From positions 434,001 to 498,000 of the forward strand of contig NZ_CAKAKB010000001.1 in NCBI RefSeq assembly GCF_916618755.1: 64,000 bases of DNA. The letters run 5' to 3'. Source of the stretch: Actinotalea sp. Marseille-Q4924 (GTDB taxonomy: Bacteria; Actinomycetota; Actinomycetes; Actinomycetales; Cellulomonadaceae). Of this stretch, positions 1-64,000 are shown in pieces (within the stretch, counting starts at the first letter, position 1; each line of letters starts with the position of its first letter). The position numbers and the translations under genes are program-made. Under the pieces are notes generated by a model. The model was not told the origin of the DNA. It saw nothing but the letters and a program-made list of their open reading frames with translations, and searched no databases.

Positions 1-410
1 TCGACCGCCCGGTGCGCGCGTACGTGGGTGACCTGACGTTCCTGCACGACGTCGGCGGGCTGCTCGTCGGCCCGCTCGAGCGGGAGCCGGACCTGCAGGT
101 CGTCGTCGCGAACGACGACGGCGGCTCGATCTTCGCGACGCTCGAGCACGGCGAGCCCGAGCGGGCGGACGTGTTCGAGCGGGTCTTCGGCACACCCCAC
201 GGCGCCGACCTCGGTGCGCTGTGCGCCGGCTACGGGGTGGCGCACGAACGCGTGACGGACCCGGACGCGCTCGCGGCGGCGCTCGGCCGACCGGTCCGGG
301 GCCGCAGCGTCGTGGAGGTCGCGGTCGACCGCTCCGGGCGGCGCGCGCACGCGGCCGCCGTCGGGGCTGCCGTGGCGGCTGCCGTCCGAGCCGTGGTCAG
401 CGGGCCCTGA
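1..410 (+). CDS. menD: MenD C-terminal fragment (SEPHCHC synthase), cut by window edge
   Basis: This is the 3' end of the thiamine-diphosphate enzyme 2-succinyl-5-enolpyruvyl-6-hydroxy-3-cyclohexene-1-carboxylate synthase, which acts on isochorismate and 2-oxoglutarate in menaquinone synthesis. The frame is open from the left edge, and the visible product is about 135 residues. It starts inside the C-terminal ThDP-binding domain, where the MenD signature GDLTFLHD is followed by a VVVANDDGG segment of the cofactor site. The GTG at position 12 is only an internal valine. MenF, which makes its substrate, lies 3 kb downstream on the other strand. The family call is secure; the N-terminal half is outside the window. 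Confidence 0.88.
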   Translation, partial: DRPVRAYVGDLTFLHDVGGLLVGPLEREPDLQVVVANDDGGSIFATLEHGEPERADVFERVFGTPHGADLGALCAGYGVAHERVTDPDALAAALGRPVRGRSVVEVAVDRSGRRAHAAAVGAAVAAAVRAVVSGP

Positions 411-453
411 GCCCAGGCCGCCCGCACCTCGCCCGCGTCCCGCCCGTGGCGAC

Positions 454-486
454 GCTCCCAGGGTGCTCCCAGGTCGTACCCAGCGC
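454..486 (+). promoter_or_regulatory. Three 11-bp direct repeats upstream of the HtrA protease gene
   Basis: Three tandem 11-bp units lie at 454-464, 465-475 and 476-486. The first two share GCTCCCAGG and the third is the weaker GTACCCAG. Helical-turn direct repeats of this kind are typical binding sites for OmpR-type response regulators, and a CTCnCAGG-like half-site resembles boxes reported for envelope-stress regulators of the MprA type. The repeat ends about 50 bases before the protease start. The binding protein is inferred, not seen. Confidence 0.45.
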
Positions 487-537
487 CGCCCGAGGTCCGG
501 GGGTTTCACTCGTCACCGACGCCGACGAGGAGGACCC

Positions 538-1911
538 ATGAGCAACCCGTGGCAGTACCCCGGACCCCAGCCGCACCCGTTCGACCAGCGGCACCCGGCC
601 CAGCAGCACCAGCAGGGGCACCCGGCTCCGCAGCACCCGGCGCCGCAGCATCACCAGCAGACGCGCCCGGCCCACCACTACCCCCAGCCGGCGCCCGTCG
701 CGGTCGCCCCGGCCGGCGCCGCGCGGACGCCGTGGATCCCGCTGGTCGGCACGGCGACGGCCGCGGCGGTCGCCGCGAGCCTGCTCACCGCGGGCGCGAC
801 CGGCGCGTTCGACGCCGAGCCGGCGGCCACCGGCGCGGTCGCCGAGGAAGCGCCCGCGTCGCGCACCGTCCCTGCGACCCTGCCCGGCGAGCAGCCGGAC
901 TGGCAGGCCGTCGCGGACGACGTGCGCGCGAGCGTCGTCGCCATCCAGGTGCGGACCGCGCAGGGTGGTGGCCAGGGCTCCGGCGTCGTCATCGACGCCG
1001 AGGGCCGCATCCTCACCAACCACCACGTCGTGGGTGAGGCCGTCGAGGGCGGGCTGCAGGTCGGCCTCGCCGACGGCCGCGTCCTCGAGGCGACGCTCGT
1101 GGGCACGGACCCCACCCGCGACGTCGCGGTCATCCAGCTGGTCGACACGCCGGAGGACCTCCAGCCGGCGGAGCTCGGCGACTCGGAGGCGGTCGAGGTC
1201 GGTGCCCCGGTCATGGCCGTCGGCAACCCCCTCGGGCTGGACAGCACCGTCACGACCGGCATCGTCTCGGCGCTGGACCGCCCGGTGACGACCGGCGACG
1301 GCGGGGGCACCGTCGTCACCAACGCCATCCAGATCGACGCCGCCATCAACCCCGGCAACTCCGGTGGCCCGCTGTTCGACGCGCAGGGCCGGGTCATCGG
1401 CATCAACTCCTCGATCGCCAGCATGCCGACCGGCAACGGCGGCTCCGCCGGGTCGATCGGCCTGGGCTTCGCCATCCCCTCGACGCTCGCCGAGCGGGTC
1501 GCGGCGGAGCTGGTCGAGGACGGCACCGCCTCGCACGCCTTCCTGGGCGTCTCCCTGAGCGACGGCACGGCCGAGACCGACGGCGAGGTGCGCCGGGGCG
1601 CCGTGATCGAGGAGGTCACCGACGGCACGCCGGCCGCCCAGGCCGGGCTGCGGGCCGGCGACGTGGTCGTCGCGATCGACGGTGACCCGGTCCGCGGGGC
1701 CGAGTCGCTGACGGCCTTCGTCCGCGAGCGTGCCGTCGGCGAGGACGTCTCGCTGACCGTCGCGCGCGACGGCAGCACCTCCGCCGTGGACGTCACCCTG
1801 GTGGAGCGGCCCGACCTCCGCGCCCAGGAGGCACCGCAGCAGGCGCCGCAGCAGGCGCCTCGGGGGTTCGACCCCGGCGACCTGCCCCCGGGCCTCTTCG
1901 GACAGGGCTGA
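538..1911 (+). CDS. HtrA/DegP-type membrane-anchored serine protease with PDZ domain
   Basis: A 457-residue S1C (HtrA) protease for envelope protein quality control. The order is a Pro/Gln/His-rich cytoplasmic N terminus (about 1-60), one transmembrane helix (about 63-85), a trypsin-like domain and a C-terminal PDZ domain (about 355-440). The catalytic triad is visible as His163 in TNHHVV, Asp195 in TRDVAV and Ser275 in GNSGGP. The start at 538 is chosen because a GAGGAGGA ribosome site lies just upstream; an in-frame GTG/TTG extension to 463 has no such site. The architecture matches actinobacterial PepD/HtrA proteins, usually under envelope-stress control; direct repeats sit in its promoter region. 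Confidence 0.92.
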   Translation: MSNPWQYPGPQPHPFDQRHPAQQHQQGHPAPQHPAPQHHQQTRPAHHYPQPAPVAVAPAGAARTPWIPLVGTATAAAVAASLLTAGATGAFDAEPAATGAVAEEAPASRTVPATLPGEQPDWQAVADDVRASVVAIQVRTAQGGGQGSGVVIDAEGRILTNHHVVGEAVEGGLQVGLADGRVLEATLVGTDPTRDVAVIQLVDTPEDLQPAELGDSEAVEVGAPVMAVGNPLGLDSTVTTGIVSALDRPVTTGDGGGTVVTNAIQIDAAINPGNSGGPLFDAQGRVIGINSSIASMPTGNGGSAGSIGLGFAIPSTLAERVAAELVEDGTASHAFLGVSLSDGTAETDGEVRRGAVIEEVTDGTPAAQAGLRAGDVVVAIDGDPVRGAESLTAFVRERAVGEDVSLTVARDGSTSAVDVTLVERPDLRAQEAPQQAPQQAPRGFDPGDLPPGLFGQG

Positions 1912-1954
1912 GCGCCGCCACGGCAGCGGCTCGACGCTGACGCCCTCGTCCCAC

Positions 1955-1994
1955 GCACCCGGCCCGGCGGCTCCCCCTCCGTCGGGCCGGGCTC
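1955..1994. terminator. Hairpin between convergent genes
   Basis: A 9-bp perfect stem (CCCGGCCCG at 1958-1966 against CGGGCCGGG at 1983-1991) closes a 16-base loop, without an obvious T tract. It sits between the HtrA gene and the convergent PAS/ATPase gene and could serve both strands. Confidence 0.55.
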
Positions 1995-2024
1995 CGTCCG
2001 CGGTCAGCCAGCGGCCCTGAGCCG

Positions 2025-3212
2025 TCAGGCGGGGGTGCCCTCGTCGGCCCAGAAGGCGGCGGCCGCGGCGCCGTCGTCGCGGGTGTGGGCCCCGGCCGCG
2101 TCCGTCGCGCGGCCGTCGTCGGCCGCGGCGCGCGGCTGGGGCGCCTCGATCTCGCACCACACGCGCTTGCCGCCCGACTCGGTCGGCTCGCTGCCCCACG
2201 CCGCGGACAGCAGCTCCACGAGCGCCAGGCCGCGGCCTCCGACGGTGCCCGGCCGCCCGATCACGGGCACGACGCTGCTCGCGTCCCAGACCTCCACGCG
2301 CACCGCGCCGCCGGGGACGTGGGAGACCTGCAGGACGAGGTCCGTGCCGGCATGCAGGGCGGCGTTGGTGACGAGCTCGGAGACGACGAGCAGGACCGGG
2401 TCGGCGGGCCGCTCGGGGACGTGCCGGGTCAGCCCGTCCCGGGCGTGGGCACGTGCTGTCGCGGCCGCTCCCGGCGTCGGCTCCAGGCGCAGGCACATCG
2501 CCGACGTCTCGTCGTCGGGCTCGACGCCGGGGGCGGCCGCGTCGAGCCCTTCCCGACTGAGGTCGCGGGAGGCCGTCCGGACGGCGACCGGTGTGCCGTC
2601 CGCACCCCGCACGGGCTCGATGACCGTCCGGAACACCCGGGGACCGGCGACCGTGGGGACCTCGTGCTCCAGCACGTGGGTCACGCCGGTCGTCAGGACC
2701 GCCCGGTGGTGCCCGTCCCACAGGTCGGCCATGTGGTACGGGTAGCCCATCTCCCGGTTCGTCCGCCCGATGGCCTGCTCGCGCGTGAGCCCCATGACGC
2801 GCAGCACCCCGTCGTCGGCCTCGATGCAGCGGAGGTCCGTGTCGAAGACGGCGACGAGGTCCCCGTCGTCGCTCCCCGACGCAGCCGGGGCGCCGGGGGT
2901 CACGACGAGCCTCACGAGCTCGCGCCCGTCGTCCACCACCGGTTCGGCGGCGGCGTGCAGGACGAGCTCCTTCGCCGTCGTCAGCGTCACCTGCTTGCGG
3001 CTGGAGGTGAGCTCCGCCAGGTCGCACAGGCGCGCGAGCCGCTCGGCCACGAACCGGTCGTCGAGCAGACCGCCGACGACGCTGCCGAGGAGCCGGTCCG
3101 CGGGGCGGCCGACCATCTGGGACCAGGCCTCGTCCACCGCGACGGCGGTCCAGGTGCCGTGGACGTCCTCGAGCAGGACGGTGGGTCGCGTGCGGGAGGC
3201 GGATCCGCTCAT
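2025..3212 (-). CDS. PAS-domain protein with RsbW-like ATPase (anti-sigma type) domain
   Basis: A 395-residue soluble regulator. Two PAS-like regions (about 10-100 and 110-225) precede a HATPase_c_2 domain (about 240-365). The N-box SELVTNAALHAG and the GGRGLALVELL segment of the ATP lid are clear. No phospho-accepting His domain, SpoIIE phosphatase domain or transmembrane segment is visible, so it looks like a sensor-coupled RsbW/SpoIIAB-type kinase rather than a histidine kinase. The ATG at 3212 is preferred because GAGGAGGT lies 5 bases before it; a GTG at 3218 overlaps that site. No anti-anti-sigma or sigma partner is next door, so its target is unknown. Confidence 0.8.
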   Translation of the reverse strand: MSGSASRTRPTVLLEDVHGTWTAVAVDEAWSQMVGRPADRLLGSVVGGLLDDRFVAERLARLCDLAELTSSRKQVTLTTAKELVLHAAAEPVVDDGRELVRLVVTPGAPAASGSDDGDLVAVFDTDLRCIEADDGVLRVMGLTREQAIGRTNREMGYPYHMADLWDGHHRAVLTTGVTHVLEHEVPTVAGPRVFRTVIEPVRGADGTPVAVRTASRDLSREGLDAAAPGVEPDDETSAMCLRLEPTPGAAATARAHARDGLTRHVPERPADPVLLVVSELVTNAALHAGTDLVLQVSHVPGGAVRVEVWDASSVVPVIGRPGTVGGRGLALVELLSAAWGSEPTESGGKRVWCEIEAPQPRAAADDGRATDAAGAHTRDDGAAAAAFWADEGTPA

Positions 3213-3371
3213 CGCCACCTCCTCGCGTCGGGGGGGCCAGAGGTCGCCCGCGTGCGAGGGTACGCGCGGTCGATCGCATCCGCACGGCGACGTCGTGTCT
3301 CGTCCGCACCATGATCGACCGGCCCGCCGGCGGGGAAGGTCAGGCGCGCCGGGCGCCTGTGGATCAGCCGG

Positions 3372-4721
3372 TCAGGCGCGCAGCGCGGACCGCATCGGCT
3401 CCAGCTTGGCCTCCGACTCGGCCAGCTCGGAGGCCGCGTCGGAGGCCGCGACGATCCCGCAGCCGGCGAACAGGCGCAGGCGGTTCGGGTCGGCGGGGTC
3501 GAGCTCGGCCGACCGCAGGGCGATGCCCCATTCCCCGTCGCCGTCGGCGCCCATCCAGCCGACGGGCCCGGCGTACCGGGCGCGGTCCATCCCCTCGACC
3601 GCCGCGATGAGCGCGCACGCCGCCTCGGTCGGCGTCCCGGCGACGGCCGCCGTCGGGTGCAGCGCCGCCGCCAGGCCCAGGCTGGTGGGGTGCGGCGCGG
3701 TCCCGTGCTGCCCGTGCTGACCCGTGTGCCCGTCGCCCTCCGCACGGAGCACCCCGGTGACGTCGGTCGCCAGGTGCAGCACGTTGGGCAGGTGCAGGAC
3801 GAACGGCGTCTCGGGGACGTTGGTCGAGGAGCAGAACGGCTCGAGCGCGCGCGTGAGGGACTCGACGGCGTACTCGTGCTCCTCGAGGTCCTTGGAGGAG
3901 TGCGCGAGGATCGCCGCGCGCGCCATGTCCGCGGCGTCGTCGCCGGTCCGCCGGATGGTCCCGGCCAGCACCCGCGAGGTGACGAGGCCCTTCTCGCTGC
4001 GCAGGAGCAGCTCGGGCGTCGCGCCCAGCAGCCCGTCCACCGCGAAGGTCCAGCACGAGGCGTAGTCGGCCGCGAGCCGCGCGAGGACCCACCGCGGGTC
4101 CAGCGGCGCCTCCGTGCGGGCGACGACGTCGCGCGCGAGGACGACCTTCTCCAGCCTGCCGGCCCGGATCGCCGCGACGGCGGTCCGCACCGCGTCCTGC
4201 CACCCGTCGGCCGAGCGTGCGCCGTCCTCGAACGTGACGGTCCCCGGTGCGGCCGGGGGAGCCGTGGGCCGCAGGACCGGCGCGGCGCTCACCGCACCGA
4301 CGTCGAGGGTGGTGACCCACGCCGTGCCGCCGCGCCGCCCGACGACGACGCGGGGCACCACGAGCACGCCGCCGGCGGGCGAGCCCGCGGCGAAGGCGAA
4401 GGAGCCGAACGCGACCGGACCGGAGCCGGGGACGCCGACCTCGTCGCGGACGACCGCCGTCGCCATGAGCGTGCGCCACGCGTCCTCCGCGGCGGCGAAG
4501 CGGTCGGTGCCCTCGGTCTCGACCCGCAGCAGCTCGCCCCACGCGACGACGCCGTCGCCGCGGCGCACCCATGCCAGCCCGCCGTCGTCGGGGAGCAGGT
4601 CGAGCAGGTCCTCCGGCAGCGTCCCGGGGTCCACGGCGGCCGTGCGGGACACGAGGGGACCCGCGACCGCGCGCCGCAGCGGCGACAGCGGCCGCGCGTC
4701 CGGGGCCGGGACGGTGCTCAC
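3372..4721 (-). CDS. menF: Isochorismate synthase (menaquinone-specific)
   Basis: Converts chorismate to isochorismate, the first committed step of classical menaquinone synthesis. The 449-residue protein has the chorismate-binding fold, with the C-terminal signature GCGIVAASDAASELAESEAK of the family and a central segment around AGTIRRTGDD. The menD end, menG and a menJ-type gene nearby argue for MenF over a siderophore-linked EntC. The start is placed at GTG 4721: a TAGTCT -10 element lies only 8 bases before it, which fits a leaderless message. It is divergent from menG across 174 bases that carry an 18-bp repeat array. Confidence 0.9.
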   Translation of the reverse strand: MSTVPAPDARPLSPLRRAVAGPLVSRTAAVDPGTLPEDLLDLLPDDGGLAWVRRGDGVVAWGELLRVETEGTDRFAAAEDAWRTLMATAVVRDEVGVPGSGPVAFGSFAFAAGSPAGGVLVVPRVVVGRRGGTAWVTTLDVGAVSAAPVLRPTAPPAAPGTVTFEDGARSADGWQDAVRTAVAAIRAGRLEKVVLARDVVARTEAPLDPRWVLARLAADYASCWTFAVDGLLGATPELLLRSEKGLVTSRVLAGTIRRTGDDAADMARAAILAHSSKDLEEHEYAVESLTRALEPFCSSTNVPETPFVLHLPNVLHLATDVTGVLRAEGDGHTGQHGQHGTAPHPTSLGLAAALHPTAAVAGTPTEAACALIAAVEGMDRARYAGPVGWMGADGDGEWGIALRSAELDPADPNRLRLFAGCGIVAASDAASELAESEAKLEPMRSALRA

Positions 4722-4729
4722 GACCGTCA

Positions 4730-4735
4730 AGACTA
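4730..4735 (-). promoter_or_regulatory. -10 element of menF, leaderless arrangement
   Basis: On the minus strand TAGTCT is followed after 8 bases by the GTG start of menF. Transcription would begin at or within a few bases of the start codon, and no ribosome site is present. Confidence 0.45.
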
Positions 4736-4820
4736 GGCCGTGCGCCCTGAGAGGGCGCTCGCGGGACGGCCGAGCGGCTGGCGCGCGAGGGAGACGTGCA
4801 CCACACCACCGCGGACCTGC

Positions 4821-4892
4821 GCACCTGAGACACCAGCCGCACCTGAGACCCCGGCCGGACCTGATAGACGGGCCGCACCTGAGACACTGGCC
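4821..4892. repeat. Four tandem 18-bp repeats between menF and menG
   Basis: Exact 18-bp period: units begin at 4821, 4839, 4857 and 4875. Units 1, 2 and 4 share GCACCTGAGAC and end in GCC; unit 3 is diverged (GGACCTGATAGACGGGCC). The array ends 3 bases before the menG ATG, so it occupies the whole leader of menG and the upstream region of menF. Confidence 0.85.
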
Positions 4893-4895
4893 GCC

Positions 4896-5591
4896 ATGCG
4901 CGCCAGCCTGGACAAGCGTCCCCACGAGGTCGCGGCCATGTTCGACGGGATCGCCCGCCGGTACGACCTCACGAACGACGTCATCTCGCTCGGGCAGGAC
5001 CGGCGGTGGCGTGCGGCGACGATCCGCGCCGTCGACGCCCGGCTCGGGGACCGCGTGCTGGACCTCGCGGCGGGCACCGGCACGTCGAGCGAGCCGTTCG
5101 CCGCCGCGGGCGTCCGCGTCGTGCCCTGCGACTTCTCCGTCGGGATGCTGACCGTCGGCAAGCGGCGCCGTCCGGACCTGCCCTTCACCGCGGGCGACGC
5201 GACGCGCCTGCCCTTCGCCGACGCGTCGTTCGACGCCGTGACCATCTCCTTCGGGCTGCGCAACGTCGTGGACACGGCCGCGGCCCTGCGGGAGATGCTC
5301 CGCGTCACGCGCCCCGGCGGGCGGCTCGTCGTGACGGAGTTCTCCACACCGACGTGGGCCCCGTTCCGCACGCTGTACCTGGAGTACCTGGTTCGCGCGC
5401 TGCCGCCGCTGGCCCGCGCGGTCTCGCGCGAGCCCGACGCGTACGTGTACCTCGCGGACTCGATCCGGGCGTGGCCCGACCAGGCGGGACTGGGCCGGCT
5501 GGTCCGCGACGCCGGCTGGGGCGACGTCGCGTACCGCGACCTCAGCGGTGGGATCGTGGCGATGCACCGGGCCACGCGCCCCCTCGCCTGA
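4896..5591 (+). CDS. menG: Demethylmenaquinone methyltransferase (UbiE/MenG family)
   Basis: S-adenosylmethionine-dependent C-methylation of demethylmenaquinone, the last ring step of menaquinone synthesis. The 231-residue protein has the UbiE N-terminal signature [16 protein letters not shown], the SAM motif [11 protein letters not shown] (about 50-59), and the second family signature near SFGLRNV and [12 protein letters not shown]. The ATG at 4896 gives the family's usual length. An in-frame GTG at 4740 would add 52 residues encoded largely by the 18-bp array and would nearly touch menF, so I reject it. The next gene, a menaquinone-chain reductase, is on the same strand 168 bases on. Confidence 0.93.
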
Positions 5592-5708
5592 GCGGTCCGG
5601 GCGGCGCCCCAGCGGGTGCTTGTGCGTGCCGGGTGAGCGCCCGGTGAGCGCCGCGTGGGTGCTGGGCGGGCGCTGAGCCGGGATGCCGGAGGCCGCCGTG
5701 GCGGTGTC

Positions 5709-5714
5709 TAGACT
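5709..5714 (+). promoter_or_regulatory. -10 element upstream of the menJ-like gene
   Basis: TAGACT matches the TAnnnT core and would place the transcript start near 5721, about 8 bases before the Rex-like operator. No convincing -35 hexamer is visible. Confidence 0.4.
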
Positions 5715-5728
5715 GGGCGGACCCCAGT

Positions 5729-5746
5729 TCGTGAACGTCTTCACAA
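5729..5746. promoter_or_regulatory. Rex (redox sensor) operator-like palindrome
   Basis: TCGTGAACGTCTTCACAA is a near-perfect dyad with TTCACAA exact on one side and TCGTGAA (one mismatch) on the other, separated by 4 bases. The known Rex consensus is TTGTGAA-N4-TTCACAA. It sits just downstream of a -10 element and 13 bases before the menJ-like start, a position where a bound repressor would block transcription. Rex senses NADH/NAD+ and controls respiratory genes in actinobacteria, which fits the downstream nuo operon. Confidence 0.65.
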
Positions 5747-5759
5747 GAACGGACCAGGC

Positions 5760-7061
5760 GTGGTGCCACCCCTGCGCGACTCGTACGACGCCGACGTCAT
5801 CGTCGTCGGCGCCGGCCCCGCCGGCTCGACCGCCGCCTACTACCTGGCGGTCGCGGGGCTGGACGTCCTCGTCCTCGAGAAGACCGCGTTCCCGCGCGAG
5901 AAGGTCTGCGGTGACGGCTTCACGCCACGCTCGGTCCGCGAGCTCGTCGCCATGGGCGTCGAGATGCGCGAGGAGGACGGCTGGATCCGCAACCGGGGCC
6001 TGCGCGTCTACGGCGGCGGGCACCGCCTCGAGCTGCCGTGGCCGGACCTGGACGCCTTCCCCGACTACGGCGTCAGCCGGGCGCGCAAGGACTTCGACGA
6101 CACCCTGGCCCGCCACGCCCGCAAGGCCGGCGCCCGGATCCTCGAGCAGCGCTCCGTGACCGGGCCGGTCGTCGACGAGCGCACCGGACGCGTCGTCGGC
6201 GTCGTCGCCCGCCCGGTGGACGAGGCGGGCCGCAAGGCCGGGGACGAGGAGACCTACCGGGCGCCCGTCGTCATCGCGGCCGACGGCGTCTCCAGCCGCT
6301 TCGCCCTGGCGCTCGGGCTGGAGAAGGACCAGCGCCGCCCCATGGGCGTCGCGGCGCGCACGTACTTCGCGACCCCGAACAGCCACGACGACTGGATGGA
6401 GTCCCACCTCGAGCTGTGGGACGGCGAGCCGAACCGGTCGAACCTGCTGCCCGGCTACGGGTGGATCTTCGGCCTCGGTGACGGGACCGCCAACGTCGGC
6501 CTCGGGACGGTGAGCTCCACGGCGTCGACGGCGAAGGTCGACTACAAGGAGCTCCTGCGCCGCTGGATCGCCAACGCCCCGGAGGTCTGGGGGTTCGACG
6601 CCGACGCGCCCCTCGGCCCCGTGCGCAGCGCGGCGCTGCCGATGGCGTTCAACCGCAAGCCCCACTACTCACGCGGGGTCCTGCTCGTCGGCGACTCCGG
6701 CGGCATGGTCAACCCGTTCAACGGCGAGGGCATCGCCTATGCGATGCAGGCCGCCCGCACCGCCGCCGAGGTCGTGGCGCAGGCCCGGTCGCGTCGCACG
6801 GACGCGGCCCGCGAGGCGACGCTGGCCACCTACCCCCGGGCGATGGCCGAGCAGCTCGGCGGCTACTACACGCTGGGCCGGGTCTTCGTGAAGATCATCG
6901 AGGACCCCCGGACGATGCGGCTCCTCACCCGCTACGGCCTGCCGCGCCCCGCACTCATGCGCTTCACGCTCAAGCTCCTCGCGGACGTTTACGAGCCCCG
7001 CGGCGGCGACGTGTCGGACCGCGTGATCAGCGCGCTGTCGAGAATTGCACCGGCGGCATGA
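5760..7061 (+). CDS. menJ: Geranylgeranyl-reductase family flavoprotein, likely menaquinone reductase
   Basis: A 433-residue FAD-dependent reductase. It has the N-terminal dinucleotide motif VVGAGPAGSTAAYYLA (about 14-29), the family EKTAFPREKVCGDGFTPR segment, and the second FAD motif GDSGGMVNPFNGEGIAYA. In mycobacteria the homologue MenJ saturates a double bond of the menaquinone side chain; archaeal relatives reduce geranylgeranyl lipids. Position directly after menG and before nuo supports a menaquinone role. The start is GTG 5760 (or GTG 5763); the ribosome site is poor. The leader carries a Rex-like operator. Confidence 0.85.
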   Translation: MVPPLRDSYDADVIVVGAGPAGSTAAYYLAVAGLDVLVLEKTAFPREKVCGDGFTPRSVRELVAMGVEMREEDGWIRNRGLRVYGGGHRLELPWPDLDAFPDYGVSRARKDFDDTLARHARKAGARILEQRSVTGPVVDERTGRVVGVVARPVDEAGRKAGDEETYRAPVVIAADGVSSRFALALGLEKDQRRPMGVAARTYFATPNSHDDWMESHLELWDGEPNRSNLLPGYGWIFGLGDGTANVGLGTVSSTASTAKVDYKELLRRWIANAPEVWGFDADAPLGPVRSAALPMAFNRKPHYSRGVLLVGDSGGMVNPFNGEGIAYAMQAARTAAEVVAQARSRRTDAAREATLATYPRAMAEQLGGYYTLGRVFVKIIEDPRTMRLLTRYGLPRPALMRFTLKLLADVYEPRGGDVSDRVISALSRIAPAA

Positions 7062-7089
7062 CGCGACCACACTCTGTCGAGGCCGCGGC

Positions 7090-7113
7090 GCCGTGCACGG
7101 TCCACCGTGCGGC
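7090..7113. terminator. Hairpin between the menJ-like gene and nuoA
   Basis: GCACGG pairs with CCGTGC around a 4-base loop, extended by GCC/GGC across a 2-base bulge. It lies 28 bases after the menJ-like stop and just before a -10 element for nuoA. It may partly separate the two transcripts; there is no T tract. Confidence 0.35.
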
Positions 7114-7119
7114 GGGCGG

Positions 7120-7125
7120 TAGGTT
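7120..7125 (+). promoter_or_regulatory. Possible -10 element for nuoA
   Basis: TAGGTT lies 66 bases before the nuoA ATG, after the menJ-nuoA hairpin. No clear -35 is visible. A half-site TTCACG follows about 15 bases on but lacks a partner. Confidence 0.35.
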
Positions 7126-7191
7126 GGCCGGACACCTCGTTCACGGTCCCGCGACGCTGCGCCGGAACGGCTTGCACCACTGGAGGGCTCG

Positions 7192-7554
7192 ATGAGCAAC
7201 CCGTACGTCCCGATCCTGGTCCTCATGGGCATCGGTGCCGTGCTCGCCCTCGGCGGCGTCGGCGCGAGCTGGGTCCTGGGGCCGCGGCGGTACAACCGGG
7301 CCAAGCTCGAGGCGTACGAGTGCGGCATCGACCCCACCCCGCACGCCGTCGGCGGCGGCCGGTTCCCGATCAAGTACTACCTCGTGGCGATGACGTTCAT
7401 CGTCTTCGACATCGAGGTCGTCTTCATGTACCCGTGGGCGGTGTCCTTCGGGATGCTCGGCCTCTTCGGCGTCGTCGCCATGCTGACGTTCCTCGCCCTC
7501 ATCACCGTGCCCTTCGTCTACGAGTGGCGCCGCGGTGGCCTGGACTGGGACTGA
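7192..7554 (+). CDS. nuoA: NADH-quinone oxidoreductase subunit A
   Basis: Small membrane subunit of complex I, 120 residues with three transmembrane helices, packed at the junction of the membrane and peripheral arms near the quinone site. The conserved loop YECGIDPTPHA and the following IKYYLVAMTFIVFDIE helix with its acidic residues are present. GGAGGG precedes the ATG by 4 bases. It is the first of fourteen nuo genes and is separated from nuoB by 133 bases containing a hairpin, the largest gap in the operon. Confidence 0.96.
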   Translation: MSNPYVPILVLMGIGAVLALGGVGASWVLGPRRYNRAKLEAYECGIDPTPHAVGGGRFPIKYYLVAMTFIVFDIEVVFMYPWAVSFGMLGLFGVVAMLTFLALITVPFVYEWRRGGLDWD

Positions 7555-7568
7555 ACACGCGGACGAGC

Positions 7569-7591
7569 GGGACCGGCGGTGCGCCCGTCCC
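7569..7591. terminator. Hairpin between nuoA and nuoB
   Basis: GGGACCGGCG pairs with CGCCCGTCCC (9 of 10 positions) around a GTG loop, 14 bases after the nuoA stop. Without a T tract it could be an attenuator or an mRNA-processing barrier rather than a full stop. Confidence 0.35.
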
Positions 7592-7687
7592 CCGTCGCGC
7601 TGGTCGGAGCAACGAGGCAGGACGCGGTGACCACGGCATGACCGGCAGCGATCACCGACCATCGAGTGCAAGGAAGGAGGGGCCGCC

Positions 7688-8242
7688 ATGGGCATCGAGG
7701 AAGCAGCACCGTCCGGGTTCCTGCTGACGACCCTGGAGAAGGCCGTCGGCCTCACCCGCAAGGCGTCGATGTGGCCGGTGACGTTCGGCCTGGCCTGCTG
7801 CGCCATCGAGATGATGGCGACGGGCACGCCCCGCTTCGACATCTCCCGCTTCGGCATGGAGGTGTTCCGCGCCTCGCCGCGTCAGGCCGATCTCATGATC
7901 GTGGCCGGCCGGGTCAGCCAGAAGATGGCCCCCGTCGTGCGGCAGGTCTACGACCAGATGGCCGAGCCCAAGTGGGTCATCTCCATGGGCGTGTGCGCCT
8001 CGTCGGGCGGCATGTTCAACAACTACGCGATCGTCCAGGGCGTCGACCACATCATCCCGGTCGACGTCTACCTGCCGGGCTGCCCCCCGCGGCCCGAGAT
8101 GCTGCTCAACGCGATCCTCACGCTGCACGAGCAGGTGCGCAACGAGCCCCTCGGCGCCAACCGGGAGCAGGCCGCGCGCGCCGCCGAGGAGGCCGCGATG
8201 ATGGCCACGCCCACCTCCGACATGAAGGGCCTGCTGCGGTGA
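7688..8242 (+). CDS. nuoB: NADH-quinone oxidoreductase subunit B
   Basis: Carries the terminal cluster N2, which hands electrons to quinone. The 184-residue protein shows the ligand set in [19 protein letters not shown] and [12 protein letters not shown] strong AAGGAGG lies 7 bases before the ATG. The stop codon overlaps the GTG start of nuoC by four bases (GTGA), implying translational coupling. The C terminus is extended by a short Ala/Glu-rich tail beyond the core fold. Confidence 0.97.
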
Positions 8243-9003
8243 GCGACACCTCGCGGGACGACGGCACCCCGCAGACGCCGACGGAGGCCGCTCACCAGGG
8301 GCACGCCGAGAACGCGCTCGAGCCGTCGGTGCCGCGCACCCGGCTCGAGGTCATCGACGTGCGGACCGGCATGTTCGGCTCCTCGCAGGGCGGCGACACG
8401 AGCGGCTTCGGCGGCCTCGTCCGCACCATCGCGATGCCCGGCCCGAGCGAGCGCCCCTACGGCGGCTACTTCGACGAGGTCGTCGACCTCCTCGCCGAGG
8501 TCCTGGGCGAGACGGGCACGGCGTTCGACACCGCGGTCGAGAAGGTCGTCGTGGACCGCGAGGAGCTCACCCTCTACGTCCGCCGCGAGCACCTCGTCGC
8601 GGTGTGCCGGGCGCTGCGGGACGACCCCGACCTGCGGTTCGAGCTCGGGCTGGGCGTCTCGGGCGTGCACTACCCGCACGACGAGGGGCGCGAGCTCCAC
8701 GCCGTCTACCACCTGTACTCGGTGACGCACTCGCGACGGGTGCGCCTCGAGGTCGCGGTGGGCGAGACGGACCCCCACGTCCCCACGACCGTGGACGTCT
8801 ACCCGGGCCACGACTGGCACGAGCGCGAGACGTGGGACTTCTTCGGGATCGTCTTCGACGGGCACCCCGGGCTCGCCCGCATCGAGATGCCCGACGACTG
8901 GCCGGGTCACCCGCAGCGCAAGGACTACCCCCTGGGTGGCATCCCGGTCGAGTACAAGGGCGCGCACATCCCGCCGCCCGACACGCGGAGGTCGTACAGC
9001 TGA
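8239..9003 (+). CDS. nuoC: NADH-quinone oxidoreductase subunit C
   Basis: 30-kDa peripheral-arm subunit, 254 residues. The family core with HSRRVRLEV and [16 protein letters not shown] is plain, ending in [15 protein letters not shown]. The first 35 residues are a hydrophilic extension. The GTG at 8239 overlaps the nuoB stop, and the stop overlaps the nuoD ATG by one base (TGATG). NuoC and NuoD are separate proteins here, as usual in actinobacteria. Confidence 0.96.
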
Positions 9004-10382
9004 TGTCTGCCACCACCAACGGCGCCACGGCAGGCGCCCCCGACGCGGGGTTCCGCGCGACCGGTTCGATCGTCGGCGAGGGCGAGGACGTCCCCACGTT
9101 CGAGTCGGGCGGCGGCGACTGGTCGCAGATCGCGGAGGAGGCGGCGCGGCTCGGCGAGGAGCGCATCGTCGTCAACATGGGCCCGCAGCACCCGTCGACG
9201 CACGGCGTCCTGCGGCTCATGCTCGAGATCGACGGCGAGACGGTGACCGAGGCCCGCTGCGGCATCGGCTACCTGCACACCGGCATCGAGAAGAACATGG
9301 AGTACCGGACCTGGTCCCAGGGCCCCACGTTCTGCACGCGCATGGACTACCTGGCGAGCTTCTTCCAGGAGACCGCGTACTGCCTCGCGGTCGAGCGGCT
9401 CCTGGGCATCGCCGACGAAGTCCCGGAGCGGGCCACCGTCATCCGCGTCCTCATGATGGAGCTCAACCGGATCTCGTCCCACCTCGTCGCCCTGGCGACG
9501 GGCGGCAACGAGCTCGGTGCGACGACGATCATGACCCAGGGCTTCACGGCCCGCGAGGAGATCCTCAAGATCTTCGAGCTGGTCACCGGGCTCCGGATGA
9601 ACCACGCCTACGTCCGCCCCGGCGGCGTCGTGCAGGACATCCCGCCGGGCGCCCTCGACACCGTGCGCGAGTCCCTCGGCGTCATGCGCGGGTACATCCG
9701 CCAGCTCGAGGACCTCATGCTGGGCAACCCCATCTACAAGGGGCGCACCGTCGGCGTCGGGTACCTCTCCCTGTCCGGGTGCATGGCGCTCGGCATCACC
9801 GGGCCCGTCCTCCGCTCGGCGGGGCTGCCCTACGACCTGCGCAAGGCCGACCCGTACTGCGGCTACGAGACGTACGACTTCGACATCCCCACCTCGACCG
9901 ACGCCGACTCCTTCTCCCGCACCGTGCTGCGGATCGAGGAGTGCTACCAGTCGATGCGGATCGTCGAGCAGTGCCTCGAGCGGCTCCAGGCGATGGCGCC
10001 CGGCCCGGTGATGGTCGCCGACAAGAAGATCGCGTGGCCGGCCCAGCTGGCCATCGGCTCGGACGGCATGGGCAACTCGCTCGACCACATCAAGACGATC
10101 ATGGGGACCTCGATGGAGGCCCTCATCCACCACTTCAAGCTCGTCACGGAGGGCTTCCGCGTGCCGGCCGGCCAGGTGTTCCAGGCCGTGGAGCACCCGC
10201 GCGGGATCCTGGGCGTCCACCTCGTCTCCGACGGTGGCACGCGGCCCTACCGCGCGCACTTCCGTGACCCGTCGTTCAACAACCTGCAGGCCGTGTCGCT
10301 CATGTGCGAGGGCGGCCAGGTGGCCGACGTCGTCGTCGCGGTGGCCGCGCTGGACCCCGTGCTGGGAGGGGTGGACCGCTGA
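9003..10382 (+). CDS. nuoD: NADH-quinone oxidoreductase subunit D
   Basis: 49-kDa subunit that forms the quinone-binding cavity with NuoB, 459 residues. The signature [15 protein letters not shown] begins near residue 58 after a hydrophilic lead, followed by [16 protein letters not shown]. The C terminus carries the family DPVLGGVDR ending. The start and stop both use TGATG junctions with the neighbouring genes. Confidence 0.97.
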
Positions 10383-11224
10383 TGGCGACCACGACGTACG
10401 AGCCCTACGAGGGCGCCAAGCTCGAGCGGATGACGCGGGACGCGGAGATCGCCAAGTCGCGGTACCCCGACCCCATGTCCGCGCTCCTGCCGATGCTGCA
10501 CCTGGTGCAGTCCGAGGACGGGTACGTCACCCCGGACGGCATCGCGTTCTGCGCGCGGAGCCTGGGGCTCAGCACGGCGGAGGTCTCCGCCGTGGCGACG
10601 TTCTACTCCCAGTACAAGCGGCACCCCAACGGCGAGTACACCGTGGGCGTCTGCACCAACACCCTCTGCGCGATCATGGGCGGGGACGCGATCTACGAGG
10701 AGCTCTCGGAGCACCTCGGCGTCGGGCACGACGAGACGACCGCGGACGGGAAGATCACCCTCGAGCGCGTCGAGTGCAACGCCGCCTGCGACTACGCCCC
10801 CGTCGTGATGATCAACTGGGAGTTCTTCGACAACCAGACGCCGGACACGGCGCGCGCGGTCGTCGACCGGCTCCGCGCCGGTGAGCAGGTCGCGCCGACC
10901 CGCGGGGCGTCGTCCGTCTGCACGTTCAAGCAGATGTCGCGCGTGCTCGCCGGGTTCTCCGACGGTCGCGCCGACGAGGGCGTCGGCGCCGGTGAGCCCA
11001 CGCTCGTCGGCTGGCGCCTGGCTCAGGAGAAGGGCTGGGAGGCCCCCGGCCAGAGCACCGAGGGTGCCCGCGAGGGTGGCCCCGACACCGCGGCGCAGGA
11101 CGAGCCCGTCGCTCCTGCCTCCGGCGGCGAGCACTCGAGCGTCGACCAGCCGGCGGCCCCGCCCAGCGGCGGCTCGCACGACACCGCGACCGGCCGTGAC
11201 ACGAACGCGACGGAGGAGGCGTGA
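10382..11224 (+). CDS. nuoE: NADH-quinone oxidoreductase subunit E
   Basis: 24-kDa [2Fe-2S] subunit (cluster N1a) of the NADH dehydrogenase module, 280 residues. The four cysteine ligands lie in CTNTLC and CNAAC. The thioredoxin-like domain ends near residue 190; the rest is an Ala/Ser/Gly/acid-rich C-terminal extension of roughly 80 residues with no recognisable domain, longer than the E. coli protein. It joins nuoF through a TGATG junction. Confidence 0.95.
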   Translation: MATTTYEPYEGAKLERMTRDAEIAKSRYPDPMSALLPMLHLVQSEDGYVTPDGIAFCARSLGLSTAEVSAVATFYSQYKRHPNGEYTVGVCTNTLCAIMGGDAIYEELSEHLGVGHDETTADGKITLERVECNAACDYAPVVMINWEFFDNQTPDTARAVVDRLRAGEQVAPTRGASSVCTFKQMSRVLAGFSDGRADEGVGAGEPTLVGWRLAQEKGWEAPGQSTEGAREGGPDTAAQDEPVAPASGGEHSSVDQPAAPPSGGSHDTATGRDTNATEEA

Positions 11225-12579
11225 TGACCACGACCCTGACGCCTGTCCTCAGCCTGACCTGGGGCGCGGAGCGCTCCTGGACGATGGACACCTACCGGCA
11301 GCACGGCGGGTACGACGCGCTCCGCAAGGCCGTCACCCTCGACCCGGCCGACCTCGTCAGCATGGTCAAGGACTCGGGTCTGCGCGGCCGCGGCGGTGCG
11401 GGCTTCCCGACCGGCCTGAAGTGGAGCTTCCTCCCGCAGCCCGACGGCGGTCCCCGGTACCTCGTCGTCAACGCGGACGAGTCCGAGCCCGGCACGTGCA
11501 AGGACACGCCGCTCATGATGGCGAGCCCGCACCTGCTGGTGGAGGGCTCGATCATCACGTCGTTCGCGATCGGCTGCCACCACGCCTTCATCTACCTGCG
11601 CGGTGAGGAGCTGCACGTCTACCGCCGGCTGCTGCGCGCCGTGGAGGAGGCGTACGAGGCGGGCTACCTCGGCAAGGACGTCCTCGGCACGGGCTACGAC
11701 CTGGAGCTCACCGTCCACGCCGGCGCCGGCGCCTACATCTGCGGGGAGGAGACGGCGCTGCTCGACTCCCTCGAGGGACGGCGCGGCCAGCCCCGCCTCA
11801 AGCCCCCGTTCCCGGCGGTCGCCGGCCTCTACGCGCGGCCGACGGTCGTCAACAACGTCGAGAGCATCGCCTCGGTCCCGTCGATCGTCGCCGGCGGCGT
11901 CGACTGGTTCCGCGCCATGGGGACGGAGAAGTCCGCGGGCTACGGGCTCTTCTCCCTCTCCGGCCACGTCACGCGGCCCGGTCAGTACGAGGCCCCGCTC
12001 GGCGTGACGCTGCGCGAGCTCCTCGACATGGCGGGCGGCATGCGCAACGGCCGCACGCTGAAGTTCTGGACGCCCGGCGGCTCCTCGACCCCGCTGTTCA
12101 CCGCGGAGCACCTCGACGTGCCCCTCGACTACGAGTCGGTGGGCGCGGCGGGGTCGATGCTCGGGACGCGGGCCCTGCAGATCTTCGACGAGACGACGTG
12201 CGTCGTGCGGGCGATCACGCGGTGGGCGGAGTTCTACGCCCACGAGTCGTGCGGCAAGTGCACCCCGTGCCGCGAGGGCACGTACTGGCTCAAGCAGGTC
12301 CTCGCCCGGATCGAGCACGGCCACGGGACGCACGAGGACCTCGACACCCTGCTCGACGTCTGCGACAACATCCTGGGCCGCGCGTTCTGCGCCCTGGGCG
12401 ACGGCGCGACGTCGACCATCACCTCGGGGATCGCGCTCTTCCGCGACGAGTTCGAGGCGCACATCGACGGCGGCGCATGCCCGTTCGACCCGGCGGCGTC
12501 CGCGCTGTTCGAGTACACCCCCCGGTCCCGCCGCACCCCGGCGCTGACCGGAGCGACCGCAGGAACGGCAGGAGCATGA
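11224..12579 (+). CDS. nuoF: NADH-quinone oxidoreductase subunit F
   Basis: 51-kDa subunit that binds NADH and FMN and carries a [4Fe-4S] cluster, 451 residues. [13 protein letters not shown] is the NADH-binding glycine motif, [12 protein letters not shown] the FMN region, and [14 protein letters not shown] with FCALGDG supplies the cluster cysteines. GGAGGAGG lies just upstream. An in-frame GTG three bases earlier (11221) is possible, but the ATG gives better spacing and the same TGATG junction as its neighbours. Confidence 0.96.
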
Positions 12580-15221
12580 CGACGACGACGCCCAAGCCCT
12601 CGGGCTCCGAGGTCGCCCCGGCGGACCAGGTGACCTTCACCATCGACGACGTCGAGGTGTCGGTCCCGAAGGGGACGCTCGTGATCCGGGCGGCCGAGGA
12701 CATCGGCATCCAGATCCCGCGGTTCTGCGACCACCCGCTGCTGGCGCCGGTCGGCGCGTGCCGGCAGTGCCTCGTCGAGGTGTCGACGCCGGACCGCGAG
12801 GGCAACGTCCGGCCGATGCCCAAGCCGCAGGCCTCCTGCACCCTCGAGGCCACGCCGGGCATGGTCGTGCGCACCCAGCGGACGTCCGCGGTCGCGGACA
12901 AGGCGCAGCACGGCGTCATGGAGCTCCTGCTCATCAACCACCCGCTCGACTGCCCGACCTGCGACAAGGGCGGGGAGTGCCCGCTGCAGAACCAGGCGAT
13001 GAGCAACGGCCGGGCCACGAGCCGGTTCCACGACGTCAAGCGGACGTTCCCCAAGCCGATCGCGATCTCCACGGAGATCCTGCTCGACCGCGAGCGGTGC
13101 GTCCTGTGCCAGCGGTGCACCCGGTTCTCCGAGGAGATCGCGGGCGACCCGTTCATCGACCTGCAGATGCGCGGCATCCGCCAGCAGATCGGCGTCTTCG
13201 ACCCGGGCGTGTTGGGCTTCGGCGACGCGCAGGCCCCCGAGGTGTACCGGGGCGTGCAGCCGGACGGCTCGCCGGTCGGGTCCGCCGTCGGCGTCGTCGC
13301 CCAGGACCCCGCCGGACCGGCCGGTCAGGCGACGGTCGACACCTCCGGCCGGCCGTTCTCCTCCTACTTCTCGGGCAACACCATCCAGATCTGCCCGGTC
13401 GGCGCGCTGACGAACGCGGCCTACCGCTTCCGCTCCCGGCCCTTCGACCTCGTGTCGACGCCCGGCGTGGCGGAGCACGACAGCAACGGCGCGGCGATCC
13501 GGGTGGACCACCGACGCGGCGTGGTCCTGCGTCGCCTCGCGGCCGACGACCCGGCCGTCAACGAGGAGTGGATCTCCGACAAGGACCGCTTCGCCTTCCC
13601 CTGGCAGGGGATGCCCGACCGCCTCACGGTCCCGATGGTCCGCGACCGGGCCGCCGACGGGACGCGCGGCGACCTGCGCCCGGCCAGCTGGAACGAGGCG
13701 CTCGAGGCGGCCGCCGAGGGCCTCGCCGCGGCGCGGGCCGCCGGCGGCGTCGGCGTGCTGCCCGGCGGTCGCGTGACCATGGAGGACGCGTACGCCTACG
13801 GCAAGTTCGCGCGCGTGGTCCTCGGTACCAACGACGTGGACCACCGGGCCCGCCCGCACTCCCGCGAGGAGGAGGCGTTCCTCGCCCACCACGTCGCGGG
13901 CACGCCTCTGTCCGTCACCTTCGCCGACCTCGAGACGGCGCCCGCGGTGCTCCTCGTGGCGTTCGAGCCGGAGGACGAGGGCGGGATCGTGTTCCTGCGC
14001 CTGCGCAAGGGGGTCACGGCGCACCGCAACCGCGTGTTCGCCGTCGCGCCCTACGCGAGCCGGGGCGTCGAGCGACTGCGCGGGACCCTCGTGCCGACCG
14101 CCCCGGGCACCGAGGCCGAGGTGCTCGACGCTCTCGAGACCGGCGCCCCGGACGTCCTCGGCGAGGCCGCCACGGCGCTCGGCCCGGACGCGGTCATCCT
14201 CGTCGGCGAGCGCCTGGCGAGCGTGCGCGGCGGGCTGAGCGCGGCGCTGCGCCTGGCGCGCCGCACGGGCGCCCGCCTGGCGTGGATCCCGCGCCGCGCG
14301 GGTGAGCGCGGCGCGATCGAGATGGGCACCCTGCCGGGGCTCCTGCCCGGCGGCCGCCTGGTGGAGGACGGCCAGGCGCGTGTCGACCTGGCCGCGGCCT
14401 GGGACGTCGAGGGACTGCCCGCGCAGCCCGGCCGCGACACGACCGGCATCCTCGAGGCCGCCGCCGACGGCGTCCTCGGCGGCCTGCTGGTCGGTGGCGT
14501 GGACCCGTCCGACCTGCCGGACCCGGCGCTCGCGCGCCGTGCGCTGGCGTCCGTGGGCTTCCTGGTCTCGCTCGAGGTGCGCTCCTCGACGGTGACGGCC
14601 CTGGCCGACGTCGTCCTGCCCGTCGCGCCCCCGGTCGAGAAGGCCGGCACGTTCCTCAACTGGGAGGGCCGGCCCCGGCCGTTCCCCCAGGCCCTCACGT
14701 CGACCGCCATGGCGGACCACCGCGTGCTGGACGCGCTGGCGGACGCGATGGGCGTCCTGCTGGGCCTGCGCTCGGTGAGCAGGGTGCACGCCGAGGTCGA
14801 CCAGCTGGGTGGCTGGGACGGGGTCCGCGGCGCCGCTCCCGAGGTCGCCTACGCCGAGCCGCCGCGGCTCGGCGCGGGCGAGGCGGTCCTCGCGACGTGG
14901 CACCTCCTGCTCGACAACGGCCGCTGCCAGGACGGCGAGCGCTTCCTCGCCGGCACCGCGCAGCGTCCGTTGCTGCGCCTGTCCGCGGGCCACGCGGCCG
15001 AGCTGGGTGTCGGCACGGGCGACGCCGTCACGGTGCGCACCGACCACGGCCAGGTCACCCTGCCGCTGGTGGTCACGCCGATGCCCGACGGCGTCGTCTG
15101 GCTGCCGCAGAACTCGACCGGCTCGGCGGTCCGCCCGACGCTCGGCGTCGACGCGGGTGCCGTCGTGCGGGTCCAGCCGGCGGCGCTCGCCGTCGCGGCG
15201 AACCACGGGGAGGGCAAGTGA
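12576..15221 (+). CDS. nuoG: NADH-quinone oxidoreductase subunit G
   Basis: Large electron-wire subunit of the peripheral arm, 881 residues. The N-terminal [2Fe-2S] ferredoxin domain has [29 protein letters not shown] and [12 protein letters not shown] bind further clusters, and QICPVGALT closes the iron-sulphur part near residue 280. A molybdopterin-oxidoreductase-like domain follows, catalytically inactive in this family. Longer upstream reading to 12198 is only open frame through nuoF. ATGA overlap with nuoF, GTGA overlap with nuoH. Confidence 0.96.
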
Positions 15222-16660
15222 TCGGCGCCGGCGTGATGGGGTCCGGTCCGACCGGCCCGGGGGTGCTCGGCCTGGTCGGCGGCGGCGAGGTGCTGCCCGC
15301 CGACTTCAGCAACGACACGTGGTGGATCGTCCTCATCAAGGCGGTCGGCATCATCGTCTTCCTGCTCACCAGCGTGCTCATCGCGATCTGGTTCGAGCGG
15401 AAGGTCGTCGCCCGCATGCAGGTGCGGCCCGGGCCGAACGTGCACGGTCCGTTCGGCCTGCTGCAGTCGCTCGCCGACGCGATGAAGCTCCTCGTCAAGG
15501 AGGACATGAACGTCAAGGCGGCCGACAAGGTCGTCTACATCGTGGCGCCGATGATCTCCGTCTTCGCGTCGCTGCTCATCTTCGCCGTCATCCCGCTGGG
15601 CCCCGCGGTGAACATGTTCGGCGTCATCACGCCGTTGCAGCTCACCGACTTCCCCGTCGCGGTGCTGTACATCCTCGCGGCGGCGTCGTTCGGCGTGTAC
15701 GGGATCGTCCTCGGCGGCTGGTCGTCCGGCTCGACGTACCCGCTGCTGGGTGCGGTGCGGTCGACCGCGCAGGTCATCTCCTACGAGCTCGCGATGGGTC
15801 TGTCCCTGGTCAGCGTGTTCCTGCTGGCCGGCTCGATGTCGACGTCGCAGATCGTCCAGTCGCAGACGACGATCTGGTGGTTCCTGCCGCTGCTGCCCGC
15901 GTTCGTCATCTACTTCATCTCGATGGTGGGCGAGGTCAACCGGCTGCCGTTCGACCTCCCGGAGGCCGAGGGCGAGCTCGTCTCGGGATTCATGACCGAG
16001 TACTCGTCGATGAAGTTCGCGTGGTTCTTCCTCGCGGAGTACATCAACATGCTCAACGTCTCCGCGATCGCCACCACGCTGTTCTTCGGCGGCTGGCGCG
16101 CCCCGTGGCCGATCTCGGCCATCAACGACGGCATGTTCAACGAGGGCTGGTGGCCGGTCCTGTGGTTCCTGGCCAAGCTCTGGTTCTTCATGTTCCTGTT
16201 CGTCTGGATCCGCGGCACGCTCCTGCGGTTCCGCTACGACCAGTTCATGTCCTTCGGGTGGAAGGTCCTCATCCCGGTCGCCCTGGCCTGGATCGTCGCC
16301 GTCGCCGTCATCCAGGGCGTCCGCCAGTTCACGGACGTGGACCTCACGACGCTCCTCATCGGGCTCGGCGTCCTGGCCGTCCTCGTCATCGCGGTGACGT
16401 TCCTCATCCCGGAGCGGAAGGAACCCGCGCGGCCGGCGGAGCCGGAGGTGTTCGACCCCTACGCGGGCGGGTACCCTGTGCCGCCGATGCCCGGTCAGGT
16501 CCTGCCGCCGTCGCCGCGCCGCGCGCGACTGGCCGCGCAGCACGCCACGACGGCCGGGACGGGAGCGACCGCCTCGACCGGGACGCTCACCGCGGCCGGC
16601 ACCGCCGAGCACCCGACCGACCAGCACCCGACCGAGGCCGAGGAGGAGAGCCGTGGCTGA
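15218..16660 (+). CDS. nuoH: NADH-quinone oxidoreductase subunit H
   Basis: Membrane subunit that forms part of the quinone chamber entrance, 480 residues with about eight to nine helices. [21 protein letters not shown] and the acidic [20 protein letters not shown] loop are diagnostic. After the last helix (about residue 400) an 80-residue hydrophilic tail rich in Ala, Thr and Pro follows. It begins with GTG at 15218, overlapping the nuoG stop, and overlaps nuoI by 8 bases. Confidence 0.96.
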
Positions 16661-17363
16661 CAAGGACCTCACCCGGCGTGAGCACGGCGGCGAGGTCGGG
16701 GCCCACGGCACGGCGCCCGGCTACGAGCCGCTCATCGCGGAGCGCGGACCGGTCGCGCGGGCCCTGGCCCCCGTCGCCGGCTTCGGCGTGACCATCGCGA
16801 ACATGTTCAAGCCCACGGTCACCGAGGAGTACCCGTTCGAGAAGGCGCCCACGAAGCCCCGCTACCACGGGCGGCACCAGCTCAACCGGCACCCCGACGG
16901 CCTGGAGAAGTGCATCGGGTGCGAGCTGTGCGCGTGGGCGTGCCCCGCCGACGCGATCTACGTCGAGGGCGCGGACAACACCCCCGACGCGCAGTTCTCA
17001 CCGGGGGAGCGGTACGGCCGCGTCTACCAGATCAACTACCTGCGGTGCATCTTCTGCGGGATGTGCATCGAGGCGTGCCCGACCCGTGCCCTGACGATGA
17101 CCAACGAGTACGAGCTCGCCGGTCCGTCCCGCGCCGGGATGATCTACGAGAAGCAGGACCTGCTCGCGCCCCTGGCCGACGGCATGCTCCCGGCGCCCCA
17201 CCCGATGGTGCCGGGCACCGAGGACACCGACTACTACCGCGGGGCGGTGACCGGCCCGGTTCCCGAGCAGATCGACTGGGTGGCGCAGTTCCGCCCGGAG
17301 GAGCCGGCACTGGAGAACCTGCGGGTCACCGCGGACTCCGGACGGGACGAGGACGGACGATGA
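16653..17363 (+). CDS. nuoI: NADH-quinone oxidoreductase subunit I
   Basis: Peripheral subunit with two [4Fe-4S] clusters (N6a, N6b), 236 residues. The ferredoxin motifs are [12 protein letters not shown] and [12 protein letters not shown]. About 60 residues precede the first motif, and the C-terminal 70 residues are a hydrophilic extension. GTG start at 16653 with AGGAGGAG upstream, inside the end of nuoH; the stop overlaps the nuoJ ATG (ATGA). Confidence 0.96.
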
Positions 17364-18274
17364 GCGCACCTCTCGCGCTCGGCGGCGTCGCCGCCGGGCC
17401 GCTGGTCACCGCCCTGGCGGAGACGGGCAGCACCACCACCGCCGAGGCGGTCCTCTTCTGGGTGCTGGCACCGATCATGGTGCTGGCCGCCTGCGGCCTG
17501 CTGTTCTCCCGGCGGACCGTCTACGCCGCGATGAGCGTCGTCGTCGTGATGATCTGCCTCGCGATCATCTACGTGGCGCAGGAGGCACCGTTCCTCGGGG
17601 TCGTGCAGGTCGTCGTGTACACCGGCGCCGTCATGATGCTGTTCCTCTTCGTGCTCATGCTCGTCGGCGTCGACGCGTCGGACTCCGTCGTGGAGACCAT
17701 CCGCGGCCAGCGCTGGCTCGGCGCGCTCCTCGGGATCGGCCTGGCCGTCGTCCTGGTGAGCGTCGTGCTCAACGCCGCGGACCTGCGCCCGCAGGGCCTC
17801 GCGGCGGCGAACGCCGAGTCCAACCCCGTGGGCGTGGCGCGCGTCATCTTCGGCGACTTCGTCTTCAACCTGCAGGCGGTCGGCATCCTCCTCATCACGG
17901 CCGCCGTCGGGGCGATCGTCCTCACGCACCGCGAGCGGATCACCCGCAAGGTGGGGCAGCGCGAGCGCGCCCAGGCGCGGATCGCCTCCGGCGGACGGCT
18001 CACGCCGCTCCCGGCGCCCGGCGTCTACGCCCGGTCCAACGCGATGGACGTCCCCGCCCTGGGACCGGACGGCCGCCCGCTGGACGCCTCCGTGCCGCGC
18101 GTGCTCCGCGTGCGCGGCCAGGAGCGCTCGGTGGGTGAGGTGCGCCTCGACTCGAGCGCGGCCGCGGCCGCCACGCGTCACCTCGAGGGCGTGGACGAGG
18201 GGCTCGGCCCGGTCCCTGGTACGGGGTCCACGCCGCCCGAGCGGTCGATCACGGGTGAGGAGCCCATCCGATGA
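17360..18274 (+). CDS. nuoJ: NADH-quinone oxidoreductase subunit J
   Basis: Membrane subunit containing the pi-bulge helix linked to proton pumping, 304 residues. Five helices occupy about residues 25-195, including [20 protein letters not shown]. The final 100 residues are a soluble tail without a recognised domain, typical of actinobacterial NuoJ but absent in E. coli. ATGA junctions on both sides. Confidence 0.95.
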
Positions 18275-18570
18275 ACCTGGTGAACTACCTCGCGCTGTCG
18301 GGCGTCATCTTCTCCATCGGCGCCGCCACGGTGCTGCTGCGGCGCAACGCGATCATCGTGTTCCTCGGCATCGAGCTCATGCTCAACTCGGCCAACCTCG
18401 CCTTCGTGACCTTCGCTCGCATGCACGGGGACCTCACCGGGCAGGTCGTGGCGTTCTTCGTCATGGTCGTGGCCGCGGCGGAGGTCGTCATCGGGCTCGC
18501 GATCATCGTGGCGATCTACCGCACGCGCCGCTCGGCCTCGGTCGACGACGTCAACCTCTTGAAGAGCTGA
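18271..18570 (+). CDS. nuoK: NADH-quinone oxidoreductase subunit K
   Basis: 99-residue, three-helix membrane subunit. The conserved glutamates of the proton path are visible in [16 protein letters not shown] and [13 protein letters not shown]. Standard family length. Start overlaps the nuoJ stop; nuoL follows after 13 bases. Confidence 0.96.
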
Positions 18571-18583
18571 GGAGCGAGCGACG

Positions 18584-20623
18584 GTGACCACCCTTGCTGC
18601 TGCCCTGACCGCGCTGCCCACGGCCATGCCCGCGGGACTGCCGGGCGGCCTTCCCCTGCCCACCGCGACCGAGGGCGTGGTCGCCGCGACCGCCGCGACC
18701 GGCGTGCTCCGGCTGGCGTGGCTGCTGGTGGCCCTCCCGCTGGCCTCCGCGGCGGTGCTCCTGCTCGCCGGACGCCGGTCCGACCGCTGGGGCCACTGGC
18801 TCGGCGTGCTGGCCTCCTCCGCCTCCTTCGTCGTGGGCGCCGTCCTGCTCGTCACCATGCTCGGCGCGCCGGCGGAGCAGCGGGTCCAGGACCTGCACCT
18901 GTTCTCGTGGATCCCCGCGGGCGCGTTCAGCCTCGACGCGGGCCTGCGGCTCGACCCGCTGTCGCTGACCTTCGTCATGCTCGTGACGTTCGTCGGCTCG
19001 CTCATCCACGTGTACTCCGTGGCGTACATGGAGCACGACCGCGACCGGCGGCGGTTCTTCGCCTACCTCAACCTCTTCGTCGCGGCGATGCTGCTGCTCG
19101 TCCTGGCGGACAGCTACCTGCTGCTCTTCGTCGGGTGGGAGGGCGTGGGTCTCGCGTCCTACCTGCTCATCGGGTTCTGGAACCACACGCTGCCCAACGC
19201 GGTCGCGGCGAAGAAGGCGTTCATCGCGAACCGCGTCGGCGACGTGGGCATGATCATCGCGATCGGCCTGCTGTTCGCCACGTTCGGCGCGACCGACTTC
19301 GAGACGGTCTTCGCCTCCGTCGGCGGCGCGAGCGAGGGGCTGCTCACCGCGACCGGCCTCATGCTGCTGCTCGCCGCCACCGGCAAGAGCGCGCAGTTCC
19401 CGCTGCAGTCCTGGCTCGGCGACGCCATGGCCGGCCCGACGCCGGTGTCCGCGCTCATCCACGCGGCGACCATGGTCACCGCGGGTGTGTACCTCGTCGT
19501 GCGCTCGGGCCCGATCTACGCCGGGGCGCCGACGGCGCTCCTCGTCGTCGCGATCATCGGTGCCTTCACGCTGCTGTTCGGCGCGATCATCGGCACCGCG
19601 AAGGACGACATCAAGAAGGCCCTGGCGGCCTCGACGATGTCCCAGATCGGCTACATGATGCTGGCCGCCGGCCTCGGCCCGATCGGCTACGCGTTCGCGA
19701 TCTTCCACCTCGTGACGCACGGCTTCTTCAAGGCCGGGATGTTCCTGGGCGCCGGGTCCGTCATGCACGGCATGGACGACGACGTCGACATGCGCCGCTT
19801 CGGGGCGCTGTCGACGGCGATGAAGGCGACCTGGATCACCTTCGGCCTCGGCTGGCTGGCCATCCTCGGCGTCCCGCCGTTCTCCGGCTTCTGGAGCAAG
19901 GACAAGGTCATCGAGTCGGCGTTCGCGACGAACGGCGCCGAGGGCTGGCAGCCGTGGGTGTTCGGGAGCGTGGCGCTGCTGGGCGCCGGGATCACCGCCT
20001 TCTACATGTCGCGCCTGTTCTTCATGACCTTCCACGGCCGACGGCGCTGGCACGACGGGCACGGCAGCGCGCCGGACCCGGACGCGCCGGTCCGCCACCC
20101 GCACGAGTCGCCGGCCCTCATGGTCTGGCCGATGTGGGTGCTGGCCGCCGGCTCGGTGGCCCTCGGCGCGGCGCTGTACTTCGGTGGCTTCGAGTACTGG
20201 CTCGAGCCGGTGTTCGGGCACACCGAGCACGACGACCCCGTCCTGCCGGTACCCGTGCTCATCACCCTGACCCTCGTCCTCGTGGCCGCGGGCACCTTCC
20301 TCGCCTGGCGCCAGTACTCGGCGGCCCCGGTCGCGGTCGTCCCGCCCCGTGGCTCCGTGCTCACCCGCGCGGCTCGCCGGGACCTCTACCAGGACGACGT
20401 CAACGAGGCGCTGCTCATGCGCCCGGGCCAGTACCTGACCCGGTCCCTCGTGTACGGCGACCGGCAGGTCGTCGACGGCGCGGCGACCGGGCTGGCCCGT
20501 GTCGTGGCCGGCTCGGGCGAGGTGGTGCGCCGGGTCCAGACCGGCTTCGTCCGGTCGTACGCCGCGACCATGATGCTCGGTGTGATCGTCCTGGCCGCCG
20601 TCGTCCTGGCCTTCCGGATCTGA
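18584..20623 (+). CDS. nuoL: NADH-quinone oxidoreductase subunit L
   Basis: Distal antiporter-like proton-pumping subunit, 679 residues with about sixteen helices and the long lateral helix at the C terminus. [17 protein letters not shown], the [20 protein letters not shown] segment with its key lysine, and [12 protein letters not shown] are diagnostic. The first 40 residues are a variable Pro/Ala/Thr-rich leader. GTG start with AGGAGCG upstream. Confidence 0.96.
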
Positions 20624-20639
20624 GGGGAACAGACCACCC

Positions 20640-22388
20640 ATGCTTGACCAGAGCTTCCCCTGGCTGACGACCATGGTCGTCCTGCCGGTCCTCGGCGCCG
20701 TCGTCCTGTGGGCGCTGCCCGCGGGCGCGCGGCGGCACGCCCGCACGATCGGCCTGGCCGTCTCGCTCGTCGTGCTCGCCCTCGGCGTGCTCGCCACGCT
20801 GCAGTTCGACACCACCGCCGCCGCCGAGCACCAGCTCGAGCACGTCGTGCCGTGGATCCCGGCGTTCGGCGTCAGCTGGGCCCTCGCGGTCGACGGCGTC
20901 GGCCTGTCCCTCGTCCTGCTGTCCGTGGTGCTCGTGCCGCTGGTGATCCTCGCCGCGTGGCGGGAGCATCCCGAGGCGGTCCTCGCGGACGCCGCAGCGC
21001 GCGGCGCCTCCGTGGGAGCGGCGACGGTGACGACGGGAACGAGAGGGCGCGGTGCCACGGCGGGCGGTGCCACGGCGGCCGGTTCCAGGGCAGGCGGCGC
21101 GACGGCAGGCGGCGCGACGACGGCGACCCTGGCGCCTCCGGCCGCCGGCGGCGCACCGGCCTACGACGGGGCGCGCATCCGCAGCTACGTCGCCCTCATC
21201 CTGCTGCTCGAGGCCTTCATGGTGGCGATCTTCGCCGCCCGCGACGTGTTCCTCTTCTACGTCCTCTTCGAGGCCATGCTCATCCCGGTCTACTTCATGA
21301 TCGGAATGTTCGGCGGCCTCCAGCGGCGGTACGCGGCCGTGAAGTTCCTCCTCTTCTCCCTCGCCGGCGGCCTCGTCATGCTCGTGGGCGTCATCGCGCT
21401 GTACCTCCAGGCGGGCACGGGCTCGTTCCTCGTGGACGACCTCGTCGGTGCGGAGATGTCGACGACGACCGAGCGGCTCATCTTCCTGTCGTTCTTCCTC
21501 GCGTTCGCCATCAAGGCGCCCATGTGGCCGGTCCACACGTGGCTCCCGGACGCGGCCGAGCAGGCCCCCGCAGGGACGTCCGCGCTCCTGGTCGGCGTGC
21601 TCGACAAGGTGGGCACGTTCGGCATGCTGACCCTCTGCCTGCCGCTGTTCCCGGAGGCGTCCCGGTGGGCCGCGCCGGTGATCATCGTCCTGGCGGTCGT
21701 GTCCGTGCTCTACGGCGCGCTCCTGGCGATCGGTCAGCAGGACCTCATGCGCCTCATCGCCTACACCTCGGTGAGCCACTTCGGCTTCATCGTCCTGGGG
21801 ATCTTCGCGTTCACCTCGGTGAGCATCCAGGGCTCGTCGTTCTACATGGTCAACCACGGGCTCTCGACCGGGGCGCTGTTCCTGCTCGCCGGCTTCCTGG
21901 TCGCCCGCCGCGGGTCCCGGCGCATCGCGGACTTCGGCGGCCTGCAGAAGGTCGTCCCCGTCCTCGCAGGCACATTCCTGGTCGCCGGCCTCTCGGCGCT
22001 CTCCCTGCCGGGCCTGTCGACGTTCGTCAGCGAGTTCCTCGTGCTGGTCGGCACCTTCACCGCGTACCCGGCGGCGGCGATCGTCGCGACCCTCGGCGTC
22101 GTCCTCGCCGCGCTGTACGTGCTGCTGACGTACCAGCGGGTCTTCACCGGGCCCGTGCGACCGGAGCTCGCGGTCACGCCGGACCTGTCGGCGCGGGAGA
22201 AGTGGGTCGTCGGCCCGCTCCTCGCCGCGATGCTCGTGCTCGGCTTCTACCCCGCACCGGCGCTGGACCTCGTCCGCGAGCCGGCCGAGGCGTCCCTGGA
22301 GCAGGTCGGCGCCGAGGACCCGGCCCCGACGGCCGGCAGCGCCGACGCGGGCAGTACCACCACCACGGACGACGGGAGCGACCAGTGA
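20640..22388 (+). CDS. nuoM: NADH-quinone oxidoreductase subunit M, with a low-complexity insertion
   Basis: Antiporter-like proton-pumping subunit, 582 residues, longer than the roughly 500-530 usual for the family. FYVLFEAMLIPVYFMIG, KAPMWPVHTWLPDAAEQAP and TSVSHFGFI mark the family. The excess length is a Gly/Ala/Thr-rich stretch (about residues 117-177) in the loop before the helix RSYVALILLLEAFMVAIF, built partly from a 15-bp minisatellite. The frame is intact. The start follows nuoL by 16 bases with GAGGGG as ribosome site; GTGA overlap with nuoN. Confidence 0.95.
   Translation: MLDQSFPWLTTMVVLPVLGAVVLWALPAGARRHARTIGLAVSLVVLALGVLATLQFDTTAAAEHQLEHVVPWIPAFGVSWALAVDGVGLSLVLLSVVLVPLVILAAWREHPEAVLADAAARGASVGAATVTTGTRGRGATAGGATAAGSRAGGATAGGATTATLAPPAAGGAPAYDGARIRSYVALILLLEAFMVAIFAARDVFLFYVLFEAMLIPVYFMIGMFGGLQRRYAAVKFLLFSLAGGLVMLVGVIALYLQAGTGSFLVDDLVGAEMSTTTERLIFLSFFLAFAIKAPMWPVHTWLPDAAEQAPAGTSALLVGVLDKVGTFGMLTLCLPLFPEASRWAAPVIIVLAVVSVLYGALLAIGQQDLMRLIAYTSVSHFGFIVLGIFAFTSVSIQGSSFYMVNHGLSTGALFLLAGFLVARRGSRRIADFGGLQKVVPVLAGTFLVAGLSALSLPGLSTFVSEFLVLVGTFTAYPAAAIVATLGVVLAALYVLLTYQRVFTGPVRPELAVTPDLSAREKWVVGPLLAAMLVLGFYPAPALDLVREPAEASLEQVGAEDPAPTAGSADAGSTTTTDDGSDQ
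21048..21122 (+). repeat. In-frame 15-bp minisatellite inside nuoM
   Basis: Five tandem 15-bp units (21048, 21063, 21078, 21093, 21108) encode RGATA, GGATA, AGSRA, GGATA and GGATT. Unit length is a multiple of three, so copy-number change would not break the nuoM frame. Confidence 0.85.
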
Positions 22389-23968
22389 ACGCGGCCTTCG
22401 AGGCACCCGAGGTCGCCTGGGCACCGATGGTGCCCGTCCTCCTCGTGCTGGGGGCCGGCGTGATCGGCATCCTCGTGGAGGCGTTCGCGCCCCGCGCGGC
22501 CCGCCGCCCGGTCCAGCTCGGCCTCGCCCTCGTCGCGCTCGCCGGGGCGCTCGTGTCCATCGCGGCGCTGTGGACCGACGTGCGCGGCGCCGGGGGCATC
22601 GAGGTGCTCGGGGGCTCCCTCCTCGTCGACGGCCCCACGCTCGCGCTGCAGGGCGTGGTCGTGCTCGTGGGGCTCGTCGCCCTGCTCGTCCTGGCGGACC
22701 GCACGGATGCCGGGGAGGACGCGTTCGCCCCGTCGGCGGCGGCCGTCCCGGGGTCGGACTACGAGGAGCTCGCGCGGCGCAAGGGCCTGGCCCAGACCGA
22801 GGCCTTCCCGCTCGTGCTCTTCGCGCTGGGCGGCATGATGATCTTCCCGGCTGCGGGTGACCTGCTGACGCTGTTCATCGCGCTCGAGGTCCTCTCGCTG
22901 CCCTTGTACCTCCTGTCGGGCATGGCGCGCCGCCGACGGCTGCTCAGCCAGGAGGCGGGGATGAAGTACTTCCTCCTCGGCGCCTTCGCCTCCGCGTTCT
23001 TCCTCTTCGGAGCGGCGCTCGTCTACGGCTACGCCGGCTCGGTCCGCCTCGCGGACATCGCGGTCGCCGCCGCGACGCCGAGCGCGCTCGACCCGCTGCT
23101 GCTGACCGGCTCCGTGCTCCTCCTGGTCGGCCTGCTCTTCAAGGTCGGCGCGGTGCCGTTCCACTCGTGGACCCCGGACGTCTACCAGGGTGCGCCCACG
23201 GCGGTCACCGGCTTCATGGCGGCGTGCACGAAGATCGCGGCGTTCGGCGCGATGCTGCGCATCGTCTACGTGGTCCTCCCGCCGCTGGAGTGGGACATCA
23301 TGCCGCTCCTGTGGGGCGTCGCGGTCATCACGATGATCGTCGGCACGGTCGTCGCGATCGTCCAGACCGACGTCAAGCGGATGCTCGCCTACTCCTCGAT
23401 CGCCCACGCGGGCTTCGTCCTCGTCGGCGTCGTCGCGCTCACCCAGAGCGGCATCTCGTCCGTCCTCTTCTACCTCCTGGCCTACGGCCTGGCGACCGTG
23501 GGGGCCTTCGCGATCGTCTCTCTCGTCCGCGAGGTGAACACCGCGCAGGGCGGTGCCGTCGTCGCCGAGGCGACGCACGTCTCGCAGTGGTCCGGCCTGG
23601 GACGGCGGCACCCGCTGCTGGCGGGCTCCTTCGCCCTGTTCCTGCTGTCCTTCGCCGGGATCCCGCTGACCGGCGGGTTCACGGGCAAGTTCGCCGTGTT
23701 CTCCGCCGCCGTCGAGGGTGACCTGGCCTGGCTCGCCGTCGTCGGGGTCATCGCCTCCGCGGCCGCGGTCTTCTTCTACGTCCGGCTCATCGTGCTCATG
23801 TTCTTCACCGAGCCGGAGGGGACCGCGGGCGCCGCGACGACCGTCGTCCGCTCCGAGGGCTTCACGGCCGTCGCGATCGGCCTGGGCGTCGTCGGCACCA
23901 TCGCGCTGGGCGTCCTGCCGTCCCCCGCGCTGGAGTTCTTCGCCGACGCGGCGGTCTTCCTGCCGTGA
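22385..23968 (+). CDS. nuoN: NADH-quinone oxidoreductase subunit N
   Basis: Antiporter-like proton-pumping subunit nearest the quinone arm, 527 residues. LFKVGAVPFHSWTPDVYQGAPT contains the essential lysine, and LAYSSIAHAGFVLVGV is the matching lysine/histidine helix. A hydrophilic loop (about residues 105-130, DAGEDAFAPSAAAVPGSDYE) interrupts the early helices. Last nuo gene; its stop overlaps the GTG start of the prenyl synthase by four bases. Confidence 0.96.
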   Translation: MNAAFEAPEVAWAPMVPVLLVLGAGVIGILVEAFAPRAARRPVQLGLALVALAGALVSIAALWTDVRGAGGIEVLGGSLLVDGPTLALQGVVVLVGLVALLVLADRTDAGEDAFAPSAAAVPGSDYEELARRKGLAQTEAFPLVLFALGGMMIFPAAGDLLTLFIALEVLSLPLYLLSGMARRRRLLSQEAGMKYFLLGAFASAFFLFGAALVYGYAGSVRLADIAVAAATPSALDPLLLTGSVLLLVGLLFKVGAVPFHSWTPDVYQGAPTAVTGFMAACTKIAAFGAMLRIVYVVLPPLEWDIMPLLWGVAVITMIVGTVVAIVQTDVKRMLAYSSIAHAGFVLVGVVALTQSGISSVLFYLLAYGLATVGAFAIVSLVREVNTAQGGAVVAEATHVSQWSGLGRRHPLLAGSFALFLLSFAGIPLTGGFTGKFAVFSAAVEGDLAWLAVVGVIASAAAVFFYVRLIVLMFFTEPEGTAGAATTVVRSEGFTAVAIGLGVVGTIALGVLPSPALEFFADAAVFLP

Positions 23969-24987
23969 CGGGTGCCGCCCTGCCGCTGGCCGACCCGGAG
24001 CTCGCCGAGCTGCTCACGGGTCGGCTGGAGATCGTCGAGGAGCGTCTGCGCGACGCCGTGACGCAGTCCGACGTGCTCGCGGACACGACGTCGCGCCACC
24101 TCATCGACGCGGGCGGCAAGCGGCTGCGGCCCCTCCTCACCCTCCTCGCCGCGCAGCTCGGCGAGGGGCAGCGGCCCGAGGTGCTCGACGCCGCCGTCGT
24201 CGTGGAGCTGACGCACCTGGCGACGCTGTACCACGACGACGTCATGGACTCCGCGCCGCTGCGGCGCGGGGCGCCGAGCGCCCACGAGGTCTGGGGGAAC
24301 CAGGTCGCGATCCTCACCGGCGACCTGCTGTTCGCGCGCGCGTCGGGCATCGTCGCCGGCCTCGGTCCGGAGGCGGTGCGCATCCAGGCCGCCACGTTCG
24401 AGCGGCTCTGCCTGGGCCAGCTGCACGAGACCGTCGGCCCCGCCGCCGGCACCGACGCCGTGGAGCACTACCTCCGCGTGCTGGCCGACAAGACGGCCTC
24501 GCTCATCGCGACGTCGGCGCGCTTCGGGGCGATGTTCGCCGGCTGCCCCGCCGACGTCGTGGCGACCCTCGTCGAGTACGGGGAGAAGGTGGGCGTGGCC
24601 TTCCAGCTCGCCGACGACGTCATCGACCTCAGCGCCGACGGGGCCCGCACCGGCAAGACGCCGGGCACGGACCTGCGCGAGCGGGTGCCCACCATGCCCG
24701 TGCTGCTCCTGCGGGCCCGCGTCGGCGCGGCCGACCCCGCCGACCCCGGCGAGGAGGCGGCACGGGACCGCGAGCTCCTGGCGCGGCTCGACGGGGACCT
24801 CAGCTCCGACGAGGCGCTGGCCGTGGCCGTCGAGGGCCTGCGGGCGCACCCCGTGCTGGCCGAGACGCGCCGGCGCGCCCAGCAGTGGGCGGGCGAGGCG
24901 ATCACCGCCCTGGACGGGCTACCCTCCGGATCGGTCAAGGACTCGTTGGTGTCCTTCGCCGAGGCGCTGGTGGACCGCGCGTCCTGA
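23965..24987 (+). CDS. Polyprenyl diphosphate synthase for the menaquinone side chain
   Basis: A 340-residue trans-prenyltransferase of the all-alpha isoprenoid synthase family that condenses isopentenyl diphosphate onto an allylic primer. The first aspartate-rich motif is YHDDVMDSAPLRRG and the second QLADDVIDLSADG; GGKRLRP binds substrate. Translational coupling to nuoN and the men genes upstream suggest it makes the long menaquinone tail. The DDVMD residues just before the first motif are small to medium, compatible with a long product, but chain length cannot be read from sequence alone. Confidence 0.9.
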   Translation: MTGAALPLADPELAELLTGRLEIVEERLRDAVTQSDVLADTTSRHLIDAGGKRLRPLLTLLAAQLGEGQRPEVLDAAVVVELTHLATLYHDDVMDSAPLRRGAPSAHEVWGNQVAILTGDLLFARASGIVAGLGPEAVRIQAATFERLCLGQLHETVGPAAGTDAVEHYLRVLADKTASLIATSARFGAMFAGCPADVVATLVEYGEKVGVAFQLADDVIDLSADGARTGKTPGTDLRERVPTMPVLLLRARVGAADPADPGEEAARDRELLARLDGDLSSDEALAVAVEGLRAHPVLAETRRRAQQWAGEAITALDGLPSGSVKDSLVSFAEALVDRAS

Positions 24988-25131
24988 GGACGTCGCTGCG
25001 CGCCCGGTCGGGTGATCGCGCGGGTGAACTCGTGGGGCCGAACGGGTGAGTGCGTACTGCTCATGACCGGTGGCCCCAGCGCCGATGAACAGGGGGCGGC
25101 CGCAGATCGCGGCCGGCAGGACGGGGGAGCG

Positions 25132-26004
25132 GTGCGCACGTCGTGGGGGTCCGCGACCGACCGTGGTCGGGTCCGCGCGCTCAACGAGGACTCCCTGCTG
25201 GCGTACCCCCCGGTCTTCCTGGTCGCGGACGGCATGGGCGGCCACGAGGCGGGGGACATCGCCAGCCGCCTCGCCGTCGAGGAGTTCTCCCAGCTGCTCG
25301 GCCACGGCACGGCCACCGTCGAGGACGTCCACGCGTGCTTCCACCGCACCGCGGAACGCCTGGCGGAGACCGTCGGCGGCGGTCGCGTGGCGGGGACGAC
25401 GGTCGCCGGCGTCGTGGTCGCGGAGCTCGACGGAGGGGCGTACTGGCTCGTCTTCAACATCGGCGACTCGCGGGTCTACCGCCTCGCCGCCGGCGAGCTC
25501 GAGCAGATCAGCGTCGACCACTCCGTCGTGCAGGACCTCGTCGACGCCGGTGACCTCAGCCCCGCGGAGGCGGCCGTCCACCCTGAGCGCCACGTCATCA
25601 CGCGCGCCGTCGGCGGCGGGCTCCCGCCCGAGCCGGACTACTGGCTCATCCCCGCCGGCCCGACCGACCGGCTCCTCATCTGCTCGGACGGCCTGACGAG
25701 CGAGCTCACGGACGCCGTGCTGCGGTCCATCCTGCTGGAGCGCGAGGACCCCCAGCAGGCGGCCCACGAGCTGGTCCGCGCAGCCCTCTCGGCCGGCGGC
25801 AAGGACAACGTCAGCGCCGTCGTCGTCGACGTCGCGCGCGCGCAGCGCACGGCCGACGTCGAGAGCACGGCGGACGCGGGCCACGTGCGCACGGCCGCGC
25901 CGGACGCCGACGGCGCAACGACCTGGGACGACGCCGTCGACGGCGACACCGTCCCCCGCCCGACGGGACCCGCGGGGACCCGCACACCGGAGGTGCTCGC
26001 ATGA
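25132..26004 (+). CDS. PP2C-type protein serine/threonine phosphatase
   Basis: Metal-dependent phosphatase expected to reverse the kinase encoded two genes on. The 290-residue product has the PP2C motifs LNEDSLL, VADGMGGHEAGDIAS, SDGLTSEL and GGKDNVSAVVVDV, with all metal-binding aspartates present. The catalytic domain fills residues 1-235; a 50-residue disordered tail follows. I start at GTG 25132 after GGGGGAG because the domain begins at once (RTSWGSATDRG); an ATG at 25063 or GTG at 25012 would add 23-40 residues. First gene of the surface-signalling cluster; ATGA overlap with the FHA gene. Confidence 0.9.
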   Translation: MRTSWGSATDRGRVRALNEDSLLAYPPVFLVADGMGGHEAGDIASRLAVEEFSQLLGHGTATVEDVHACFHRTAERLAETVGGGRVAGTTVAGVVVAELDGGAYWLVFNIGDSRVYRLAAGELEQISVDHSVVQDLVDAGDLSPAEAAVHPERHVITRAVGGGLPPEPDYWLIPAGPTDRLLICSDGLTSELTDAVLRSILLEREDPQQAAHELVRAALSAGGKDNVSAVVVDVARAQRTADVESTADAGHVRTAAPDADGATTWDDAVDGDTVPRPTGPAGTRTPEVLA

Positions 26005-27410
26005 TCGTCCCCCGTTACGCGCCCGGTGGGTGGTTCGCCGTGGTCACCGACGGCCACGTCTGCCTCCTGCCCCCCGACGTCGACCGCGACACCGTCACCA
26101 CGCTGTGGGCGGCGGTGCGGGACGGCGCCGGTCTCACGGCCCAGTTGCAGCTCCTGCTCGCGGGCGGGCTGGACGCCCTGCCGCCCTTCGCCCTCGTCTC
26201 GCTCGAGCGGGACCGGGTCCACGTGGTCGTCCGGGGGGACGTCGAGGTGCAGGTCGACGCCGACGAGCCGCGCACCGTGCGCGGCCGCCGGGTCGCGACC
26301 TGGCAGGAGGAGGTCGTGGACGGCGCCTTCAGCGTGGTGGCGCGGGTCCTCGACGGTGCCGCGGGCGCCGACGCGACCCTGCCGGTCCTGTCCGCCGTGG
26401 TGCACGCCGGCGCGGTCGCCGTTGACCTGCGCGCCCGCGTCGGCCGGGGCGCCACCGCACCGGTCGCACCACCGGTCGCAGCACCGGTCGCAGCACCGGT
26501 CGCAGGGGACGCGGCCGGTGCCGGGTCGCGGGCCGCTGCGGCGGAGCCCGTACGCGTCGGGTCACGGTCGGCTGCGACAGGTCCGACGGGCGTGCGTGCG
26601 GACGCCGCGGAGCCGGTCGGCGTGCGGCCTGGGTCGGACGTCTCTCGTCCCGAGGTGCCCGAGACGGACCCGCGCGACATGGCCGAGCTGGACGACCTGG
26701 AGCACACCGTGCTGCACGCGAGCACGGACACGTCCGTGGGCCTGCGGCTCGACCTCGAGGCCGCTCCCGAGCCTGCGGTGGTCCCGGCGCCCGCCGCGGT
26801 GCCCGCCCCGGCGCCCGCCCCGGCGCCCGCGCCCGTGCCCGCCCCGGCGCCCGCTCCTGCGCCGGAGCCGACGCCTCACGACGCGAGCTCTGTCCCGACC
26901 GACGCGACCGTGGCGGCGGTGCCCGGACCCGCCGGGGCGCCCGACGACGCCGACCACGACGGGACCACCGTCCTCAGCTCCGACGTCGTCGCCCTGCGTC
27001 GGCAGCTGCCGGAGTGGGCGGGCGACGGTGTCCCCGGCCCGCTGGCCGTCCCGGCGCCCAACCGGCCCGCTCCGGCGAAGATCCGCCTGTCGTCCGGGCT
27101 CGTCGTCTCCCTCAACCGTCCGGTGCTCCTCGGCCGCGCCCCGCAGGTGTCGCGCGTGTCGAACCGCGAGATGCCCCGTCTCATCACCGTCGCGAGCCCG
27201 CGGCAGGACATCTCCCGCACCCACGCCGAGGTGCGGATGGACGGCGACGACGTCCTCGTCACCGACCTGCGGTCCACCAACGGCGTGCTCCTGCTGCGCC
27301 AGGGCCACGGCCCCCAGCGCCTGCACCCCGGCGAGCCGACCGTGGTGGAGCCCGGCGTGTCGGTGGACCTCGGCGAGGGCGTGACGTTCGCCGTGGAGCG
27401 CGGTGCATGA
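26001..27410 (+). CDS. FHA-domain protein with Pro/Ala-rich linker
   Basis: A 469-residue cytoplasmic protein. Residues 1-145 form an unrecognised globular N-terminal region (SLERDRVHVVVRGDVEVQV). A long low-complexity linker (about 150-340) includes 12-bp repeats and a PAPAPAP stretch. The C-terminal FHA domain (about 365-465) has LLGRAP, ISRTHAEV and STNGVLLL, the phosphothreonine-binding signature. Flanked and overlapped by a phosphatase and a kinase, it is a likely substrate or adaptor of that kinase. No membrane segment. Confidence 0.85.
   Translation: MIVPRYAPGGWFAVVTDGHVCLLPPDVDRDTVTTLWAAVRDGAGLTAQLQLLLAGGLDALPPFALVSLERDRVHVVVRGDVEVQVDADEPRTVRGRRVATWQEEVVDGAFSVVARVLDGAAGADATLPVLSAVVHAGAVAVDLRARVGRGATAPVAPPVAAPVAAPVAGDAAGAGSRAAAAEPVRVGSRSAATGPTGVRADAAEPVGVRPGSDVSRPEVPETDPRDMAELDDLEHTVLHASTDTSVGLRLDLEAAPEPAVVPAPAAVPAPAPAPAPAPVPAPAPAPAPEPTPHDASSVPTDATVAAVPGPAGAPDDADHDGTTVLSSDVVALRRQLPEWAGDGVPGPLAVPAPNRPAPAKIRLSSGLVVSLNRPVLLGRAPQVSRVSNREMPRLITVASPRQDISRTHAEVRMDGDDVLVTDLRSTNGVLLLRQGHGPQRLHPGEPTVVEPGVSVDLGEGVTFAVERGA
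26457..26504 (+). repeat. Four 12-bp tandem repeats in the FHA gene linker
   Basis: GCACCGGTCGCA occurs at 26457, 26481 and 26493, with a one-base variant at 26469, encoding APVA-type units. In frame. A second repetitive stretch of proline-alanine codons follows at about 26785-26870. Confidence 0.8.
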
Positions 27411-29047
27411 CCGCACGCCGTGAGCCCTCCACGCCCCCGACGCTGCCGGGTTACGACCCGGTGCGGCTCCTCGGCATGGGCGGGTTCGCGGACGTCTTCC
27501 TCTACGAGCAGCGCATGCCGCGCCGGTCCGTCGCCGTCAAGGTGCTCCTGGCCGGTCACCTCGGCGACGACGTGCGCGCGCGCTTCCGCACCGAGGCCGA
27601 CACCATGGCGCGCCTGTCGCACCACCCGTCGATCGTCACGATTCACCACGCGGACGTCGCCGCGGACGGCCGCCCGTTCCTCGTCATGGAGTACTGCGCG
27701 AGGCCGGGCCTCGGGCAGCGGTACCGCTCCGAGCGCATCGGCGTGGCGGAGGTGCTTCGGATCGGGGTGCGGCTGGCGTCGGCGGTCGAGACGGCGCACC
27801 GCGCGGGCGTGCTGCACCGGGACATCAAGCCGGCGAACGTCCTCATCACCGACTTCGGGTGGCCGGCGCTGACGGACTTCGGCATCGCCGCGACGACGAG
27901 CTGGGCGGCCGGCTCCGCCGTCGGCATGTCGATCCCGTGGTCCCCGCCGGAGATGCTCGCCGAGCACCCGGCCGGCGACGCGCGCGCCGACGTGTACTCC
28001 CTCGCCGCGACGGTCTACTCCCTCCTGGCGCGGCGGTCCCCGTTCGAGGTGCCCGGGGCCCCGAACGGCGCGGCCGACCTCATCCCGCGCATCGAGCGCG
28101 GTGCCCTCGTCGCCACCGGCCGCGGGGACGTCCCGGAGACCCTCGAGGCGGTGCTGCGCCGCGCGATGGACGTGGACCCGCGCCGCCGCCACCACAGCGC
28201 CTTCGCCTTCGCCCGAGCGCTCCAGCAGGTCGAGGCGGAGCTGCTGCTGCCGCTGACCCCCCTGGACCTCCCGGAGGAGCCCGACGGGGTCGCCGACGAC
28301 GACGAGCAGGACGCCCCGGCCGACGGCGAGGCGGGCCAGGCCACCCGGCTGCGTCCCGTGCCGTCGATCGCCCCGGAGGCGGCGTCGGTGCCGTCCGCCG
28401 GCACCGCAGCCCGGTTCGGTGCGGACCGCTCCCCCCACGCCGGCGGCCTCGCGGGGGCCTCGGCGGCCGCCGGTGAGGACTCCGGGGAGGTCCTCGCGCA
28501 CTGGCGGGCCGCGGCGTCGTCGTCCGCCGGGGCGCCGGCGTACGGGGCGGGCGCTGACCCGACCGAGGCACCCGCCGCGCGCGGTCGGCGCCGGGTGCTC
28601 GCGGGAGCGCTCGCGGGTGCCGCCGTGGTGGCCGTCCTCGCGGTCGCGGCCGTCCAGGCGTTCACCCCCGCCGACGACGACGCCGCGACGGCGGGACCGA
28701 CGCCGGCCGTCCGCCCCCCGGCCGTCCCGGTCATCCGCGCGGTGCCGGCGCCCGCCGACCTGACGGGTGTGCCCGCGGGCGACGGGACGGTGGTGTTCAC
28801 CTGGACGAACCCCGAGCCGGAGGAGGGTGACCGGTACGTGTGGGGGGTCGTGGTGCCCGGTCGTGACACCGCGCTGGCGCCCGTGGACGAGCCCTCCGTG
28901 ACCGTGCCCGCGTCACCCGACGGACCCGACGGCACCTGCGTCGAGGTCGCGCTCGTGCGCCAGGACGGCCGGTCGTCCACGCAGCCCGCGGTCGCGTGCG
29001 CGGCCGGTGGCGAGGCGTCGGGCGCCGACGCCGAGGTCAGCGGATGA
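27407..29047 (+). CDS. Transmembrane Ser/Thr protein kinase with FN3-like ectodomain
   Basis: A 546-residue Hanks-type kinase. The glycine loop LGMGGFADVF (22-31), Lys45 in VAVK, catalytic Asp139 in LHRDIKPAN and Asp157 in LTDFGIA are intact, and SPPEML serves as the APE segment. A disordered juxtamembrane region (about 285-395) leads to one transmembrane helix (about 398-420, LAGALAGAAVVAVLAVAAVQAF). The outer 120 residues resemble an FN3 fold (TVVFTWTNPEPEEGDRYVW...VEVALVR). No PASTA repeats are present, so it is not a PknB-type cell-wall sensor. ATGA overlap with the FHA gene and with the giant surface-protein gene downstream. Confidence 0.9.
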   Translation: MTARREPSTPPTLPGYDPVRLLGMGGFADVFLYEQRMPRRSVAVKVLLAGHLGDDVRARFRTEADTMARLSHHPSIVTIHHADVAADGRPFLVMEYCARPGLGQRYRSERIGVAEVLRIGVRLASAVETAHRAGVLHRDIKPANVLITDFGWPALTDFGIAATTSWAAGSAVGMSIPWSPPEMLAEHPAGDARADVYSLAATVYSLLARRSPFEVPGAPNGAADLIPRIERGALVATGRGDVPETLEAVLRRAMDVDPRRRHHSAFAFARALQQVEAELLLPLTPLDLPEEPDGVADDDEQDAPADGEAGQATRLRPVPSIAPEAASVPSAGTAARFGADRSPHAGGLAGASAAAGEDSGEVLAHWRAAASSSAGAPAYGAGADPTEAPAARGRRRVLAGALAGAAVVAVLAVAAVQAFTPADDDAATAGPTPAVRPPAVPVIRAVPAPADLTGVPAGDGTVVFTWTNPEPEEGDRYVWGVVVPGRDTALAPVDEPSVTVPASPDGPDGTCVEVALVRQDGRSSTQPAVACAAGGEASGADAEVSG

Positions 29048-32000
29048 GGGGCGCGCGCACGCCCGGCGTGGGCTCGGAGCCGCGCCGTCGGCGGGGCCGC
29101 GCCGCACCGGCCACGCCCGAGGCACGCCGCCGTCGGTGGAGCACGACGGTCGGCGCCTCCGTGCTGCCGGCCGTCGTCGCGGTCCTCGCGATCGTCCACC
29201 CCGGCGCGCCGGTCTCCCAGGTGGACCTGCACGACGGCTCGGTGTGGCTGACCAACGCCGCACAGCTCAAGGTCGGCCGCTACAACCCGCAGGTGGAGGA
29301 GCTCAACGCGGGCCTCGTCTCCACCAGCCCCGACACCGACGTCCTGCAGGACGGTGGCGACGTGGTGCTCACCGAGCCGGGTGCGCTGGCGGTCGTGGAC
29401 CCGGCGAGCGTCACCGCCGTCACCCGCACCGCCGTGCCGTTCGGGGCGCGGGTCGGCATGGCCGCGGGCACGGTGGCCGTCGAGGCGGCCGGCTCGCTGT
29501 GGGTCCGCACGACGTCGACGGTCGGTGGCCTGGCCGTCGACCGCGACGAGCCGGACCTCGACCTCGGGGAGGGCGGCCGTGCCGTCGTCGCGGACGACGG
29601 CACGGTGCTCGCGGCGGAGGTCGACGGCACGCTGCACCGGATCGGCCCGGGCGGTCCGGACGAGGAGGCGCGCGTCGAGGACGCCGGGACCCTCGCCGGT
29701 GACCCCGCGGTCCCGGCGGACGACGTCACCGCGGTCGGGCAGGATCTCGTCGCCCTCGTCGGCACGCGGCTGCACACGCCGTCGGCGGTCGTGGACCTCG
29801 GCGGCCACGGTGCGGACCTCGTCCTGCAGCAGCCCGGACCTCGGGCGTCGACCGTGCTCGTGGCGACCCCCACGGCCCTGCTCGAGGTGCCGCTGGAGGG
29901 CGGTCAGGTCCGTGAGCACCGCACCGCGGGCTCGGGCGCCGCCGCCGCCCCCGTGCGGGTCGCGGGGTGCGCGCACGGCGCCTGGGCCTCCGCGACCGGC
30001 AGCTACCTGCAGCTGTGCGAGGGCGCCGCGCCCGAGATTGTCGACCTGGAGGGCATGACGGCCGCCGACGAGCTGGTCTTCCGCGTCAACCGCGACGTCG
30101 TCGTCCTCAACGACGTGCTGCGTGGCCGGCTGTGGCTGCCCCTGCAGGACCCGCAGGTGCGCGAGCCCAACTGGCAGGACATCGAGCCGGAGGAGGAGCG
30201 CGAGGAGGACGACCAGGAGTCGGAGAGCAGGGAGAGCACCCAGAACCTGCAGACCGAGTGCGGCGAGGACTCGGCGGCGCCGGCCGCCGCCGACGACGAG
30301 TACGGCGTGCGCCCGGGCCGCACGACCCTCCTCACGGTCATCGACAACGACGCCGCGTCGGACTGCGGCATCCTCACCGTGCGCGAGTTCGACGCGCTGG
30401 ACCCCGACTTCGGCGTGCTCGAGCCGGTCCACGGGGGCCGCGCCCTGCAGCTGCGGGTCGCCGGCGGTGCGAGCGGCACGGCGGAGTTCACGTACACGGT
30501 GGACGACGGGCGGGGGACCAGCGCGCCGTCCACGGCGACGGTCCGCCTGACCGTCCGCGCCGTCGGCGAGAACGGCGCACCGGTCCAGGTCCGGGAGGGT
30601 GCCGCCGTCGTCGAGCAGAGCGGGTCGATCACGTACGACGTCCTCGCCGACTTCCAGGACCCGGACGGCGACCCGATGCTGCTCACCGCGGCCGTCGTCG
30701 ACGGCGGGGGGACCGTCCGGACGCGCCAGGACGGGGAGCTGACGTTCACCTCGGACGGCAGCGCGCTCGGCCGGGTCCAGGTCCGGGTGGCCGTGTCCGA
30801 CGGGCGGGAGGCCACCGACGGCGTCGTCTGGGTCGACGTCCGGCCGCAGGGCTCGGTCGTGCCCGTGATCGACCCCGTCCAGGCCGTGACGTACGTCGAC
30901 GAGCCCGTGGTCGTGCGCCCGCTCGACAGCGTCCGCAGCTCGTCCCGCGAGCCGGTGCGGCTCGCCGGTGTCGACGACGTGCCGGGCGCGACGCTCACGA
31001 CCGACCTCGACGAGGGGACCTTCACGTTCTCCGCGCCCGGACCGGGGACGTACTACGTCCGGTTCGTCGTCGCCGTCTCGCCGCAGGAGGCGGAGGGCGT
31101 GGCACGGATCGACGTGCGCGAGCGGCCCGACGAGGTCCCGCCCCCCGTCGCCGTGCTGGACCGCGCGCTGCTGCCGCCCGGCGGGGAGGTCACCATCGAC
31201 CCGCTCGCGAACGACGTCGACCCCGCCGGCGGCGTGCTGGCCGTCCAGTCGGTCCAGGTCCCCGAGGGCAGCGGCCTGCGCATCGCGGTGCTCGGCCACC
31301 GGCTGCTGCGGATCACGTCCCTGCGGACGCTCACGGAACCGGTCGTCGCCTCGTACGTGGTGTCGAACGGCGTGGCGGAGGCCACGGGCGAGGTCGTCGT
31401 GCAGCCAGTCCCGGCGTCCACCGGCCAGCAGGCGCCGGTCGTGCCCCACGTGGAGGCGACCGTCCGCACGGGCGGCGTCGTCACCGTCGCCGTCCTCGAG
31501 GACGCCTACGACCCGGACGGCGACCCCCTGGCCCTCCAGCCCGAGCTCGTGGAGCCGCTCGGTCCCGGCGAGGGGCTGCTCTTCGTCTCCGGCGACGTGC
31601 TGCGGTACCAGGCGCCCGCCGCCGCGGGCACGTACCGGGCGACGTTCGCCGTCCGTGACCCGGCGCGGAACGAGACCGCGGCGACCGTCACGGTGCGCGT
31701 GCACGAGTCCGACCCCGAGGCGAAGGCGCCGCCCCGCCCGCAGGACCTCACCGCCCGGGTGTTCGCCGAGCAGACCGTGCGCATCCCCGTGCCGCTCACC
31801 GGCATCGACCCCGACGGCGACGGCGTCCTGCTCCTCGGCGAGGCGCGCGCCCCCCGCAAGGGGCGCATCGTCGAGCGCGGCGCGAGCTGGCTGGAGTACG
31901 AGGCGCTGCCCGGGGAGGTCGGCACGGACACCTTCACCTACGCCGTCGAGGACTGGGTCGGCCAGCGTGCGACCGCCACCATCCGCGTCGGCATCGTGCC

Positions 32001-34998
32001 GCGTCCCACCGGATCGACCGACGTGGTGAGCCGCAACGACGACGTACGGGTGCGGCCGGGGCAGACGGTCGAGGTGCGCGTGCTCGCCAACGACGTGGAC
32101 ACCTCCGGCGGCGAGCTCGACCTGGACGACGCGCTCGTCGTGCAGCCGGAGGGCGTGCAGGCACGGGTCGTGGACCGCCGCGTCGTCGTGACCGCACCCG
32201 ACCAGCCCGGGCCGGTCGCGATCACCTACACCGCGCGGAACACGCGCGGCGGCAGCGACAGCGCCGTCCTCAGCGTCGTGGTGGACCGCGAGGCGCCGAT
32301 CCTGCCGCCCGTGGCGCGCGACGTCGTCGTCCCCGCCACGCAGACGATCGACCGCACCTCCGTCGAGGTCGACGTCCTGGCCCTCGCCCAGAACCCCAGC
32401 GGCCCGCTCGCGGACCTCGCCGTGGAGGTGCACCCCTCCGCCGCGGACCGGGCGACGGTGACCCAGCGCGGCCGGGTGCTGGTCACCCTGGGTCCGACGC
32501 CGCAGACCCTGCCGTACGTGCTGCGCAACACCAACCCCCAGGCGGACGGCGTGAGCGCCACCGCGTTCATCACGGTCCCGGCGCTCGGCGACTTCCCGCC
32601 CGTCCCGCGGCCGCGGGCGCCCCGGCTCCAGGTGGTGGCGGGCGAGCAGCTCCGCATCCCGATCGAGGAGCAGGTCCAGGTCGCCCCCGGCCGCACCGCG
32701 CGGATCGCGGACGTGGCGTCGGTCTCGGCCACCAAGCACGACGGCTCGCCCCTGGTCGCCGACGACCGGACGCTGCTGTTCACCGCCCCGCGGTCCTACG
32801 CGGGTCCCGCGTCGATCACGTTCGAGGTGACCGACGGGTCGGCCGGGTCGGTCTCCTCGCGCACACGCGTCATGACGCTGCCGATCGACGTGCTCGCCGC
32901 GGAGGACCACCCGCCGACGTTCGCGCCGTCGGTCCTCGACGTGGGCCCGGGGGAGACCACGCAGGTCGACCTCGCGCGCTTCACCTCCGCGCCCGTCGGC
33001 ACCGCCGCCGACCCGGACGCCGGGGAGGACCCGCAGAGCAGGTACTCCTACAGCCTCACCCGCCCCGCCGGGGACGGCTTCACGGTGACGCTCGAGGGCT
33101 CCGTCCTGACGGTGCGGGCCGCGCCGACGGCGTCCCGGGGCACGGTCGGCGGCGTCGGCGTCGCGATCGGCTACGGCGGCGCGGCGCCGGTGGCCGGCCA
33201 GGTCGACTTCCGCGTCGTCGCCAGCTCCCGGCCGCTGGCGCGGGTCCTGGACCACGCGGTGCCGGACGGCGTGGAGGGCGGCGCGTCGGTCGTCGACGCT
33301 CTCGCCGGGGCCTCCAACCCCTTCGCGCCCGAGCGGCTCACCGTCGTCGGCGCGGTGGTGGAGCAGGGTTCCGGGACGGCGGTCGTGGCCGGCGACCGGG
33401 TGACCGTGCGCCCGGCCGACGGCTTCATCGGGCAGGTGGTCGTGCGCTACCGGGTCCGGGACGTCACCGGCGACCCCGACCGCGAGGTCGAGGGCCGGAT
33501 CACGGTCACCGTCCGCGGGCGCCCGGCGACCCCGGTGGCACCCCGCGTGGTCGAGGTCCGGGACCGCACGGTGGTCCTGGCCTGGGACGCGCCCGGCAAC
33601 AACGGCGAGCCCATCACCGGGTACGAGCTGACGGGGCAGCCCGGCGGCGTGGCCCGGCAGTGCGCCGGCACGACGTGCACCGTGGACGGGCTGACCAACG
33701 ACGTCGAGTACGTCTTCACCGTCACGGCGCGCAATACCGTCGGGGTGTCCGACGCGAGCCCGCCCTCCCAGCCGGCCCGCCCGGACGCCCGACCCTCCGC
33801 CCCGGGGGCGCCGACGCTCGAGTGGGGCGACGGCACCGTGACGGCACGGTGGTCCGCCCCGCAGAACACGGGCTCGCCGATCCAGCGGTACGACGTCGAG
33901 ATCAGCCCGAGCCCCGGCGGCAGCGCCTCGGCGACGACGAGCGCTACGACGCACACGTTCACGGGGCTCACCAACGGCACCGCCTACACGGTCCGCGTCC
34001 GCGCGGTGAACCGGGCCCCCGAGCCGGGCGACTGGAGCGCGGCCTCCGCGTCCGCGGTCCCCGCCGGCCCGCCCGCCGCGCCGGCGCCGAGCGCGCAGCG
34101 GTTCGACCAGAGCATCTTCGGCGGCGGCCGGCTCGAGGTGACGTGGCCGGCCCCTGCGCCGAACGGCGACCCCGTCGCCCGCTACGAGATCCGCGTCGAC
34201 GGTGCGGCAGCGGTCACGCCGTCCGGGGGCGACCGGCACGTCGTCGACCCGGCCGGGCCGGGCACGTACCGGTTCGAGGTCCGTGCCTTCAACAAGGCCG
34301 GTGCCGGGCCGTGGTCCGCGCCGCTCGTCGTCGAGCACGCCACCGTGCCGAGCGCACCGGGCAACCTGTCCGCCACCTTCGAGCCCTCGACCGGTGCGGT
34401 GCGCCTCGGCTTCGACGAGCCCGACTGGGCGGGGGGCCGGAACCGCGAGATCCAGGTGTCCGTGGACGGTGGGGCGTTCACCGGCCTGGCCGGGGACCGC
34501 CGTGTCGGCGGGCTGCCGGCCGGCGACCACTCCTTCGTCGTCCGCGGCTGCAACACCGAGGGCTGCGGGTCCCCGAGCGGACCGGCGTCGGCGACCGTCA
34601 CGACGCCGCCCGGGGCGGTGCCCGGCGACTCGCTCAGGATCGCCGTCGAGACGCCGGCCGACCCCCGGCGGTTCCGGGCCACGTGGTCGCCGCCCGGCTC
34701 CACCGGTGGCCTGCCCGTGCGGTACGAGTACCGCTGGGGCTGGTCGGTCGACGGGCTCCTCGGCGACCGCGACGAGTCCGGCTGGATCGGCACCGGCGAG
34801 CCGACCGCGACCCAGGACATCCCCAACCCGGTCCGCAACCGGGGCGGTGAGATCTGGGTCGTGGTGCGCGCCGTCAACGACCGCGGTCCCGGCCCGGAGA
34901 GCGGCGAGGTCCGGGTCAGGGTCGAGCCGCCCGCCCCGGCGCCCGGCCCGACCCCACCCCGACGCCCACCCCGACCCCGTAGGAGCACCGACCCGTGA
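29044..34998 (+). CDS. Giant membrane-anchored Ig-like/FN3 surface protein
   Basis: A 1984-residue protein. An Arg-rich cytoplasmic lead (1-34) and one transmembrane helix (about 35-54) put the rest outside. Residues 55-370 look like a beta-propeller (repeated short strands such as VVLTEPGALAVVD), then an acidic linker (about 381-400). Residues 415-1490 hold a chain of cadherin/Ig-like modules with DPDGDP-type calcium motifs. From about 1498 there are five FN3 repeats (for example NNGEPITGYEL, GLTNGTAYTVRVRAVN). It ends in a Pro/Arg tail with no sortase signal. Joined by ATGA to the kinase and by GTGA to moxR. Function unknown; adhesion or envelope sensing are inferences. Confidence 0.85.
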   Translation: MRGARTPGVGSEPRRRRGRAAPATPEARRRRWSTTVGASVLPAVVAVLAIVHPGAPVSQVDLHDGSVWLTNAAQLKVGRYNPQVEELNAGLVSTSPDTDVLQDGGDVVLTEPGALAVVDPASVTAVTRTAVPFGARVGMAAGTVAVEAAGSLWVRTTSTVGGLAVDRDEPDLDLGEGGRAVVADDGTVLAAEVDGTLHRIGPGGPDEEARVEDAGTLAGDPAVPADDVTAVGQDLVALVGTRLHTPSAVVDLGGHGADLVLQQPGPRASTVLVATPTALLEVPLEGGQVREHRTAGSGAAAAPVRVAGCAHGAWASATGSYLQLCEGAAPEIVDLEGMTAADELVFRVNRDVVVLNDVLRGRLWLPLQDPQVREPNWQDIEPEEEREEDDQESESRESTQNLQTECGEDSAAPAAADDEYGVRPGRTTLLTVIDNDAASDCGILTVREFDALDPDFGVLEPVHGGRALQLRVAGGASGTAEFTYTVDDGRGTSAPSTATVRLTVRAVGENGAPVQVREGAAVVEQSGSITYDVLADFQDPDGDPMLLTAAVVDGGGTVRTRQDGELTFTSDGSALGRVQVRVAVSDGREATDGVVWVDVRPQGSVVPVIDPVQAVTYVDEPVVVRPLDSVRSSSREPVRLAGVDDVPGATLTTDLDEGTFTFSAPGPGTYYVRFVVAVSPQEAEGVARIDVRERPDEVPPPVAVLDRALLPPGGEVTIDPLANDVDPAGGVLAVQSVQVPEGSGLRIAVLGHRLLRITSLRTLTEPVVASYVVSNGVAEATGEVVVQPVPASTGQQAPVVPHVEATVRTGGVVTVAVLEDAYDPDGDPLALQPELVEPLGPGEGLLFVSGDVLRYQAPAAAGTYRATFAVRDPARNETAATVTVRVHESDPEAKAPPRPQDLTARVFAEQTVRIPVPLTGIDPDGDGVLLLGEARAPRKGRIVERGASWLEYEALPGEVGTDTFTYAVEDWVGQRATATIRVGIVPRPTGSTDVVSRNDDVRVRPGQTVEVRVLANDVDTSGGELDLDDALVVQPEGVQARVVDRRVVVTAPDQPGPVAITYTARNTRGGSDSAVLSVVVDREAPILPPVARDVVVPATQTIDRTSVEVDVLALAQNPSGPLADLAVEVHPSAADRATVTQRGRVLVTLGPTPQTLPYVLRNTNPQADGVSATAFITVPALGDFPPVPRPRAPRLQVVAGEQLRIPIEEQVQVAPGRTARIADVASVSATKHDGSPLVADDRTLLFTAPRSYAGPASITFEVTDGSAGSVSSRTRVMTLPIDVLAAEDHPPTFAPSVLDVGPGETTQVDLARFTSAPVGTAADPDAGEDPQSRYSYSLTRPAGDGFTVTLEGSVLTVRAAPTASRGTVGGVGVAIGYGGAAPVAGQVDFRVVASSRPLARVLDHAVPDGVEGGASVVDALAGASNPFAPERLTVVGAVVEQGSGTAVVAGDRVTVRPADGFIGQVVVRYRVRDVTGDPDREVEGRITVTVRGRPATPVAPRVVEVRDRTVVLAWDAPGNNGEPITGYELTGQPGGVARQCAGTTCTVDGLTNDVEYVFTVTARNTVGVSDASPPSQPARPDARPSAPGAPTLEWGDGTVTARWSAPQNTGSPIQRYDVEISPSPGGSASATTSATTHTFTGLTNGTAYTVRVRAVNRAPEPGDWSAASASAVPAGPPAAPAPSAQRFDQSIFGGGRLEVTWPAPAPNGDPVARYEIRVDGAAAVTPSGGDRHVVDPAGPGTYRFEVRAFNKAGAGPWSAPLVVEHATVPSAPGNLSATFEPSTGAVRLGFDEPDWAGGRNREIQVSVDGGAFTGLAGDRRVGGLPAGDHSFVVRGCNTEGCGSPSGPASATVTTPPGAVPGDSLRIAVETPADPRRFRATWSPPGSTGGLPVRYEYRWGWSVDGLLGDRDESGWIGTGEPTATQDIPNPVRNRGGEIWVVVRAVNDRGPGPESGEVRVRVEPPAPAPGPTPPRRPPRPRRSTDP

Positions 34999-35960
34999 CC
35001 ATGACACCCGAGCAGAGCGCCTGGTTCGCCGAGACGTTCGACGCGCTCGTGGCGAACGTCGGCCAGGCCGTGCTGGGCAAGGACCACGTCGTCAGGCTCG
35101 CGCTCACCTGCATGCTCGCCGAGGGGCACCTGCTCCTCGAGGACGCGCCCGGCACGGGCAAGACGTCCCTGGCCAAGGCGATCGCCGCGACGGTGCAGGG
35201 CACCCACAGCCGGATCCAGTTCACCCCGGACCTGCTGCCCTCGGACGTGACGGGCGTGACGATCTACGACCAGAACACGCACCGCTTCGAGTTCCACGAG
35301 GGCCCCGTGTTCGCCTCCGTGGTCCTCGCGGACGAGATCAACCGTGCGTCGCCGAAGACGCAGTCCGCCCTCCTGGAGGTGATGGAGGAGTCCAAGGTCA
35401 CCGTGGACAAGGTCTCGCACCCGGTCGGCCGCCCGTTCATGGTCATCGCGACGCAGAACCCGATCGAGCAGGCGGGCACCTACCGGCTGCCCGAGGCCCA
35501 GCTGGACCGCTTCCTCATGAAGACGTCGCTCGGGTACCCCGACCACGCGTCGACGCTCGAGATCCTCGCCGGCTCGGCGGAGCGCGACCGCACGGCGCAC
35601 CTGGCCCCGAAGATCACCACGGCCGCCGTCGGCGACATGGCCGCGCTCGCGTCGACGGTGCACACCGACGCCGCGGTGCTGGACTACGTCGCGCGCCTCA
35701 CGGAGGCGACGCGGACCGACGCGCAGACCGCCCTGGGCGCCAGCGTGCGCGGGGCCCTCGCGCTCGTCCGCTGCGGCAAGGTGTGGGCCGCCTCCCAGGG
35801 CCGGACGTACGTCCTCCCCGACGACGTCAAGCTCCTCGTGCCGCCGGTGCTCGAGCACCGCGTCATCCTCGACACCGAGGCGGAGTTCGCCGGCGTGACC
35901 GCGCGCCAGGTCCTCTCCCGCATCCTCGCCGAGACCCCGCCGCCGGCGGCGCGCGTCTGA
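34995..35960 (+). CDS. MoxR-family AAA+ ATPase
   Basis: A 321-residue AAA+ protein of the MoxR/RavA group, which act as chaperones for assembly of membrane or surface complexes. Walker A is EDAPGTGKTSLAKA (about 48-61), Walker B VVLADEINRASPKTQ, and the sensor segment MVIATQNPIEQAGTY. GTG 34995 is chosen as the start because AGGAG lies 9 bases upstream; ATG 35001 would be 15 bases away. Followed by DUF58 and a TgpA-like gene, the classic moxR gene set. Confidence 0.92.
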   Translation: MTMTPEQSAWFAETFDALVANVGQAVLGKDHVVRLALTCMLAEGHLLLEDAPGTGKTSLAKAIAATVQGTHSRIQFTPDLLPSDVTGVTIYDQNTHRFEFHEGPVFASVVLADEINRASPKTQSALLEVMEESKVTVDKVSHPVGRPFMVIATQNPIEQAGTYRLPEAQLDRFLMKTSLGYPDHASTLEILAGSAERDRTAHLAPKITTAAVGDMAALASTVHTDAAVLDYVARLTEATRTDAQTALGASVRGALALVRCGKVWAASQGRTYVLPDDVKLLVPPVLEHRVILDTEAEFAGVTARQVLSRILAETPPPAARV

Positions 35961-35962
35961 CC

Positions 35963-37180
35963 GTGCCGTCGTCGACCCGCCGCCGCGTGCGCGGCACGTC
36001 CCGCCGCGTGGCCCGGCGGCTCGCCGGGCCGTTCGGCGTGGTGTCCGCCCTCGGGTGGGCCGCGCTGGTCGCGGCGCTGGTGCTCGGCGCGCTCGGCTGG
36101 TGGCTGGGCTGGGTGGAGCTCACCGTCCTCGCCGCCACGCTCGCCTCCGCGCTGGTCGTGTCGCTGCTGCTGACCCTGGGCCGGTCCACCTACGCGGTCG
36201 CCCTCGAGCTGTCGGACCACCGGGTGACCGTGGGCCGGCGTGCCGTCGGCCGGCTGGAGGTGCGGAACACCTCGCGCGGGCGACTCCTGCCCGCCCGCCT
36301 CGAGCTGCCCGTGGGCAGGGCGGTCGCCGAGCTCGCCCTGCCCTCCCTGGGTGCGGGCGCCGCGCACGAGGAGGTCTTCGCCATCCCGACGACGCGCCGC
36401 GCCGTCGTCGTCGTGGGCCCCGTGCGGTCGGTGCGCGGCGACCCCCTGGGCCTGCTCCGCCGGCGGGTCGAGTGGACCGACCCCGTCGACCTCTACGTCC
36501 ACCCGGAGCTGGTGTCCCTCGGCGGGGCGTCGTCGGGGCTGCTGCGGGACCTCGAGGGGCAGGCCACGCGGGTGGTGTCCGACTCGGACATGTCCTTCCA
36601 CGCCTTGCGGGACTACGTCGCCGGGGACGACCGGCGGCACATCCACTGGCGCACGACGGCCCGCACGGGCCAGCTCGTCGTGCGCCAGTTCGAGGACACC
36701 CGCCGCACGCACACCGCGATCGCCCTCGCGACGGCGACCGACGACTACGCCGACGCGGACGAGTTCGAGCTGGCCGTGGCGGCGGTGGCGTCGCTCGGGG
36801 TCCAGGCGCTGCGCGACGAGCGCGAGCTGACCGTCCTGGCCGGCGCCGGCTCCCTGCGCACCGACTCCCCGCCGGTCCTCCTCGACGACTGCGCCGGGCT
36901 GGAGTCGGCCGCGGACGGCACCGCGACCGACCGCCTCGCGTCCCGCGTCGCCCGCGAGGCGGGTGACGCCACCGTGGCCGTCCTCGTGACGGGATCCGTC
37001 CCGTCCGCCGCGCAGCTGCGCGCCCACGCCCGACGCGTCCCGGTCGGCGTGCGCACCCTCGTCCTGCGGTGCGAGCAGGGCGCGGACGTCGACGTCGCCA
37101 CCAACGGCACGCTCTCGGTGGCGCGCCTCGGCGCGCTGCCCGACCTGCCGCGGGTCCTGCGCCGGGTGGTGGGCTCATGA
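35963..37180 (+). CDS. DUF58-domain membrane protein
   Basis: A 405-residue protein with two N-terminal transmembrane helices (about 22-70, WAALVAALVLGALGWWLGW and VLAATLASALVVSLLL), then a conserved extracellular or cytoplasmic beta-rich part and the DUF58 core with SFHALRDYVAGDDRRHIHW (about 212-230). DUF58 proteins have a von Willebrand A-like fold and are standard partners of MoxR. GTG start 2 bases after the moxR stop; ATGA junction with the next gene. Confidence 0.88.
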   Translation: MPSSTRRRVRGTSRRVARRLAGPFGVVSALGWAALVAALVLGALGWWLGWVELTVLAATLASALVVSLLLTLGRSTYAVALELSDHRVTVGRRAVGRLEVRNTSRGRLLPARLELPVGRAVAELALPSLGAGAAHEEVFAIPTTRRAVVVVGPVRSVRGDPLGLLRRRVEWTDPVDLYVHPELVSLGGASSGLLRDLEGQATRVVSDSDMSFHALRDYVAGDDRRHIHWRTTARTGQLVVRQFEDTRRTHTAIALATATDDYADADEFELAVAAVASLGVQALRDERELTVLAGAGSLRTDSPPVLLDDCAGLESAADGTATDRLASRVAREAGDATVAVLVTGSVPSAAQLRAHARRVPVGVRTLVLRCEQGADVDVATNGTLSVARLGALPDLPRVLRRVVGS

Positions 37181-39564
37181 CCGCCCCGGCTGTCGTGCTG
37201 GAGGCCCAGGGGCGCGCGCCGCGGGCCCGGCCCGCCGTCGACGCCGGCGTGCTCGCCGTGGCGCAGGTGCTCGTCCTGCTCCCGCTCGTGCCGGTCTACG
37301 GGTGGCGCGCCGCGCTGCCCGCCGTGCTCGGCGGCGTGGCGGCCGGGACGGCCCTCGCCGTCGTCGCGGCCGCGCGGCGCTGGAGCGGCCCGGTGACGGC
37401 GGCGCTCGCCGTCGTCGGGTACCTCCTGGTCGGGCCCGCCCTCGCCGCACCGACGACGACGCTGTGGGGCGTCCTGCCCACGCCGGCCGGCGCGCTGCTG
37501 CTCCTGCGCGGGGCCATCACCGTGTGGCGCGAGGTCCTCACCCTCGACCCGTCGCTGGGTGGCAGCGGCAACCTCCTCGCGGCGCCCTTCCTCCTCGCGT
37601 ACGGCGGGACCGTCGTCGGGGTGACGCTCGCGCGCCGCCTCGACGCCCGGGCAGGCGCCGGTGCCGCCGCCGTCCCGCTGGTCACGCTGCTCGTCGCGCT
37701 GCTGCTCGGGACGAAGGAGGCGGTGCAGCCCGTCCTCGCGGGGACGGCCCTCGCCCTCGTCCTGCTCTCCTGGGTCGCGTGGCGCCGAGGGTCCCTCGCG
37801 CCGCGTCGCGTCGTCTCGGCAGCGGTGCTCGTCGCCGTGGCGGTCGCCGGCGGGGCGGTCGTCGGCCCGGTCGTCGGCCAGGACCGCCCGCGGTTCGTGC
37901 TGCGGGACGAGATCGTGCCGCCGTTCGACCCGCGCGACCAGGCGAGCCCGCTGTCCTCGTTCCGTCGCTTCGTCAAGGACTGGCGCGAGACGGAGCTCGT
38001 CACGGTCCGGGGCCTGCCGGAGGGCGCCGCGGTCCGCATCGCGACGATGGACGCCTTCGACGGCGTCGTGTGGGACGTCGCCGGTTCCGAGGCCGCCGAG
38101 GGGTCGGGCCGGTTCCGCCGCGTCGGCGAGACCATCCAGGCCACGGAGCGCGGGGAGCAGGCCACCGTCGAGGTCGAGGTGCACACCCTGCCGGGGGTGT
38201 GGCTGCCCACCGTCGGCTACGCCGAGCGGATCGACTTCACCGGGCCCGAGCCGCTCGAGCGGGCCGCGGACCTGCGGTACAACGACGCCACCGGCACCGC
38301 CGTCCTCACCGACGGCGTCCCGGACGGCACCCGCTTCACCGCGCAGGTCGTCGTGCCGCCCGCGCTCGCGCCCGACGAGCTCGGCGGCGCCGCCGTCGGG
38401 GCGGTGCGACTGCCGGAGCCGCGGGCCGTCCCGGAGGCGGTGCCGCTCCTGGCCGGTGAGATCGCCGGCACGGCCTCGACGCCCGCGCTCGTGGCCGAGG
38501 CGCTCGCCGCCGGCCTGCGCGAGCGCGGCTGGTTCAGCCACGGCCTCGTGGAGTCCGGCGACCACCCGTCGCTGTCCGGCCACGGCGCCGACCGGCTCAC
38601 GACGCTCCTCACCGGCGACCTCATGGTGGGCGACGGTGAGCAGTACGCGTCCGCGATGGCGCTCATGGCCCGCGAGATGGGCCTGCCCTCCCGGGTCGTC
38701 CTCGGCCTCGTGCCCGGGGAGGACCAGGCGGGCGCCGAGGAGGTCACGCTCACGGGCGACGACGTCGAGGCGTGGGTCGAGATCGCCTTCGCGGGACACG
38801 GCTGGGTCGCGTTCGACGCCACTCCGGACGAGAGCAAGACGCCGCGGGAGGACACGCCCGACCAGGAGGCGCAGCCGCAGCCGCAGGTCCGGCAGCCGCC
38901 CCCGCCGCCGCCGGACCCGGTGACGCCGCCCGACGACGACACGGAGCAGCCGCGCACGGACGCACCGCCTGAGCCCCGGACCGGCGTCGACGACCTGCGC
39001 CCGTACCTCGTGGCCGCCGCGGTGGTCGCCGTCCCGCTCCTGGTGCTCCTCGGACCGCTGCTGCTCGTCGGCGCGCTCAAGGTGCGACGACGTCGGAGGC
39101 GCCGCACCACCGGGGGACCGGTCGAGCGGGTGGTCGGCGGCTGGGACGAGCTGCTGGACCACGCCCACGACCTGCGCCGACCCGCACCGCGGCGTGCGAC
39201 GCGGCGGGAGACCGCCGTGCACCTCGCCGAGTCGTTCGCGGCGGCCGTGCCCGAGCAGCGCACGCCGGTCGGTGCGACGCGCGGACCGGCGGGGCCGTCG
39301 CGGCGTCGTCCGGGGGTCGCCGGACCGGTCGCCGGACTGGCGGCACGTGCCGACGCCGTGGTGTTCGGGCCGGGCGAGCCGACGCGGGAGCAGGTCGAGG
39401 CGTACTGGCAGCAGGTGGATGCCGCACTGCGCTCGCTGCAGGCCGCGGTCCCCGCACGCGATCGCGTCCGTGCCCGCTGGTCCACCGCCTCGTTGCGGGC
39501 CCGGCGCCGGGAGCGCACGGCGGCTCGTCGCGCGCGCCCTGTGGACGGAGCGCCCGGAGGCTGA
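37177..39564 (+). CDS. TgpA-like membrane protein with catalytically dead transglutaminase domain
   Basis: 795 residues: about six N-terminal helices (25-230), an extracellular transglutaminase-like domain (about 250-560), a Pro-rich linker, one more helix (about 608-632) and a cytoplasmic tail. At the site where active members have a Cys (GxCE-F/Y-A), this protein reads VGDGEQYASAMALMA, with Gly487. The usual catalytic His (D-x-HAWVE) is Glu531 in DDVEAWVEI. Only the third position, Asp547 in FDATP, remains. The rest of the fold is well kept and the frame is clean, so this looks like a pseudoenzyme, not a decaying gene. It follows moxR and DUF58 in the usual order. Confidence 0.85.
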   Translation: MTAPAVVLEAQGRAPRARPAVDAGVLAVAQVLVLLPLVPVYGWRAALPAVLGGVAAGTALAVVAAARRWSGPVTAALAVVGYLLVGPALAAPTTTLWGVLPTPAGALLLLRGAITVWREVLTLDPSLGGSGNLLAAPFLLAYGGTVVGVTLARRLDARAGAGAAAVPLVTLLVALLLGTKEAVQPVLAGTALALVLLSWVAWRRGSLAPRRVVSAAVLVAVAVAGGAVVGPVVGQDRPRFVLRDEIVPPFDPRDQASPLSSFRRFVKDWRETELVTVRGLPEGAAVRIATMDAFDGVVWDVAGSEAAEGSGRFRRVGETIQATERGEQATVEVEVHTLPGVWLPTVGYAERIDFTGPEPLERAADLRYNDATGTAVLTDGVPDGTRFTAQVVVPPALAPDELGGAAVGAVRLPEPRAVPEAVPLLAGEIAGTASTPALVAEALAAGLRERGWFSHGLVESGDHPSLSGHGADRLTTLLTGDLMVGDGEQYASAMALMAREMGLPSRVVLGLVPGEDQAGAEEVTLTGDDVEAWVEIAFAGHGWVAFDATPDESKTPREDTPDQEAQPQPQVRQPPPPPPDPVTPPDDDTEQPRTDAPPEPRTGVDDLRPYLVAAAVVAVPLLVLLGPLLLVGALKVRRRRRRRTTGGPVERVVGGWDELLDHAHDLRRPAPRRATRRETAVHLAESFAAAVPEQRTPVGATRGPAGPSRRRPGVAGPVAGLAARADAVVFGPGEPTREQVEAYWQQVDAALRSLQAAVPARDRVRARWSTASLRARRRERTAARRARPVDGAPGG

Positions 39565-39693
39565 TCGAGGTGGGAGCCTCACGAGGGCGGCAGGACCTGC
39601 CGATAGGCACACGACAGCAGCCGCACCGAGCAGGCCCGAGCCCGCGAGGACGACGGCGCCGCGGGACGCGTGACCCAGGGGGAGAAGGACCGG

Positions 39694-40917
39694 ATGTCGA
39701 TGGCCGTAGGAGCGCCCGCGAGCATGGGGCGACGTCTGCTCGCCGCCCTCGTCGACGGTGCGCTGGCCCTCGTCCTCGTCGTGCTGCCGGTGGCGCTCGC
39801 CGTCCTGCCGGGGCGGGGCGAGCCGGACGCGTCGCTCGCCGCCGGCCCGCTCGCCGCCGGCTCGGTGCTGCTCCTGGGGCTGACGGTGACCCAGTGGGTG
39901 CTCCTGGGCCGTCGCGGCTGGACGGTCGGCAAGCGGCTCCTGGGCGTGCTGGTCCTCAGCGAGCGGTCGGGCTTCCCTCCCGGTCTCGGCCCGGCGTTCC
40001 TCCGCCTCCTCGTGCCCGCCGCCGCGAACCTGCTGCCGCTGCTCGGACCGGTCCTCGTGCACCTCTCGCCGTTCTTCGACCCGTCGGGGCGGCGTCAGGG
40101 CTGGCACGACAAGGTGGCGGGGACGGTGGTCGTCGACGCGCGACGCGCCCCGGCGCCGGGCGCCGGCCAGGTGGAGCGCCGCCTGCAGCACCTGCTGACC
40201 CCGGTCGGGACGCCGGTTCCGGCGTCCGCCACCGACCGGCCGTGGTCACCGACGACGGCGCCCGCCTCGCCGCCGGCGCCGCTGCCCGACGAGCTCGAGG
40301 ACACGGGGGTCGTCCAGCAGGTCCCGGGCGTGAGCGCCCGGCCCACCGCACCGTGGGCGCCGTCGTCGGCCGAGCCGGCAGCGGTGCCGGCACGGCCCTC
40401 CGCCCTCCACGCGCCGGCGCTCAGCCGCGGCCTGGTCGCGGGGACCCGCGTCGTCCCGGCACCGGAGGTGGTGACCTCCGTCCCGTTCCCGCACCAGCCG
40501 TCGCGCGAGGAGGAGGACGTGGAGTCGACGCGCCTGCGTCCGGCCCGGGCGAAGGTCCCCGAGCTCGCCGCGTCGGACCACGAGGCCACGGTCGAGCTCA
40601 CGGACGGCCAGCGGGTCACCTTCAGCGGTGTGGCGCTCGTCGGCCGCAACCCGACGCCGCGGGCGGGGGAGGACGGCTGCCGTCTCATCCGGGTGGCGGA
40701 CCCGGGACGCTCGGTGTCGAAGACCCACCTGCTCCTGGGCGTGGACCGCAACGGCCTGTGGGTCAAGGACCGGCACTCGACCAACGGCACCGTGGTGACG
40801 CTCGCGGACGGCCAGCAGATCCTCTGCGGCGCCGACCAGCAGGTCCGCCTGCCCGCCGGTGCCTCGGTGGCCTTCGGCGACTACGGCTTGTCGGTCGCCA
40901 CCGTCGACGCCGTCTGA
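39694..40917 (+). CDS. RDD-family membrane protein with C-terminal FHA domain
   Basis: A 407-residue protein. The RDD membrane domain (about 8-150) begins MGRRLLAALVDGALAL and includes the GWTVGKRLLGVLV and GWHDKVAGTVVV segments. A disordered linker (about 165-285) precedes an FHA domain (about 305-400) with LVGRNP, SVSKTHLLL and STNGTVV. The ATG at 39694 has GGAGAAGGA upstream; a GTG at 39670 would add eight residues. It closes the cluster with a second phosphothreonine reader, this one membrane bound. Its 3' end overlaps the convergent transporter gene by 37 bases. Confidence 0.87.
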   Translation: MSMAVGAPASMGRRLLAALVDGALALVLVVLPVALAVLPGRGEPDASLAAGPLAAGSVLLLGLTVTQWVLLGRRGWTVGKRLLGVLVLSERSGFPPGLGPAFLRLLVPAAANLLPLLGPVLVHLSPFFDPSGRRQGWHDKVAGTVVVDARRAPAPGAGQVERRLQHLLTPVGTPVPASATDRPWSPTTAPASPPAPLPDELEDTGVVQQVPGVSARPTAPWAPSSAEPAAVPARPSALHAPALSRGLVAGTRVVPAPEVVTSVPFPHQPSREEEDVESTRLRPARAKVPELAASDHEATVELTDGQRVTFSGVALVGRNPTPRAGEDGCRLIRVADPGRSVSKTHLLLGVDRNGLWVKDRHSTNGTVVTLADGQQILCGADQQVRLPAGASVAFGDYGLSVATVDAV

Positions 40918-41846
40918 CCGTCGAGCGGCGCCTGCGCCGCCGCGCCCCGCCGGGCCAGCCGCTGCGTGCGGCCGTGCCGCAGCCCGTCGACGGTGAGCAC
41001 GACGACGGCGAGCCACACCAGACCGAACCCCCACCACCGGGCGGCCGGCATGGCCTCCCCGAACACGAGCACGCCGATGGCGAACTGCATGGTCGGCGCG
41101 AGGTACTGCAGCAGCCCGATGACGCTGAGCGGCAGTCGCCGAGCGGCGCCCCCGAAGAGCAGCAGCGGGACGGCGGTGACCACCCCGGCCGACGCGAGCG
41201 CGAGCGCGTGGCCGGTGCCGTGCGCGCCGAAGGTGCTCTGGCCCGACGCGCCGAGCCAGAGCAGGTACACCAGGGCGGCGGGGGTGAGGAAGGCCGTCTC
41301 GACCGCCAGGCTCGTCACCGCCGGCACGCTGCGCCCGACCCGGTTCTTGATGAGGCCGTACAGCCCGAAGGACACGGCGAGGACGAGCGCGATCCAGGGG
41401 AGCTCGCCGACCCCGGCGGTGATGACGACGACGGCGACCGTGCCGAGCCCGACCGCGACCCACTGCGCGGGCCGCATGCGCTCGCGCAGGACGAGGACGG
41501 CGAGCGACACCGTGACGAGCGGGTTGATGTAGTAGCCGAGCGCCGCGTCGACGGTGCGCCCGGACAGGACGCCGACGACGTAGGTGGTCCAGTTGGCCGC
41601 GACGAGCACGCCCGCGAGGGCGAGGAGGCCGAGGCTGCGCCGGTCCAGCGCGCGCACGGTCCGCCAGGCGCGCGTGACGGCCAGGAGCAGCGCGCACACG
41701 ACGAGGGACCAGACCACGCGGTGGGCGATGATCTCCAGCGGCGAGGCGGGTTCGAGGAGGGGGAAGTAGACCGGGAGGAGCCCCCACAGCCCGTAGGCGC
41801 CGAGACCAAGGGCCAGGCCGGTGCGGGAGGTCGTGGCGTGCGGCAC
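40881..41846 (-). CDS. rarD: RarD-type EamA-family transporter
   Basis: A 321-residue integral membrane protein with about ten helices, drug/metabolite transporter superfamily. The RarD-specific YGLWGLLPVYFPLLEP, EIIAHRVVWS and ALGYYINPLVTV segments are present. Substrate is unknown for the subfamily. The GTG at 41846 follows a TAGGTT -10 element by 6 bases, consistent with a leaderless mRNA. Convergent with the RDD/FHA gene, divergent from fprA. Confidence 0.9.
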   Translation of the reverse strand: MPHATTSRTGLALGLGAYGLWGLLPVYFPLLEPASPLEIIAHRVVWSLVVCALLLAVTRAWRTVRALDRRSLGLLALAGVLVAANWTTYVVGVLSGRTVDAALGYYINPLVTVSLAVLVLRERMRPAQWVAVGLGTVAVVVITAGVGELPWIALVLAVSFGLYGLIKNRVGRSVPAVTSLAVETAFLTPAALVYLLWLGASGQSTFGAHGTGHALALASAGVVTAVPLLLFGGAARRLPLSVIGLLQYLAPTMQFAIGVLVFGEAMPAARWWGFGLVWLAVVVLTVDGLRHGRTQRLARRGAAAQAPLDGQTASTVATDKP

Positions 41847-41852
41847 GCGCTG

Positions 41853-41858
41853 AACCTA
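41853..41858 (-). promoter_or_regulatory. -10 element of the rarD-like gene, leaderless arrangement
   Basis: Minus-strand TAGGTT ends 6 bases before the GTG start, so the transcript should begin at the start codon. Confidence 0.45.
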
Positions 41859-41915
41859 CGCCTCTCGTCGCTGAGGGTCGTCCCATGACCCCCCCGGGGG
41901 TGCGTCGGGGCCGCC

Positions 41916-41921
41916 TACACT
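41916..41921 (+). promoter_or_regulatory. -10 element of fprA
   Basis: TACACT predicts a transcript start near 41928, leaving a leader of about 59 bases before the fprA GTG. No -35 match is seen. Confidence 0.4.
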
Positions 41922-41986
41922 GGGCCGCAGCGTCCCCGCGCGGGCCACGGGTCTCGCGCTCCCCCTCCCGGAAGGCTCCTTCTCAC

Positions 41987-43348
41987 GTGAGCAGCAGCAG
42001 CGCCCTGCGCGTCGCGGTCGTCGGTGCGGGCCCCGCGGGCATCTACGCCTCGGACATCCTCTCCAAGTCGGGCCTGGAGGTCTCCATCGACCTCTTCGAG
42101 CGCCTCCCCGCGCCCTTCGGCCTCGTCCGGTACGGCGTCGCCCCGGACCACCCGCGGATCAAGCAGATCATCGTGGCGCTGCACAAGATCCTCGAGCGCG
42201 GCGACATCCGGCTGCTCAGCAACGTCGACTACGGCACCGACGTCGACCTGGACGACCTGCGCCGCTTCTACGACGCCGTGATCTTCTCCACCGGTGCCAT
42301 CAAGGACGCCCACCTGCGCATCCCCGGCATCGAGATGCCCGGCTCGTACGGCGCCGCGGACTTCGTCTCCTGGTACGACGGGCACCCCGACGTCCCCCGC
42401 ACCTGGCCGCTGGAGGCGGAGCAGATCGCCGTCGTCGGGGCGGGCAACGTCGCGCTCGACGTGGCGCGGATCCTCGCCAAGCACCCGCAGGACCTGCTGG
42501 CGACCGAGGTCCCGGACAACGTCTACCAGGGGCTCCTCGCCAACCCGGTCACCGACGTGCATGTCTTCGCGCGGCGCGGCCCCGCGCAGGTGAAGTTCAG
42601 CCCGCTCGAGCTGCGCGAGCTGGGTCACGTGCCGGACGTCGACGTCGTCGTCTACCCCGAGGACTTCGAGTTCGACGAGGGCTCGATGGCCCAGATCCAC
42701 TCCTCGAACCAGACCAAGCAGGTCGTCAAGACCCTGACCGACTGGACCCTGCGGGAGCCGGAGGAGCTCACGGCGAGCCGGCGCATCCACCTGCACTTCC
42801 TCCACCGGCCCGTCGAGGTCCTGGGCGACGGCCGGGTGACGGGGCTGCGGACCGAGCGCACCATCCTCACCGGCGACGGCACGGTCGCCGGGACGGGGGA
42901 GATGCACGACTGGCCGGTCCAGGCCGTCTACCGCGCGGTGGGCTACTTCGGGACGCCGCTGCCGGGCATCCCGTTCGACGAGGCCGCCGGCGTCATCGCG
43001 AACCGCGAGGGGCGCGTCGTGCAGGCCGACGGCGAGCCGGTCCCCGGCGTCTACACGACCGGCTGGATCAAGCGCGGCCCGGTCGGCCTCATCGGCCACA
43101 CCAAGTCCGACGCCACGGAGACGGTGAAGCACCTGGTCTCCGACGTCGACATGCTCGAGCGGGCTCCCGAGCGCGACCCGGGCGCGGTCACCGCGTTCCT
43201 CGCCGGCAAGGGCGTCGGGCACGTCGAGTGGTCGGGCTGGATGCTGCTGGACGCGTACGAGCAGGAGCTCGGCAAGCCGCACGGTCGCCAGCGTGTCAAG
43301 GTCGTGCCGCGCGAGGAGATGCTCGCCGTCATCCGCGGCGAGGCCTGA
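41987..43348 (+). CDS. fprA: Ferredoxin/adrenodoxin-type NADP+ reductase (FprA)
   Basis: A 453-residue FAD enzyme that exchanges electrons between NADPH and ferredoxins, of the adrenodoxin reductase family. FAD motif VAVVGAGPAGIYASDIL at about 9-25, NADP motif VVGAGNVALDVARIL near 148, and the C-terminal GWIKRGPVGLIGHTKSDA signature are clear. GTG 41987 starts the protein right at the FAD fold and has GGAAGG upstream; the open frame back to 41885 is not conserved-looking. No fused ferredoxin domain is present. Confidence 0.92.
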   Translation: MSSSSALRVAVVGAGPAGIYASDILSKSGLEVSIDLFERLPAPFGLVRYGVAPDHPRIKQIIVALHKILERGDIRLLSNVDYGTDVDLDDLRRFYDAVIFSTGAIKDAHLRIPGIEMPGSYGAADFVSWYDGHPDVPRTWPLEAEQIAVVGAGNVALDVARILAKHPQDLLATEVPDNVYQGLLANPVTDVHVFARRGPAQVKFSPLELRELGHVPDVDVVVYPEDFEFDEGSMAQIHSSNQTKQVVKTLTDWTLREPEELTASRRIHLHFLHRPVEVLGDGRVTGLRTERTILTGDGTVAGTGEMHDWPVQAVYRAVGYFGTPLPGIPFDEAAGVIANREGRVVQADGEPVPGVYTTGWIKRGPVGLIGHTKSDATETVKHLVSDVDMLERAPERDPGAVTAFLAGKGVGHVEWSGWMLLDAYEQELGKPHGRQRVKVVPREEMLAVIRGEA

Positions 43349-43509
43349 CACCCGACGGGTCCCCCCGCCGTCGACGCCCTGCCACCGGGAACGGGGGCGC
43401 GGCGTCCGGCGTTGTGCCTGGTGGGCGTGCGTGACCCTGCCCGCCGTGGTGCGCCGGCACCCGGACGGGGACCGGTCCCGCGTGCGGACGGCGCGAGGAG
43501 GAGGCAGGC

Positions 43510-44382
43510 GTGGGTCGGCGTCACGTCAACGGTCTGAAGACGGCGGGCCTCTTCGGTGTGCTGTGGGTCGTGGTGCTGCTGCTCGGGGGCCTCGTCGGCG
43601 ACGGACGCTGGATCTGGCTGTTCGCCGGGATCGGGCTGCTCGGCACGGCCTACGGCTACTGGAACTCCGACAGGATCGCGATCCGCGCGATGCGGGCGCG
43701 GCCGGTCAGCGAGCTCGAGCAGCCGGGGATGTACCGGATCGTCCGGGAGCTGTCGGTCGCCGCGCGTCAGCCGATGCCGCGCCTGTACGTCTCGCCGACC
43801 ATGGCCCCGAACGCGTTCGCGACGGGACGCAACCCCAAGAACGCCGCGGTGTGCTGCACCGAGGGGATCCTCCGGCTCCTCGACGAGCGTGAGCTGCGGG
43901 GAGTCCTCGGCCACGAGCTCATGCACGTGTACAACCGCGACATCCTCACCTCGTCGGTCGCCGCGGCGCTCGCGGGCATCATCACCTCGGTCGCCCAGCT
44001 CCTCATGTTCTTCGGCGGGGACCGGGACCGGGGCGGCAACCCGATCGCCGTGCTCGCCATGGCCCTCCTGGCCCCCTTCGCGGCGATGCTCATCCAGCTC
44101 GCCATCAGCCGGACGCGCGAGTACGACGCCGACGAGGACGGGGCTCGTCTCACCGGCGACCCGCTCGCCCTCGCCTCAGCGCTCGCGAAGCTCAAGCGGG
44201 GCACGCAGCGCGCCCCGCTGCCCGCGAACCGGGACCTCGTCGACGTCAGCCACCTCATGATCGCCAACCCGTTCCGCGGGGGTGGGATGGCCACGATGTT
44301 CGCGACCCACCCGCCGATGGCGGACCGGATCCGCCGTCTCACCGCGATGGCCGACGAGCAGGGCGGCATCACCCGGTTCTGA
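43510..44382 (+). CDS. htpX: HtpX-family membrane zinc metalloprotease
   Basis: A 290-residue M48 protease for quality control of membrane proteins. Two helices near the N terminus (about 10-55), the zinc motif HELMH with His135, Glu136 and His139, then two more helices (about 150-210) and the EYDADEDGARLTGD segment supplying the third ligand. GAGGAGGAGG precedes the GTG start. Convergent with yajQ. Confidence 0.95.
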   Translation: MGRRHVNGLKTAGLFGVLWVVVLLLGGLVGDGRWIWLFAGIGLLGTAYGYWNSDRIAIRAMRARPVSELEQPGMYRIVRELSVAARQPMPRLYVSPTMAPNAFATGRNPKNAAVCCTEGILRLLDERELRGVLGHELMHVYNRDILTSSVAAALAGIITSVAQLLMFFGGDRDRGGNPIAVLAMALLAPFAAMLIQLAISRTREYDADEDGARLTGDPLALASALAKLKRGTQRAPLPANRDLVDVSHLMIANPFRGGGMATMFATHPPMADRIRRLTAMADEQGGITRF

Positions 44383-44389
44383 CGGACCG

Positions 44390-44429
44390 TGGCCGCGCTG
44401 GTGATGGGACGCCCGCTCGAGCGGGGCCG
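44390..44429. terminator. Hairpin between convergent htpX and yajQ
   Basis: CCCGCTCGAGCGGG (44412-44425) is a perfect palindrome, with weaker outer pairing of GACGG near 44382 and CCGTC near 44427. It is the only structure between the two convergent genes. Confidence 0.4.
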
Positions 44430-44921
44430 TCAGCGGTAGTTGACGAACTGCAGCGCCACGTCGAGGTCGGCCTGCTTGAGCATCGCGATGACGGCCTGGA
44501 GGTCGTCCCTGCTCTTGGCGGAGACGCGCAGCTCCTCGCCCTGGATCTGCGCCTTCACGCCCTTGGGCCCCTCGTCGCGGATGAGCTTGGTGATCTTCTT
44601 CGCCTCGTCGGTCGCGATGCCCTCCTTGACCGCGGCCTCGAGTCGGTACTCCTTGCCGGACGGCTTGGGGTCGCCCGAGTCGAGCGACTTCAGCGAGATC
44701 CCCCGCTTGACGAGCTTGGTCTCGAAGACGTCCAGGACGGCCTTGACCCGCTCCTCGGAGTTGGCGGTCATGACGATCTTCTCGCCGCTCCAGGCGATGG
44801 AGGCGCCGACGTTCTTGAAGTCGTAGCGCTGCGAGATCTCCTTCGCGGCCTGGTTGAGCGCGTTGTCGACCTCCTGGCGGTCGACCTTGCTGACCACGTC
44901 GAACGACGACTCCGATGCCAT
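44430..44921 (-). CDS. yajQ: YajQ-family nucleotide-binding protein
   Basis: A 163-residue protein of the UPF0234/YajQ family with two ferredoxin-like folds. [20 protein letters not shown] at the start and [20 protein letters not shown] near the end are characteristic. Relatives bind nucleic acids or cyclic di-GMP; the physiological role here is not known. AGAGGGAG precedes the ATG. tRNA-Tyr is divergent. Confidence 0.94.
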
Positions 44922-44966
44922 GGGTGCTCCCTCTGCTGCGTGTGCGGACCGGCCTGCAGGACTTGC

Positions 44967-44972
44967 TATCCT
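44967..44972 (+). promoter_or_regulatory. -10 element of tRNA-Tyr
   Basis: TATCCT in an unusually AT-containing stretch, about 66 bases before the mature tRNA 5' end. Confidence 0.4.
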
Positions 44973-45037
44973 TCCATCCGCGGCCGGTCCGATCGAGCGC
45001 GCCCCCTCACGGGAGGCGCTCGGGGCCGGAGGCGTAC

Positions 45038-45119
45038 GGCAGGTTGCCCGAGCGGCCAAAGGGAGCTGACTGTAAATCAGCCGCGTCATGCTACGGGGGT
45101 TCGAATCCCTCACCTGCCA
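45038..45119 (+). tRNA. tRNA-Tyr (anticodon GTA)
   Basis: An 82-base class II tRNA. Acceptor GGCAGGT pairs with ACCTGCC, anticodon stem GCTGA/TCAGC encloses CTGTAAA with anticodon GTA at 45072-45074. A long variable arm and the T loop TTCGAAT are present. The discriminator is A and the CCA is not encoded. A strong hairpin follows. Confidence 0.95.
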
Positions 45120-45125
45120 CGCCGT

Positions 45126-45163
45126 CACGAGACCCCGCCCGGACGACCGGGCGGGGTCTCGTG
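45126..45163 (+). terminator. Terminator of tRNA-Tyr
   Basis: A perfect 17-bp stem (CACGAGACCCCGCCCGG and its complement) with a 4-base ACGA loop begins 7 bases after the tRNA. No T tract, as is usual in such GC-rich genomes. Confidence 0.8.
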
Positions 45164-45230
45164 CGTCCGGGCCCTTCCCGGCCGAGGTGTCGCCGGCGTG
45201 GCGCGGCATCGTCGCTGGCAGGCTTCGCGC

Positions 45231-45782
45231 ATGCAGCCGTGGCAGACCCGCAGCACCACCGTCGTCTACGAGAACCCGTGGGTGGTCGTCCGGGAGGACG
45301 CCGTCCGCCGACCCGACGGCGGGAACGGGATCTACGGGGTCCTCCAGGTCCGGCAGCCCTCGGTCTTCGTCGTCCCCATGACCGACGACGACGAGGTCGT
45401 GCTCGTCGAGGTCCCGCGGTACACGACCGGGTCGCTCTCGCTGGAGGTGCCGGCCGGGGGCTCGGACGGTGAGGACCTCCTGCACGCGGCCCAGCGGGAG
45501 CTGCTGGAGGAGACCGGCCTCGAGGCGGACAGCTGGCAGCAGGTCGGCAGCATGATGGCCCTCAACGGGATCTGCCACGCCCCGGAGCACGTCTTCCTGG
45601 CCCGGGGTGTGCGCCGTTCCGCGGCGGCCGACGACGACGCCCGCGCCGAGGAGGGCATCGCGACGGTCCGGCGCGTCCCGTGGGGCGACGTGCTGGACCT
45701 CGTCCGGGACGGCACGATCACGGACGGCGAGTCGGTCGCGGCGCTCCTGTACGCCGCCCTCGCCCTGGGTCGCGTGCGCTGA
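45231..45782 (+). CDS. NUDIX hydrolase, ADP-ribose pyrophosphatase-like
   Basis: A 183-residue hydrolase of nucleoside-diphosphate-linked compounds. The NUDIX helix [14 protein letters not shown] is intact and follows [11 protein letters not shown], one residue shorter than the usual G-x5-E spacing. The upstream SLSLEVPAG and downstream VFLARGV segments resemble ADP-sugar pyrophosphatases. The ATG at 45231 begins the recognisable fold ([14 protein letters not shown]); earlier frame overlaps tRNA-Tyr and cannot be coding. Confidence 0.85.
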
Positions 45783-45933
45783 GCGGCCCCCGTCGGCGCG
45801 GAGGACGTTCGGACCTGTCCCGGGGCGTCCCCGTCGTCGAGCGTGGAGGCACGAGCGGCCGCGCGGTCGGGCACCCGCCCGACGACGACGCCGCGGCCCG
45901 GGACCGGCGACGGCGCCGGGGAGGAGGTGCTCG

Positions 45934-46701
45934 ATGGGACAGGTCGGCAGCACGCTGGAGCGCAGGCTCGAGGGCAAGGTCGCCATCGTCACCGGTGGGG
46001 CGCGCGGCATGGGGGCAGCGATGGCGCGCCGTCTGGTCGCGGAGGGCGCCAAGGTCGTCATCGGCGACGTCCTCGAGGCGGAGGGCAAGGAGCTGGCGCT
46101 CGACATCGGTCCCGACGTCCTGTTCGTGACGCTCGACGTCACCTCCGCGCAGGCCTGGGCGCAGGCCGTCTCGGCGGCGGGGGAGGCGTACGGACCCGTG
46201 ACGGTCCTCGTCAACAACGCCGGCATCCTCGCCTACGGCTCCGTGGACGTGGCGGCCGAGTCGGACCTGCGGCGCGTCCTCGACGTCAACCTCGTCGGAC
46301 CGTTCCTCGGCATCCAGGCCGTCGTGCCCACGATGCGCGAGCAGGGCGGCGGCTCGATCGTCAACATCTCCTCGGCGGCCGGCCTCGTGGGCATGGCGTC
46401 GCTCGGGGCGTACTCGTCGAGCAAGTGGGGGCTGCGCGGGCTGACGAAGTCGGCGGCCCTGGACCTCGGCCGCGACCGGATCCGGGTCAACTCGATCCAC
46501 CCCGGGGGCGTGCGGACGCCCATGGCCGCGGGCGCGGAGGACTCGGCGTTCGCCGTCTACGCGCTGCCCCGCATCGGCGAGCCGGAGGAGATCGCGGCGG
46601 CGGTCGCCTACCTCGCGAGCGACGACGCCTCGTTCGTCACCGGCGCGGAGCTCGCCGTCGACGGCGGCATGGTCCTCGGCACCCTGCCCCCGGCAGGCTG
46701 A
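45934..46701 (+). CDS. Short-chain dehydrogenase/reductase
   Basis: A 255-residue classical SDR. Cofactor motif TGGARGMG (about 18-25), NNAG, catalytic Ser in [11 protein letters not shown], and YSSSK with the active Tyr and Lys are all present. Asp in GDVLEAEG after strand beta-2 favours NAD(H). Resembles 3-alpha-(20-beta)-hydroxysteroid or 3-oxoacyl reductases; substrate cannot be told. GAGGAGG upstream of the ATG; monocistronic, with a strong terminator. Confidence 0.88.
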
Positions 46702-46753
46702 GAGGCACTGCCCCCGGCGACCTGACACCGACCGCACCGGAGCCCCGGGGCGG

Positions 46754-46798
46754 ATCGGGGAAGGTCGGTGGCACCTGGCGCCACGGACCTTCCCCGAT
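46754..46798 (+). terminator. Terminator downstream of the SDR gene
   Basis: A 19-bp stem with one mismatch (46754-46772 with 46780-46798, core GGGGAAGGTC) and a 7-base loop, 53 bases after the stop. Confidence 0.7.
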
Positions 46799-46846
46799 GG
46801 GTCGCGCGGACGTGGGCGGGATTTCGCTGCACCCCCCGGGCGCGTG

Positions 46847-46852
46847 TACCCT
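46847..46852 (+). promoter_or_regulatory. -10 element of tRNA-Thr
   Basis: TACCCT is 10 bases before the mature tRNA 5' end, the usual compact tRNA promoter layout. Confidence 0.45.
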
Positions 46853-46862
46853 GGCACGCGCT

Positions 46863-46935
46863 GCCCCGATAGCTCAGTCGGCAGAGCGTCTCCATGGTAA
46901 GGAGAAGGTCAAGGGTTCGATTCCCTTTCGGGGCT
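46863..46935 (+). tRNA. tRNA-Thr (anticodon GGT)
   Basis: A 73-base class I tRNA. Acceptor GCCCCGA pairs with TCGGGGC, anticodon stem TCTCC/GGAGA encloses ATGGTAA with anticodon GGT, T arm has GGTTCGATTCC. CCA not encoded. Start of the conserved tRNA-Thr, tRNA-Met, rpmG, had-like block. Confidence 0.95.
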
Positions 46936-46947
46936 CTGTTGGTGCCC

Positions 46948-46982
46948 GGGGCCGTCCGACGGTTGTGCCGTCAGGCGGCCCC
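46948..46982 (+). terminator. Hairpin after tRNA-Thr
   Basis: GGGGCCG and GACGG arms pair with CCGTC and CGGCCCC (13 of 15 positions) around TTGTG, 12 bases after the tRNA. Confidence 0.55.
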
Positions 46983-47007
46983 GTGCTCCGATGCAGTAAC
47001 CGGATGC

Positions 47008-47084
47008 GGCGGGGTAGCTCAGTAGGTCAGAGCGCACGACTCATAATCGTGAGGTCGCGGGTTCGATCCCCGCCCCCGCTACCA
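47008..47084 (+). tRNA. tRNA-Met, elongator type (anticodon CAT)
   Basis: 77 bases including an encoded CCA. Acceptor GGCGGGG pairs with CCCCGCT (G-T at the end), stem CACGA/TCGTG encloses CTCATAA with anticodon CAT. The anticodon stem lacks the three G-C pairs of initiator tRNA and position 1 pairs with 72, so this is the elongator. Confidence 0.94.
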
Positions 47085-47170
47085 CTCCCGTGGAAGCGTC
47101 GCGTGCCGATCATCGGCCCGCGCACAACGACCGAGGCGCCGCAGCAGCCGGCGCGAGAGGTGGCAAGACC

Positions 47171-47341
47171 GTGGCCAGCAAGTCCCAGGACGTCCGTCCG
47201 AAGATCACGCTCGCGTGCACCGAGTGCAAGGAGCGGAACTACATCACCAAGAAGAACCGGCGCAACGACCCGGACCGCCTGGAGATGAAGAAGTTCTGCC
47301 CGCGGGACGGCCGTCACACGCTGCACCGCGAGACCCGCTGA
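47171..47341 (+). CDS. rpmG: Ribosomal protein L33
   Basis: A 56-residue large-subunit protein. [20 protein letters not shown] and [20 protein letters not shown] identify L33. Zinc-binding L33 normally has two Cys pairs; here the first pair CTEC is intact but the second reads CPRD, with Asp in place of the last Cys. GTG start. It lies 86 bases after tRNA-Met and precedes the MaoC-like pair, as in mycobacteria (rpmG2-hadABC). Confidence 0.95.
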
Positions 47342-47375
47342 CCCAGCGGCTCACCGAGCTCAGGACGACCCGCGC

Positions 47376-47825
47376 ATGGCCGTGAACACCGCCTTCGCGG
47401 GTCGTTCCTATGCCCCGACCGCGCCGTACCAGGTCGGGCGGGAGCACGTCCGCGCCTTCGCGACCGCGGTGCTCGCCGACCACCCGGCGCACCACGACGT
47501 CGACGCCGCGCGGGCTCTCGGGCACCCCGACGTCGTCGCGCCGCCGACCTACGCGGTGGTCGTCGCCCAGGCGGCGGAGGCGCAGCTCGTCCAGGACCCG
47601 GAGGCGGGGATCGACTTCTCCCGCGTGGTCCACGCCGACGAGCGCTTCGTCCACCACCGGCCCATCCACGCCGGTGACGAGCTGGTCACCACCCTCCACG
47701 TCGACTCGATCACCGAGCGCGCCGGCCTGGCCATGGTCACGACGCGCTGCGAGATCGCGGACGCCGACGGCGCCGCGGTCGCCACCGTCGTGTCGACGCT
47801 CGCCGTCCGGGGAGAGGGCGCATGA
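47376..47825 (+). CDS. MaoC/FAS1-type dehydratase-like hot-dog protein (HadA-like)
   Basis: A 149-residue single hot-dog protein of the MaoC N-terminal dehydratase type. YQVGREHVRAFATAVL and HPDVVAPPTYAVVVAQAA match the structural, non-catalytic subunit seen in HadA. The catalytic D-x-N-P-x-H motif is absent and lies in the next gene, to which it is coupled by ATGA. In mycobacteria this pair dehydrates 3-hydroxyacyl-ACP in FAS-II; that pathway would not be expected here, so the substrate is open. Confidence 0.85.
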   Translation: MAVNTAFAGRSYAPTAPYQVGREHVRAFATAVLADHPAHHDVDAARALGHPDVVAPPTYAVVVAQAAEAQLVQDPEAGIDFSRVVHADERFVHHRPIHAGDELVTTLHVDSITERAGLAMVTTRCEIADADGAAVATVVSTLAVRGEGA

Positions 47826-48250
47826 GCGGCACCCGCCCCGACCTCGCCTCCCTGGTGGTCGGTCAGTCGATCGGCACGCGCGCGGTCGACGTCGACCGGC
47901 GCACCCTCGTCCGCTACGCGGGCGCCAGCGGTGACCTCAACCCGATCCACTGGAACGAGCGGTTCGCGACCGAGGTCGGGCTGCCCGGCGTCATCGCGCA
48001 CGGCATGTTCACCATGGGGACCGCCGTGAACCTCGTGGCGGACTGGGCGGGCGACCCGGGCGCCGTCGTCGAGTACGGCACGCGCTTCACCCGTCCCGTC
48101 CCCGTCCCGGATCCCGGTGCCGCGGTGGTCGAGGTGGAGGGCGTCGTCGGCGCGGTCGACGCCGACGCGCGCACCGTGCGGATCGACCTCACCGTGACGT
48201 GCCAGGGCGCCCGCGTCCTGGGCAAGGCGCAGGCGACCGTCCGGCTGTAG
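47822..48250 (+). CDS. MaoC-like (R)-specific enoyl hydratase/dehydratase (HadB-like)
   Basis: A 142-residue hot-dog enzyme with the hydratase-2 motif YAGASGDLNPIHWNERFA, giving Asp38 and His43 as catalytic residues, followed by GLPGVIAHGMFTMG. With the preceding HadA-like partner it should form the active heterodimer on 3-hydroxyacyl thioesters. Convergent with the LacI gene 14 bases away. Confidence 0.87.
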   Translation: MSGTRPDLASLVVGQSIGTRAVDVDRRTLVRYAGASGDLNPIHWNERFATEVGLPGVIAHGMFTMGTAVNLVADWAGDPGAVVEYGTRFTRPVPVPDPGAAVVEVEGVVGAVDADARTVRIDLTVTCQGARVLGKAQATVRL

Positions 48251-48264
48251 CGGTCGGCGACGAC

Positions 48265-49329
48265 TCAGCCGGCGGGCGGCGCCGTGGTCGTGCCGAGGCG
48301 GAGCTCGACGTCGAAGACGACGTTCTCGGGCGACTCCCCGGCCAGCAGCCGGCCGACCATGTGACCCATCGCCTCGCCCTTCGCCTGCAGGGGCTGCGCC
48401 ACGGTGGTGAGCACGTCCGGGGCGAGCCAGGGCAGCTCGAGCCCGTCGAACCCGGCGACGGAGACGTCCTGGGGCACGCGCAGACCCAGCTCCCGCGCCG
48501 CGATGAGCACGCCGGCGGCGAGCAGGTCCGACTGCGCGACGACCGCGGTGGGCCGGTCCGGCCGCTCGAGCACCCGCAGGCCCGCCTCCCGCCCGGCCTC
48601 GACGAGGGAGGCCTCCGCTTCCATGATCACGGTGGGCCGCAGGCCGGTCGACTCCAGGCCCTCGAGCCGGTGTCGGGTCGGGGCCCAGTCGAGCTGCGCA
48701 CGACGGGCGGCGTCCACCGGTCCGCAGCGCCGGACGCCGTCGAAGGGGAGGCTGACGACGGCGACCCGCTCGTGACCGAGCTCCAGCAGGTGGCGGCCGA
48801 GCGCCGCGCTGCCGCCGTGGTCGTCGATCGCGACCACGGGCGCCGTCGTCGTCGACGGGCCCTCACCCACGACGACGGGGACGCCGCGGCGGCGGAGGAC
48901 AGCGAGCACCGGGTCGTCGGTCCGGAAGCCCCAGATGAGGACGGCCGCGTCCATGGCCGCGCTCTCCACGAGCGGGTCGACGGCGGTCGGTCGTTCGGGG
49001 TCCGGCATCGCCGGGATGAGCAGGACGCCGAGCCCGAGCTGGCCCAGGGCGCCGGTCAGGCCGTCGAGGACCTGGATCGCGACGGGGTCCCGGAAGCTGC
49101 GACGCAGCTGGTCGCCGACGATCACCGCGGCGATCCCGGACCGGCCGCTGCGCAGGGACCGGCCCAGCGGGTTGGGCCCGCTGTAGCCGAGCGTCTCGGC
49201 TGCCGCGAGCACCCGCGCGCGGGTCTCCTCCGCGATGGGTCCCGAGCCGGAGAAGGCCAGGGACGCGGTGGAGACCGACACGCCTGCGGTCGACGCGACG
49301 TCGGCCAGGGTGGGTCGGCTGTGCGCCAT
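48265..49329 (-). CDS. LacI-family transcriptional repressor
   Basis: 354 residues. The N-terminal helix-turn-helix TLADVASTAGVSVSTASLAFSG and hinge NPLGRSLRSGRSG are typical, followed by a periplasmic-binding-protein-like sensor domain (about 62-340, VAGFDGLELP). An AGGTGAG site precedes the ATG. It is divergent from two MFS genes, and the shared 207-base region carries a CGAATCGTTTCG operator-like palindrome. The ligand cannot be predicted. Confidence 0.92.
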   Translation of the reverse strand: MAHSRPTLADVASTAGVSVSTASLAFSGSGPIAEETRARVLAAAETLGYSGPNPLGRSLRSGRSGIAAVIVGDQLRRSFRDPVAIQVLDGLTGALGQLGLGVLLIPAMPDPERPTAVDPLVESAAMDAAVLIWGFRTDDPVLAVLRRRGVPVVVGEGPSTTTAPVVAIDDHGGSAALGRHLLELGHERVAVVSLPFDGVRRCGPVDAARRAQLDWAPTRHRLEGLESTGLRPTVIMEAEASLVEAGREAGLRVLERPDRPTAVVAQSDLLAAGVLIAARELGLRVPQDVSVAGFDGLELPWLAPDVLTTVAQPLQAKGEAMGHMVGRLLAGESPENVVFDVELRLGTTTAPPAG

Positions 49330-49355
49330 CTCACCTGTCCCTCGGCCGTTCACGG

Positions 49356-49384
49356 TTGACGAGCCGCCAGCGTAGCGGCACACT
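49356..49384 (+). promoter_or_regulatory. Promoter of the MFS gene pair
   Basis: TTGACG (49356-49361), a 17-base spacer and CACACT (49379-49384) form one of the clearest -35/-10 pairs in the window. The predicted start near 49391 lies just before the operator. Confidence 0.55.
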
Positions 49385-49396
49385 CGAAGGGCTGCA

Positions 49397-49410
49397 TCGA
49401 ATCGTTTCGA
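49397..49410. promoter_or_regulatory. LacI-type operator
   Basis: TCGAATCGTTTCGA is a dyad with central CG, one substitution from the CGAAACGTTTCG core common for LacI-family sites. Placed at about +6 to +20 of the MFS promoter and 68 bases upstream of the lacI start, it could control both. Confidence 0.6.
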
Positions 49411-49536
49411 CCGTCCTCCGTCCCGAGGACGCGCCCCCCGCCCGCCAGGAACGGCCGCCGCCGGCCGCCCGGTGGGCGTCGCGCTGTCCGGGACGAGGCG
49501 GGTGCGGCACCCCGCCACGACCGAGACCGAGGATCC

Positions 49537-50988
49537 ATGCCCCGCCCCGGCGCCATCCGGCCCGCCCGCCCGAACCGCACCGACCCCACGCCCGTGACCG
49601 CCGCACCGGCGGCCGCGCTCAGCGCGCGCCGTCACCTCATCGGGCTGTACCTCCTCCTCGGCATGACCGTCTCGAGCTGGCTGAGCCGCCTGCCGTCGGT
49701 CCGCTCCGCGCTGGGGCTCAGCGAGTCCGAGCTGGGTCTCGTGCTGCTCCTCGGCGCCCTCGGGTCGCTCGTCACGGTGCTCGTCGCCGGTGGCGTCGTC
49801 ACGCGGTTCGGCAGCCGGCGGACGCTCACGGCCGCCGCGGTGCTGTTCTCCGGCGCCACGTTCCTCATGGGCCTCGGGCCGACGCTCGGCAGCGTCCCGG
49901 TGCTCGTCGTCGGCGTCTTCGTCATGTCGGCGTCCTTCGCGCTCGGCAACGTCCCCATGAACGTCGAGACGGTCGTCATCGAACGCGCCATGGGGCGCAC
50001 CGTCGTGCCGCAGTTCCACGCCGCCTTCTCGGTGGGTGCCCTGAGCGGCTCCCTGCTCGGCGCCGGCGCCGCGTGGGTGCAGCTGCCGCTGCTCGTGCAG
50101 TTCGGCGCGATGGCGGCGCTCTCCCTCGTCTGGCGCCTCGCCGCCATCCCCGCCGCCGTGCTGCCGGCCGCCGCTGACCCGGCTCGCGTCGACGGCGCCC
50201 CGGCTCCCCGGCGCGGCATGCGCGCGGCGCTCGGCGCCTGGCGCGAGCGCCGCACCCTCCTCGTCGGCGTCATCGTCATGACGGCGGCGCTGTCGGAGGG
50301 CTCGGCCAACAACTGGCTCGCGATCGCCGTCGTCGACGGGTTCCGGCAGACCGAGGCGATGGCCGCCATCGTCTTCGGCGTGTTCACCGGGTCGATGGCC
50401 GTGGCCCGGTTCACCGGCACCTGGGCGATCGCGCGCTTCGGTCACGTCACCGTGCTGGCCGCCTCGGGCAGCGTCGCCTTCGTCGGCCTGCTGCTCTTCG
50501 GCCTCGCGCCCACGCTGCCGCTGGCTGTCCTGGGCGTCGTCGGCTGGGGTCTGGGTGCCGGACTCGTCGTGCCCATCGGCATGGCCGCGGTGTCCCACGA
50601 GCCGCTGCGCGCGGCGGGCCGGGTCGCGGTCGTCTCCGCGTTCGCGTCGGTGTCCTCGATTGTCGCGCCGCCGCTGCTCGGTGCCGTCGCCGAGGCGATC
50701 GGGGCGCGTCGGGCGCTGCTGCTCGTCGCCATCGGGCTCGCGCTGAGCGTCGTCCTCGCCTCCACCGTGCGCACCCCCTCGACCGCCGCGACGGCGGTAC
50801 CGTCGCTGAGCGGCGACGACGCAGCGACGGCGGACGCCGACGTGCCCGCACGCCGACTGGTCCCGGCGGTCGCGGGCGCGCCGAGCGGACGGCCCGCCGG
50901 TGCCGCGACCGCCACCGCCGTCGTCGACGGCCACGACCAGCACGACCCCCGCCGTCCCTCCTCCCGCGAACCGGAGCTGTGCCGATGA
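49537..50988 (+). CDS. Major facilitator superfamily transporter, YbjJ-like, first of a tandem pair
   Basis: 483 residues with twelve predicted helices. WLSRLPSVRSALGLSESELG after the first helix and the WGLGAGLVVPIGMAA helix are typical of the YbjJ-like MFS group. A hydrophilic C-terminal tail of about 75 residues is unique to this copy. The product is paralogous to that of the next gene, to which it is joined by ATGA. Substrate unknown; LacI control suggests a sugar or sugar-derived ligand as inducer. Confidence 0.85.
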   Translation: MPRPGAIRPARPNRTDPTPVTAAPAAALSARRHLIGLYLLLGMTVSSWLSRLPSVRSALGLSESELGLVLLLGALGSLVTVLVAGGVVTRFGSRRTLTAAAVLFSGATFLMGLGPTLGSVPVLVVGVFVMSASFALGNVPMNVETVVIERAMGRTVVPQFHAAFSVGALSGSLLGAGAAWVQLPLLVQFGAMAALSLVWRLAAIPAAVLPAAADPARVDGAPAPRRGMRAALGAWRERRTLLVGVIVMTAALSEGSANNWLAIAVVDGFRQTEAMAAIVFGVFTGSMAVARFTGTWAIARFGHVTVLAASGSVAFVGLLLFGLAPTLPLAVLGVVGWGLGAGLVVPIGMAAVSHEPLRAAGRVAVVSAFASVSSIVAPPLLGAVAEAIGARRALLLVAIGLALSVVLASTVRTPSTAATAVPSLSGDDAATADADVPARRLVPAVAGAPSGRPAGAATATAVVDGHDQHDPRRPSSREPELCR

Positions 50989-52247
50989 CCGAGCGTGTGT
51001 CGACCCCCTTGCGCGCCGCGACCGTCGCCGTCGTCGTCGTCTTCGTGCTCAACGGGTTCCACTTCGCGAGCTGGGCGTCGCGGCTGCCCGCCGTCCGCGA
51101 CGCGCTGGAGCTGCGACCCAACCAGCTGGGCCTCCTCCTGCTCGTGGGGGCCATCGGCTCGCTCGTCGCGCTGCCCCTGTCCGGGATGGTCGTGCAGCGT
51201 CTCGGTGCTCCGCGGACCGTCGCGTCCTTCGCCGTGCTGAACGTCGCCGGCCTCCTCGTCGCCGCGACCGCCGTCCAGCTCGGCTCGCTGTGGCTCGCGG
51301 GGATCGGTCTCGTGCTCTTCGGCGTGGGCACCGGGGTGTGGGACGCCGCGATGAACATCGAGGGCGCCGCGGTCGAGCAGCGGCTCGGGCGCGCGATCAT
51401 GCCGCGGTTCCACGCGGGCTTCTCCTTCGGCACCATGGCGGGAGCGGGACTGGGTGCCGTCGCGGCCTGGCTCGGCCTGCCGGTGCTCGTGCACCTGGGC
51501 GTCGTGCTGGCCGTCAGCCTCGCCGCCGTCCTGTGGGCCGTGCGCGCGTTCCTGCCCGCCGGCACCCACGACGAGCAGCACGACGCGGGCGCCGACGGCG
51601 CCGCACCGCGCCGCAGCCCGTTCGCGGCGTGGACCGAGCCGCGCACGCTGCTCATCGGCCTCGTGGTGCTCGCCGCCGCCCTCACCGAGGGTGCCGCCAA
51701 CGACTGGGTGAGCCTCGCCGTCGTCGACGGCTTCGGGACGTCGGACGCGGTGGGTGCCCTCGGCTTCGCGGTCTTCGTCACCGCGATGACCGGGATGCGG
51801 CTGCTCGGCACCGTGCTGCTGGACCGCTGGGGCCGGGTGCCCGTGCTGCGGCTCTCGGCCGGGCTCGCGCTCGCCGGCCTGCTGGTCTTCGGGCTGGTCG
51901 ACAACCTCGCGGTCGCGCTCGTGGGCGTGGTGGCGTGGGGGCTGGGCGCGGCGCTCGGCTTCCCCGTCGGGATGAGCGCCGCCTCGGACGACCCCCGCCA
52001 CGCGGCCGCGCGCGTCGCCGTGGTGTCGACCGTCGGGTACGCCGCGTTCCTCGCCGGTCCGCCGCTGCTGGGGCTTCTGGCCGAGTACGTCGGGTACCGG
52101 CAGTCGCTGCTGGCGATCACGATCCCGATCCTCGTCGGCCTCCTGGTCATGAAGGCCGCCGCACCCCTGCCGACGGCGACGCCGGCCGCCACCGACACGT
52201 TCGCCGGCCCGGGCGTCGAGCCGGGCCTGGGGGAGCGGCGCGCCTGA
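50985..52247 (+). CDS. Major facilitator superfamily transporter, YbjJ-like, second of a tandem pair
   Basis: 420 residues, twelve predicted helices. WASRLPAVRDALELRPNQLG aligns directly with the first copy, as do the central GAANDWVSLAVVDGF and SANNWLAIAVVDGF segments, so the two arose by duplication. ATG 50985 is chosen (GGAG 8 bases upstream); GTG 50979 is too close to that site. The pair may act as a heterodimer or have diverged in substrate. Confidence 0.85.
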   Translation: MTERVSTPLRAATVAVVVVFVLNGFHFASWASRLPAVRDALELRPNQLGLLLLVGAIGSLVALPLSGMVVQRLGAPRTVASFAVLNVAGLLVAATAVQLGSLWLAGIGLVLFGVGTGVWDAAMNIEGAAVEQRLGRAIMPRFHAGFSFGTMAGAGLGAVAAWLGLPVLVHLGVVLAVSLAAVLWAVRAFLPAGTHDEQHDAGADGAAPRRSPFAAWTEPRTLLIGLVVLAAALTEGAANDWVSLAVVDGFGTSDAVGALGFAVFVTAMTGMRLLGTVLLDRWGRVPVLRLSAGLALAGLLVFGLVDNLAVALVGVVAWGLGAALGFPVGMSAASDDPRHAAARVAVVSTVGYAAFLAGPPLLGLLAEYVGYRQSLLAITIPILVGLLVMKAAAPLPTATPAATDTFAGPGVEPGLGERRA

Positions 52248-52265
52248 CCGGTCCCGGCGGACGGC

Positions 52266-52313
52266 GCACCGTGGCGCCGGACGGACCGGGCGCCGTGGCG
52301 CCGGACCGACCGG
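52266..52313. repeat. Two tandem 24-bp repeats upstream of murB
   Basis: Copies at 52266-52289 and 52290-52313 differ at two positions (third and eighteenth). They lie between the MFS stop and the murB -10 element, within an otherwise unremarkable 104-base gap. Confidence 0.8.
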
Positions 52314-52339
52314 TCGCGGCGCGTCGTCGTCGGCGTGCC

Positions 52340-52345
52340 TACGCT
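52340..52345 (+). promoter_or_regulatory. -10 element of murB, leaderless arrangement
   Basis: TACGCT is followed after 6 bases by the murB GTG. No ribosome site is present, so a leaderless message is likely. Confidence 0.45.
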
Positions 52346-52351
52346 GGGGTG

Positions 52352-53566
52352 GTGACCACTCCCCGCCCCACCGCAGCCACCGCGTCCACCCTGACGGAGA
52401 GCGTCGTCACGGAGGCCGGCCCGGTGGGCGGCGGCGCTGGGCCCGGCACGGGCCCCCGGCTGGCGGACCTCACGACGCTGCGGCTCGGTGGCCGGGCCGC
52501 CCGCTACGTCGAGGCGTCGTCGGCGGAGGAGCTCGTCGCGGCCGTGCGCGAGGCGGACGCGGCCGGTGAGCCCGTCCTCGTCCTCGGCGGCGGCTCGAAC
52601 GTCGTGGTCCCGGACGACGGGTTCCCGGGGCTCGTCGTGCGGGACGTGCGCAGCGACATCGAGGTGGAGGACGCCGGCGCGTGCGGGGGCGCGAGCATCA
52701 CCGTGCCGGCCGGCACGCCGTGGGTGGACGTCGTCGACCGCGCCGTCGCGGAGGGCTGGGTCGGCGTCGAGGCGCTCGCGGGCATCCCGGGCTCGACCGG
52801 TGCGACGCCCGTGCAGAACGTCGGCGCCTACGGCCAGGAGGTGTCGGGCGTCGTGTCGCTCGTGCGGACGTGGGACCGTGAGCTCGGCCGCATCCGCACG
52901 CTGGCGCTGCCGGACCTGGGGTTCGGCTACCGCACCTCGGTGCTCAAGCGCTCCCTGCGCGACGACGACGGCGCGTGGTCGCGCTGGGCGCCGACGCCCC
53001 GATGGGTGGTGCTCGAGGTGGGCTTCCAGCTGCGTCTCGGCACGCTGTCCGCGCCCGTCGCCTACGCCGAGCTCGCGCGTCGTCTCGGTGTCGAGGTGGG
53101 GCAGCGTGCCCCGCTGGCGGACGTGCGCTCCGCCGTGCTGGAGCTGCGCGGCGGCAAGGGGATGGTGCTCGACGCCGCCGACCCCGACACCTGGAGCGCC
53201 GGGTCGTTCTTCACGAACCCCGTCGTGCCGGTCGGGGTGGCCGACGGCCTGCCGGCGGACGCCCCCCGGTACCCGGTGCGCTCCTCGACGCCGCAGGGCA
53301 CCACCGGGCCCAGCCTCGGCGCCATCGACGAGTCCCTGGTCAAGACGAGCGCCGCGTGGCTCATCGAGCACGCCGGCTTCGGCAAGGGCTTCGGGCTGCC
53401 GGGCACCGTGGGCCTGTCCACGAAGCACAGCCTCGCGCTGACGCACCGCGGCGGCGGCACGACGACGGAGCTGCTCGCGCTCGCCCGCACGGTGCGCGAC
53501 GGGGTGCGGGAGCGGTTCGGCGTCGAGCTCGAGCCGGAACCGGTCGTCGTCGGCGCGACGCTCTGA
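52352..53566 (+). CDS. murB: UDP-N-acetylenolpyruvoylglucosamine reductase (MurB)
   Basis: FAD/NADPH enzyme that finishes UDP-N-acetylmuramate for peptidoglycan. 404 residues. TTLRLGGRAARYVE, VLGGGSNVVVPDDGF and GIPGSTGATPVQNVGAYG belong to the FAD domain; GSFFTNPVV (with the catalytic Ser) and the C-terminal THKHSLALTH-type segment STKHSLALTH complete it. It is the short-loop type with a large inserted middle region (about 200-260). The first 35 residues are a variable lead. Normally adjacent to the had-like genes in relatives; here a LacI/MFS block intervenes. Confidence 0.95.
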   Translation: MTTPRPTAATASTLTESVVTEAGPVGGGAGPGTGPRLADLTTLRLGGRAARYVEASSAEELVAAVREADAAGEPVLVLGGGSNVVVPDDGFPGLVVRDVRSDIEVEDAGACGGASITVPAGTPWVDVVDRAVAEGWVGVEALAGIPGSTGATPVQNVGAYGQEVSGVVSLVRTWDRELGRIRTLALPDLGFGYRTSVLKRSLRDDDGAWSRWAPTPRWVVLEVGFQLRLGTLSAPVAYAELARRLGVEVGQRAPLADVRSAVLELRGGKGMVLDAADPDTWSAGSFFTNPVVPVGVADGLPADAPRYPVRSSTPQGTTGPSLGAIDESLVKTSAAWLIEHAGFGKGFGLPGTVGLSTKHSLALTHRGGGTTTELLALARTVRDGVRERFGVELEPEPVVVGATL

Positions 53567-53587
53567 GCCGGCGACCGGACGAGGGTG

Positions 53588-54013
53588 TCAGGAGCGGACG
53601 CGGCCGGCCCCGGCCGAGGCGCTGGGCTCGGACGGGTCGCGCGCCCCCGGCCGGTCCAGGAGCACGCCCCGCACGACGGCGAGCGTCTCCTCGTCCGTGA
53701 GGCCGGCGGCCCGCGCGACGCCCACGAGCCGGTCCGCCGCGTCCCGGACCTCGCGGGCGACGTCCGCGGTACCCGCCGCCACGACCGTCCCGGTCCGCCG
53801 CCGCGTCGTGACGACCCCCGCCGACTCGAGCTCGCGGTAGGCCCGGGCGACGGTGCCCGCCGCGACGCCGAGGTCCGCCGCCAGGGCCCGGATCGTCGGC
53901 AGGCGGTCCCCGGAGCGCAGCCGACCGGCGGCGACGTGCGCACCGACCTGCAGGCGGACCTGCTCGTACGGCGGGACGCTCGAGGTGAGGTCGACCTCGA
54001 TCTGCAGGCTCAT
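53588..54013 (-). CDS. GntR-family regulator (YtrA type)
   Basis: 141 residues. The winged helix-turn-helix (about 10-78) has PPYEQVRLQVGAHVAAGRL, LPTIRALAADLGVAAGTVAR and VVTTRRRTGTVV. The C-terminal part is a short helical YtrA-type tail without a large effector domain. It is the second gene of a two-gene operon (ATGA overlap with the membrane protein gene). YtrA-type regulators usually control their own operon. Confidence 0.88.
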   Translation of the reverse strand: MSLQIEVDLTSSVPPYEQVRLQVGAHVAAGRLRSGDRLPTIRALAADLGVAAGTVARAYRELESAGVVTTRRRTGTVVAAGTADVAREVRDAADRLVGVARAAGLTDEETLAVVRGVLLDRPGARDPSEPSASAGAGRVRS

Positions 54014-54933
54014 GGCGGGAGGGGTGCGGTCCGCGGCTCCGCCGGCGTCGCGAGCTGCCCGGCGGGCACCGCGGGCAGGGCGGCGACGACCACCGCGGTC
54101 AGCCCGACGACGACGGCCAGCACGACCGCAGCGGTGCCGGCCGCCATGTGGCCGAGGCTCGTGCCGCTGTCCCCGACGACGGCCGTGCCCACGCTGCGCA
54201 GCGCCGTGCCGGCGAAGAGGAGCATCCCCGCCGCCGTCAGTCCGACGACGAGCTGCGCTCCGCGGAGCACGCGGTGGGCCGAGAGACGGCGCAGTGCCAC
54301 GTCCCAGCGCGGCTGCGCGTCCACGACCGCGGAGCGGCTCGCGACGACGCGCAGCACGCCCTCCGTCGCGGCGAGCACGACGACGCAGGCCACCAGGAGC
54401 GGCAGCCCGTAGAACCAGCCGGGGAACGGGCCGGCGGACATGGCGCCGTCGTCGACGACGCGGGAGACCTGCCGTCCGCCCGTCGCGGCGACGCCCCCGG
54501 CCACGCCGACGACCGCGACGGTGGCCGCCCACGCCCACAGGACCCGTCGGAGGTGCCGCGGAGCGACGTCCCCCACACCTCGTCGCGCGAGGTCGGCGCG
54601 CCGGACGGTGCCGGTCGGGCGCGGCCAGGTCAGCTCACCGACGAGGTGCACCGCGACGAAGAGGACGCCCGCGAGCCCAGGCACCAGGCCGAGCGCGACG
54701 CCCTGCTGCACGCCGTCGACGGCCGCAGCGAGCGACGGCCCCACGAGCAGGCCCAGGAGCAGGGCGACCCAGGCCAGCGCGCTGACGACGGCCGCGTGCC
54801 GTCGCGCGCCGGCGGCGGCCCGCGACGGGTCCGGAGTGCGGTCCGCCGTGACCAGGAGGACCACGGCGGTGACGACGACGGCGAGGACGCCGAGCGCGAG
54901 GATCGGGAGGAGGACGAGAAGGGAGGCGCTCAC
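54010..54933 (-). CDS. Integral membrane protein of unknown function
   Basis: 307 residues with about seven to eight hydrophobic helices, starting LLVLLPILALGVLAVVVTAVV. I do not recognise the family. Short Arg-rich loops place positive charge between helices. Pairing with a YtrA-type regulator in one operon recalls modules for membrane-stress or antibiotic response. GTG 54933 has AGGAG upstream. Confidence 0.7.
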   Translation of the reverse strand: MSASLLVLLPILALGVLAVVVTAVVLLVTADRTPDPSRAAAGARRHAAVVSALAWVALLLGLLVGPSLAAAVDGVQQGVALGLVPGLAGVLFVAVHLVGELTWPRPTGTVRRADLARRGVGDVAPRHLRRVLWAWAATVAVVGVAGGVAATGGRQVSRVVDDGAMSAGPFPGWFYGLPLLVACVVVLAATEGVLRVVASRSAVVDAQPRWDVALRRLSAHRVLRGAQLVVGLTAAGMLLFAGTALRSVGTAVVGDSGTSLGHMAAGTAAVVLAVVVGLTAVVVAALPAVPAGQLATPAEPRTAPLPP

Positions 54934-54977
54934 GCTGACTCCTGCACGGACGAGGAGGACGGTGGGCGGACGCCCGC

Positions 54978-55007
54978 GTCAATGAATCAATACATCGATA
55001 CATTGAC
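54978..55007. promoter_or_regulatory. AT-rich palindromic operator, probably for the GntR regulator
   Basis: A 30-bp dyad with 12 of 15 positions paired (outer arms GTCAATG and CATTGAC perfect). It overlaps the -10 region of the operon promoter. The AT-rich stretch is conspicuous against the GC-rich surroundings. Confidence 0.6.
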
Positions 55008-55028
55008 GCACGGAGCGGACGGCGTCAA
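55000..55028 (-). promoter_or_regulatory. Promoter of the membrane protein-gntR operon
   Basis: On the minus strand TTGACG (55028-55023), 17 bases, then CAATGT (55005-55000). The -10 falls inside the palindrome, so a bound regulator would exclude RNA polymerase. Confidence 0.45.
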
Positions 55029-55106
55029 GAGGGCTGCTCCGATGCGGTGACGGAGGGAGCCGCTGTCCTGCTCCGAGGCTCACGCGAGGAGGAGGCGCAG
55101 CGCCCG

Positions 55107-56129
55107 TCAGGCCGGGTCCGCCAGCCAGGCGTCGATGCCCGCGAGCAGACGTCGCTTCGTCGCGTCGGTCGCCCGGCTCGCGTGCACCGACCCGCGCGCC
55201 AGCCCCGCGAGCGCGGCGTCGTCGAAGCCGTGCACCCGGCGCGCCGTCTCGTACTGCGCCACCAGGCGCGAGCGGAACAGCAGCGGGTCGTCCGCGCCGA
55301 GGGCGACCGTGGCGCCGGCGTCGGCGAGCGTGCGCAGCGGCACGTGCCCGTGCTCGGCGTACACCCCGAGGGAGACGTTCGACGCCGGGCAGACCTCGAA
55401 GGCGACGCCCCGCTCCACGAGCTCCGCCAGGACGCGCGGGTCCTCCGCCGTCCTGACCCCGTGCCCCAGCCGGTCCGGGTGCAGGTGGTCGACGACGGCG
55501 CGCACGTGGTCCGGTCCGAGCAGCTCGCCGCCGTGCGGCACGAGCGCGAGACCCGCGGCGGCGGCGATGCGGAACGCCGGCGCGAAGTCCTCCGTGTCGC
55601 CCCGCCGCTCGTCGTTGCTCAGCCCGAACCCGACGACGTCGCCCGCCCCGTCACCCGCGTACCGGGCGGCCAGGCGCGCGAGCGTCCGCGCGTCGAGCGG
55701 GTGACGCGTGCGGGAGGCCGCGACGACGACGGCGACCTCGACGCCCGTGCGCACCGACGCCGCCCGCGCCTCGTCCAGCACCAGCTCGAGCGCCGGCGTG
55801 ATCCCACCGACGAACGGCGCGTAGGACGTGGGGTCGACCTGGATCTCCAGCCGGCCCGAGCCCTCCGTGGCGTCGTCGGCGGCGGCCTCGGCGACGATCC
55901 GCCGCATGTCCGCCTCGGAGCGGACGCAGGCGCGCGCCGCGTCGTAGAGCCGCTGGAAGCGGAACCAGCCGCGCTCGTCGTGGGGTGCCTGCAGCGGGTC
56001 GCCATCCGTGAGGGCCGCCGGGAGGCGCATCCCGTGCGCCGTCGCGAGCTCGGTGAGCGTCGCCGGGCGCATGGAACCGGTGAAGTGCAGGTGCAGGTGC
56101 GCCTTGGGGAGCCGGGCCAGGTCGCGCAC
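55107..56129 (-). CDS. Adenosine deaminase-family protein
   Basis: 340 residues, amidohydrolase fold. The metal ligands His-x-His are in AHLHLHFTGSM, the catalytic Glu in PHGGEL, and DRLGHGVR and CPASNVSLG follow. Three usual signatures are altered: LEGS reads FTGS, HAGE reads HGGE, and the NTDDP segment reads GADDP. The substrate may therefore differ from adenosine; aminofutalosine is unlikely because the classical menaquinone route is present. GTG 56129 lies 8 bases after a CAGACT -10-like element. In Streptomyces a similar gene also sits between murB and aspC. Confidence 0.8.
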   Translation of the reverse strand: MRDLARLPKAHLHLHFTGSMRPATLTELATAHGMRLPAALTDGDPLQAPHDERGWFRFQRLYDAARACVRSEADMRRIVAEAAADDATEGSGRLEIQVDPTSYAPFVGGITPALELVLDEARAASVRTGVEVAVVVAASRTRHPLDARTLARLAARYAGDGAGDVVGFGLSNDERRGDTEDFAPAFRIAAAAGLALVPHGGELLGPDHVRAVVDHLHPDRLGHGVRTAEDPRVLAELVERGVAFEVCPASNVSLGVYAEHGHVPLRTLADAGATVALGADDPLLFRSRLVAQYETARRVHGFDDAALAGLARGSVHASRATDATKRRLLAGIDAWLADPA

Positions 56130-56218
56130 GCGGCGAGTCTGCCAGGCGCCCGGCCCGACGGCGTCCGGGCCGTGCCGCACGCGCTCGCGTGACGGCGGAG
56201 CAGGACGCCGGACGGAAG

Positions 56219-56245
56219 ATGAGAGATCTCTCATGGAAGTCTCAC
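56219..56245. promoter_or_regulatory. Palindrome and TCTCAT/TCTCAC direct repeat before the APH gene
   Basis: ATGAGAGATCTCTCAT (56219-56234) is a perfect 16-bp palindrome. Its right arm also forms a direct repeat, TCTCAT at 56229 and TCTCAC at 56240, 11 bases apart. Similar elements precede 58081 and the minus-strand gene at 58608. Confidence 0.6.
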
Positions 56246-56270
56246 CGCCGGCACCGCCCACTGCGGTTGC

Positions 56271-57557
56271 ATGGCTCGCATGCTCACCGCCGTCGCGCCC
56301 GTCCCGGGGGGGATCCGCACCGGCCCCGGCCTGCCGGGCGGGGTCTCGGCGGCCCGCCGCGAGCGCGCGGACCAGGCGCTCCTCACCGGCCCCGACGCCG
56401 AGCACGTCCTGCGAGCGGTCCTCGACGCCGAGGGTGTCCGCCTCAGCACCTGGGCCGTGCACCAGGTCCACCACCGGCCCGGGGTCGGCGTGACGGTGGG
56501 CTGGACGGTGCGGTGGGAGCAGGGTGAGGGCGACGCCGTCCGCGGCGGGGAGGAGTACCTGCTGGGCACGACCGCACCGGTGCCCGCCGGCACCGCGCGC
56601 AGCACCACCGTGCGCATCGCCGACCGGGACGTCACCGTGTGGCGCCACCCCGCGGACCCGGTGCTGCCGGGCCTGGCCACGGCCTCCGACCACGCCCTCG
56701 TCGCCGCGGCCCTGGGCCTCGAGCCCACGCAGATGCTCCTCGAGCTCGTCACGTACCGCCCGCTGCGCCGGGCCGTCCTGCGCGCCTCCACCGGGACGAC
56801 GACGGCGTACCTCAAGGTCGTCCGTCCGCACACGGCCGGTGACCTGACGCGCCGGCACGCCCTGCTCCTCGCGGCCGGGCTGCCGGTCGCCCCGGCGCAG
56901 GACCTCGGCGACGGCGTGCTGCGGCTGGGCATGGTGCCCGGCCGCCCCCTCACCGACGCGCTCGCGGCCGACGGCGCCGCGGGCGTGGACCCGCACGACG
57001 TCCTCGCGCTGCTCGACCGGTTCCCGGCCGCGCTGCGCGACCTGCCGCGCCGGGCGGCCTGGTCCGAACGGCTGCGCCACCACACGGACGCGGCGGCGAC
57101 CGCGGTGCCGGGCCACGCGCGCGAGATCGAGACCGTGAGCCGGCGCGTCGCCGAGCTGCTGCGCACCTCCGACGCCGGTCCGGTCGTGGCCACCCACGGG
57201 GACCTGCACGACGCGAACCTGCTGCTGTCGGGTGACCGCATCACCGGTGTCCTCGACGTCGACGGCGCCGGCCCCGGCCACCGCGTGGACGACCTGGCGT
57301 GCCTGCTGGGCCACCTCAGCGTCCTGCCCGCGCTCGCCCCGCACGTGCACCGCCACGTCCCCGCCGCCCTGCCGCGCTGGACGGCCGCCTTCGAGCGCGA
57401 CGTCGACGCCGTCGCCCTCCGTGCCCGGGCGGCGGCCGTCGTCCTCTCGCTCGTGGCCGGTGCCCGTCGCGAGTCCCGCGACGGCTGGCAGGCGGAAGCC
57501 GAGGGTCGCATCGCCGCAGCGGCGCAGTGGGTCGACGAGGCCGAGAGCTCCCGATGA
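56271..57557 (+). CDS. Aminoglycoside phosphotransferase (APH)-fold kinase-like protein
   Basis: 428 residues. The C-terminal half carries the APH catalytic loop THGDLHDANLLL and the metal-binding LDVDGAGPG with RVDDLACLLGHL. The N-terminal half (about 40-180) is less clear and may replace the kinase N lobe. Similar proteins act on small molecules or maltose-like sugars; nothing here proves drug resistance. No ribosome site precedes ATG 56271 (ATG 56280 is an alternative). Co-transcribed with the small exported protein 13 bases downstream. Confidence 0.72.
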   Translation: MARMLTAVAPVPGGIRTGPGLPGGVSAARRERADQALLTGPDAEHVLRAVLDAEGVRLSTWAVHQVHHRPGVGVTVGWTVRWEQGEGDAVRGGEEYLLGTTAPVPAGTARSTTVRIADRDVTVWRHPADPVLPGLATASDHALVAAALGLEPTQMLLELVTYRPLRRAVLRASTGTTTAYLKVVRPHTAGDLTRRHALLLAAGLPVAPAQDLGDGVLRLGMVPGRPLTDALAADGAAGVDPHDVLALLDRFPAALRDLPRRAAWSERLRHHTDAAATAVPGHAREIETVSRRVAELLRTSDAGPVVATHGDLHDANLLLSGDRITGVLDVDGAGPGHRVDDLACLLGHLSVLPALAPHVHRHVPAALPRWTAAFERDVDAVALRARAAAVVLSLVAGARRESRDGWQAEAEGRIAAAAQWVDEAESSR

Positions 57558-57570
57558 TCTGGAGGACACG

Positions 57571-57957
57571 ATGAACACGCGCACCGTCGCAGCCGTCACC
57601 GGCGCCCTGGGCGCCCTGGGGCTGGGCGCGACCGCCGCGCTCGGCGCCGGACCCTTCTCGCCGCCGGGCAGCACGGCGGTGGGCGACCCCGTCGTCGGCG
57701 GCGCGAGCACCTCGGGCCCCTCGGCCACCAGCACGCCCGGCACGACGTCCGCCGCGACGCCGGCGGTGGTGCCCACGCCGTCCGCCACGACGACGGTCAC
57801 GGCCACGAGCGTGCTGACGCCCATGACGCCGGCCACGCCGGTCTCCCCGCCCTCGCCGGTGTCCCCGCCCACGCCGGTCTCTCCGGCGACGCCCGTCTCC
57901 CCGGCGAGCCCCGTCTCGGCGACGAGTGCGGCGTCGGCGCCCTCGGCGGGGTCCTGA
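57571..57957 (+). CDS. Small exported or anchored Pro/Ser/Thr-rich protein, copy 1
   Basis: 128 residues. A short hydrophobic N-terminal signal-like segment (about 5-30, VTGALGALGLGATAALGAG) is followed by a Ser/Thr/Pro-rich chain with repeated SPVSP and TPVSP units (about 90-115). No folded domain or cysteine. GGAGG is 5 bases upstream of the ATG. The N terminus MNTRTVA-VTGALGALG is shared with the protein starting at 58081. Confidence 0.65.
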   Translation: MNTRTVAAVTGALGALGLGATAALGAGPFSPPGSTAVGDPVVGGASTSGPSATSTPGTTSAATPAVVPTPSATTTVTATSVLTPMTPATPVSPPSPVSPPTPVSPATPVSPASPVSATSAASAPSAGS

Positions 57958-57964
57958 CCGACCC

Positions 57965-58024
57965 GTGAGAGACCTCTCATCCCCAGGCCCTGGGTGCTCT
58001 CATCCGGGCTCACGAGAGTAGAGG
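57965..58024 (+). promoter_or_regulatory. Regulatory region of the second small exported protein
   Basis: GTGAGAGACCTCTCAT (57965-57980) matches 14 of 16 bases of the palindrome upstream of the APH gene. TCTCAT at 57998 and GCTCAC at 58008 form a second half-site pair, then TAGAGG (58019-58024) serves as a -10. Confidence 0.5.
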
Positions 58025-58026
58025 CA

Positions 58027-58608
58027 TCAGCACAGCAGGACCGGGCCCCGCCGGGTCGGTCCCCACGAGAGGAGACCACCATGAACACTCGCACCGTCGC
58101 CGTCGTGACCGGAGCCCTGGGGGCGCTCGGGGTCGGCGCCGCCGCCGCGTTCGCCGCCGGACCCGTCCCGCAGCAGCCGACGCCGGCCCCGTCGTCCGAC
58201 GACCGCTCCGCCGACCAGGACGACCGGAGCACCGTCGCCCCCGCCGCCCCGGTCGTCACGGTCGTCCCGGTTGTCGGGCTCGTCATCGCCGGGGCCGTCG
58301 CTGCCGCGGTCGCCGCCGTGGTCGTCGACGGGCGGGGGACCCGCCGGCGCCGGCTCGACGACCGCGGGCGCGCCCGGGCTCGCGGTCGGGGTCGGTGCGG
58401 GCGTCGTCGGGCCCGGCGTCGGCCCGGCGCTCGGGATGGTCGGCGCCGCGGCGTCGGGCTCCGCGGTCGCGTCGTCCCGGGGTGTCACGGTGACGGGCTC
58501 CCCGAGCGGCCGGTCGGCAGGCGCCGCGACGACGCCGTACGCGCCCAGGGCGGCGCCGGCCACGACCCCCAGGGCGGTGACCAGCGCGGTCAGGTGCGAG
58601 CGGCGCAC
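58027..58608 (-). CDS. Small anchored Pro/Thr-rich protein, antisense to the 58081 gene
   Basis: GTG 58608 starts a protein with a hydrophobic N-terminal segment (about 7-28, LTALVTALGVVAGAALGAYGVV) and a Pro/Thr-rich then Asp-rich chain. A GATACT -10 ends 6 bases before the start, consistent with a leaderless gene, and TCTCAT direct repeats lie just upstream. The open frame has 193 codons but the last 80 or so are antisense to the start of the plus-strand gene, so the real end is probably near 58300. Unknown function. Confidence 0.5.
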   Translation of the reverse strand: MRRSHLTALVTALGVVAGAALGAYGVVAAPADRPLGEPVTVTPRDDATAEPDAAAPTIPSAGPTPGPTTPAPTPTASPGAPAVVEPAPAGPPPVDDHGGDRGSDGPGDDEPDNRDDRDDRGGGGDGAPVVLVGGAVVGRRGRRRLLRDGSGGERGGGADPERPQGSGHDGDGASVHGGLLSWGPTRRGPVLLC

Positions 58609-58731
58609 CGCACCAGTATCGGGGTGCGGGATGAGATGCGGATGAGAGTCCTGACCTGGAGGTCGACCGTACGCACCCGGCGTGCCGGCGTCACGGCGAC
58701 CGCAGGATCCCGCGCTCGAGGGCCACCGTGA
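58081..58731 (+). CDS. Small exported protein, copy 2, with read-through 3' end
   Basis: GAGAGGAGA and ATG 58081 start a product whose first 22 residues nearly match the gene at 57571 (MNTRTVAVVTGALGALG). About 55 residues look real (signal, then a Pro/Asp-rich stretch). Beyond about 58335 the frame turns Arg/Gly-rich, typical of the antisense of another gene, and it runs to 58731 into the response-regulator gene. The true stop seems lost or displaced. The 3' boundary is therefore uncertain. Confidence 0.45.
   Translation: MNTRTVAVVTGALGALGVGAAAAFAAGPVPQQPTPAPSSDDRSADQDDRSTVAPAAPVVTVVPVVGLVIAGAVAAAVAAVVVDGRGTRRRRLDDRGRARARGRGRCGRRRARRRPGARDGRRRGVGLRGRVVPGCHGDGLPERPVGRRRDDAVRAQGGAGHDPQGGDQRGQVRAAHRTSIGVRDEMRMRVLTWRSTVRTRRAGVTATAGSRARGPP
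58615..58647 (-). promoter_or_regulatory. Promoter with TCTCAT direct repeats for the minus-strand small protein
   Basis: On the minus strand TCTCAT occurs at 58647-58642 and 58636-58631, exactly 11 bases apart, and GATACT (58620-58615) is the -10. The repeats occupy the -35 region, the usual site for an activating NarL/LuxR-type regulator. Confidence 0.55.
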
Positions 58732-59317
58732 CGGCCCGCGTGCGGTCGTCGACGCCCAGCTTCGCGAAGACGCGCAGCAGGTGCGTCTTCACCGTCGCCT
58801 CGGTGATGAACAGGTCGGTGCCGATCTGCGCGTTCGTGCGGCCCCGCGCGACACCCCGAAGGACCTCGAGCTCGCGGGGCGTCAGCCGCTCCGACGCGTG
58901 CCTGACCTGGTGCACGAGCCGGCGGGCGACGGACGGCGCGAGCACGGTCTCGCCGTCGGCGGCGGCACGGACCGCGGCCACGAGCTCCTCGCGGGGCGCG
59001 TCCTTGAGCAGGTAGCCGCTCGCACCCGCCTCCACCGCGCGCAGGATGTCCGCGTCCGTCTCGTAGGTGGTGAGCACCACCACCCGCGTGGCCGACCGCG
59101 CCCGGAGGATGCGCTCCGTCGCGCCGGCACCGTCCAGCACCGGCATGCGGAGGTCCATGAGCACGACGTCGGGCCCGACCTCCGCGGCCAGGGCCACCGC
59201 CTGCTCCCCGTCCGCCGCCTCGCCGACGACGACGAGGTCCGGCTCGCCCGCGAGCAGCCCGACGATCCCGGCGCGCACGACGGGATGGTCGTCGACGACG
59301 ACGATCCGGATGCTCAT
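58691..59317 (-). CDS. NarL/LuxR-type response regulator
   Basis: 208 residues. Receiver domain with the phospho-acceptor Asp55 in VVLMDLRMP, the conserved Lys in GYLLKDAP, and a C-terminal LuxR helix-turn-helix (LTPRELEVLRGVARGRTNAQIG). ATGA overlap with the sensor kinase. It is a natural candidate to bind the TCTCAT direct repeats nearby. Confidence 0.94.
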   Translation of the reverse strand: MSIRIVVVDDHPVVRAGIVGLLAGEPDLVVVGEAADGEQAVALAAEVGPDVVLMDLRMPVLDGAGATERILRARSATRVVVLTTYETDADILRAVEAGASGYLLKDAPREELVAAVRAAADGETVLAPSVARRLVHQVRHASERLTPRELEVLRGVARGRTNAQIGTDLFITEATVKTHLLRVFAKLGVDDRTRAVTVALERGILRSP

Positions 59318-60681
59318 GGGCCCCCCCGCACCGCGCCCGGCACGCGGACGGTGACCGCGGTGCCGCCCTCGGCGGGGTTGCGGACCGACACCTCGCCGCC
59401 GCCGGCGGAGACCCGGGCGCGCATCCCGCTGAGGCCGTAGCCCTCGGACGCCCCTGTCGCGATGCCGCGGCCGTCGTCGACCACCTCGAGCTCGACCGTT
59501 CCACCCCGCCGGACGTCGGCGGCGTCGTCCGTGCCGGCCGGGGGCTCGCGGCGAGCTGCGGCGCCGTCGTCGGGCACCGTGGTGAGCCGCAGCCGGACCC
59601 GCTCCGCCTGCGCGTGGCGCCGCACGTTCGTGAGCGCCTCCTGGGCCGCACGGAGCAGCACGACCTCCGCCTCGCGGCTGACCGGCAGCTCGTCGTCGGG
59701 CAGGACCACCTCGACGGTCACGCCGGTCTCGGCCTCGAAACGGCGGGCGAGGCGCTCGAGCGCGCCGGCGACGGTGACCCCGTCGAGCGCGACGGGGGAG
59801 AACGCCGCCACGAGCGCCCGCGCCTCCGCGAGGTTGTCCCGCGCGGTGCGCTCGGCGAGCTCGAGCCGGGCGACGGCGGCGTCCGGGTCGTCCCGGCGGA
59901 TGTCGGCCACGGCGGTCTGGGTCAGCATGACCACGCTCGTGAAGCCCTGGGCGAGCGTGTCGTGGATCTCCCGCGCCATGCGCTCGCGCTCGGCCACGAC
60001 ACCGGCGGCGTGGTGGACGTGCGCGAGCTGCGCCTGCGCCTCCTCGAGCTGCTCGAGCAGGAGGGCGCGCTGCTCGCTCTGCTCCGCGACGTAGGTGATC
60101 CACAGGCCGAGCAGCACCGCGAAGGCGAGCGAGACGCCGCCCTGGGTCGCCAGGACGCCCATGTCCCGGGCGTCCGTGATGCCCTCGCGCAGGGCGATCG
60201 CGCCGAACACCCCGATCGTCAGGACGACGGAGACGACGACGCCCGCCCGGCGGGACTCGGCGAAGTACCAGACCTGGCTGTAGGCGACGAAGAGGAGCAG
60301 GCTGCCGACGTCGTTCGTCACCGTGAGCACGAGGGCGGCCACGACGAGGACGGTGAGGTAGACGGCGACGAGGACACGGTCCCCGGTCCGGGCCGCCCGC
60401 CGCCCGACCGCGACGTACGCCGCGACGAGCCCGACGACCGTCGCGGTCCCCCACACGAGCTCCGTCGTCGTCGCCCGCTCCTGGGTGAGCAGGGCGGCGG
60501 CGGTGATCGCGCTGAGGGCGTAGAAGGCCAGGTCCCACCCGCGCTGCGTGCGCTTCCAGAACTCGGTGCGCTCGGACCGCCACCGGGGCTCGTCCGGGAC
60601 GACGGGCCCCGGCGCGGGCGCGGCCTGGTCCGCCGTGCCCCGTCCGGCGGGCCCGGCCCCGGCGGCGTCAGCCGTCGTCAC
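59314..60681 (-). CDS. Sensor histidine kinase (HisKA_3 type)
   Basis: 455 residues. Six hydrophobic helices (about 48-205) form an intramembrane sensor without a large outside domain. The phospho-acceptor is His240 in RMAREIHDTLAQGF; the HATPase has EALTNVRRHAQA and DDGRGI...GYGLSGMRARV. Kinases of this shape beside ABC-2 exporters often answer cell-envelope stress. GTG start at 60681 overlaps the 3' end of the permease gene by 14 bases. Confidence 0.93.
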   Translation of the reverse strand: MTTADAAGAGPAGRGTADQAAPAPGPVVPDEPRWRSERTEFWKRTQRGWDLAFYALSAITAAALLTQERATTTELVWGTATVVGLVAAYVAVGRRAARTGDRVLVAVYLTVLVVAALVLTVTNDVGSLLLFVAYSQVWYFAESRRAGVVVSVVLTIGVFGAIALREGITDARDMGVLATQGGVSLAFAVLLGLWITYVAEQSEQRALLLEQLEEAQAQLAHVHHAAGVVAERERMAREIHDTLAQGFTSVVMLTQTAVADIRRDDPDAAVARLELAERTARDNLAEARALVAAFSPVALDGVTVAGALERLARRFEAETGVTVEVVLPDDELPVSREAEVVLLRAAQEALTNVRRHAQAERVRLRLTTVPDDGAAARREPPAGTDDAADVRRGGTVELEVVDDGRGIATGASEGYGLSGMRARVSAGGGEVSVRNPAEGGTAVTVRVPGAVRGGP

Positions 60682-61555
60682 GCCGCCGCCACCGGAAGGT
60701 GCGGATCCCCACGACCAGGCCGACCACGAGGTACGCCGTGAGGACGGCGGCGATCCCCGCGTGCTCCCAGCTGCCGGCCGGCTCCATGACCACAGCCTCC
60801 TCCGGCAGGAACACCGAGCGCATGCCCTGCGCCATCCACTTGAGCGGGAAGACCGAGGCGACCTGCTGCATCCACGTCGGCAGGTCGCCGTACGCGAAGA
60901 ACACGCCGGAGACGAACTGCAGCACGATGACGACCGGGGTGACGACGGCCGACGCCGAGCGCCCGCTGCGCGGCAGGGACGAGAAGGCGACGCCGCAGAT
61001 CGCGCCCGCCGCGGTGCCCAGGGTGAACACCCAGGCGAACGTCCACCACCGGCCCGGGTCGGACGGCAGGTCGATGCCGAACATCCCGGCAGCGACCACC
61101 AGCAGAAGCGCCACCTGCACGAGGCTGACGGCCAGCACCAGCCCGACCTTGCCCAGGAAGTACGCGGCCGGCGGCATCGGCGTCCCCCGCAGCCGCTTGA
61201 GACCGCCCTCGTCGCGCTCGACCGCGATCGAGATCGCGAGGTTCTGGAAGCTGGAGAGCAGCACGCCCGTGGCGACCATGCCGGGGAGGAAGTACTGCGC
61301 GAACGGGACCCCCGGCTCCGGCCCGACGGTCGCCCCGCCCTGGCCGAAGACGGTCGCGAAGATCGCCAGCATGATCACCGGGTAGGCGAAGATGAAGATC
61401 ACGGCGTCGCGCTCGCGGAAGAAGCCGATGGTCTCGGTCCGGGTGCGGGCGAGCGAGAGGGCGAGCGTGGAGGGCAGCCGCCCGCTCCGGCGGGCGGAGG
61501 CGCCCGGGCGCGCGCTGCTCGGGCCGGTGACGGGCGTCGTCGTCGAGGTGCTCAT
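60668..61555 (-). CDS. ABC-2 type transporter permease
   Basis: 295 residues with six predicted helices. The motif KRLRGTPMPPAAYFLGKV and the C-terminal PLKWMAQGMRSVFLPEE are typical of the DrrB/ABC-2 family. ATGA overlap with the ATPase gene. With the ATPase it forms an exporter; substrate unknown. Confidence 0.92.
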   Translation of the reverse strand: MSTSTTTPVTGPSSARPGASARRSGRLPSTLALSLARTRTETIGFFRERDAVIFIFAYPVIMLAIFATVFGQGGATVGPEPGVPFAQYFLPGMVATGVLLSSFQNLAISIAVERDEGGLKRLRGTPMPPAAYFLGKVGLVLAVSLVQVALLLVVAAGMFGIDLPSDPGRWWTFAWVFTLGTAAGAICGVAFSSLPRSGRSASAVVTPVVIVLQFVSGVFFAYGDLPTWMQQVASVFPLKWMAQGMRSVFLPEEAVVMEPAGSWEHAGIAAVLTAYLVVGLVVGIRTFRWRRRDDG

Positions 61556-62514
61556 CGTGCCGTCTCCAGGGTGGGCGCGGACGGGTTGGCGACGGGCTGC
61601 CGGTGTGCTCCGGCGGTCCCGGACGCGGCGCCGTCGTCGGCCGCGTCGGGAGGTAGCGCCACGGGGACACCGCCGCTCTCGCCGATGAGCGCCAGGTAGA
61701 CCTCCTCGAGGGTGGGCCTGCGGACCTCCAGGTCCGGCACCTCCGCCCCGAGCCTGCCGGCGAGGGCGGCCACGAACGCCGTCGGCGCGGCGGTGCGCTC
61801 CTCCCGGCGGACGCCGTCCTCCGACCACAGCACGACGGCGTCGCGCTGCGCACGGTCCCCGAGCCGGGCCGGCACGTCGAGTGCGACCACCCGGCCGTCG
61901 CGGACGACGGCGCACCGGTCCGCGAGGTGCTCGGCCTCGTCGAGGTAGTGGGTCGTGAGCAGGATCGTCGTGCCCTCGTCCCGCAGGCCCGCGATGAGGT
62001 CCCAGAACACGAGCCGCGCCTCGGGGTCGAACCCCGTGGTGGGCTCGTCGAGGAAGAGCAGCTCGGGCCGGCCGACGATCCCCAGCGCGACGTCGAGGCG
62101 CCGTCGTTGGCCGCCGGAGAGCTGGCGCGTGCGCGTGCGGGCCTTCTCGGTGAGCCCGACGGCGGCGATCACCTCCTCCGGGTCGCGCGGTGACGGGTAG
62201 TACCGGGCGAAGTGGTGGACGAGCTCGCGCACGGTGAGCTCGGCGTGGTCGTCGCTGGACTGCAGGACGACACCGATGCGGCTGCGCCAGGCCCGCCCGG
62301 CCGTGCCGGGGTCCTCGCCGAGGACCAGCACCTCGCCGCCGTCCCGGCGGCGGTGCCCCTCGAGGATCTCCACGGTGGTCGTCTTCCCCGCCCCGTTCGG
62401 TCCCAGGACGGCGAAGATCTCGCCGGCGTGCACGGTGAGGTCCAGGCCGTCGACGGCGCGCTTGGTGCCGTAGTGTTTGCTCAGGTCCCGGACGTGGACG
62501 GCTGCTGCGCTCAT
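61552..62514 (-). CDS. ABC transporter ATP-binding protein (DrrA-like)
   Basis: 320 residues. Walker A GPNGAGKTT (about 38-46), signature LSGGQRRRLDVALG, Walker B LLFLDEPTTGFDP and switch His in LLTTHYLDEAEHL are intact. A DrrA-type C-terminal domain is present with the EVYLALIG segment. First gene of the four-gene exporter/two-component operon (ATPase, permease, kinase, regulator). Confidence 0.94.
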   Translation of the reverse strand: MSAAAVHVRDLSKHYGTKRAVDGLDLTVHAGEIFAVLGPNGAGKTTTVEILEGHRRRDGGEVLVLGEDPGTAGRAWRSRIGVVLQSSDDHAELTVRELVHHFARYYPSPRDPEEVIAAVGLTEKARTRTRQLSGGQRRRLDVALGIVGRPELLFLDEPTTGFDPEARLVFWDLIAGLRDEGTTILLTTHYLDEAEHLADRCAVVRDGRVVALDVPARLGDRAQRDAVVLWSEDGVRREERTAAPTAFVAALAGRLGAEVPDLEVRRPTLEEVYLALIGESGGVPVALPPDAADDGAASGTAGAHRQPVANPSAPTLETAR

Positions 62515-62567
62515 GGCACCAGCCTGGCGCGCCGACCGGGCCCGTGGGCAGGACCTGACGACGGGTC

Positions 62568-62595
62568 CGGGGGTCCACCGATCGGTGGACCCCCG
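62568..62595 (-). terminator. Terminator of aspC
   Basis: CGGGGGTCCACCG and CGGTGGACCCCCG form a perfect 28-bp palindrome 15 bases beyond the aspC stop, giving a 12-bp stem with a 4-base loop. It may also block read-through into the ABC operon. Confidence 0.7.
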
Positions 62596-62609
62596 CGTCG
62601 CGACGACGT

Positions 62610-63866
62610 CTAGCGCGCCTCGCCGAGGAGCGTCTGCAGGCGCTGCACGCCCTCGACGAGGTCGTCGTCCCCCAGCGCGTAGGAGAGGCGGAGGAACCCG
62701 CTGGGGCCGAACGCCTCGCCCGGCACCACGGCGACCTCGACCTCGTCGAGGATCAGCGCGGCGAGCTCGGCGGACGTCGTCGGCGTGACGCCGCGGATCG
62801 TCCGCCCGAGGAGCCCCTCGACGCTCGGGTAGGCGTAGAAGGCGCCCTTGGGGGTGGGGCAGACGACGCCGTCGATCGCCGAGAGCATCTCCACCATGGT
62901 CCGGCGGCGGCGGTCGAACGCCGTGCGCATCTCGTGCACCGCCGAGAGGTCCCCCGTGAGCGCGGCGATCGCCGCCCGCTGCGAGACGTTGGCGACGTTC
63001 GACGACAGGTGCGACTGGAGGTTCGTGGCCGCCTTGATGACGTCCGCGGGGCCGATCATCCAGCCCACGCGCCAGCCGGTCATCGCGTACGTCTTCGCGA
63101 CGCCGTTGAGCACGACCGTGGTGTCGGCGAGCTCGGGGACCGCGCGGACGATCGGCGTGAACGCGGCGTCGTCGTAGACGAGGTGCTCGTAGATCTCGTC
63201 GGTGATGACCCAGATGCCGTGCTCGAGGGCCCACCGGCCGATCTCGGCGGTCTGCTCGGGCGAGTAGACGGCGCCGGTCGGGTTCGACGGGGAGCAGAAG
63301 AGCAAGGCCTTGGTGCGCTCGGTGCGGGCCGCCTCGAGCTGCTCGACCGTCACGAGGTACTCCTGCTCCGTCCCCGCGAAGACCTCGACGGGCTCGCCGC
63401 CCGCGAGGCGGATCGCCTCGGGGTAGGTCGTCCAGTACGGGGCCGGCAGGAGCACCTCGTCACCCGGGTCCACGAGCGTCGCGAACGCCTGGTAGACGGC
63501 CTGCTTGCCGCCGTTCGTGACGAGCACCTGGCCGGGTGCCACCTCGTAGCCGGAGTCGCGCGCCGTCTTGGCCGCGATCGCCTCGCGCAGCTGCGGCAGG
63601 CCGGCCGCCGGGGTGTAGCGGTGGTTCGCAGGGACCGCGCACGCCTCGACCGCGGCGTCGACGATGTACTGCGGCGTGGGGAAGTCGGGCTCGCCCGCGC
63701 CGAACCCGATCACGGGACGGCCCGCCGCCTTGAGCGCCTTGGCCTTGGCGTCGACCGCGAGGGTCGCGGACTCGGCGATGGAGCCGATGCGTCGAGAGAC
63801 GCGGCGGGGGGCGGGAGGCCCGGCGGGGGCGTCGTGGGCGTCGGTGGTCGCAGGCGTCTGGCTCAC
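62610..63866 (-). CDS. aspC: Pyridoxal-phosphate aspartate aminotransferase
   Basis: 418 residues, fold-type I class I aminotransferase. [33 protein letters not shown] and the PLP-binding Lys258 in [16 protein letters not shown] are clear, and the final Arg substrate site is in FLRLSYA. GTG 63866 is preferred because a CAGTAT/TATGGG -10-like element ends only a few bases upstream (leaderless); ATG 63875 would overlap it. Normally followed divergently by secE-nusG. Confidence 0.92.
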
Positions 63867-63933
63867 GCACCCCATACTGGCACCACGCCCGTCCCGGCCG
63901 GGGGAGTGGTTCGACCCGCGGGCCGCGAGCACG

Positions 63934-63939
63934 TACACT
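63934..63939 (+). promoter_or_regulatory. -10 element facing out of the window, likely for secE-nusG or a tRNA
   Basis: TACACT on the plus strand, 68 bases upstream of aspC and pointing right. The 60 bases after it contain no clear start before the edge. Gene order in relatives predicts secE-nusG here. Confidence 0.4.
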
Positions 63940-64000
63940 CGCTGGCTGGTGGTCGACGCCCGCCGCAGTGGGCCGTGCCCGCGAGCCGTGACTCGTCGGG

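Follow-up and report, generated by a model that had tools for sequence, protein, structure and literature searches.

What is the function of an eight-gene block in which a Ser/Thr phosphorylation circuit is joined with a MoxR/DUF58/TgpA-like set and with a giant surface protein, and has such a block been described before? A sequence-only reading of the window (the whole stretch of DNA analysed, 64,000 nucleotides) was aware of no function described for precisely this set of genes. That statement had to be given up: judged by sequence comparison, the block is orthologous to the PFNA operon of bifidobacteria, for which functional claims, if doubtful ones, have been published. The nearest named relative of the host of the operon is Actinotalea ferrariae.

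Gene content and organization of the locus

All eight open reading frames in the region 25132-40917 were confirmed as co-directional and of the types originally named, with Pfam or NCBIfam matches for each, and fn3 matches in the 1984-residue giant bore out its FN3-type modules (Table 1). The motifs of the kinase (HRDIKPAN and DFG, with one membrane helix), PP2C, FHA and MoxR proteins were judged intact by reading of the sequences. Residues ~1-130 of the first FHA protein form an N-terminal domain without a recognised fold, for which Pfam matches were weak (best E 0.014).

Table 1 Features of the operon, in positions of the window.
Feature	Position	Strand	Evidence
PP2C Ser/Thr phosphatase (prpC-like), GTG start	25132..26004	+	PP2C_2 41 bits (Pfam)
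FHA protein, C-terminal FHA domain	26001..27410	+	FHA 32 bits (Pfam)
Hanks-type Ser/Thr kinase (pkb2-like), small extracellular domain	27407..29047	+	Pkinase 114 bits
Kinase ectodomain, putatively FN3-like, Cys pair	28718..29044	+	Profile comparison
Giant surface protein (fn3 of PFNA), 1984 aa	29044..34998	+	Big_9 200 bits, fn3 118 bits
Single N-terminal membrane helix of giant (model residues 2-22)	29134..29196	+	AlphaFold2; low pLDDT at helix start
Predicted beta-propeller of giant (model residues 38-344)	29242..30162	+	AlphaFold2 and profile matches
MoxR AAA+ ATPase	34995..35960	+	AAA_3/MoxR 209 bits; Walker A APGTGKT, Walker B LADEIN
DUF58 membrane protein, GTG start at 35963	35963..37180	+	DUF58 39 bits
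TgpA-like membrane protein, pseudo-transglutaminase domain (tgm of PFNA)	37177..39564	+	Transglut_core 57 bits, TgpA_N 47 bits
G-H-x3-R motif (GHGADR), just ahead of lost Cys site	38578..38595	+	Operon-copy comparison
Lost catalytic Cys site (Gly here; motif GDGEQYASAM)	38635..38637	+	Operon-copy comparison
RDD membrane domain fused to FHA domain	39670..40917	+	RDD 65 bits, FHA 31 bits

Four-base overlaps (ATGA or GTGA) join the genes at five of the seven junctions (26001-26004, 27407-27410, 29044-29047, 34995-34998 and 37177-37180), as had been noted at the outset. The MoxR/DUF58 junction has no overlap (position 35957 reads CTG, the GTG listed in Table 1 being the first usual start), and the RDD-FHA gene starts 105 bases after the TgpA-like gene. 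Simple scans of 24900-41100 found no terminator-like sites (0.4 expected) and no sigma-70-like promoter. The eight genes probably form a single transcript; co-transcription of the PFNA operon of B. longum GT15 is reported in the accessible part of the literature.

Orthology with the bifidobacterial PFNA operon

The PFNA operon of Bifidobacterium is listed, in the available portions of its descriptions, as pkb2, fn3, aaa-atp, duf58, tgm, prpC, a hypothetical gene and fha. Its order of kinase, giant FN3 protein, MoxR, DUF58 and tgm is matched by the Actinotalea locus and was found in 8/8 Bifidobacteriaceae regions, all chosen for having a giant match; in one of these (L140) the giant and MoxR share one open frame. 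The Bifidobacteriaceae group was set by the phosphoketolase of genome G517, which is near-identical by eye, in a printed alignment, to PDB 8io6/3ai7, presumably the B. longum enzyme; this marker alone is not decisive, since it also occurs in 4/4 genomes of another group (f52).

Giants of all four Bifidobacteriaceae loci tested showed 32-37% identity to the Actinotalea giant over about 1600 residues, reaching 37% across 1599 residues in one comparison. MoxR proteins from the same number of loci (4/4) were 51-57% identical to the Actinotalea operon MoxR versus 43-47% to its three paralogues. The B. longum giant, as far as its published description was available, has 1994 aa with FN3 domains at 1494-1581 and 1586-1671, and the best fn3 stretch of the giant in the window is 1499-1576. 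The two operons share the same genes and core order, with an orthologous giant, MoxR and TgpA-like protein. They differ in that the PP2C gene and one FHA gene sit upstream of the kinase in the Actinotalea locus, the second FHA domain is joined there to an RDD membrane domain, and the host is an Actinotalea relative rather than a Bifidobacterium.

Distribution and conservation of the gene order

Papers from 2019, 2021 and 2023 describe PFNA, in the sections accessible, as unique to bifidobacteria and as a sensor of host immunity (TNF-alpha), with therapeutic ideas attached. The restriction to Bifidobacterium was rejected: the operon is present in many other genera and in other classes. A profile of the giant N-terminus matched 255/396 genomes of the order at E<=1e-10 and reached into other classes, a distribution that speaks against the published restriction and not against orthology.

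The run giant-MoxR-DUF58-TgpA-like was intact in 61/71 regions (some of which overlap) and in 75/80 named loci, the other five of which begin at a contig end. PP2C was present in 44 of the 61 regions having the core run. The PP2C-FHA-kinase and giant-MoxR-DUF58-TgpA-like-RDD/FHA modules are swapped, yet adjoining, in 25/80 named loci, mostly of Microbacterium. MoxR is absent from the locus in three cases (L055, L146 and L147), and one giant (L044) stands alone. The recurrence of one order across many genera puts the arrangement beyond chance; the genes are not rarely together, and the coupling of the phosphorylation circuit to the MoxR/DUF58/TgpA-like set and the giant, which the sequence-only reading had put forward, represents a conserved unit. 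The operon is most likely part of an old actinobacterial system.

This distribution also bears on the published function, in which the bifidobacterial FN3 protein would bind TNF-alpha via cytokine-receptor-like motifs while the kinase signals inward. Recombinant B. longum FN3 fragments reportedly bind cytokines and TNF-alpha reportedly induces the operon, according to the available parts of those reports. However, the occurrence in many genera and other classes argues against an immune sensor, the copies from Bifidobacteriaceae group as a single clade (support 1.0) nested in the operon tree, and the WS-x-x-S motif is found in 38/63 giants outside Bifidobacteriaceae versus 6/7 inside. Among the giants, 60 such motifs were seen versus 7.3 expected by shuffling. 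Of the genera beyond Bifidobacterium, several have strains named for soil, roots or leaves and some have strains named for hosts, as judged from the names only. The immune-sensor explanation is considered unlikely; cytokine binding is unlikely to have been the original role of the operon and can be a later use.

The pairing of MoxR with DUF58, which we take to be vWA-like, invites comparison with MoxR-vWA ternary conflict (defence) systems, in which the propeller protein would be the third component. Such systems (PMC7159879, in the text available) share a MoxR AAA+ protein plus a vWA-like partner, the bpMoxR Pfam model matches weakly here (42 bits; cut-off 27), and the giant bears a predicted propeller. 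However, AAA_3 at 209 bits exceeds bpMoxR, making the MoxR of the operon a relative for which bpMoxR is not the best model. No effector-type family or VMAP-like third protein was found among the eight proteins using Pfam and NCBIfam, the gene order is kept across many genera, and DUF58 does not appear in the available text of PMC7159879. Disfavoured by the MoxR subfamily and the absence of effector families, a conflict system is hardly credible.

Loss of the catalytic site in the TgpA-like protein

The Transglut_core and TgpA_N matches of the TgpA-like protein would be in keeping with an active enzyme, either a transglutaminase or a cysteine protease, cross-linking the giant into the wall, and in vitro activity is reported for TgpA of P. 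aeruginosa in the accessible part of its description. The catalytic Cys, however, is absent in 69/69 operon copies, and the position of the catalytic His holds Glu in the Actinotalea copy and His in only 22/65 copies, versus 13 of 16 full TgpA proteins without a giant from the same genomes that keep both residues. The 80 named loci were left out of the Cys count, because the pattern used to find them required D, G or E at this position. An active enzyme was rejected as very unlikely, and the initial label of pseudo-transglutaminase proved correct.

The region around the lost site is retained. The G, E and Q surrounding it are invariant in a 44-row alignment, and a G-H-x3-R motif is kept in the operon copies (His in 63/65, Arg in 64/65), while 13/13 Cys-bearing TgpA proteins have no His in the aligned segment. 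Loss of Cys with persistence of the neighbouring G, E, Q and G-H-x3-R is as expected of a binding domain. The eight Bifidobacteriaceae copies carry Ser in place of Cys, where other chemistry is conceivable. We found no published report of the Cys loss in PFNA tgm together with the G-H-x3-R motif, and the tgm annotation can be corrected to an apparent pseudo-enzyme that is conserved and bears a new candidate site.

The Cys is also missing from three TgpA-like proteins that have no giant (L166, L172 and L177). L166 groups within the operon clade, and its gene sits together with MoxR-DUF58 next to a PorA-family gene, which indicates that the MoxR-DUF58-TgpA-like trio can work without the giant. 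The same genome as the operon has another MoxR-DUF58-TgpA set near mraZ (L269) that, in contrast, keeps the catalytic Cys and His; its surroundings gave no match to a giant, kinase or FHA protein. The neighbours of P. aeruginosa TgpA in PA2875-PA2873 are presumably MoxR and DUF58 proteins. That locus, in the portion of its description available, has the same gene trio and the same type of membrane protein, with Cys and His kept there whereas they are lost here. The DUF58 MIDAS (Asp in 23/67 copies) was set aside as a marker, being without a control set.

The giant protein and the kinase ectodomain

The giant consists of a membrane helix, a beta-propeller, Big_9/cadherin-like Ig repeats and C-terminal FN3 domains. 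Its open frame spans 1742-2496 aa (median 2052.5; 70 distinct giants), which suggests a length constraint. The AlphaFold2 model of 479 residues had a mean pLDDT of 88 and contained about seven blades by strand count, and the N-terminal profile matched Pizza7H (E 6.5e-10) and PknD 1rwi (E 3.2e-6), each over part of the domain. By model and profile, the N-terminal region is predicted to be a propeller related to that of PknD and Pizza. Whereas the sensor kinase PknD carries its propeller on the kinase, the propeller here is on the giant, and is itself another sensor candidate. No published report of the membrane helix and PknD-like propeller of the PFNA giant was found.

A PASTA/PknB-type kinase was rejected, as the operon kinase has no Pfam match to a PASTA ectodomain and NF033483 scored 152 bits, below its cut-off of 450, over residues 20-278 only. 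The sequence-only reading had assigned FN3-type modules to the kinase ectodomain and had suggested that the kinase senses the giant. The former stands in part: the ectodomain in the window matches no Pfam family at E<=1, but a profile of 16 ectodomains weakly matches the FN3 domains of titin (E 4.8e-4) and the IL-13 receptor (E 0.02). These 16 were picked by a text pattern demanding Trp and one Cys, and invariance there is partly built in; a count free of this bias found at least two Cys in all 37 long ectodomains among 51 operon kinases. The ectodomains compared include those of Bifidobacteriaceae and of genomes beyond the class.

Direct binding of the FN3/Ig giant by the kinase ectodomain, which would then report on assembly of the giant, is consistent with this FN3-like Cys-pair domain in 37/51 kinases. 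However, 12/51 kinases (L073, L078-L084, L133 and L142-L144) end 7-14 residues past the membrane helix despite an adjoining giant, and likeness to FN3 alone is no proof of binding. The suggestion that the kinase senses the giant is weakened, and direct binding is possible though doubtful. The accompanying proposal that phosphorylation may gate MoxR fared better and has outside support, in that the B. longum PFNA kinase phosphorylates its MoxR, as told in the available parts of later papers.

Proposed function

The preferred reading, to which we give an even chance, is a phospho-regulated envelope machine in which MoxR, DUF58 and the pseudo-transglutaminase handle the giant. The ~2000-residue giant would be anchored by its N-terminal helix, with the propeller at the membrane and the Ig/FN3 rod crossing and leaving the wall. 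Cytoplasmic AAA+ MoxR, DUF58 as membrane adaptor and the TgpA-like protein, with membrane helices and an extracellular pseudo-transglutaminase domain, may form a trans-membrane complex that acts on the giant by folding, releasing or remodelling it. Instead of cross-linking its target, the pseudo-transglutaminase domain would bind it via a rebuilt pocket (G-H-x3-R, E-Q and W-x-E). The kinase and PP2C would determine the phosphorylation state of MoxR, and perhaps of other proteins, for the two FHA proteins to read, such that envelope state switches assembly or signalling. We infer the topology of the individual parts, the existence of the complex, the direction in which it acts and the nature of the signal, whereas the orthology, spread, gene order, Cys loss, G-H-x3-R motif and propeller (by model and profile) were shown by the sequence analysis.

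Since the operon is carried by many further actinobacteria and reaches other classes, the PFNA question becomes one of basic envelope biology, and free-living carriers offer tractable models. With the giant as a defined candidate client, the roles of DUF58 and MoxR become testable.

A broader version is held more tentatively, at well below even chances: a phylum-old machine in which a phosphorylation-gated AAA+ complex would use the transglutaminase-derived domain, rebuilt around G-H-x3-R once the Cys was lost, to grip from outside the cell, and so load or sense, a membrane-anchored propeller-plus-Ig rod, with cytokine binding in gut bifidobacteria as a by-product. In that phylum-old machine, the rod of nearly fixed length could be a wall-spanning ruler or a tension sensor.

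The eight-gene set corresponds to the PFNA operon

Eight genes on one strand, in the order PP2C, FHA, kinase, giant Ig/FN3 protein, MoxR, DUF58, TgpA-like and RDD-FHA, form a set that matches the PFNA operon of Bifidobacterium. The sequence-only reading described the eight co-directional genes and five four-base overlaps (five of the seven junctions) correctly; its statement that no function had been described for the combination does not stand, as the set already carries this name. The PFNA operon comprises pkb2, fn3, aaa-atp (MoxR), duf58 and tgm; some species also have prpC and fha. According to published reports, the operon is co-transcribed in B. longum GT15, Pkb2 phosphorylates MoxR, and FN3 fragments bind cytokines (PMC8430577, PMC6803598, PMC10688814, PMC12607495, PMC12067865); the mycobacterial moxR operon is likened to PFNA in PMC12067865. 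Prior reports of the operon outside bifidobacteria, or of the dead transglutaminase site described below, were not found in searches of an open-access library.

Coordinates of the features discussed (window positions unless a genome or contig is named)
Feature	Location	Strand	Description
Eight-gene block	25132-40917		PP2C to RDD-FHA
First FHA protein, N-terminal domain	26001-26400		
Giant (fn3 of PFNA)	29044-34998	+	1984 aa
TgpA-like (tgm of PFNA)	37177-39564	+	membrane protein with pseudo-transglutaminase domain
L269, window genome	C3:395000-412000		canonical MoxR-DUF58-TgpA set
L266	G146:C2:183000-202000		PFNA-clade TgpA-like, MoxR, DUF58
L267	G146:C2:688000-707000		further MoxR-DUF58-TgpA-like trio
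L268	G078:C2:942000-961000		further MoxR-DUF58-TgpA-like trio

With only the usual start codons allowed, the MoxR and DUF58 genes do not overlap; 105 bases separate the TgpA-like gene from the RDD-FHA gene. Neighbours of the block in the 3.64 Mb genome are, on the upstream side, complex I subunits and a polyprenyl synthetase; the downstream side has an EamA transporter (opposite strand), a pyridine-nucleotide oxidoreductase-like protein and an M48 peptidase. Among the matches listed, from which very near records may be absent, the closest named relative of the TgpA-like protein is from Actinotalea ferrariae (89% identity). No Pfam family clearly matches the N-terminal domain of the first FHA protein (best E 0.014), which was found again in many operon copies. 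The canonical set of the same genome (L269) is close to mraZ and on the opposite strand.

Distribution and gene order

The operon is not confined to bifidobacteria. With the first 519 residues of the giant as query and a cut-off of E ≤ 1e-5, matches were obtained in 42 of 394 class genomes. At E ≤ 1e-10, a profile built from 42 giant N-termini matched, within the order, 255 of 396 genomes (65 of 109 genera); for 16 of the 255 the best E does not reach 1e-40, and these may be Ig-domain matches only. At class level the same profile matched 42 of 394 genomes (E ≤ 1e-20), and at phylum level 12 of 296, six of these lying outside the class and four of the six showing long matches; the samples overlap in genomes. 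The giant is thus common in the window organism's order and rarer elsewhere in the class. The best 80 of at least 466 named loci include Actinotalea, Cellulomonas, Microbacterium, Agromyces, Georgenia, Cryobacterium and others; by name alone, several of these 80 strains suggest soil, roots or leaves and a few suggest hosts (C. hominis, C. timonensis, M. pullorum).

Gene order was mapped with profiles in 71 regions (70 fetched plus the window). The genes do co-occur in neighbourhoods: the exact run giant-MoxR-DUF58-TgpA-like was observed in 61 of the 71 regions and in 75 of the best 80 of at least 466 named loci, the other five beginning at a contig end. Three of the ten regions without the exact run are tandem-giant regions cut off at 20 kb; in L038, L046 and L053 the run of these operons is complete. 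In the others, the run is broken by a contig end (L080), MoxR is split over two frames (L065), giant and MoxR share one frame (L140), MoxR is missing (L055, L146, L147) or the giant stands alone (L044). Tandem giant pairs within a single operon copy occur in G239, G367, G289 and G297 (L038/L043, L042/L046, L049, L053/L058).

Of the 61 core-run regions, 45 showed a kinase, 44 a PP2C and 48 one or more FHA genes. The kinase-less regions are no evidence of absence, because 15 of the 16 end within ~3 kb of a downstream PP2C, where many named loci carry the kinase. Among the best 80 of at least 466 named loci, the kinase directly precedes the giant in 29 and follows the TgpA-like gene in 30; 25 have the swapped order giant-MoxR-DUF58-TgpA-like-RDD/FHA-PP2C-FHA-kinase, with all eight kinds. 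Because the two modules swap places yet remain together, we argue that they form a single working unit. Of the four long-match genomes outside the class, three have PP2C and a kinase next to the run, the kinase of L263 being on the strand opposite to the run; L264 shows the run only, its region stopping at a contig end.

Relationship to the bifidobacterial copies

Eight genomes of family f50 (taken as Bifidobacteriaceae), selected for having a giant match, show the order kinase-giant-MoxR-DUF58-TgpA-like. In one of them (G405), the giant is 37% identical to the window giant over 1599 residues, in register (64-1635 to 59-1626), and MoxR shares 57% identity with the window's operon MoxR and no more than 46% with any of the three paralogues. 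A tree built from concatenated MoxR, DUF58 and TgpA-like alignment columns (65 tips, rooted on L262) recovers the f50 tips as a single clade (support 1.0), nested within the tree and grouped with members of f49 and f9 (0.937); the Bifidobacteriaceae are therefore one lineage within an older family. Support is low (0.19-0.59) at some of the other deep nodes, and the three other-class tips are not a single group. The phosphoketolase of the f50 genome G517 is nearly identical to PDB 8io6/3ai7, which we take to be the B. longum enzyme. In this genome's copy (L140), giant and MoxR lie in a single 2194-aa open frame and the kinase has no FN3-like ectodomain; it is possibly a decaying or fused copy.

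Loss of the transglutaminase catalytic Cys

The operon transglutaminase is predicted from its residues to be dead, in agreement with its earlier labelling as a pseudo-transglutaminase. The catalytic Cys is absent from every operon copy scored (45/45 and 20/20, plus 4/4 outside the class) and is replaced by Asp, Glu, Ala, Gly, Ser, Asn-neighbour variants or the like; 22 of 65 copies retain the catalytic His. The control comprised TgpA_N matches from 16 genomes (30 loci), of which 13 were operon copies (0/13 with Cys) and one (L180) was too short for scoring. Full TgpA proteins without an adjoining giant kept Cys and His in 13 of 16 (L151-L163, 13 genomes), and P. aeruginosa TgpA is reported to retain the triad and to be active. 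Cys is also lost in L166, L172 and L177, which lack an adjoining giant; Cys loss marks a group wider than the giant-bearing operons, since L166 falls inside the operon clade (support 0.896) and L172 and L177 adjoin it.

Shortly before the lost Cys, a G-H-x3-R segment retains His in 63 and Arg in 64 of 65 operon copies; the 13 Cys-bearing controls have no His there. Read by eye, the four copies outside the class all keep G-H, and two keep Arg. Because the nucleophile is lost while conserved residues are kept and gained, the pseudo-transglutaminase would most simply be a binding domain.

The further trios L267 and L268, in which GTSEQFA replaces the Cys motif and a kinase lies on the opposite strand, are a predicted sister pseudo-transglutaminase system; the L267 trio adjoins an FHA-FtsK/SpoIIIE ATPase, read as type VII secretion-like. 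L266 lies next to a PorA-family gene, and no giant match was found in its region.

Kinase ectodomain, giant and proposed mechanism

A long ectodomain is present in 37 of 51 operon kinases, with at least two Cys in 37/37 and a Trp-core pattern in 32/37. A profile of 16 ectodomains, selected by a pattern requiring Trp and one Cys, matches FN3 structures weakly, and Pfam fn3 matched one of the 16 (E 0.099). Twelve of the 51 kinases (L073, L078-L084, L133, L142-L144) stop 7-14 residues past the helix; the L140 tail is 48 residues, and the L035 kinase is incomplete. Because these twelve end just past the helix, direct sensing of the giant by an FN3-type kinase ectodomain, as previously proposed, cannot be general.

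MoxR, kinase, PP2C, the FHA domains and the soluble part of DUF58 would lie on the cytoplasmic side, with the giant's propeller and rod, the pseudo-transglutaminase domain and the kinase ectodomain outside. A signal would likely act through the kinase to phosphorylate MoxR, which would act on DUF58 and the TgpA-like protein so that the giant is changed; within this chain, published support covers the kinase-to-MoxR step only. We would regard the host-immune role as derived.

Giant frames span 1742-2496 aa stop to stop (median 2052.5; 70 distinct frames above 300 bits, leaving out the weaker L133). The N-terminal 479 residues were modelled (mean pLDDT 88) as a helix, about seven predicted propeller blades and an Ig domain; the matches of the giant profile to designed Pizza propellers (E 6.5e-10) and to the PknD sensor 1rwi (E 3.2e-6) cover only part of the domain. 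The "cytokine receptor" motif WS-x-x-S was present in 38 of the 63 giants that lie outside f50 and in 6 of the 7 f50 giants (without L140), with 60 motifs observed in total versus 7.3 expected by residue shuffling. It appears to be a property of the giant family's FN3 domains, not a host mark. A literal WSEWS motif is present in the giant of L132 (G436), from the window's own family, f1.
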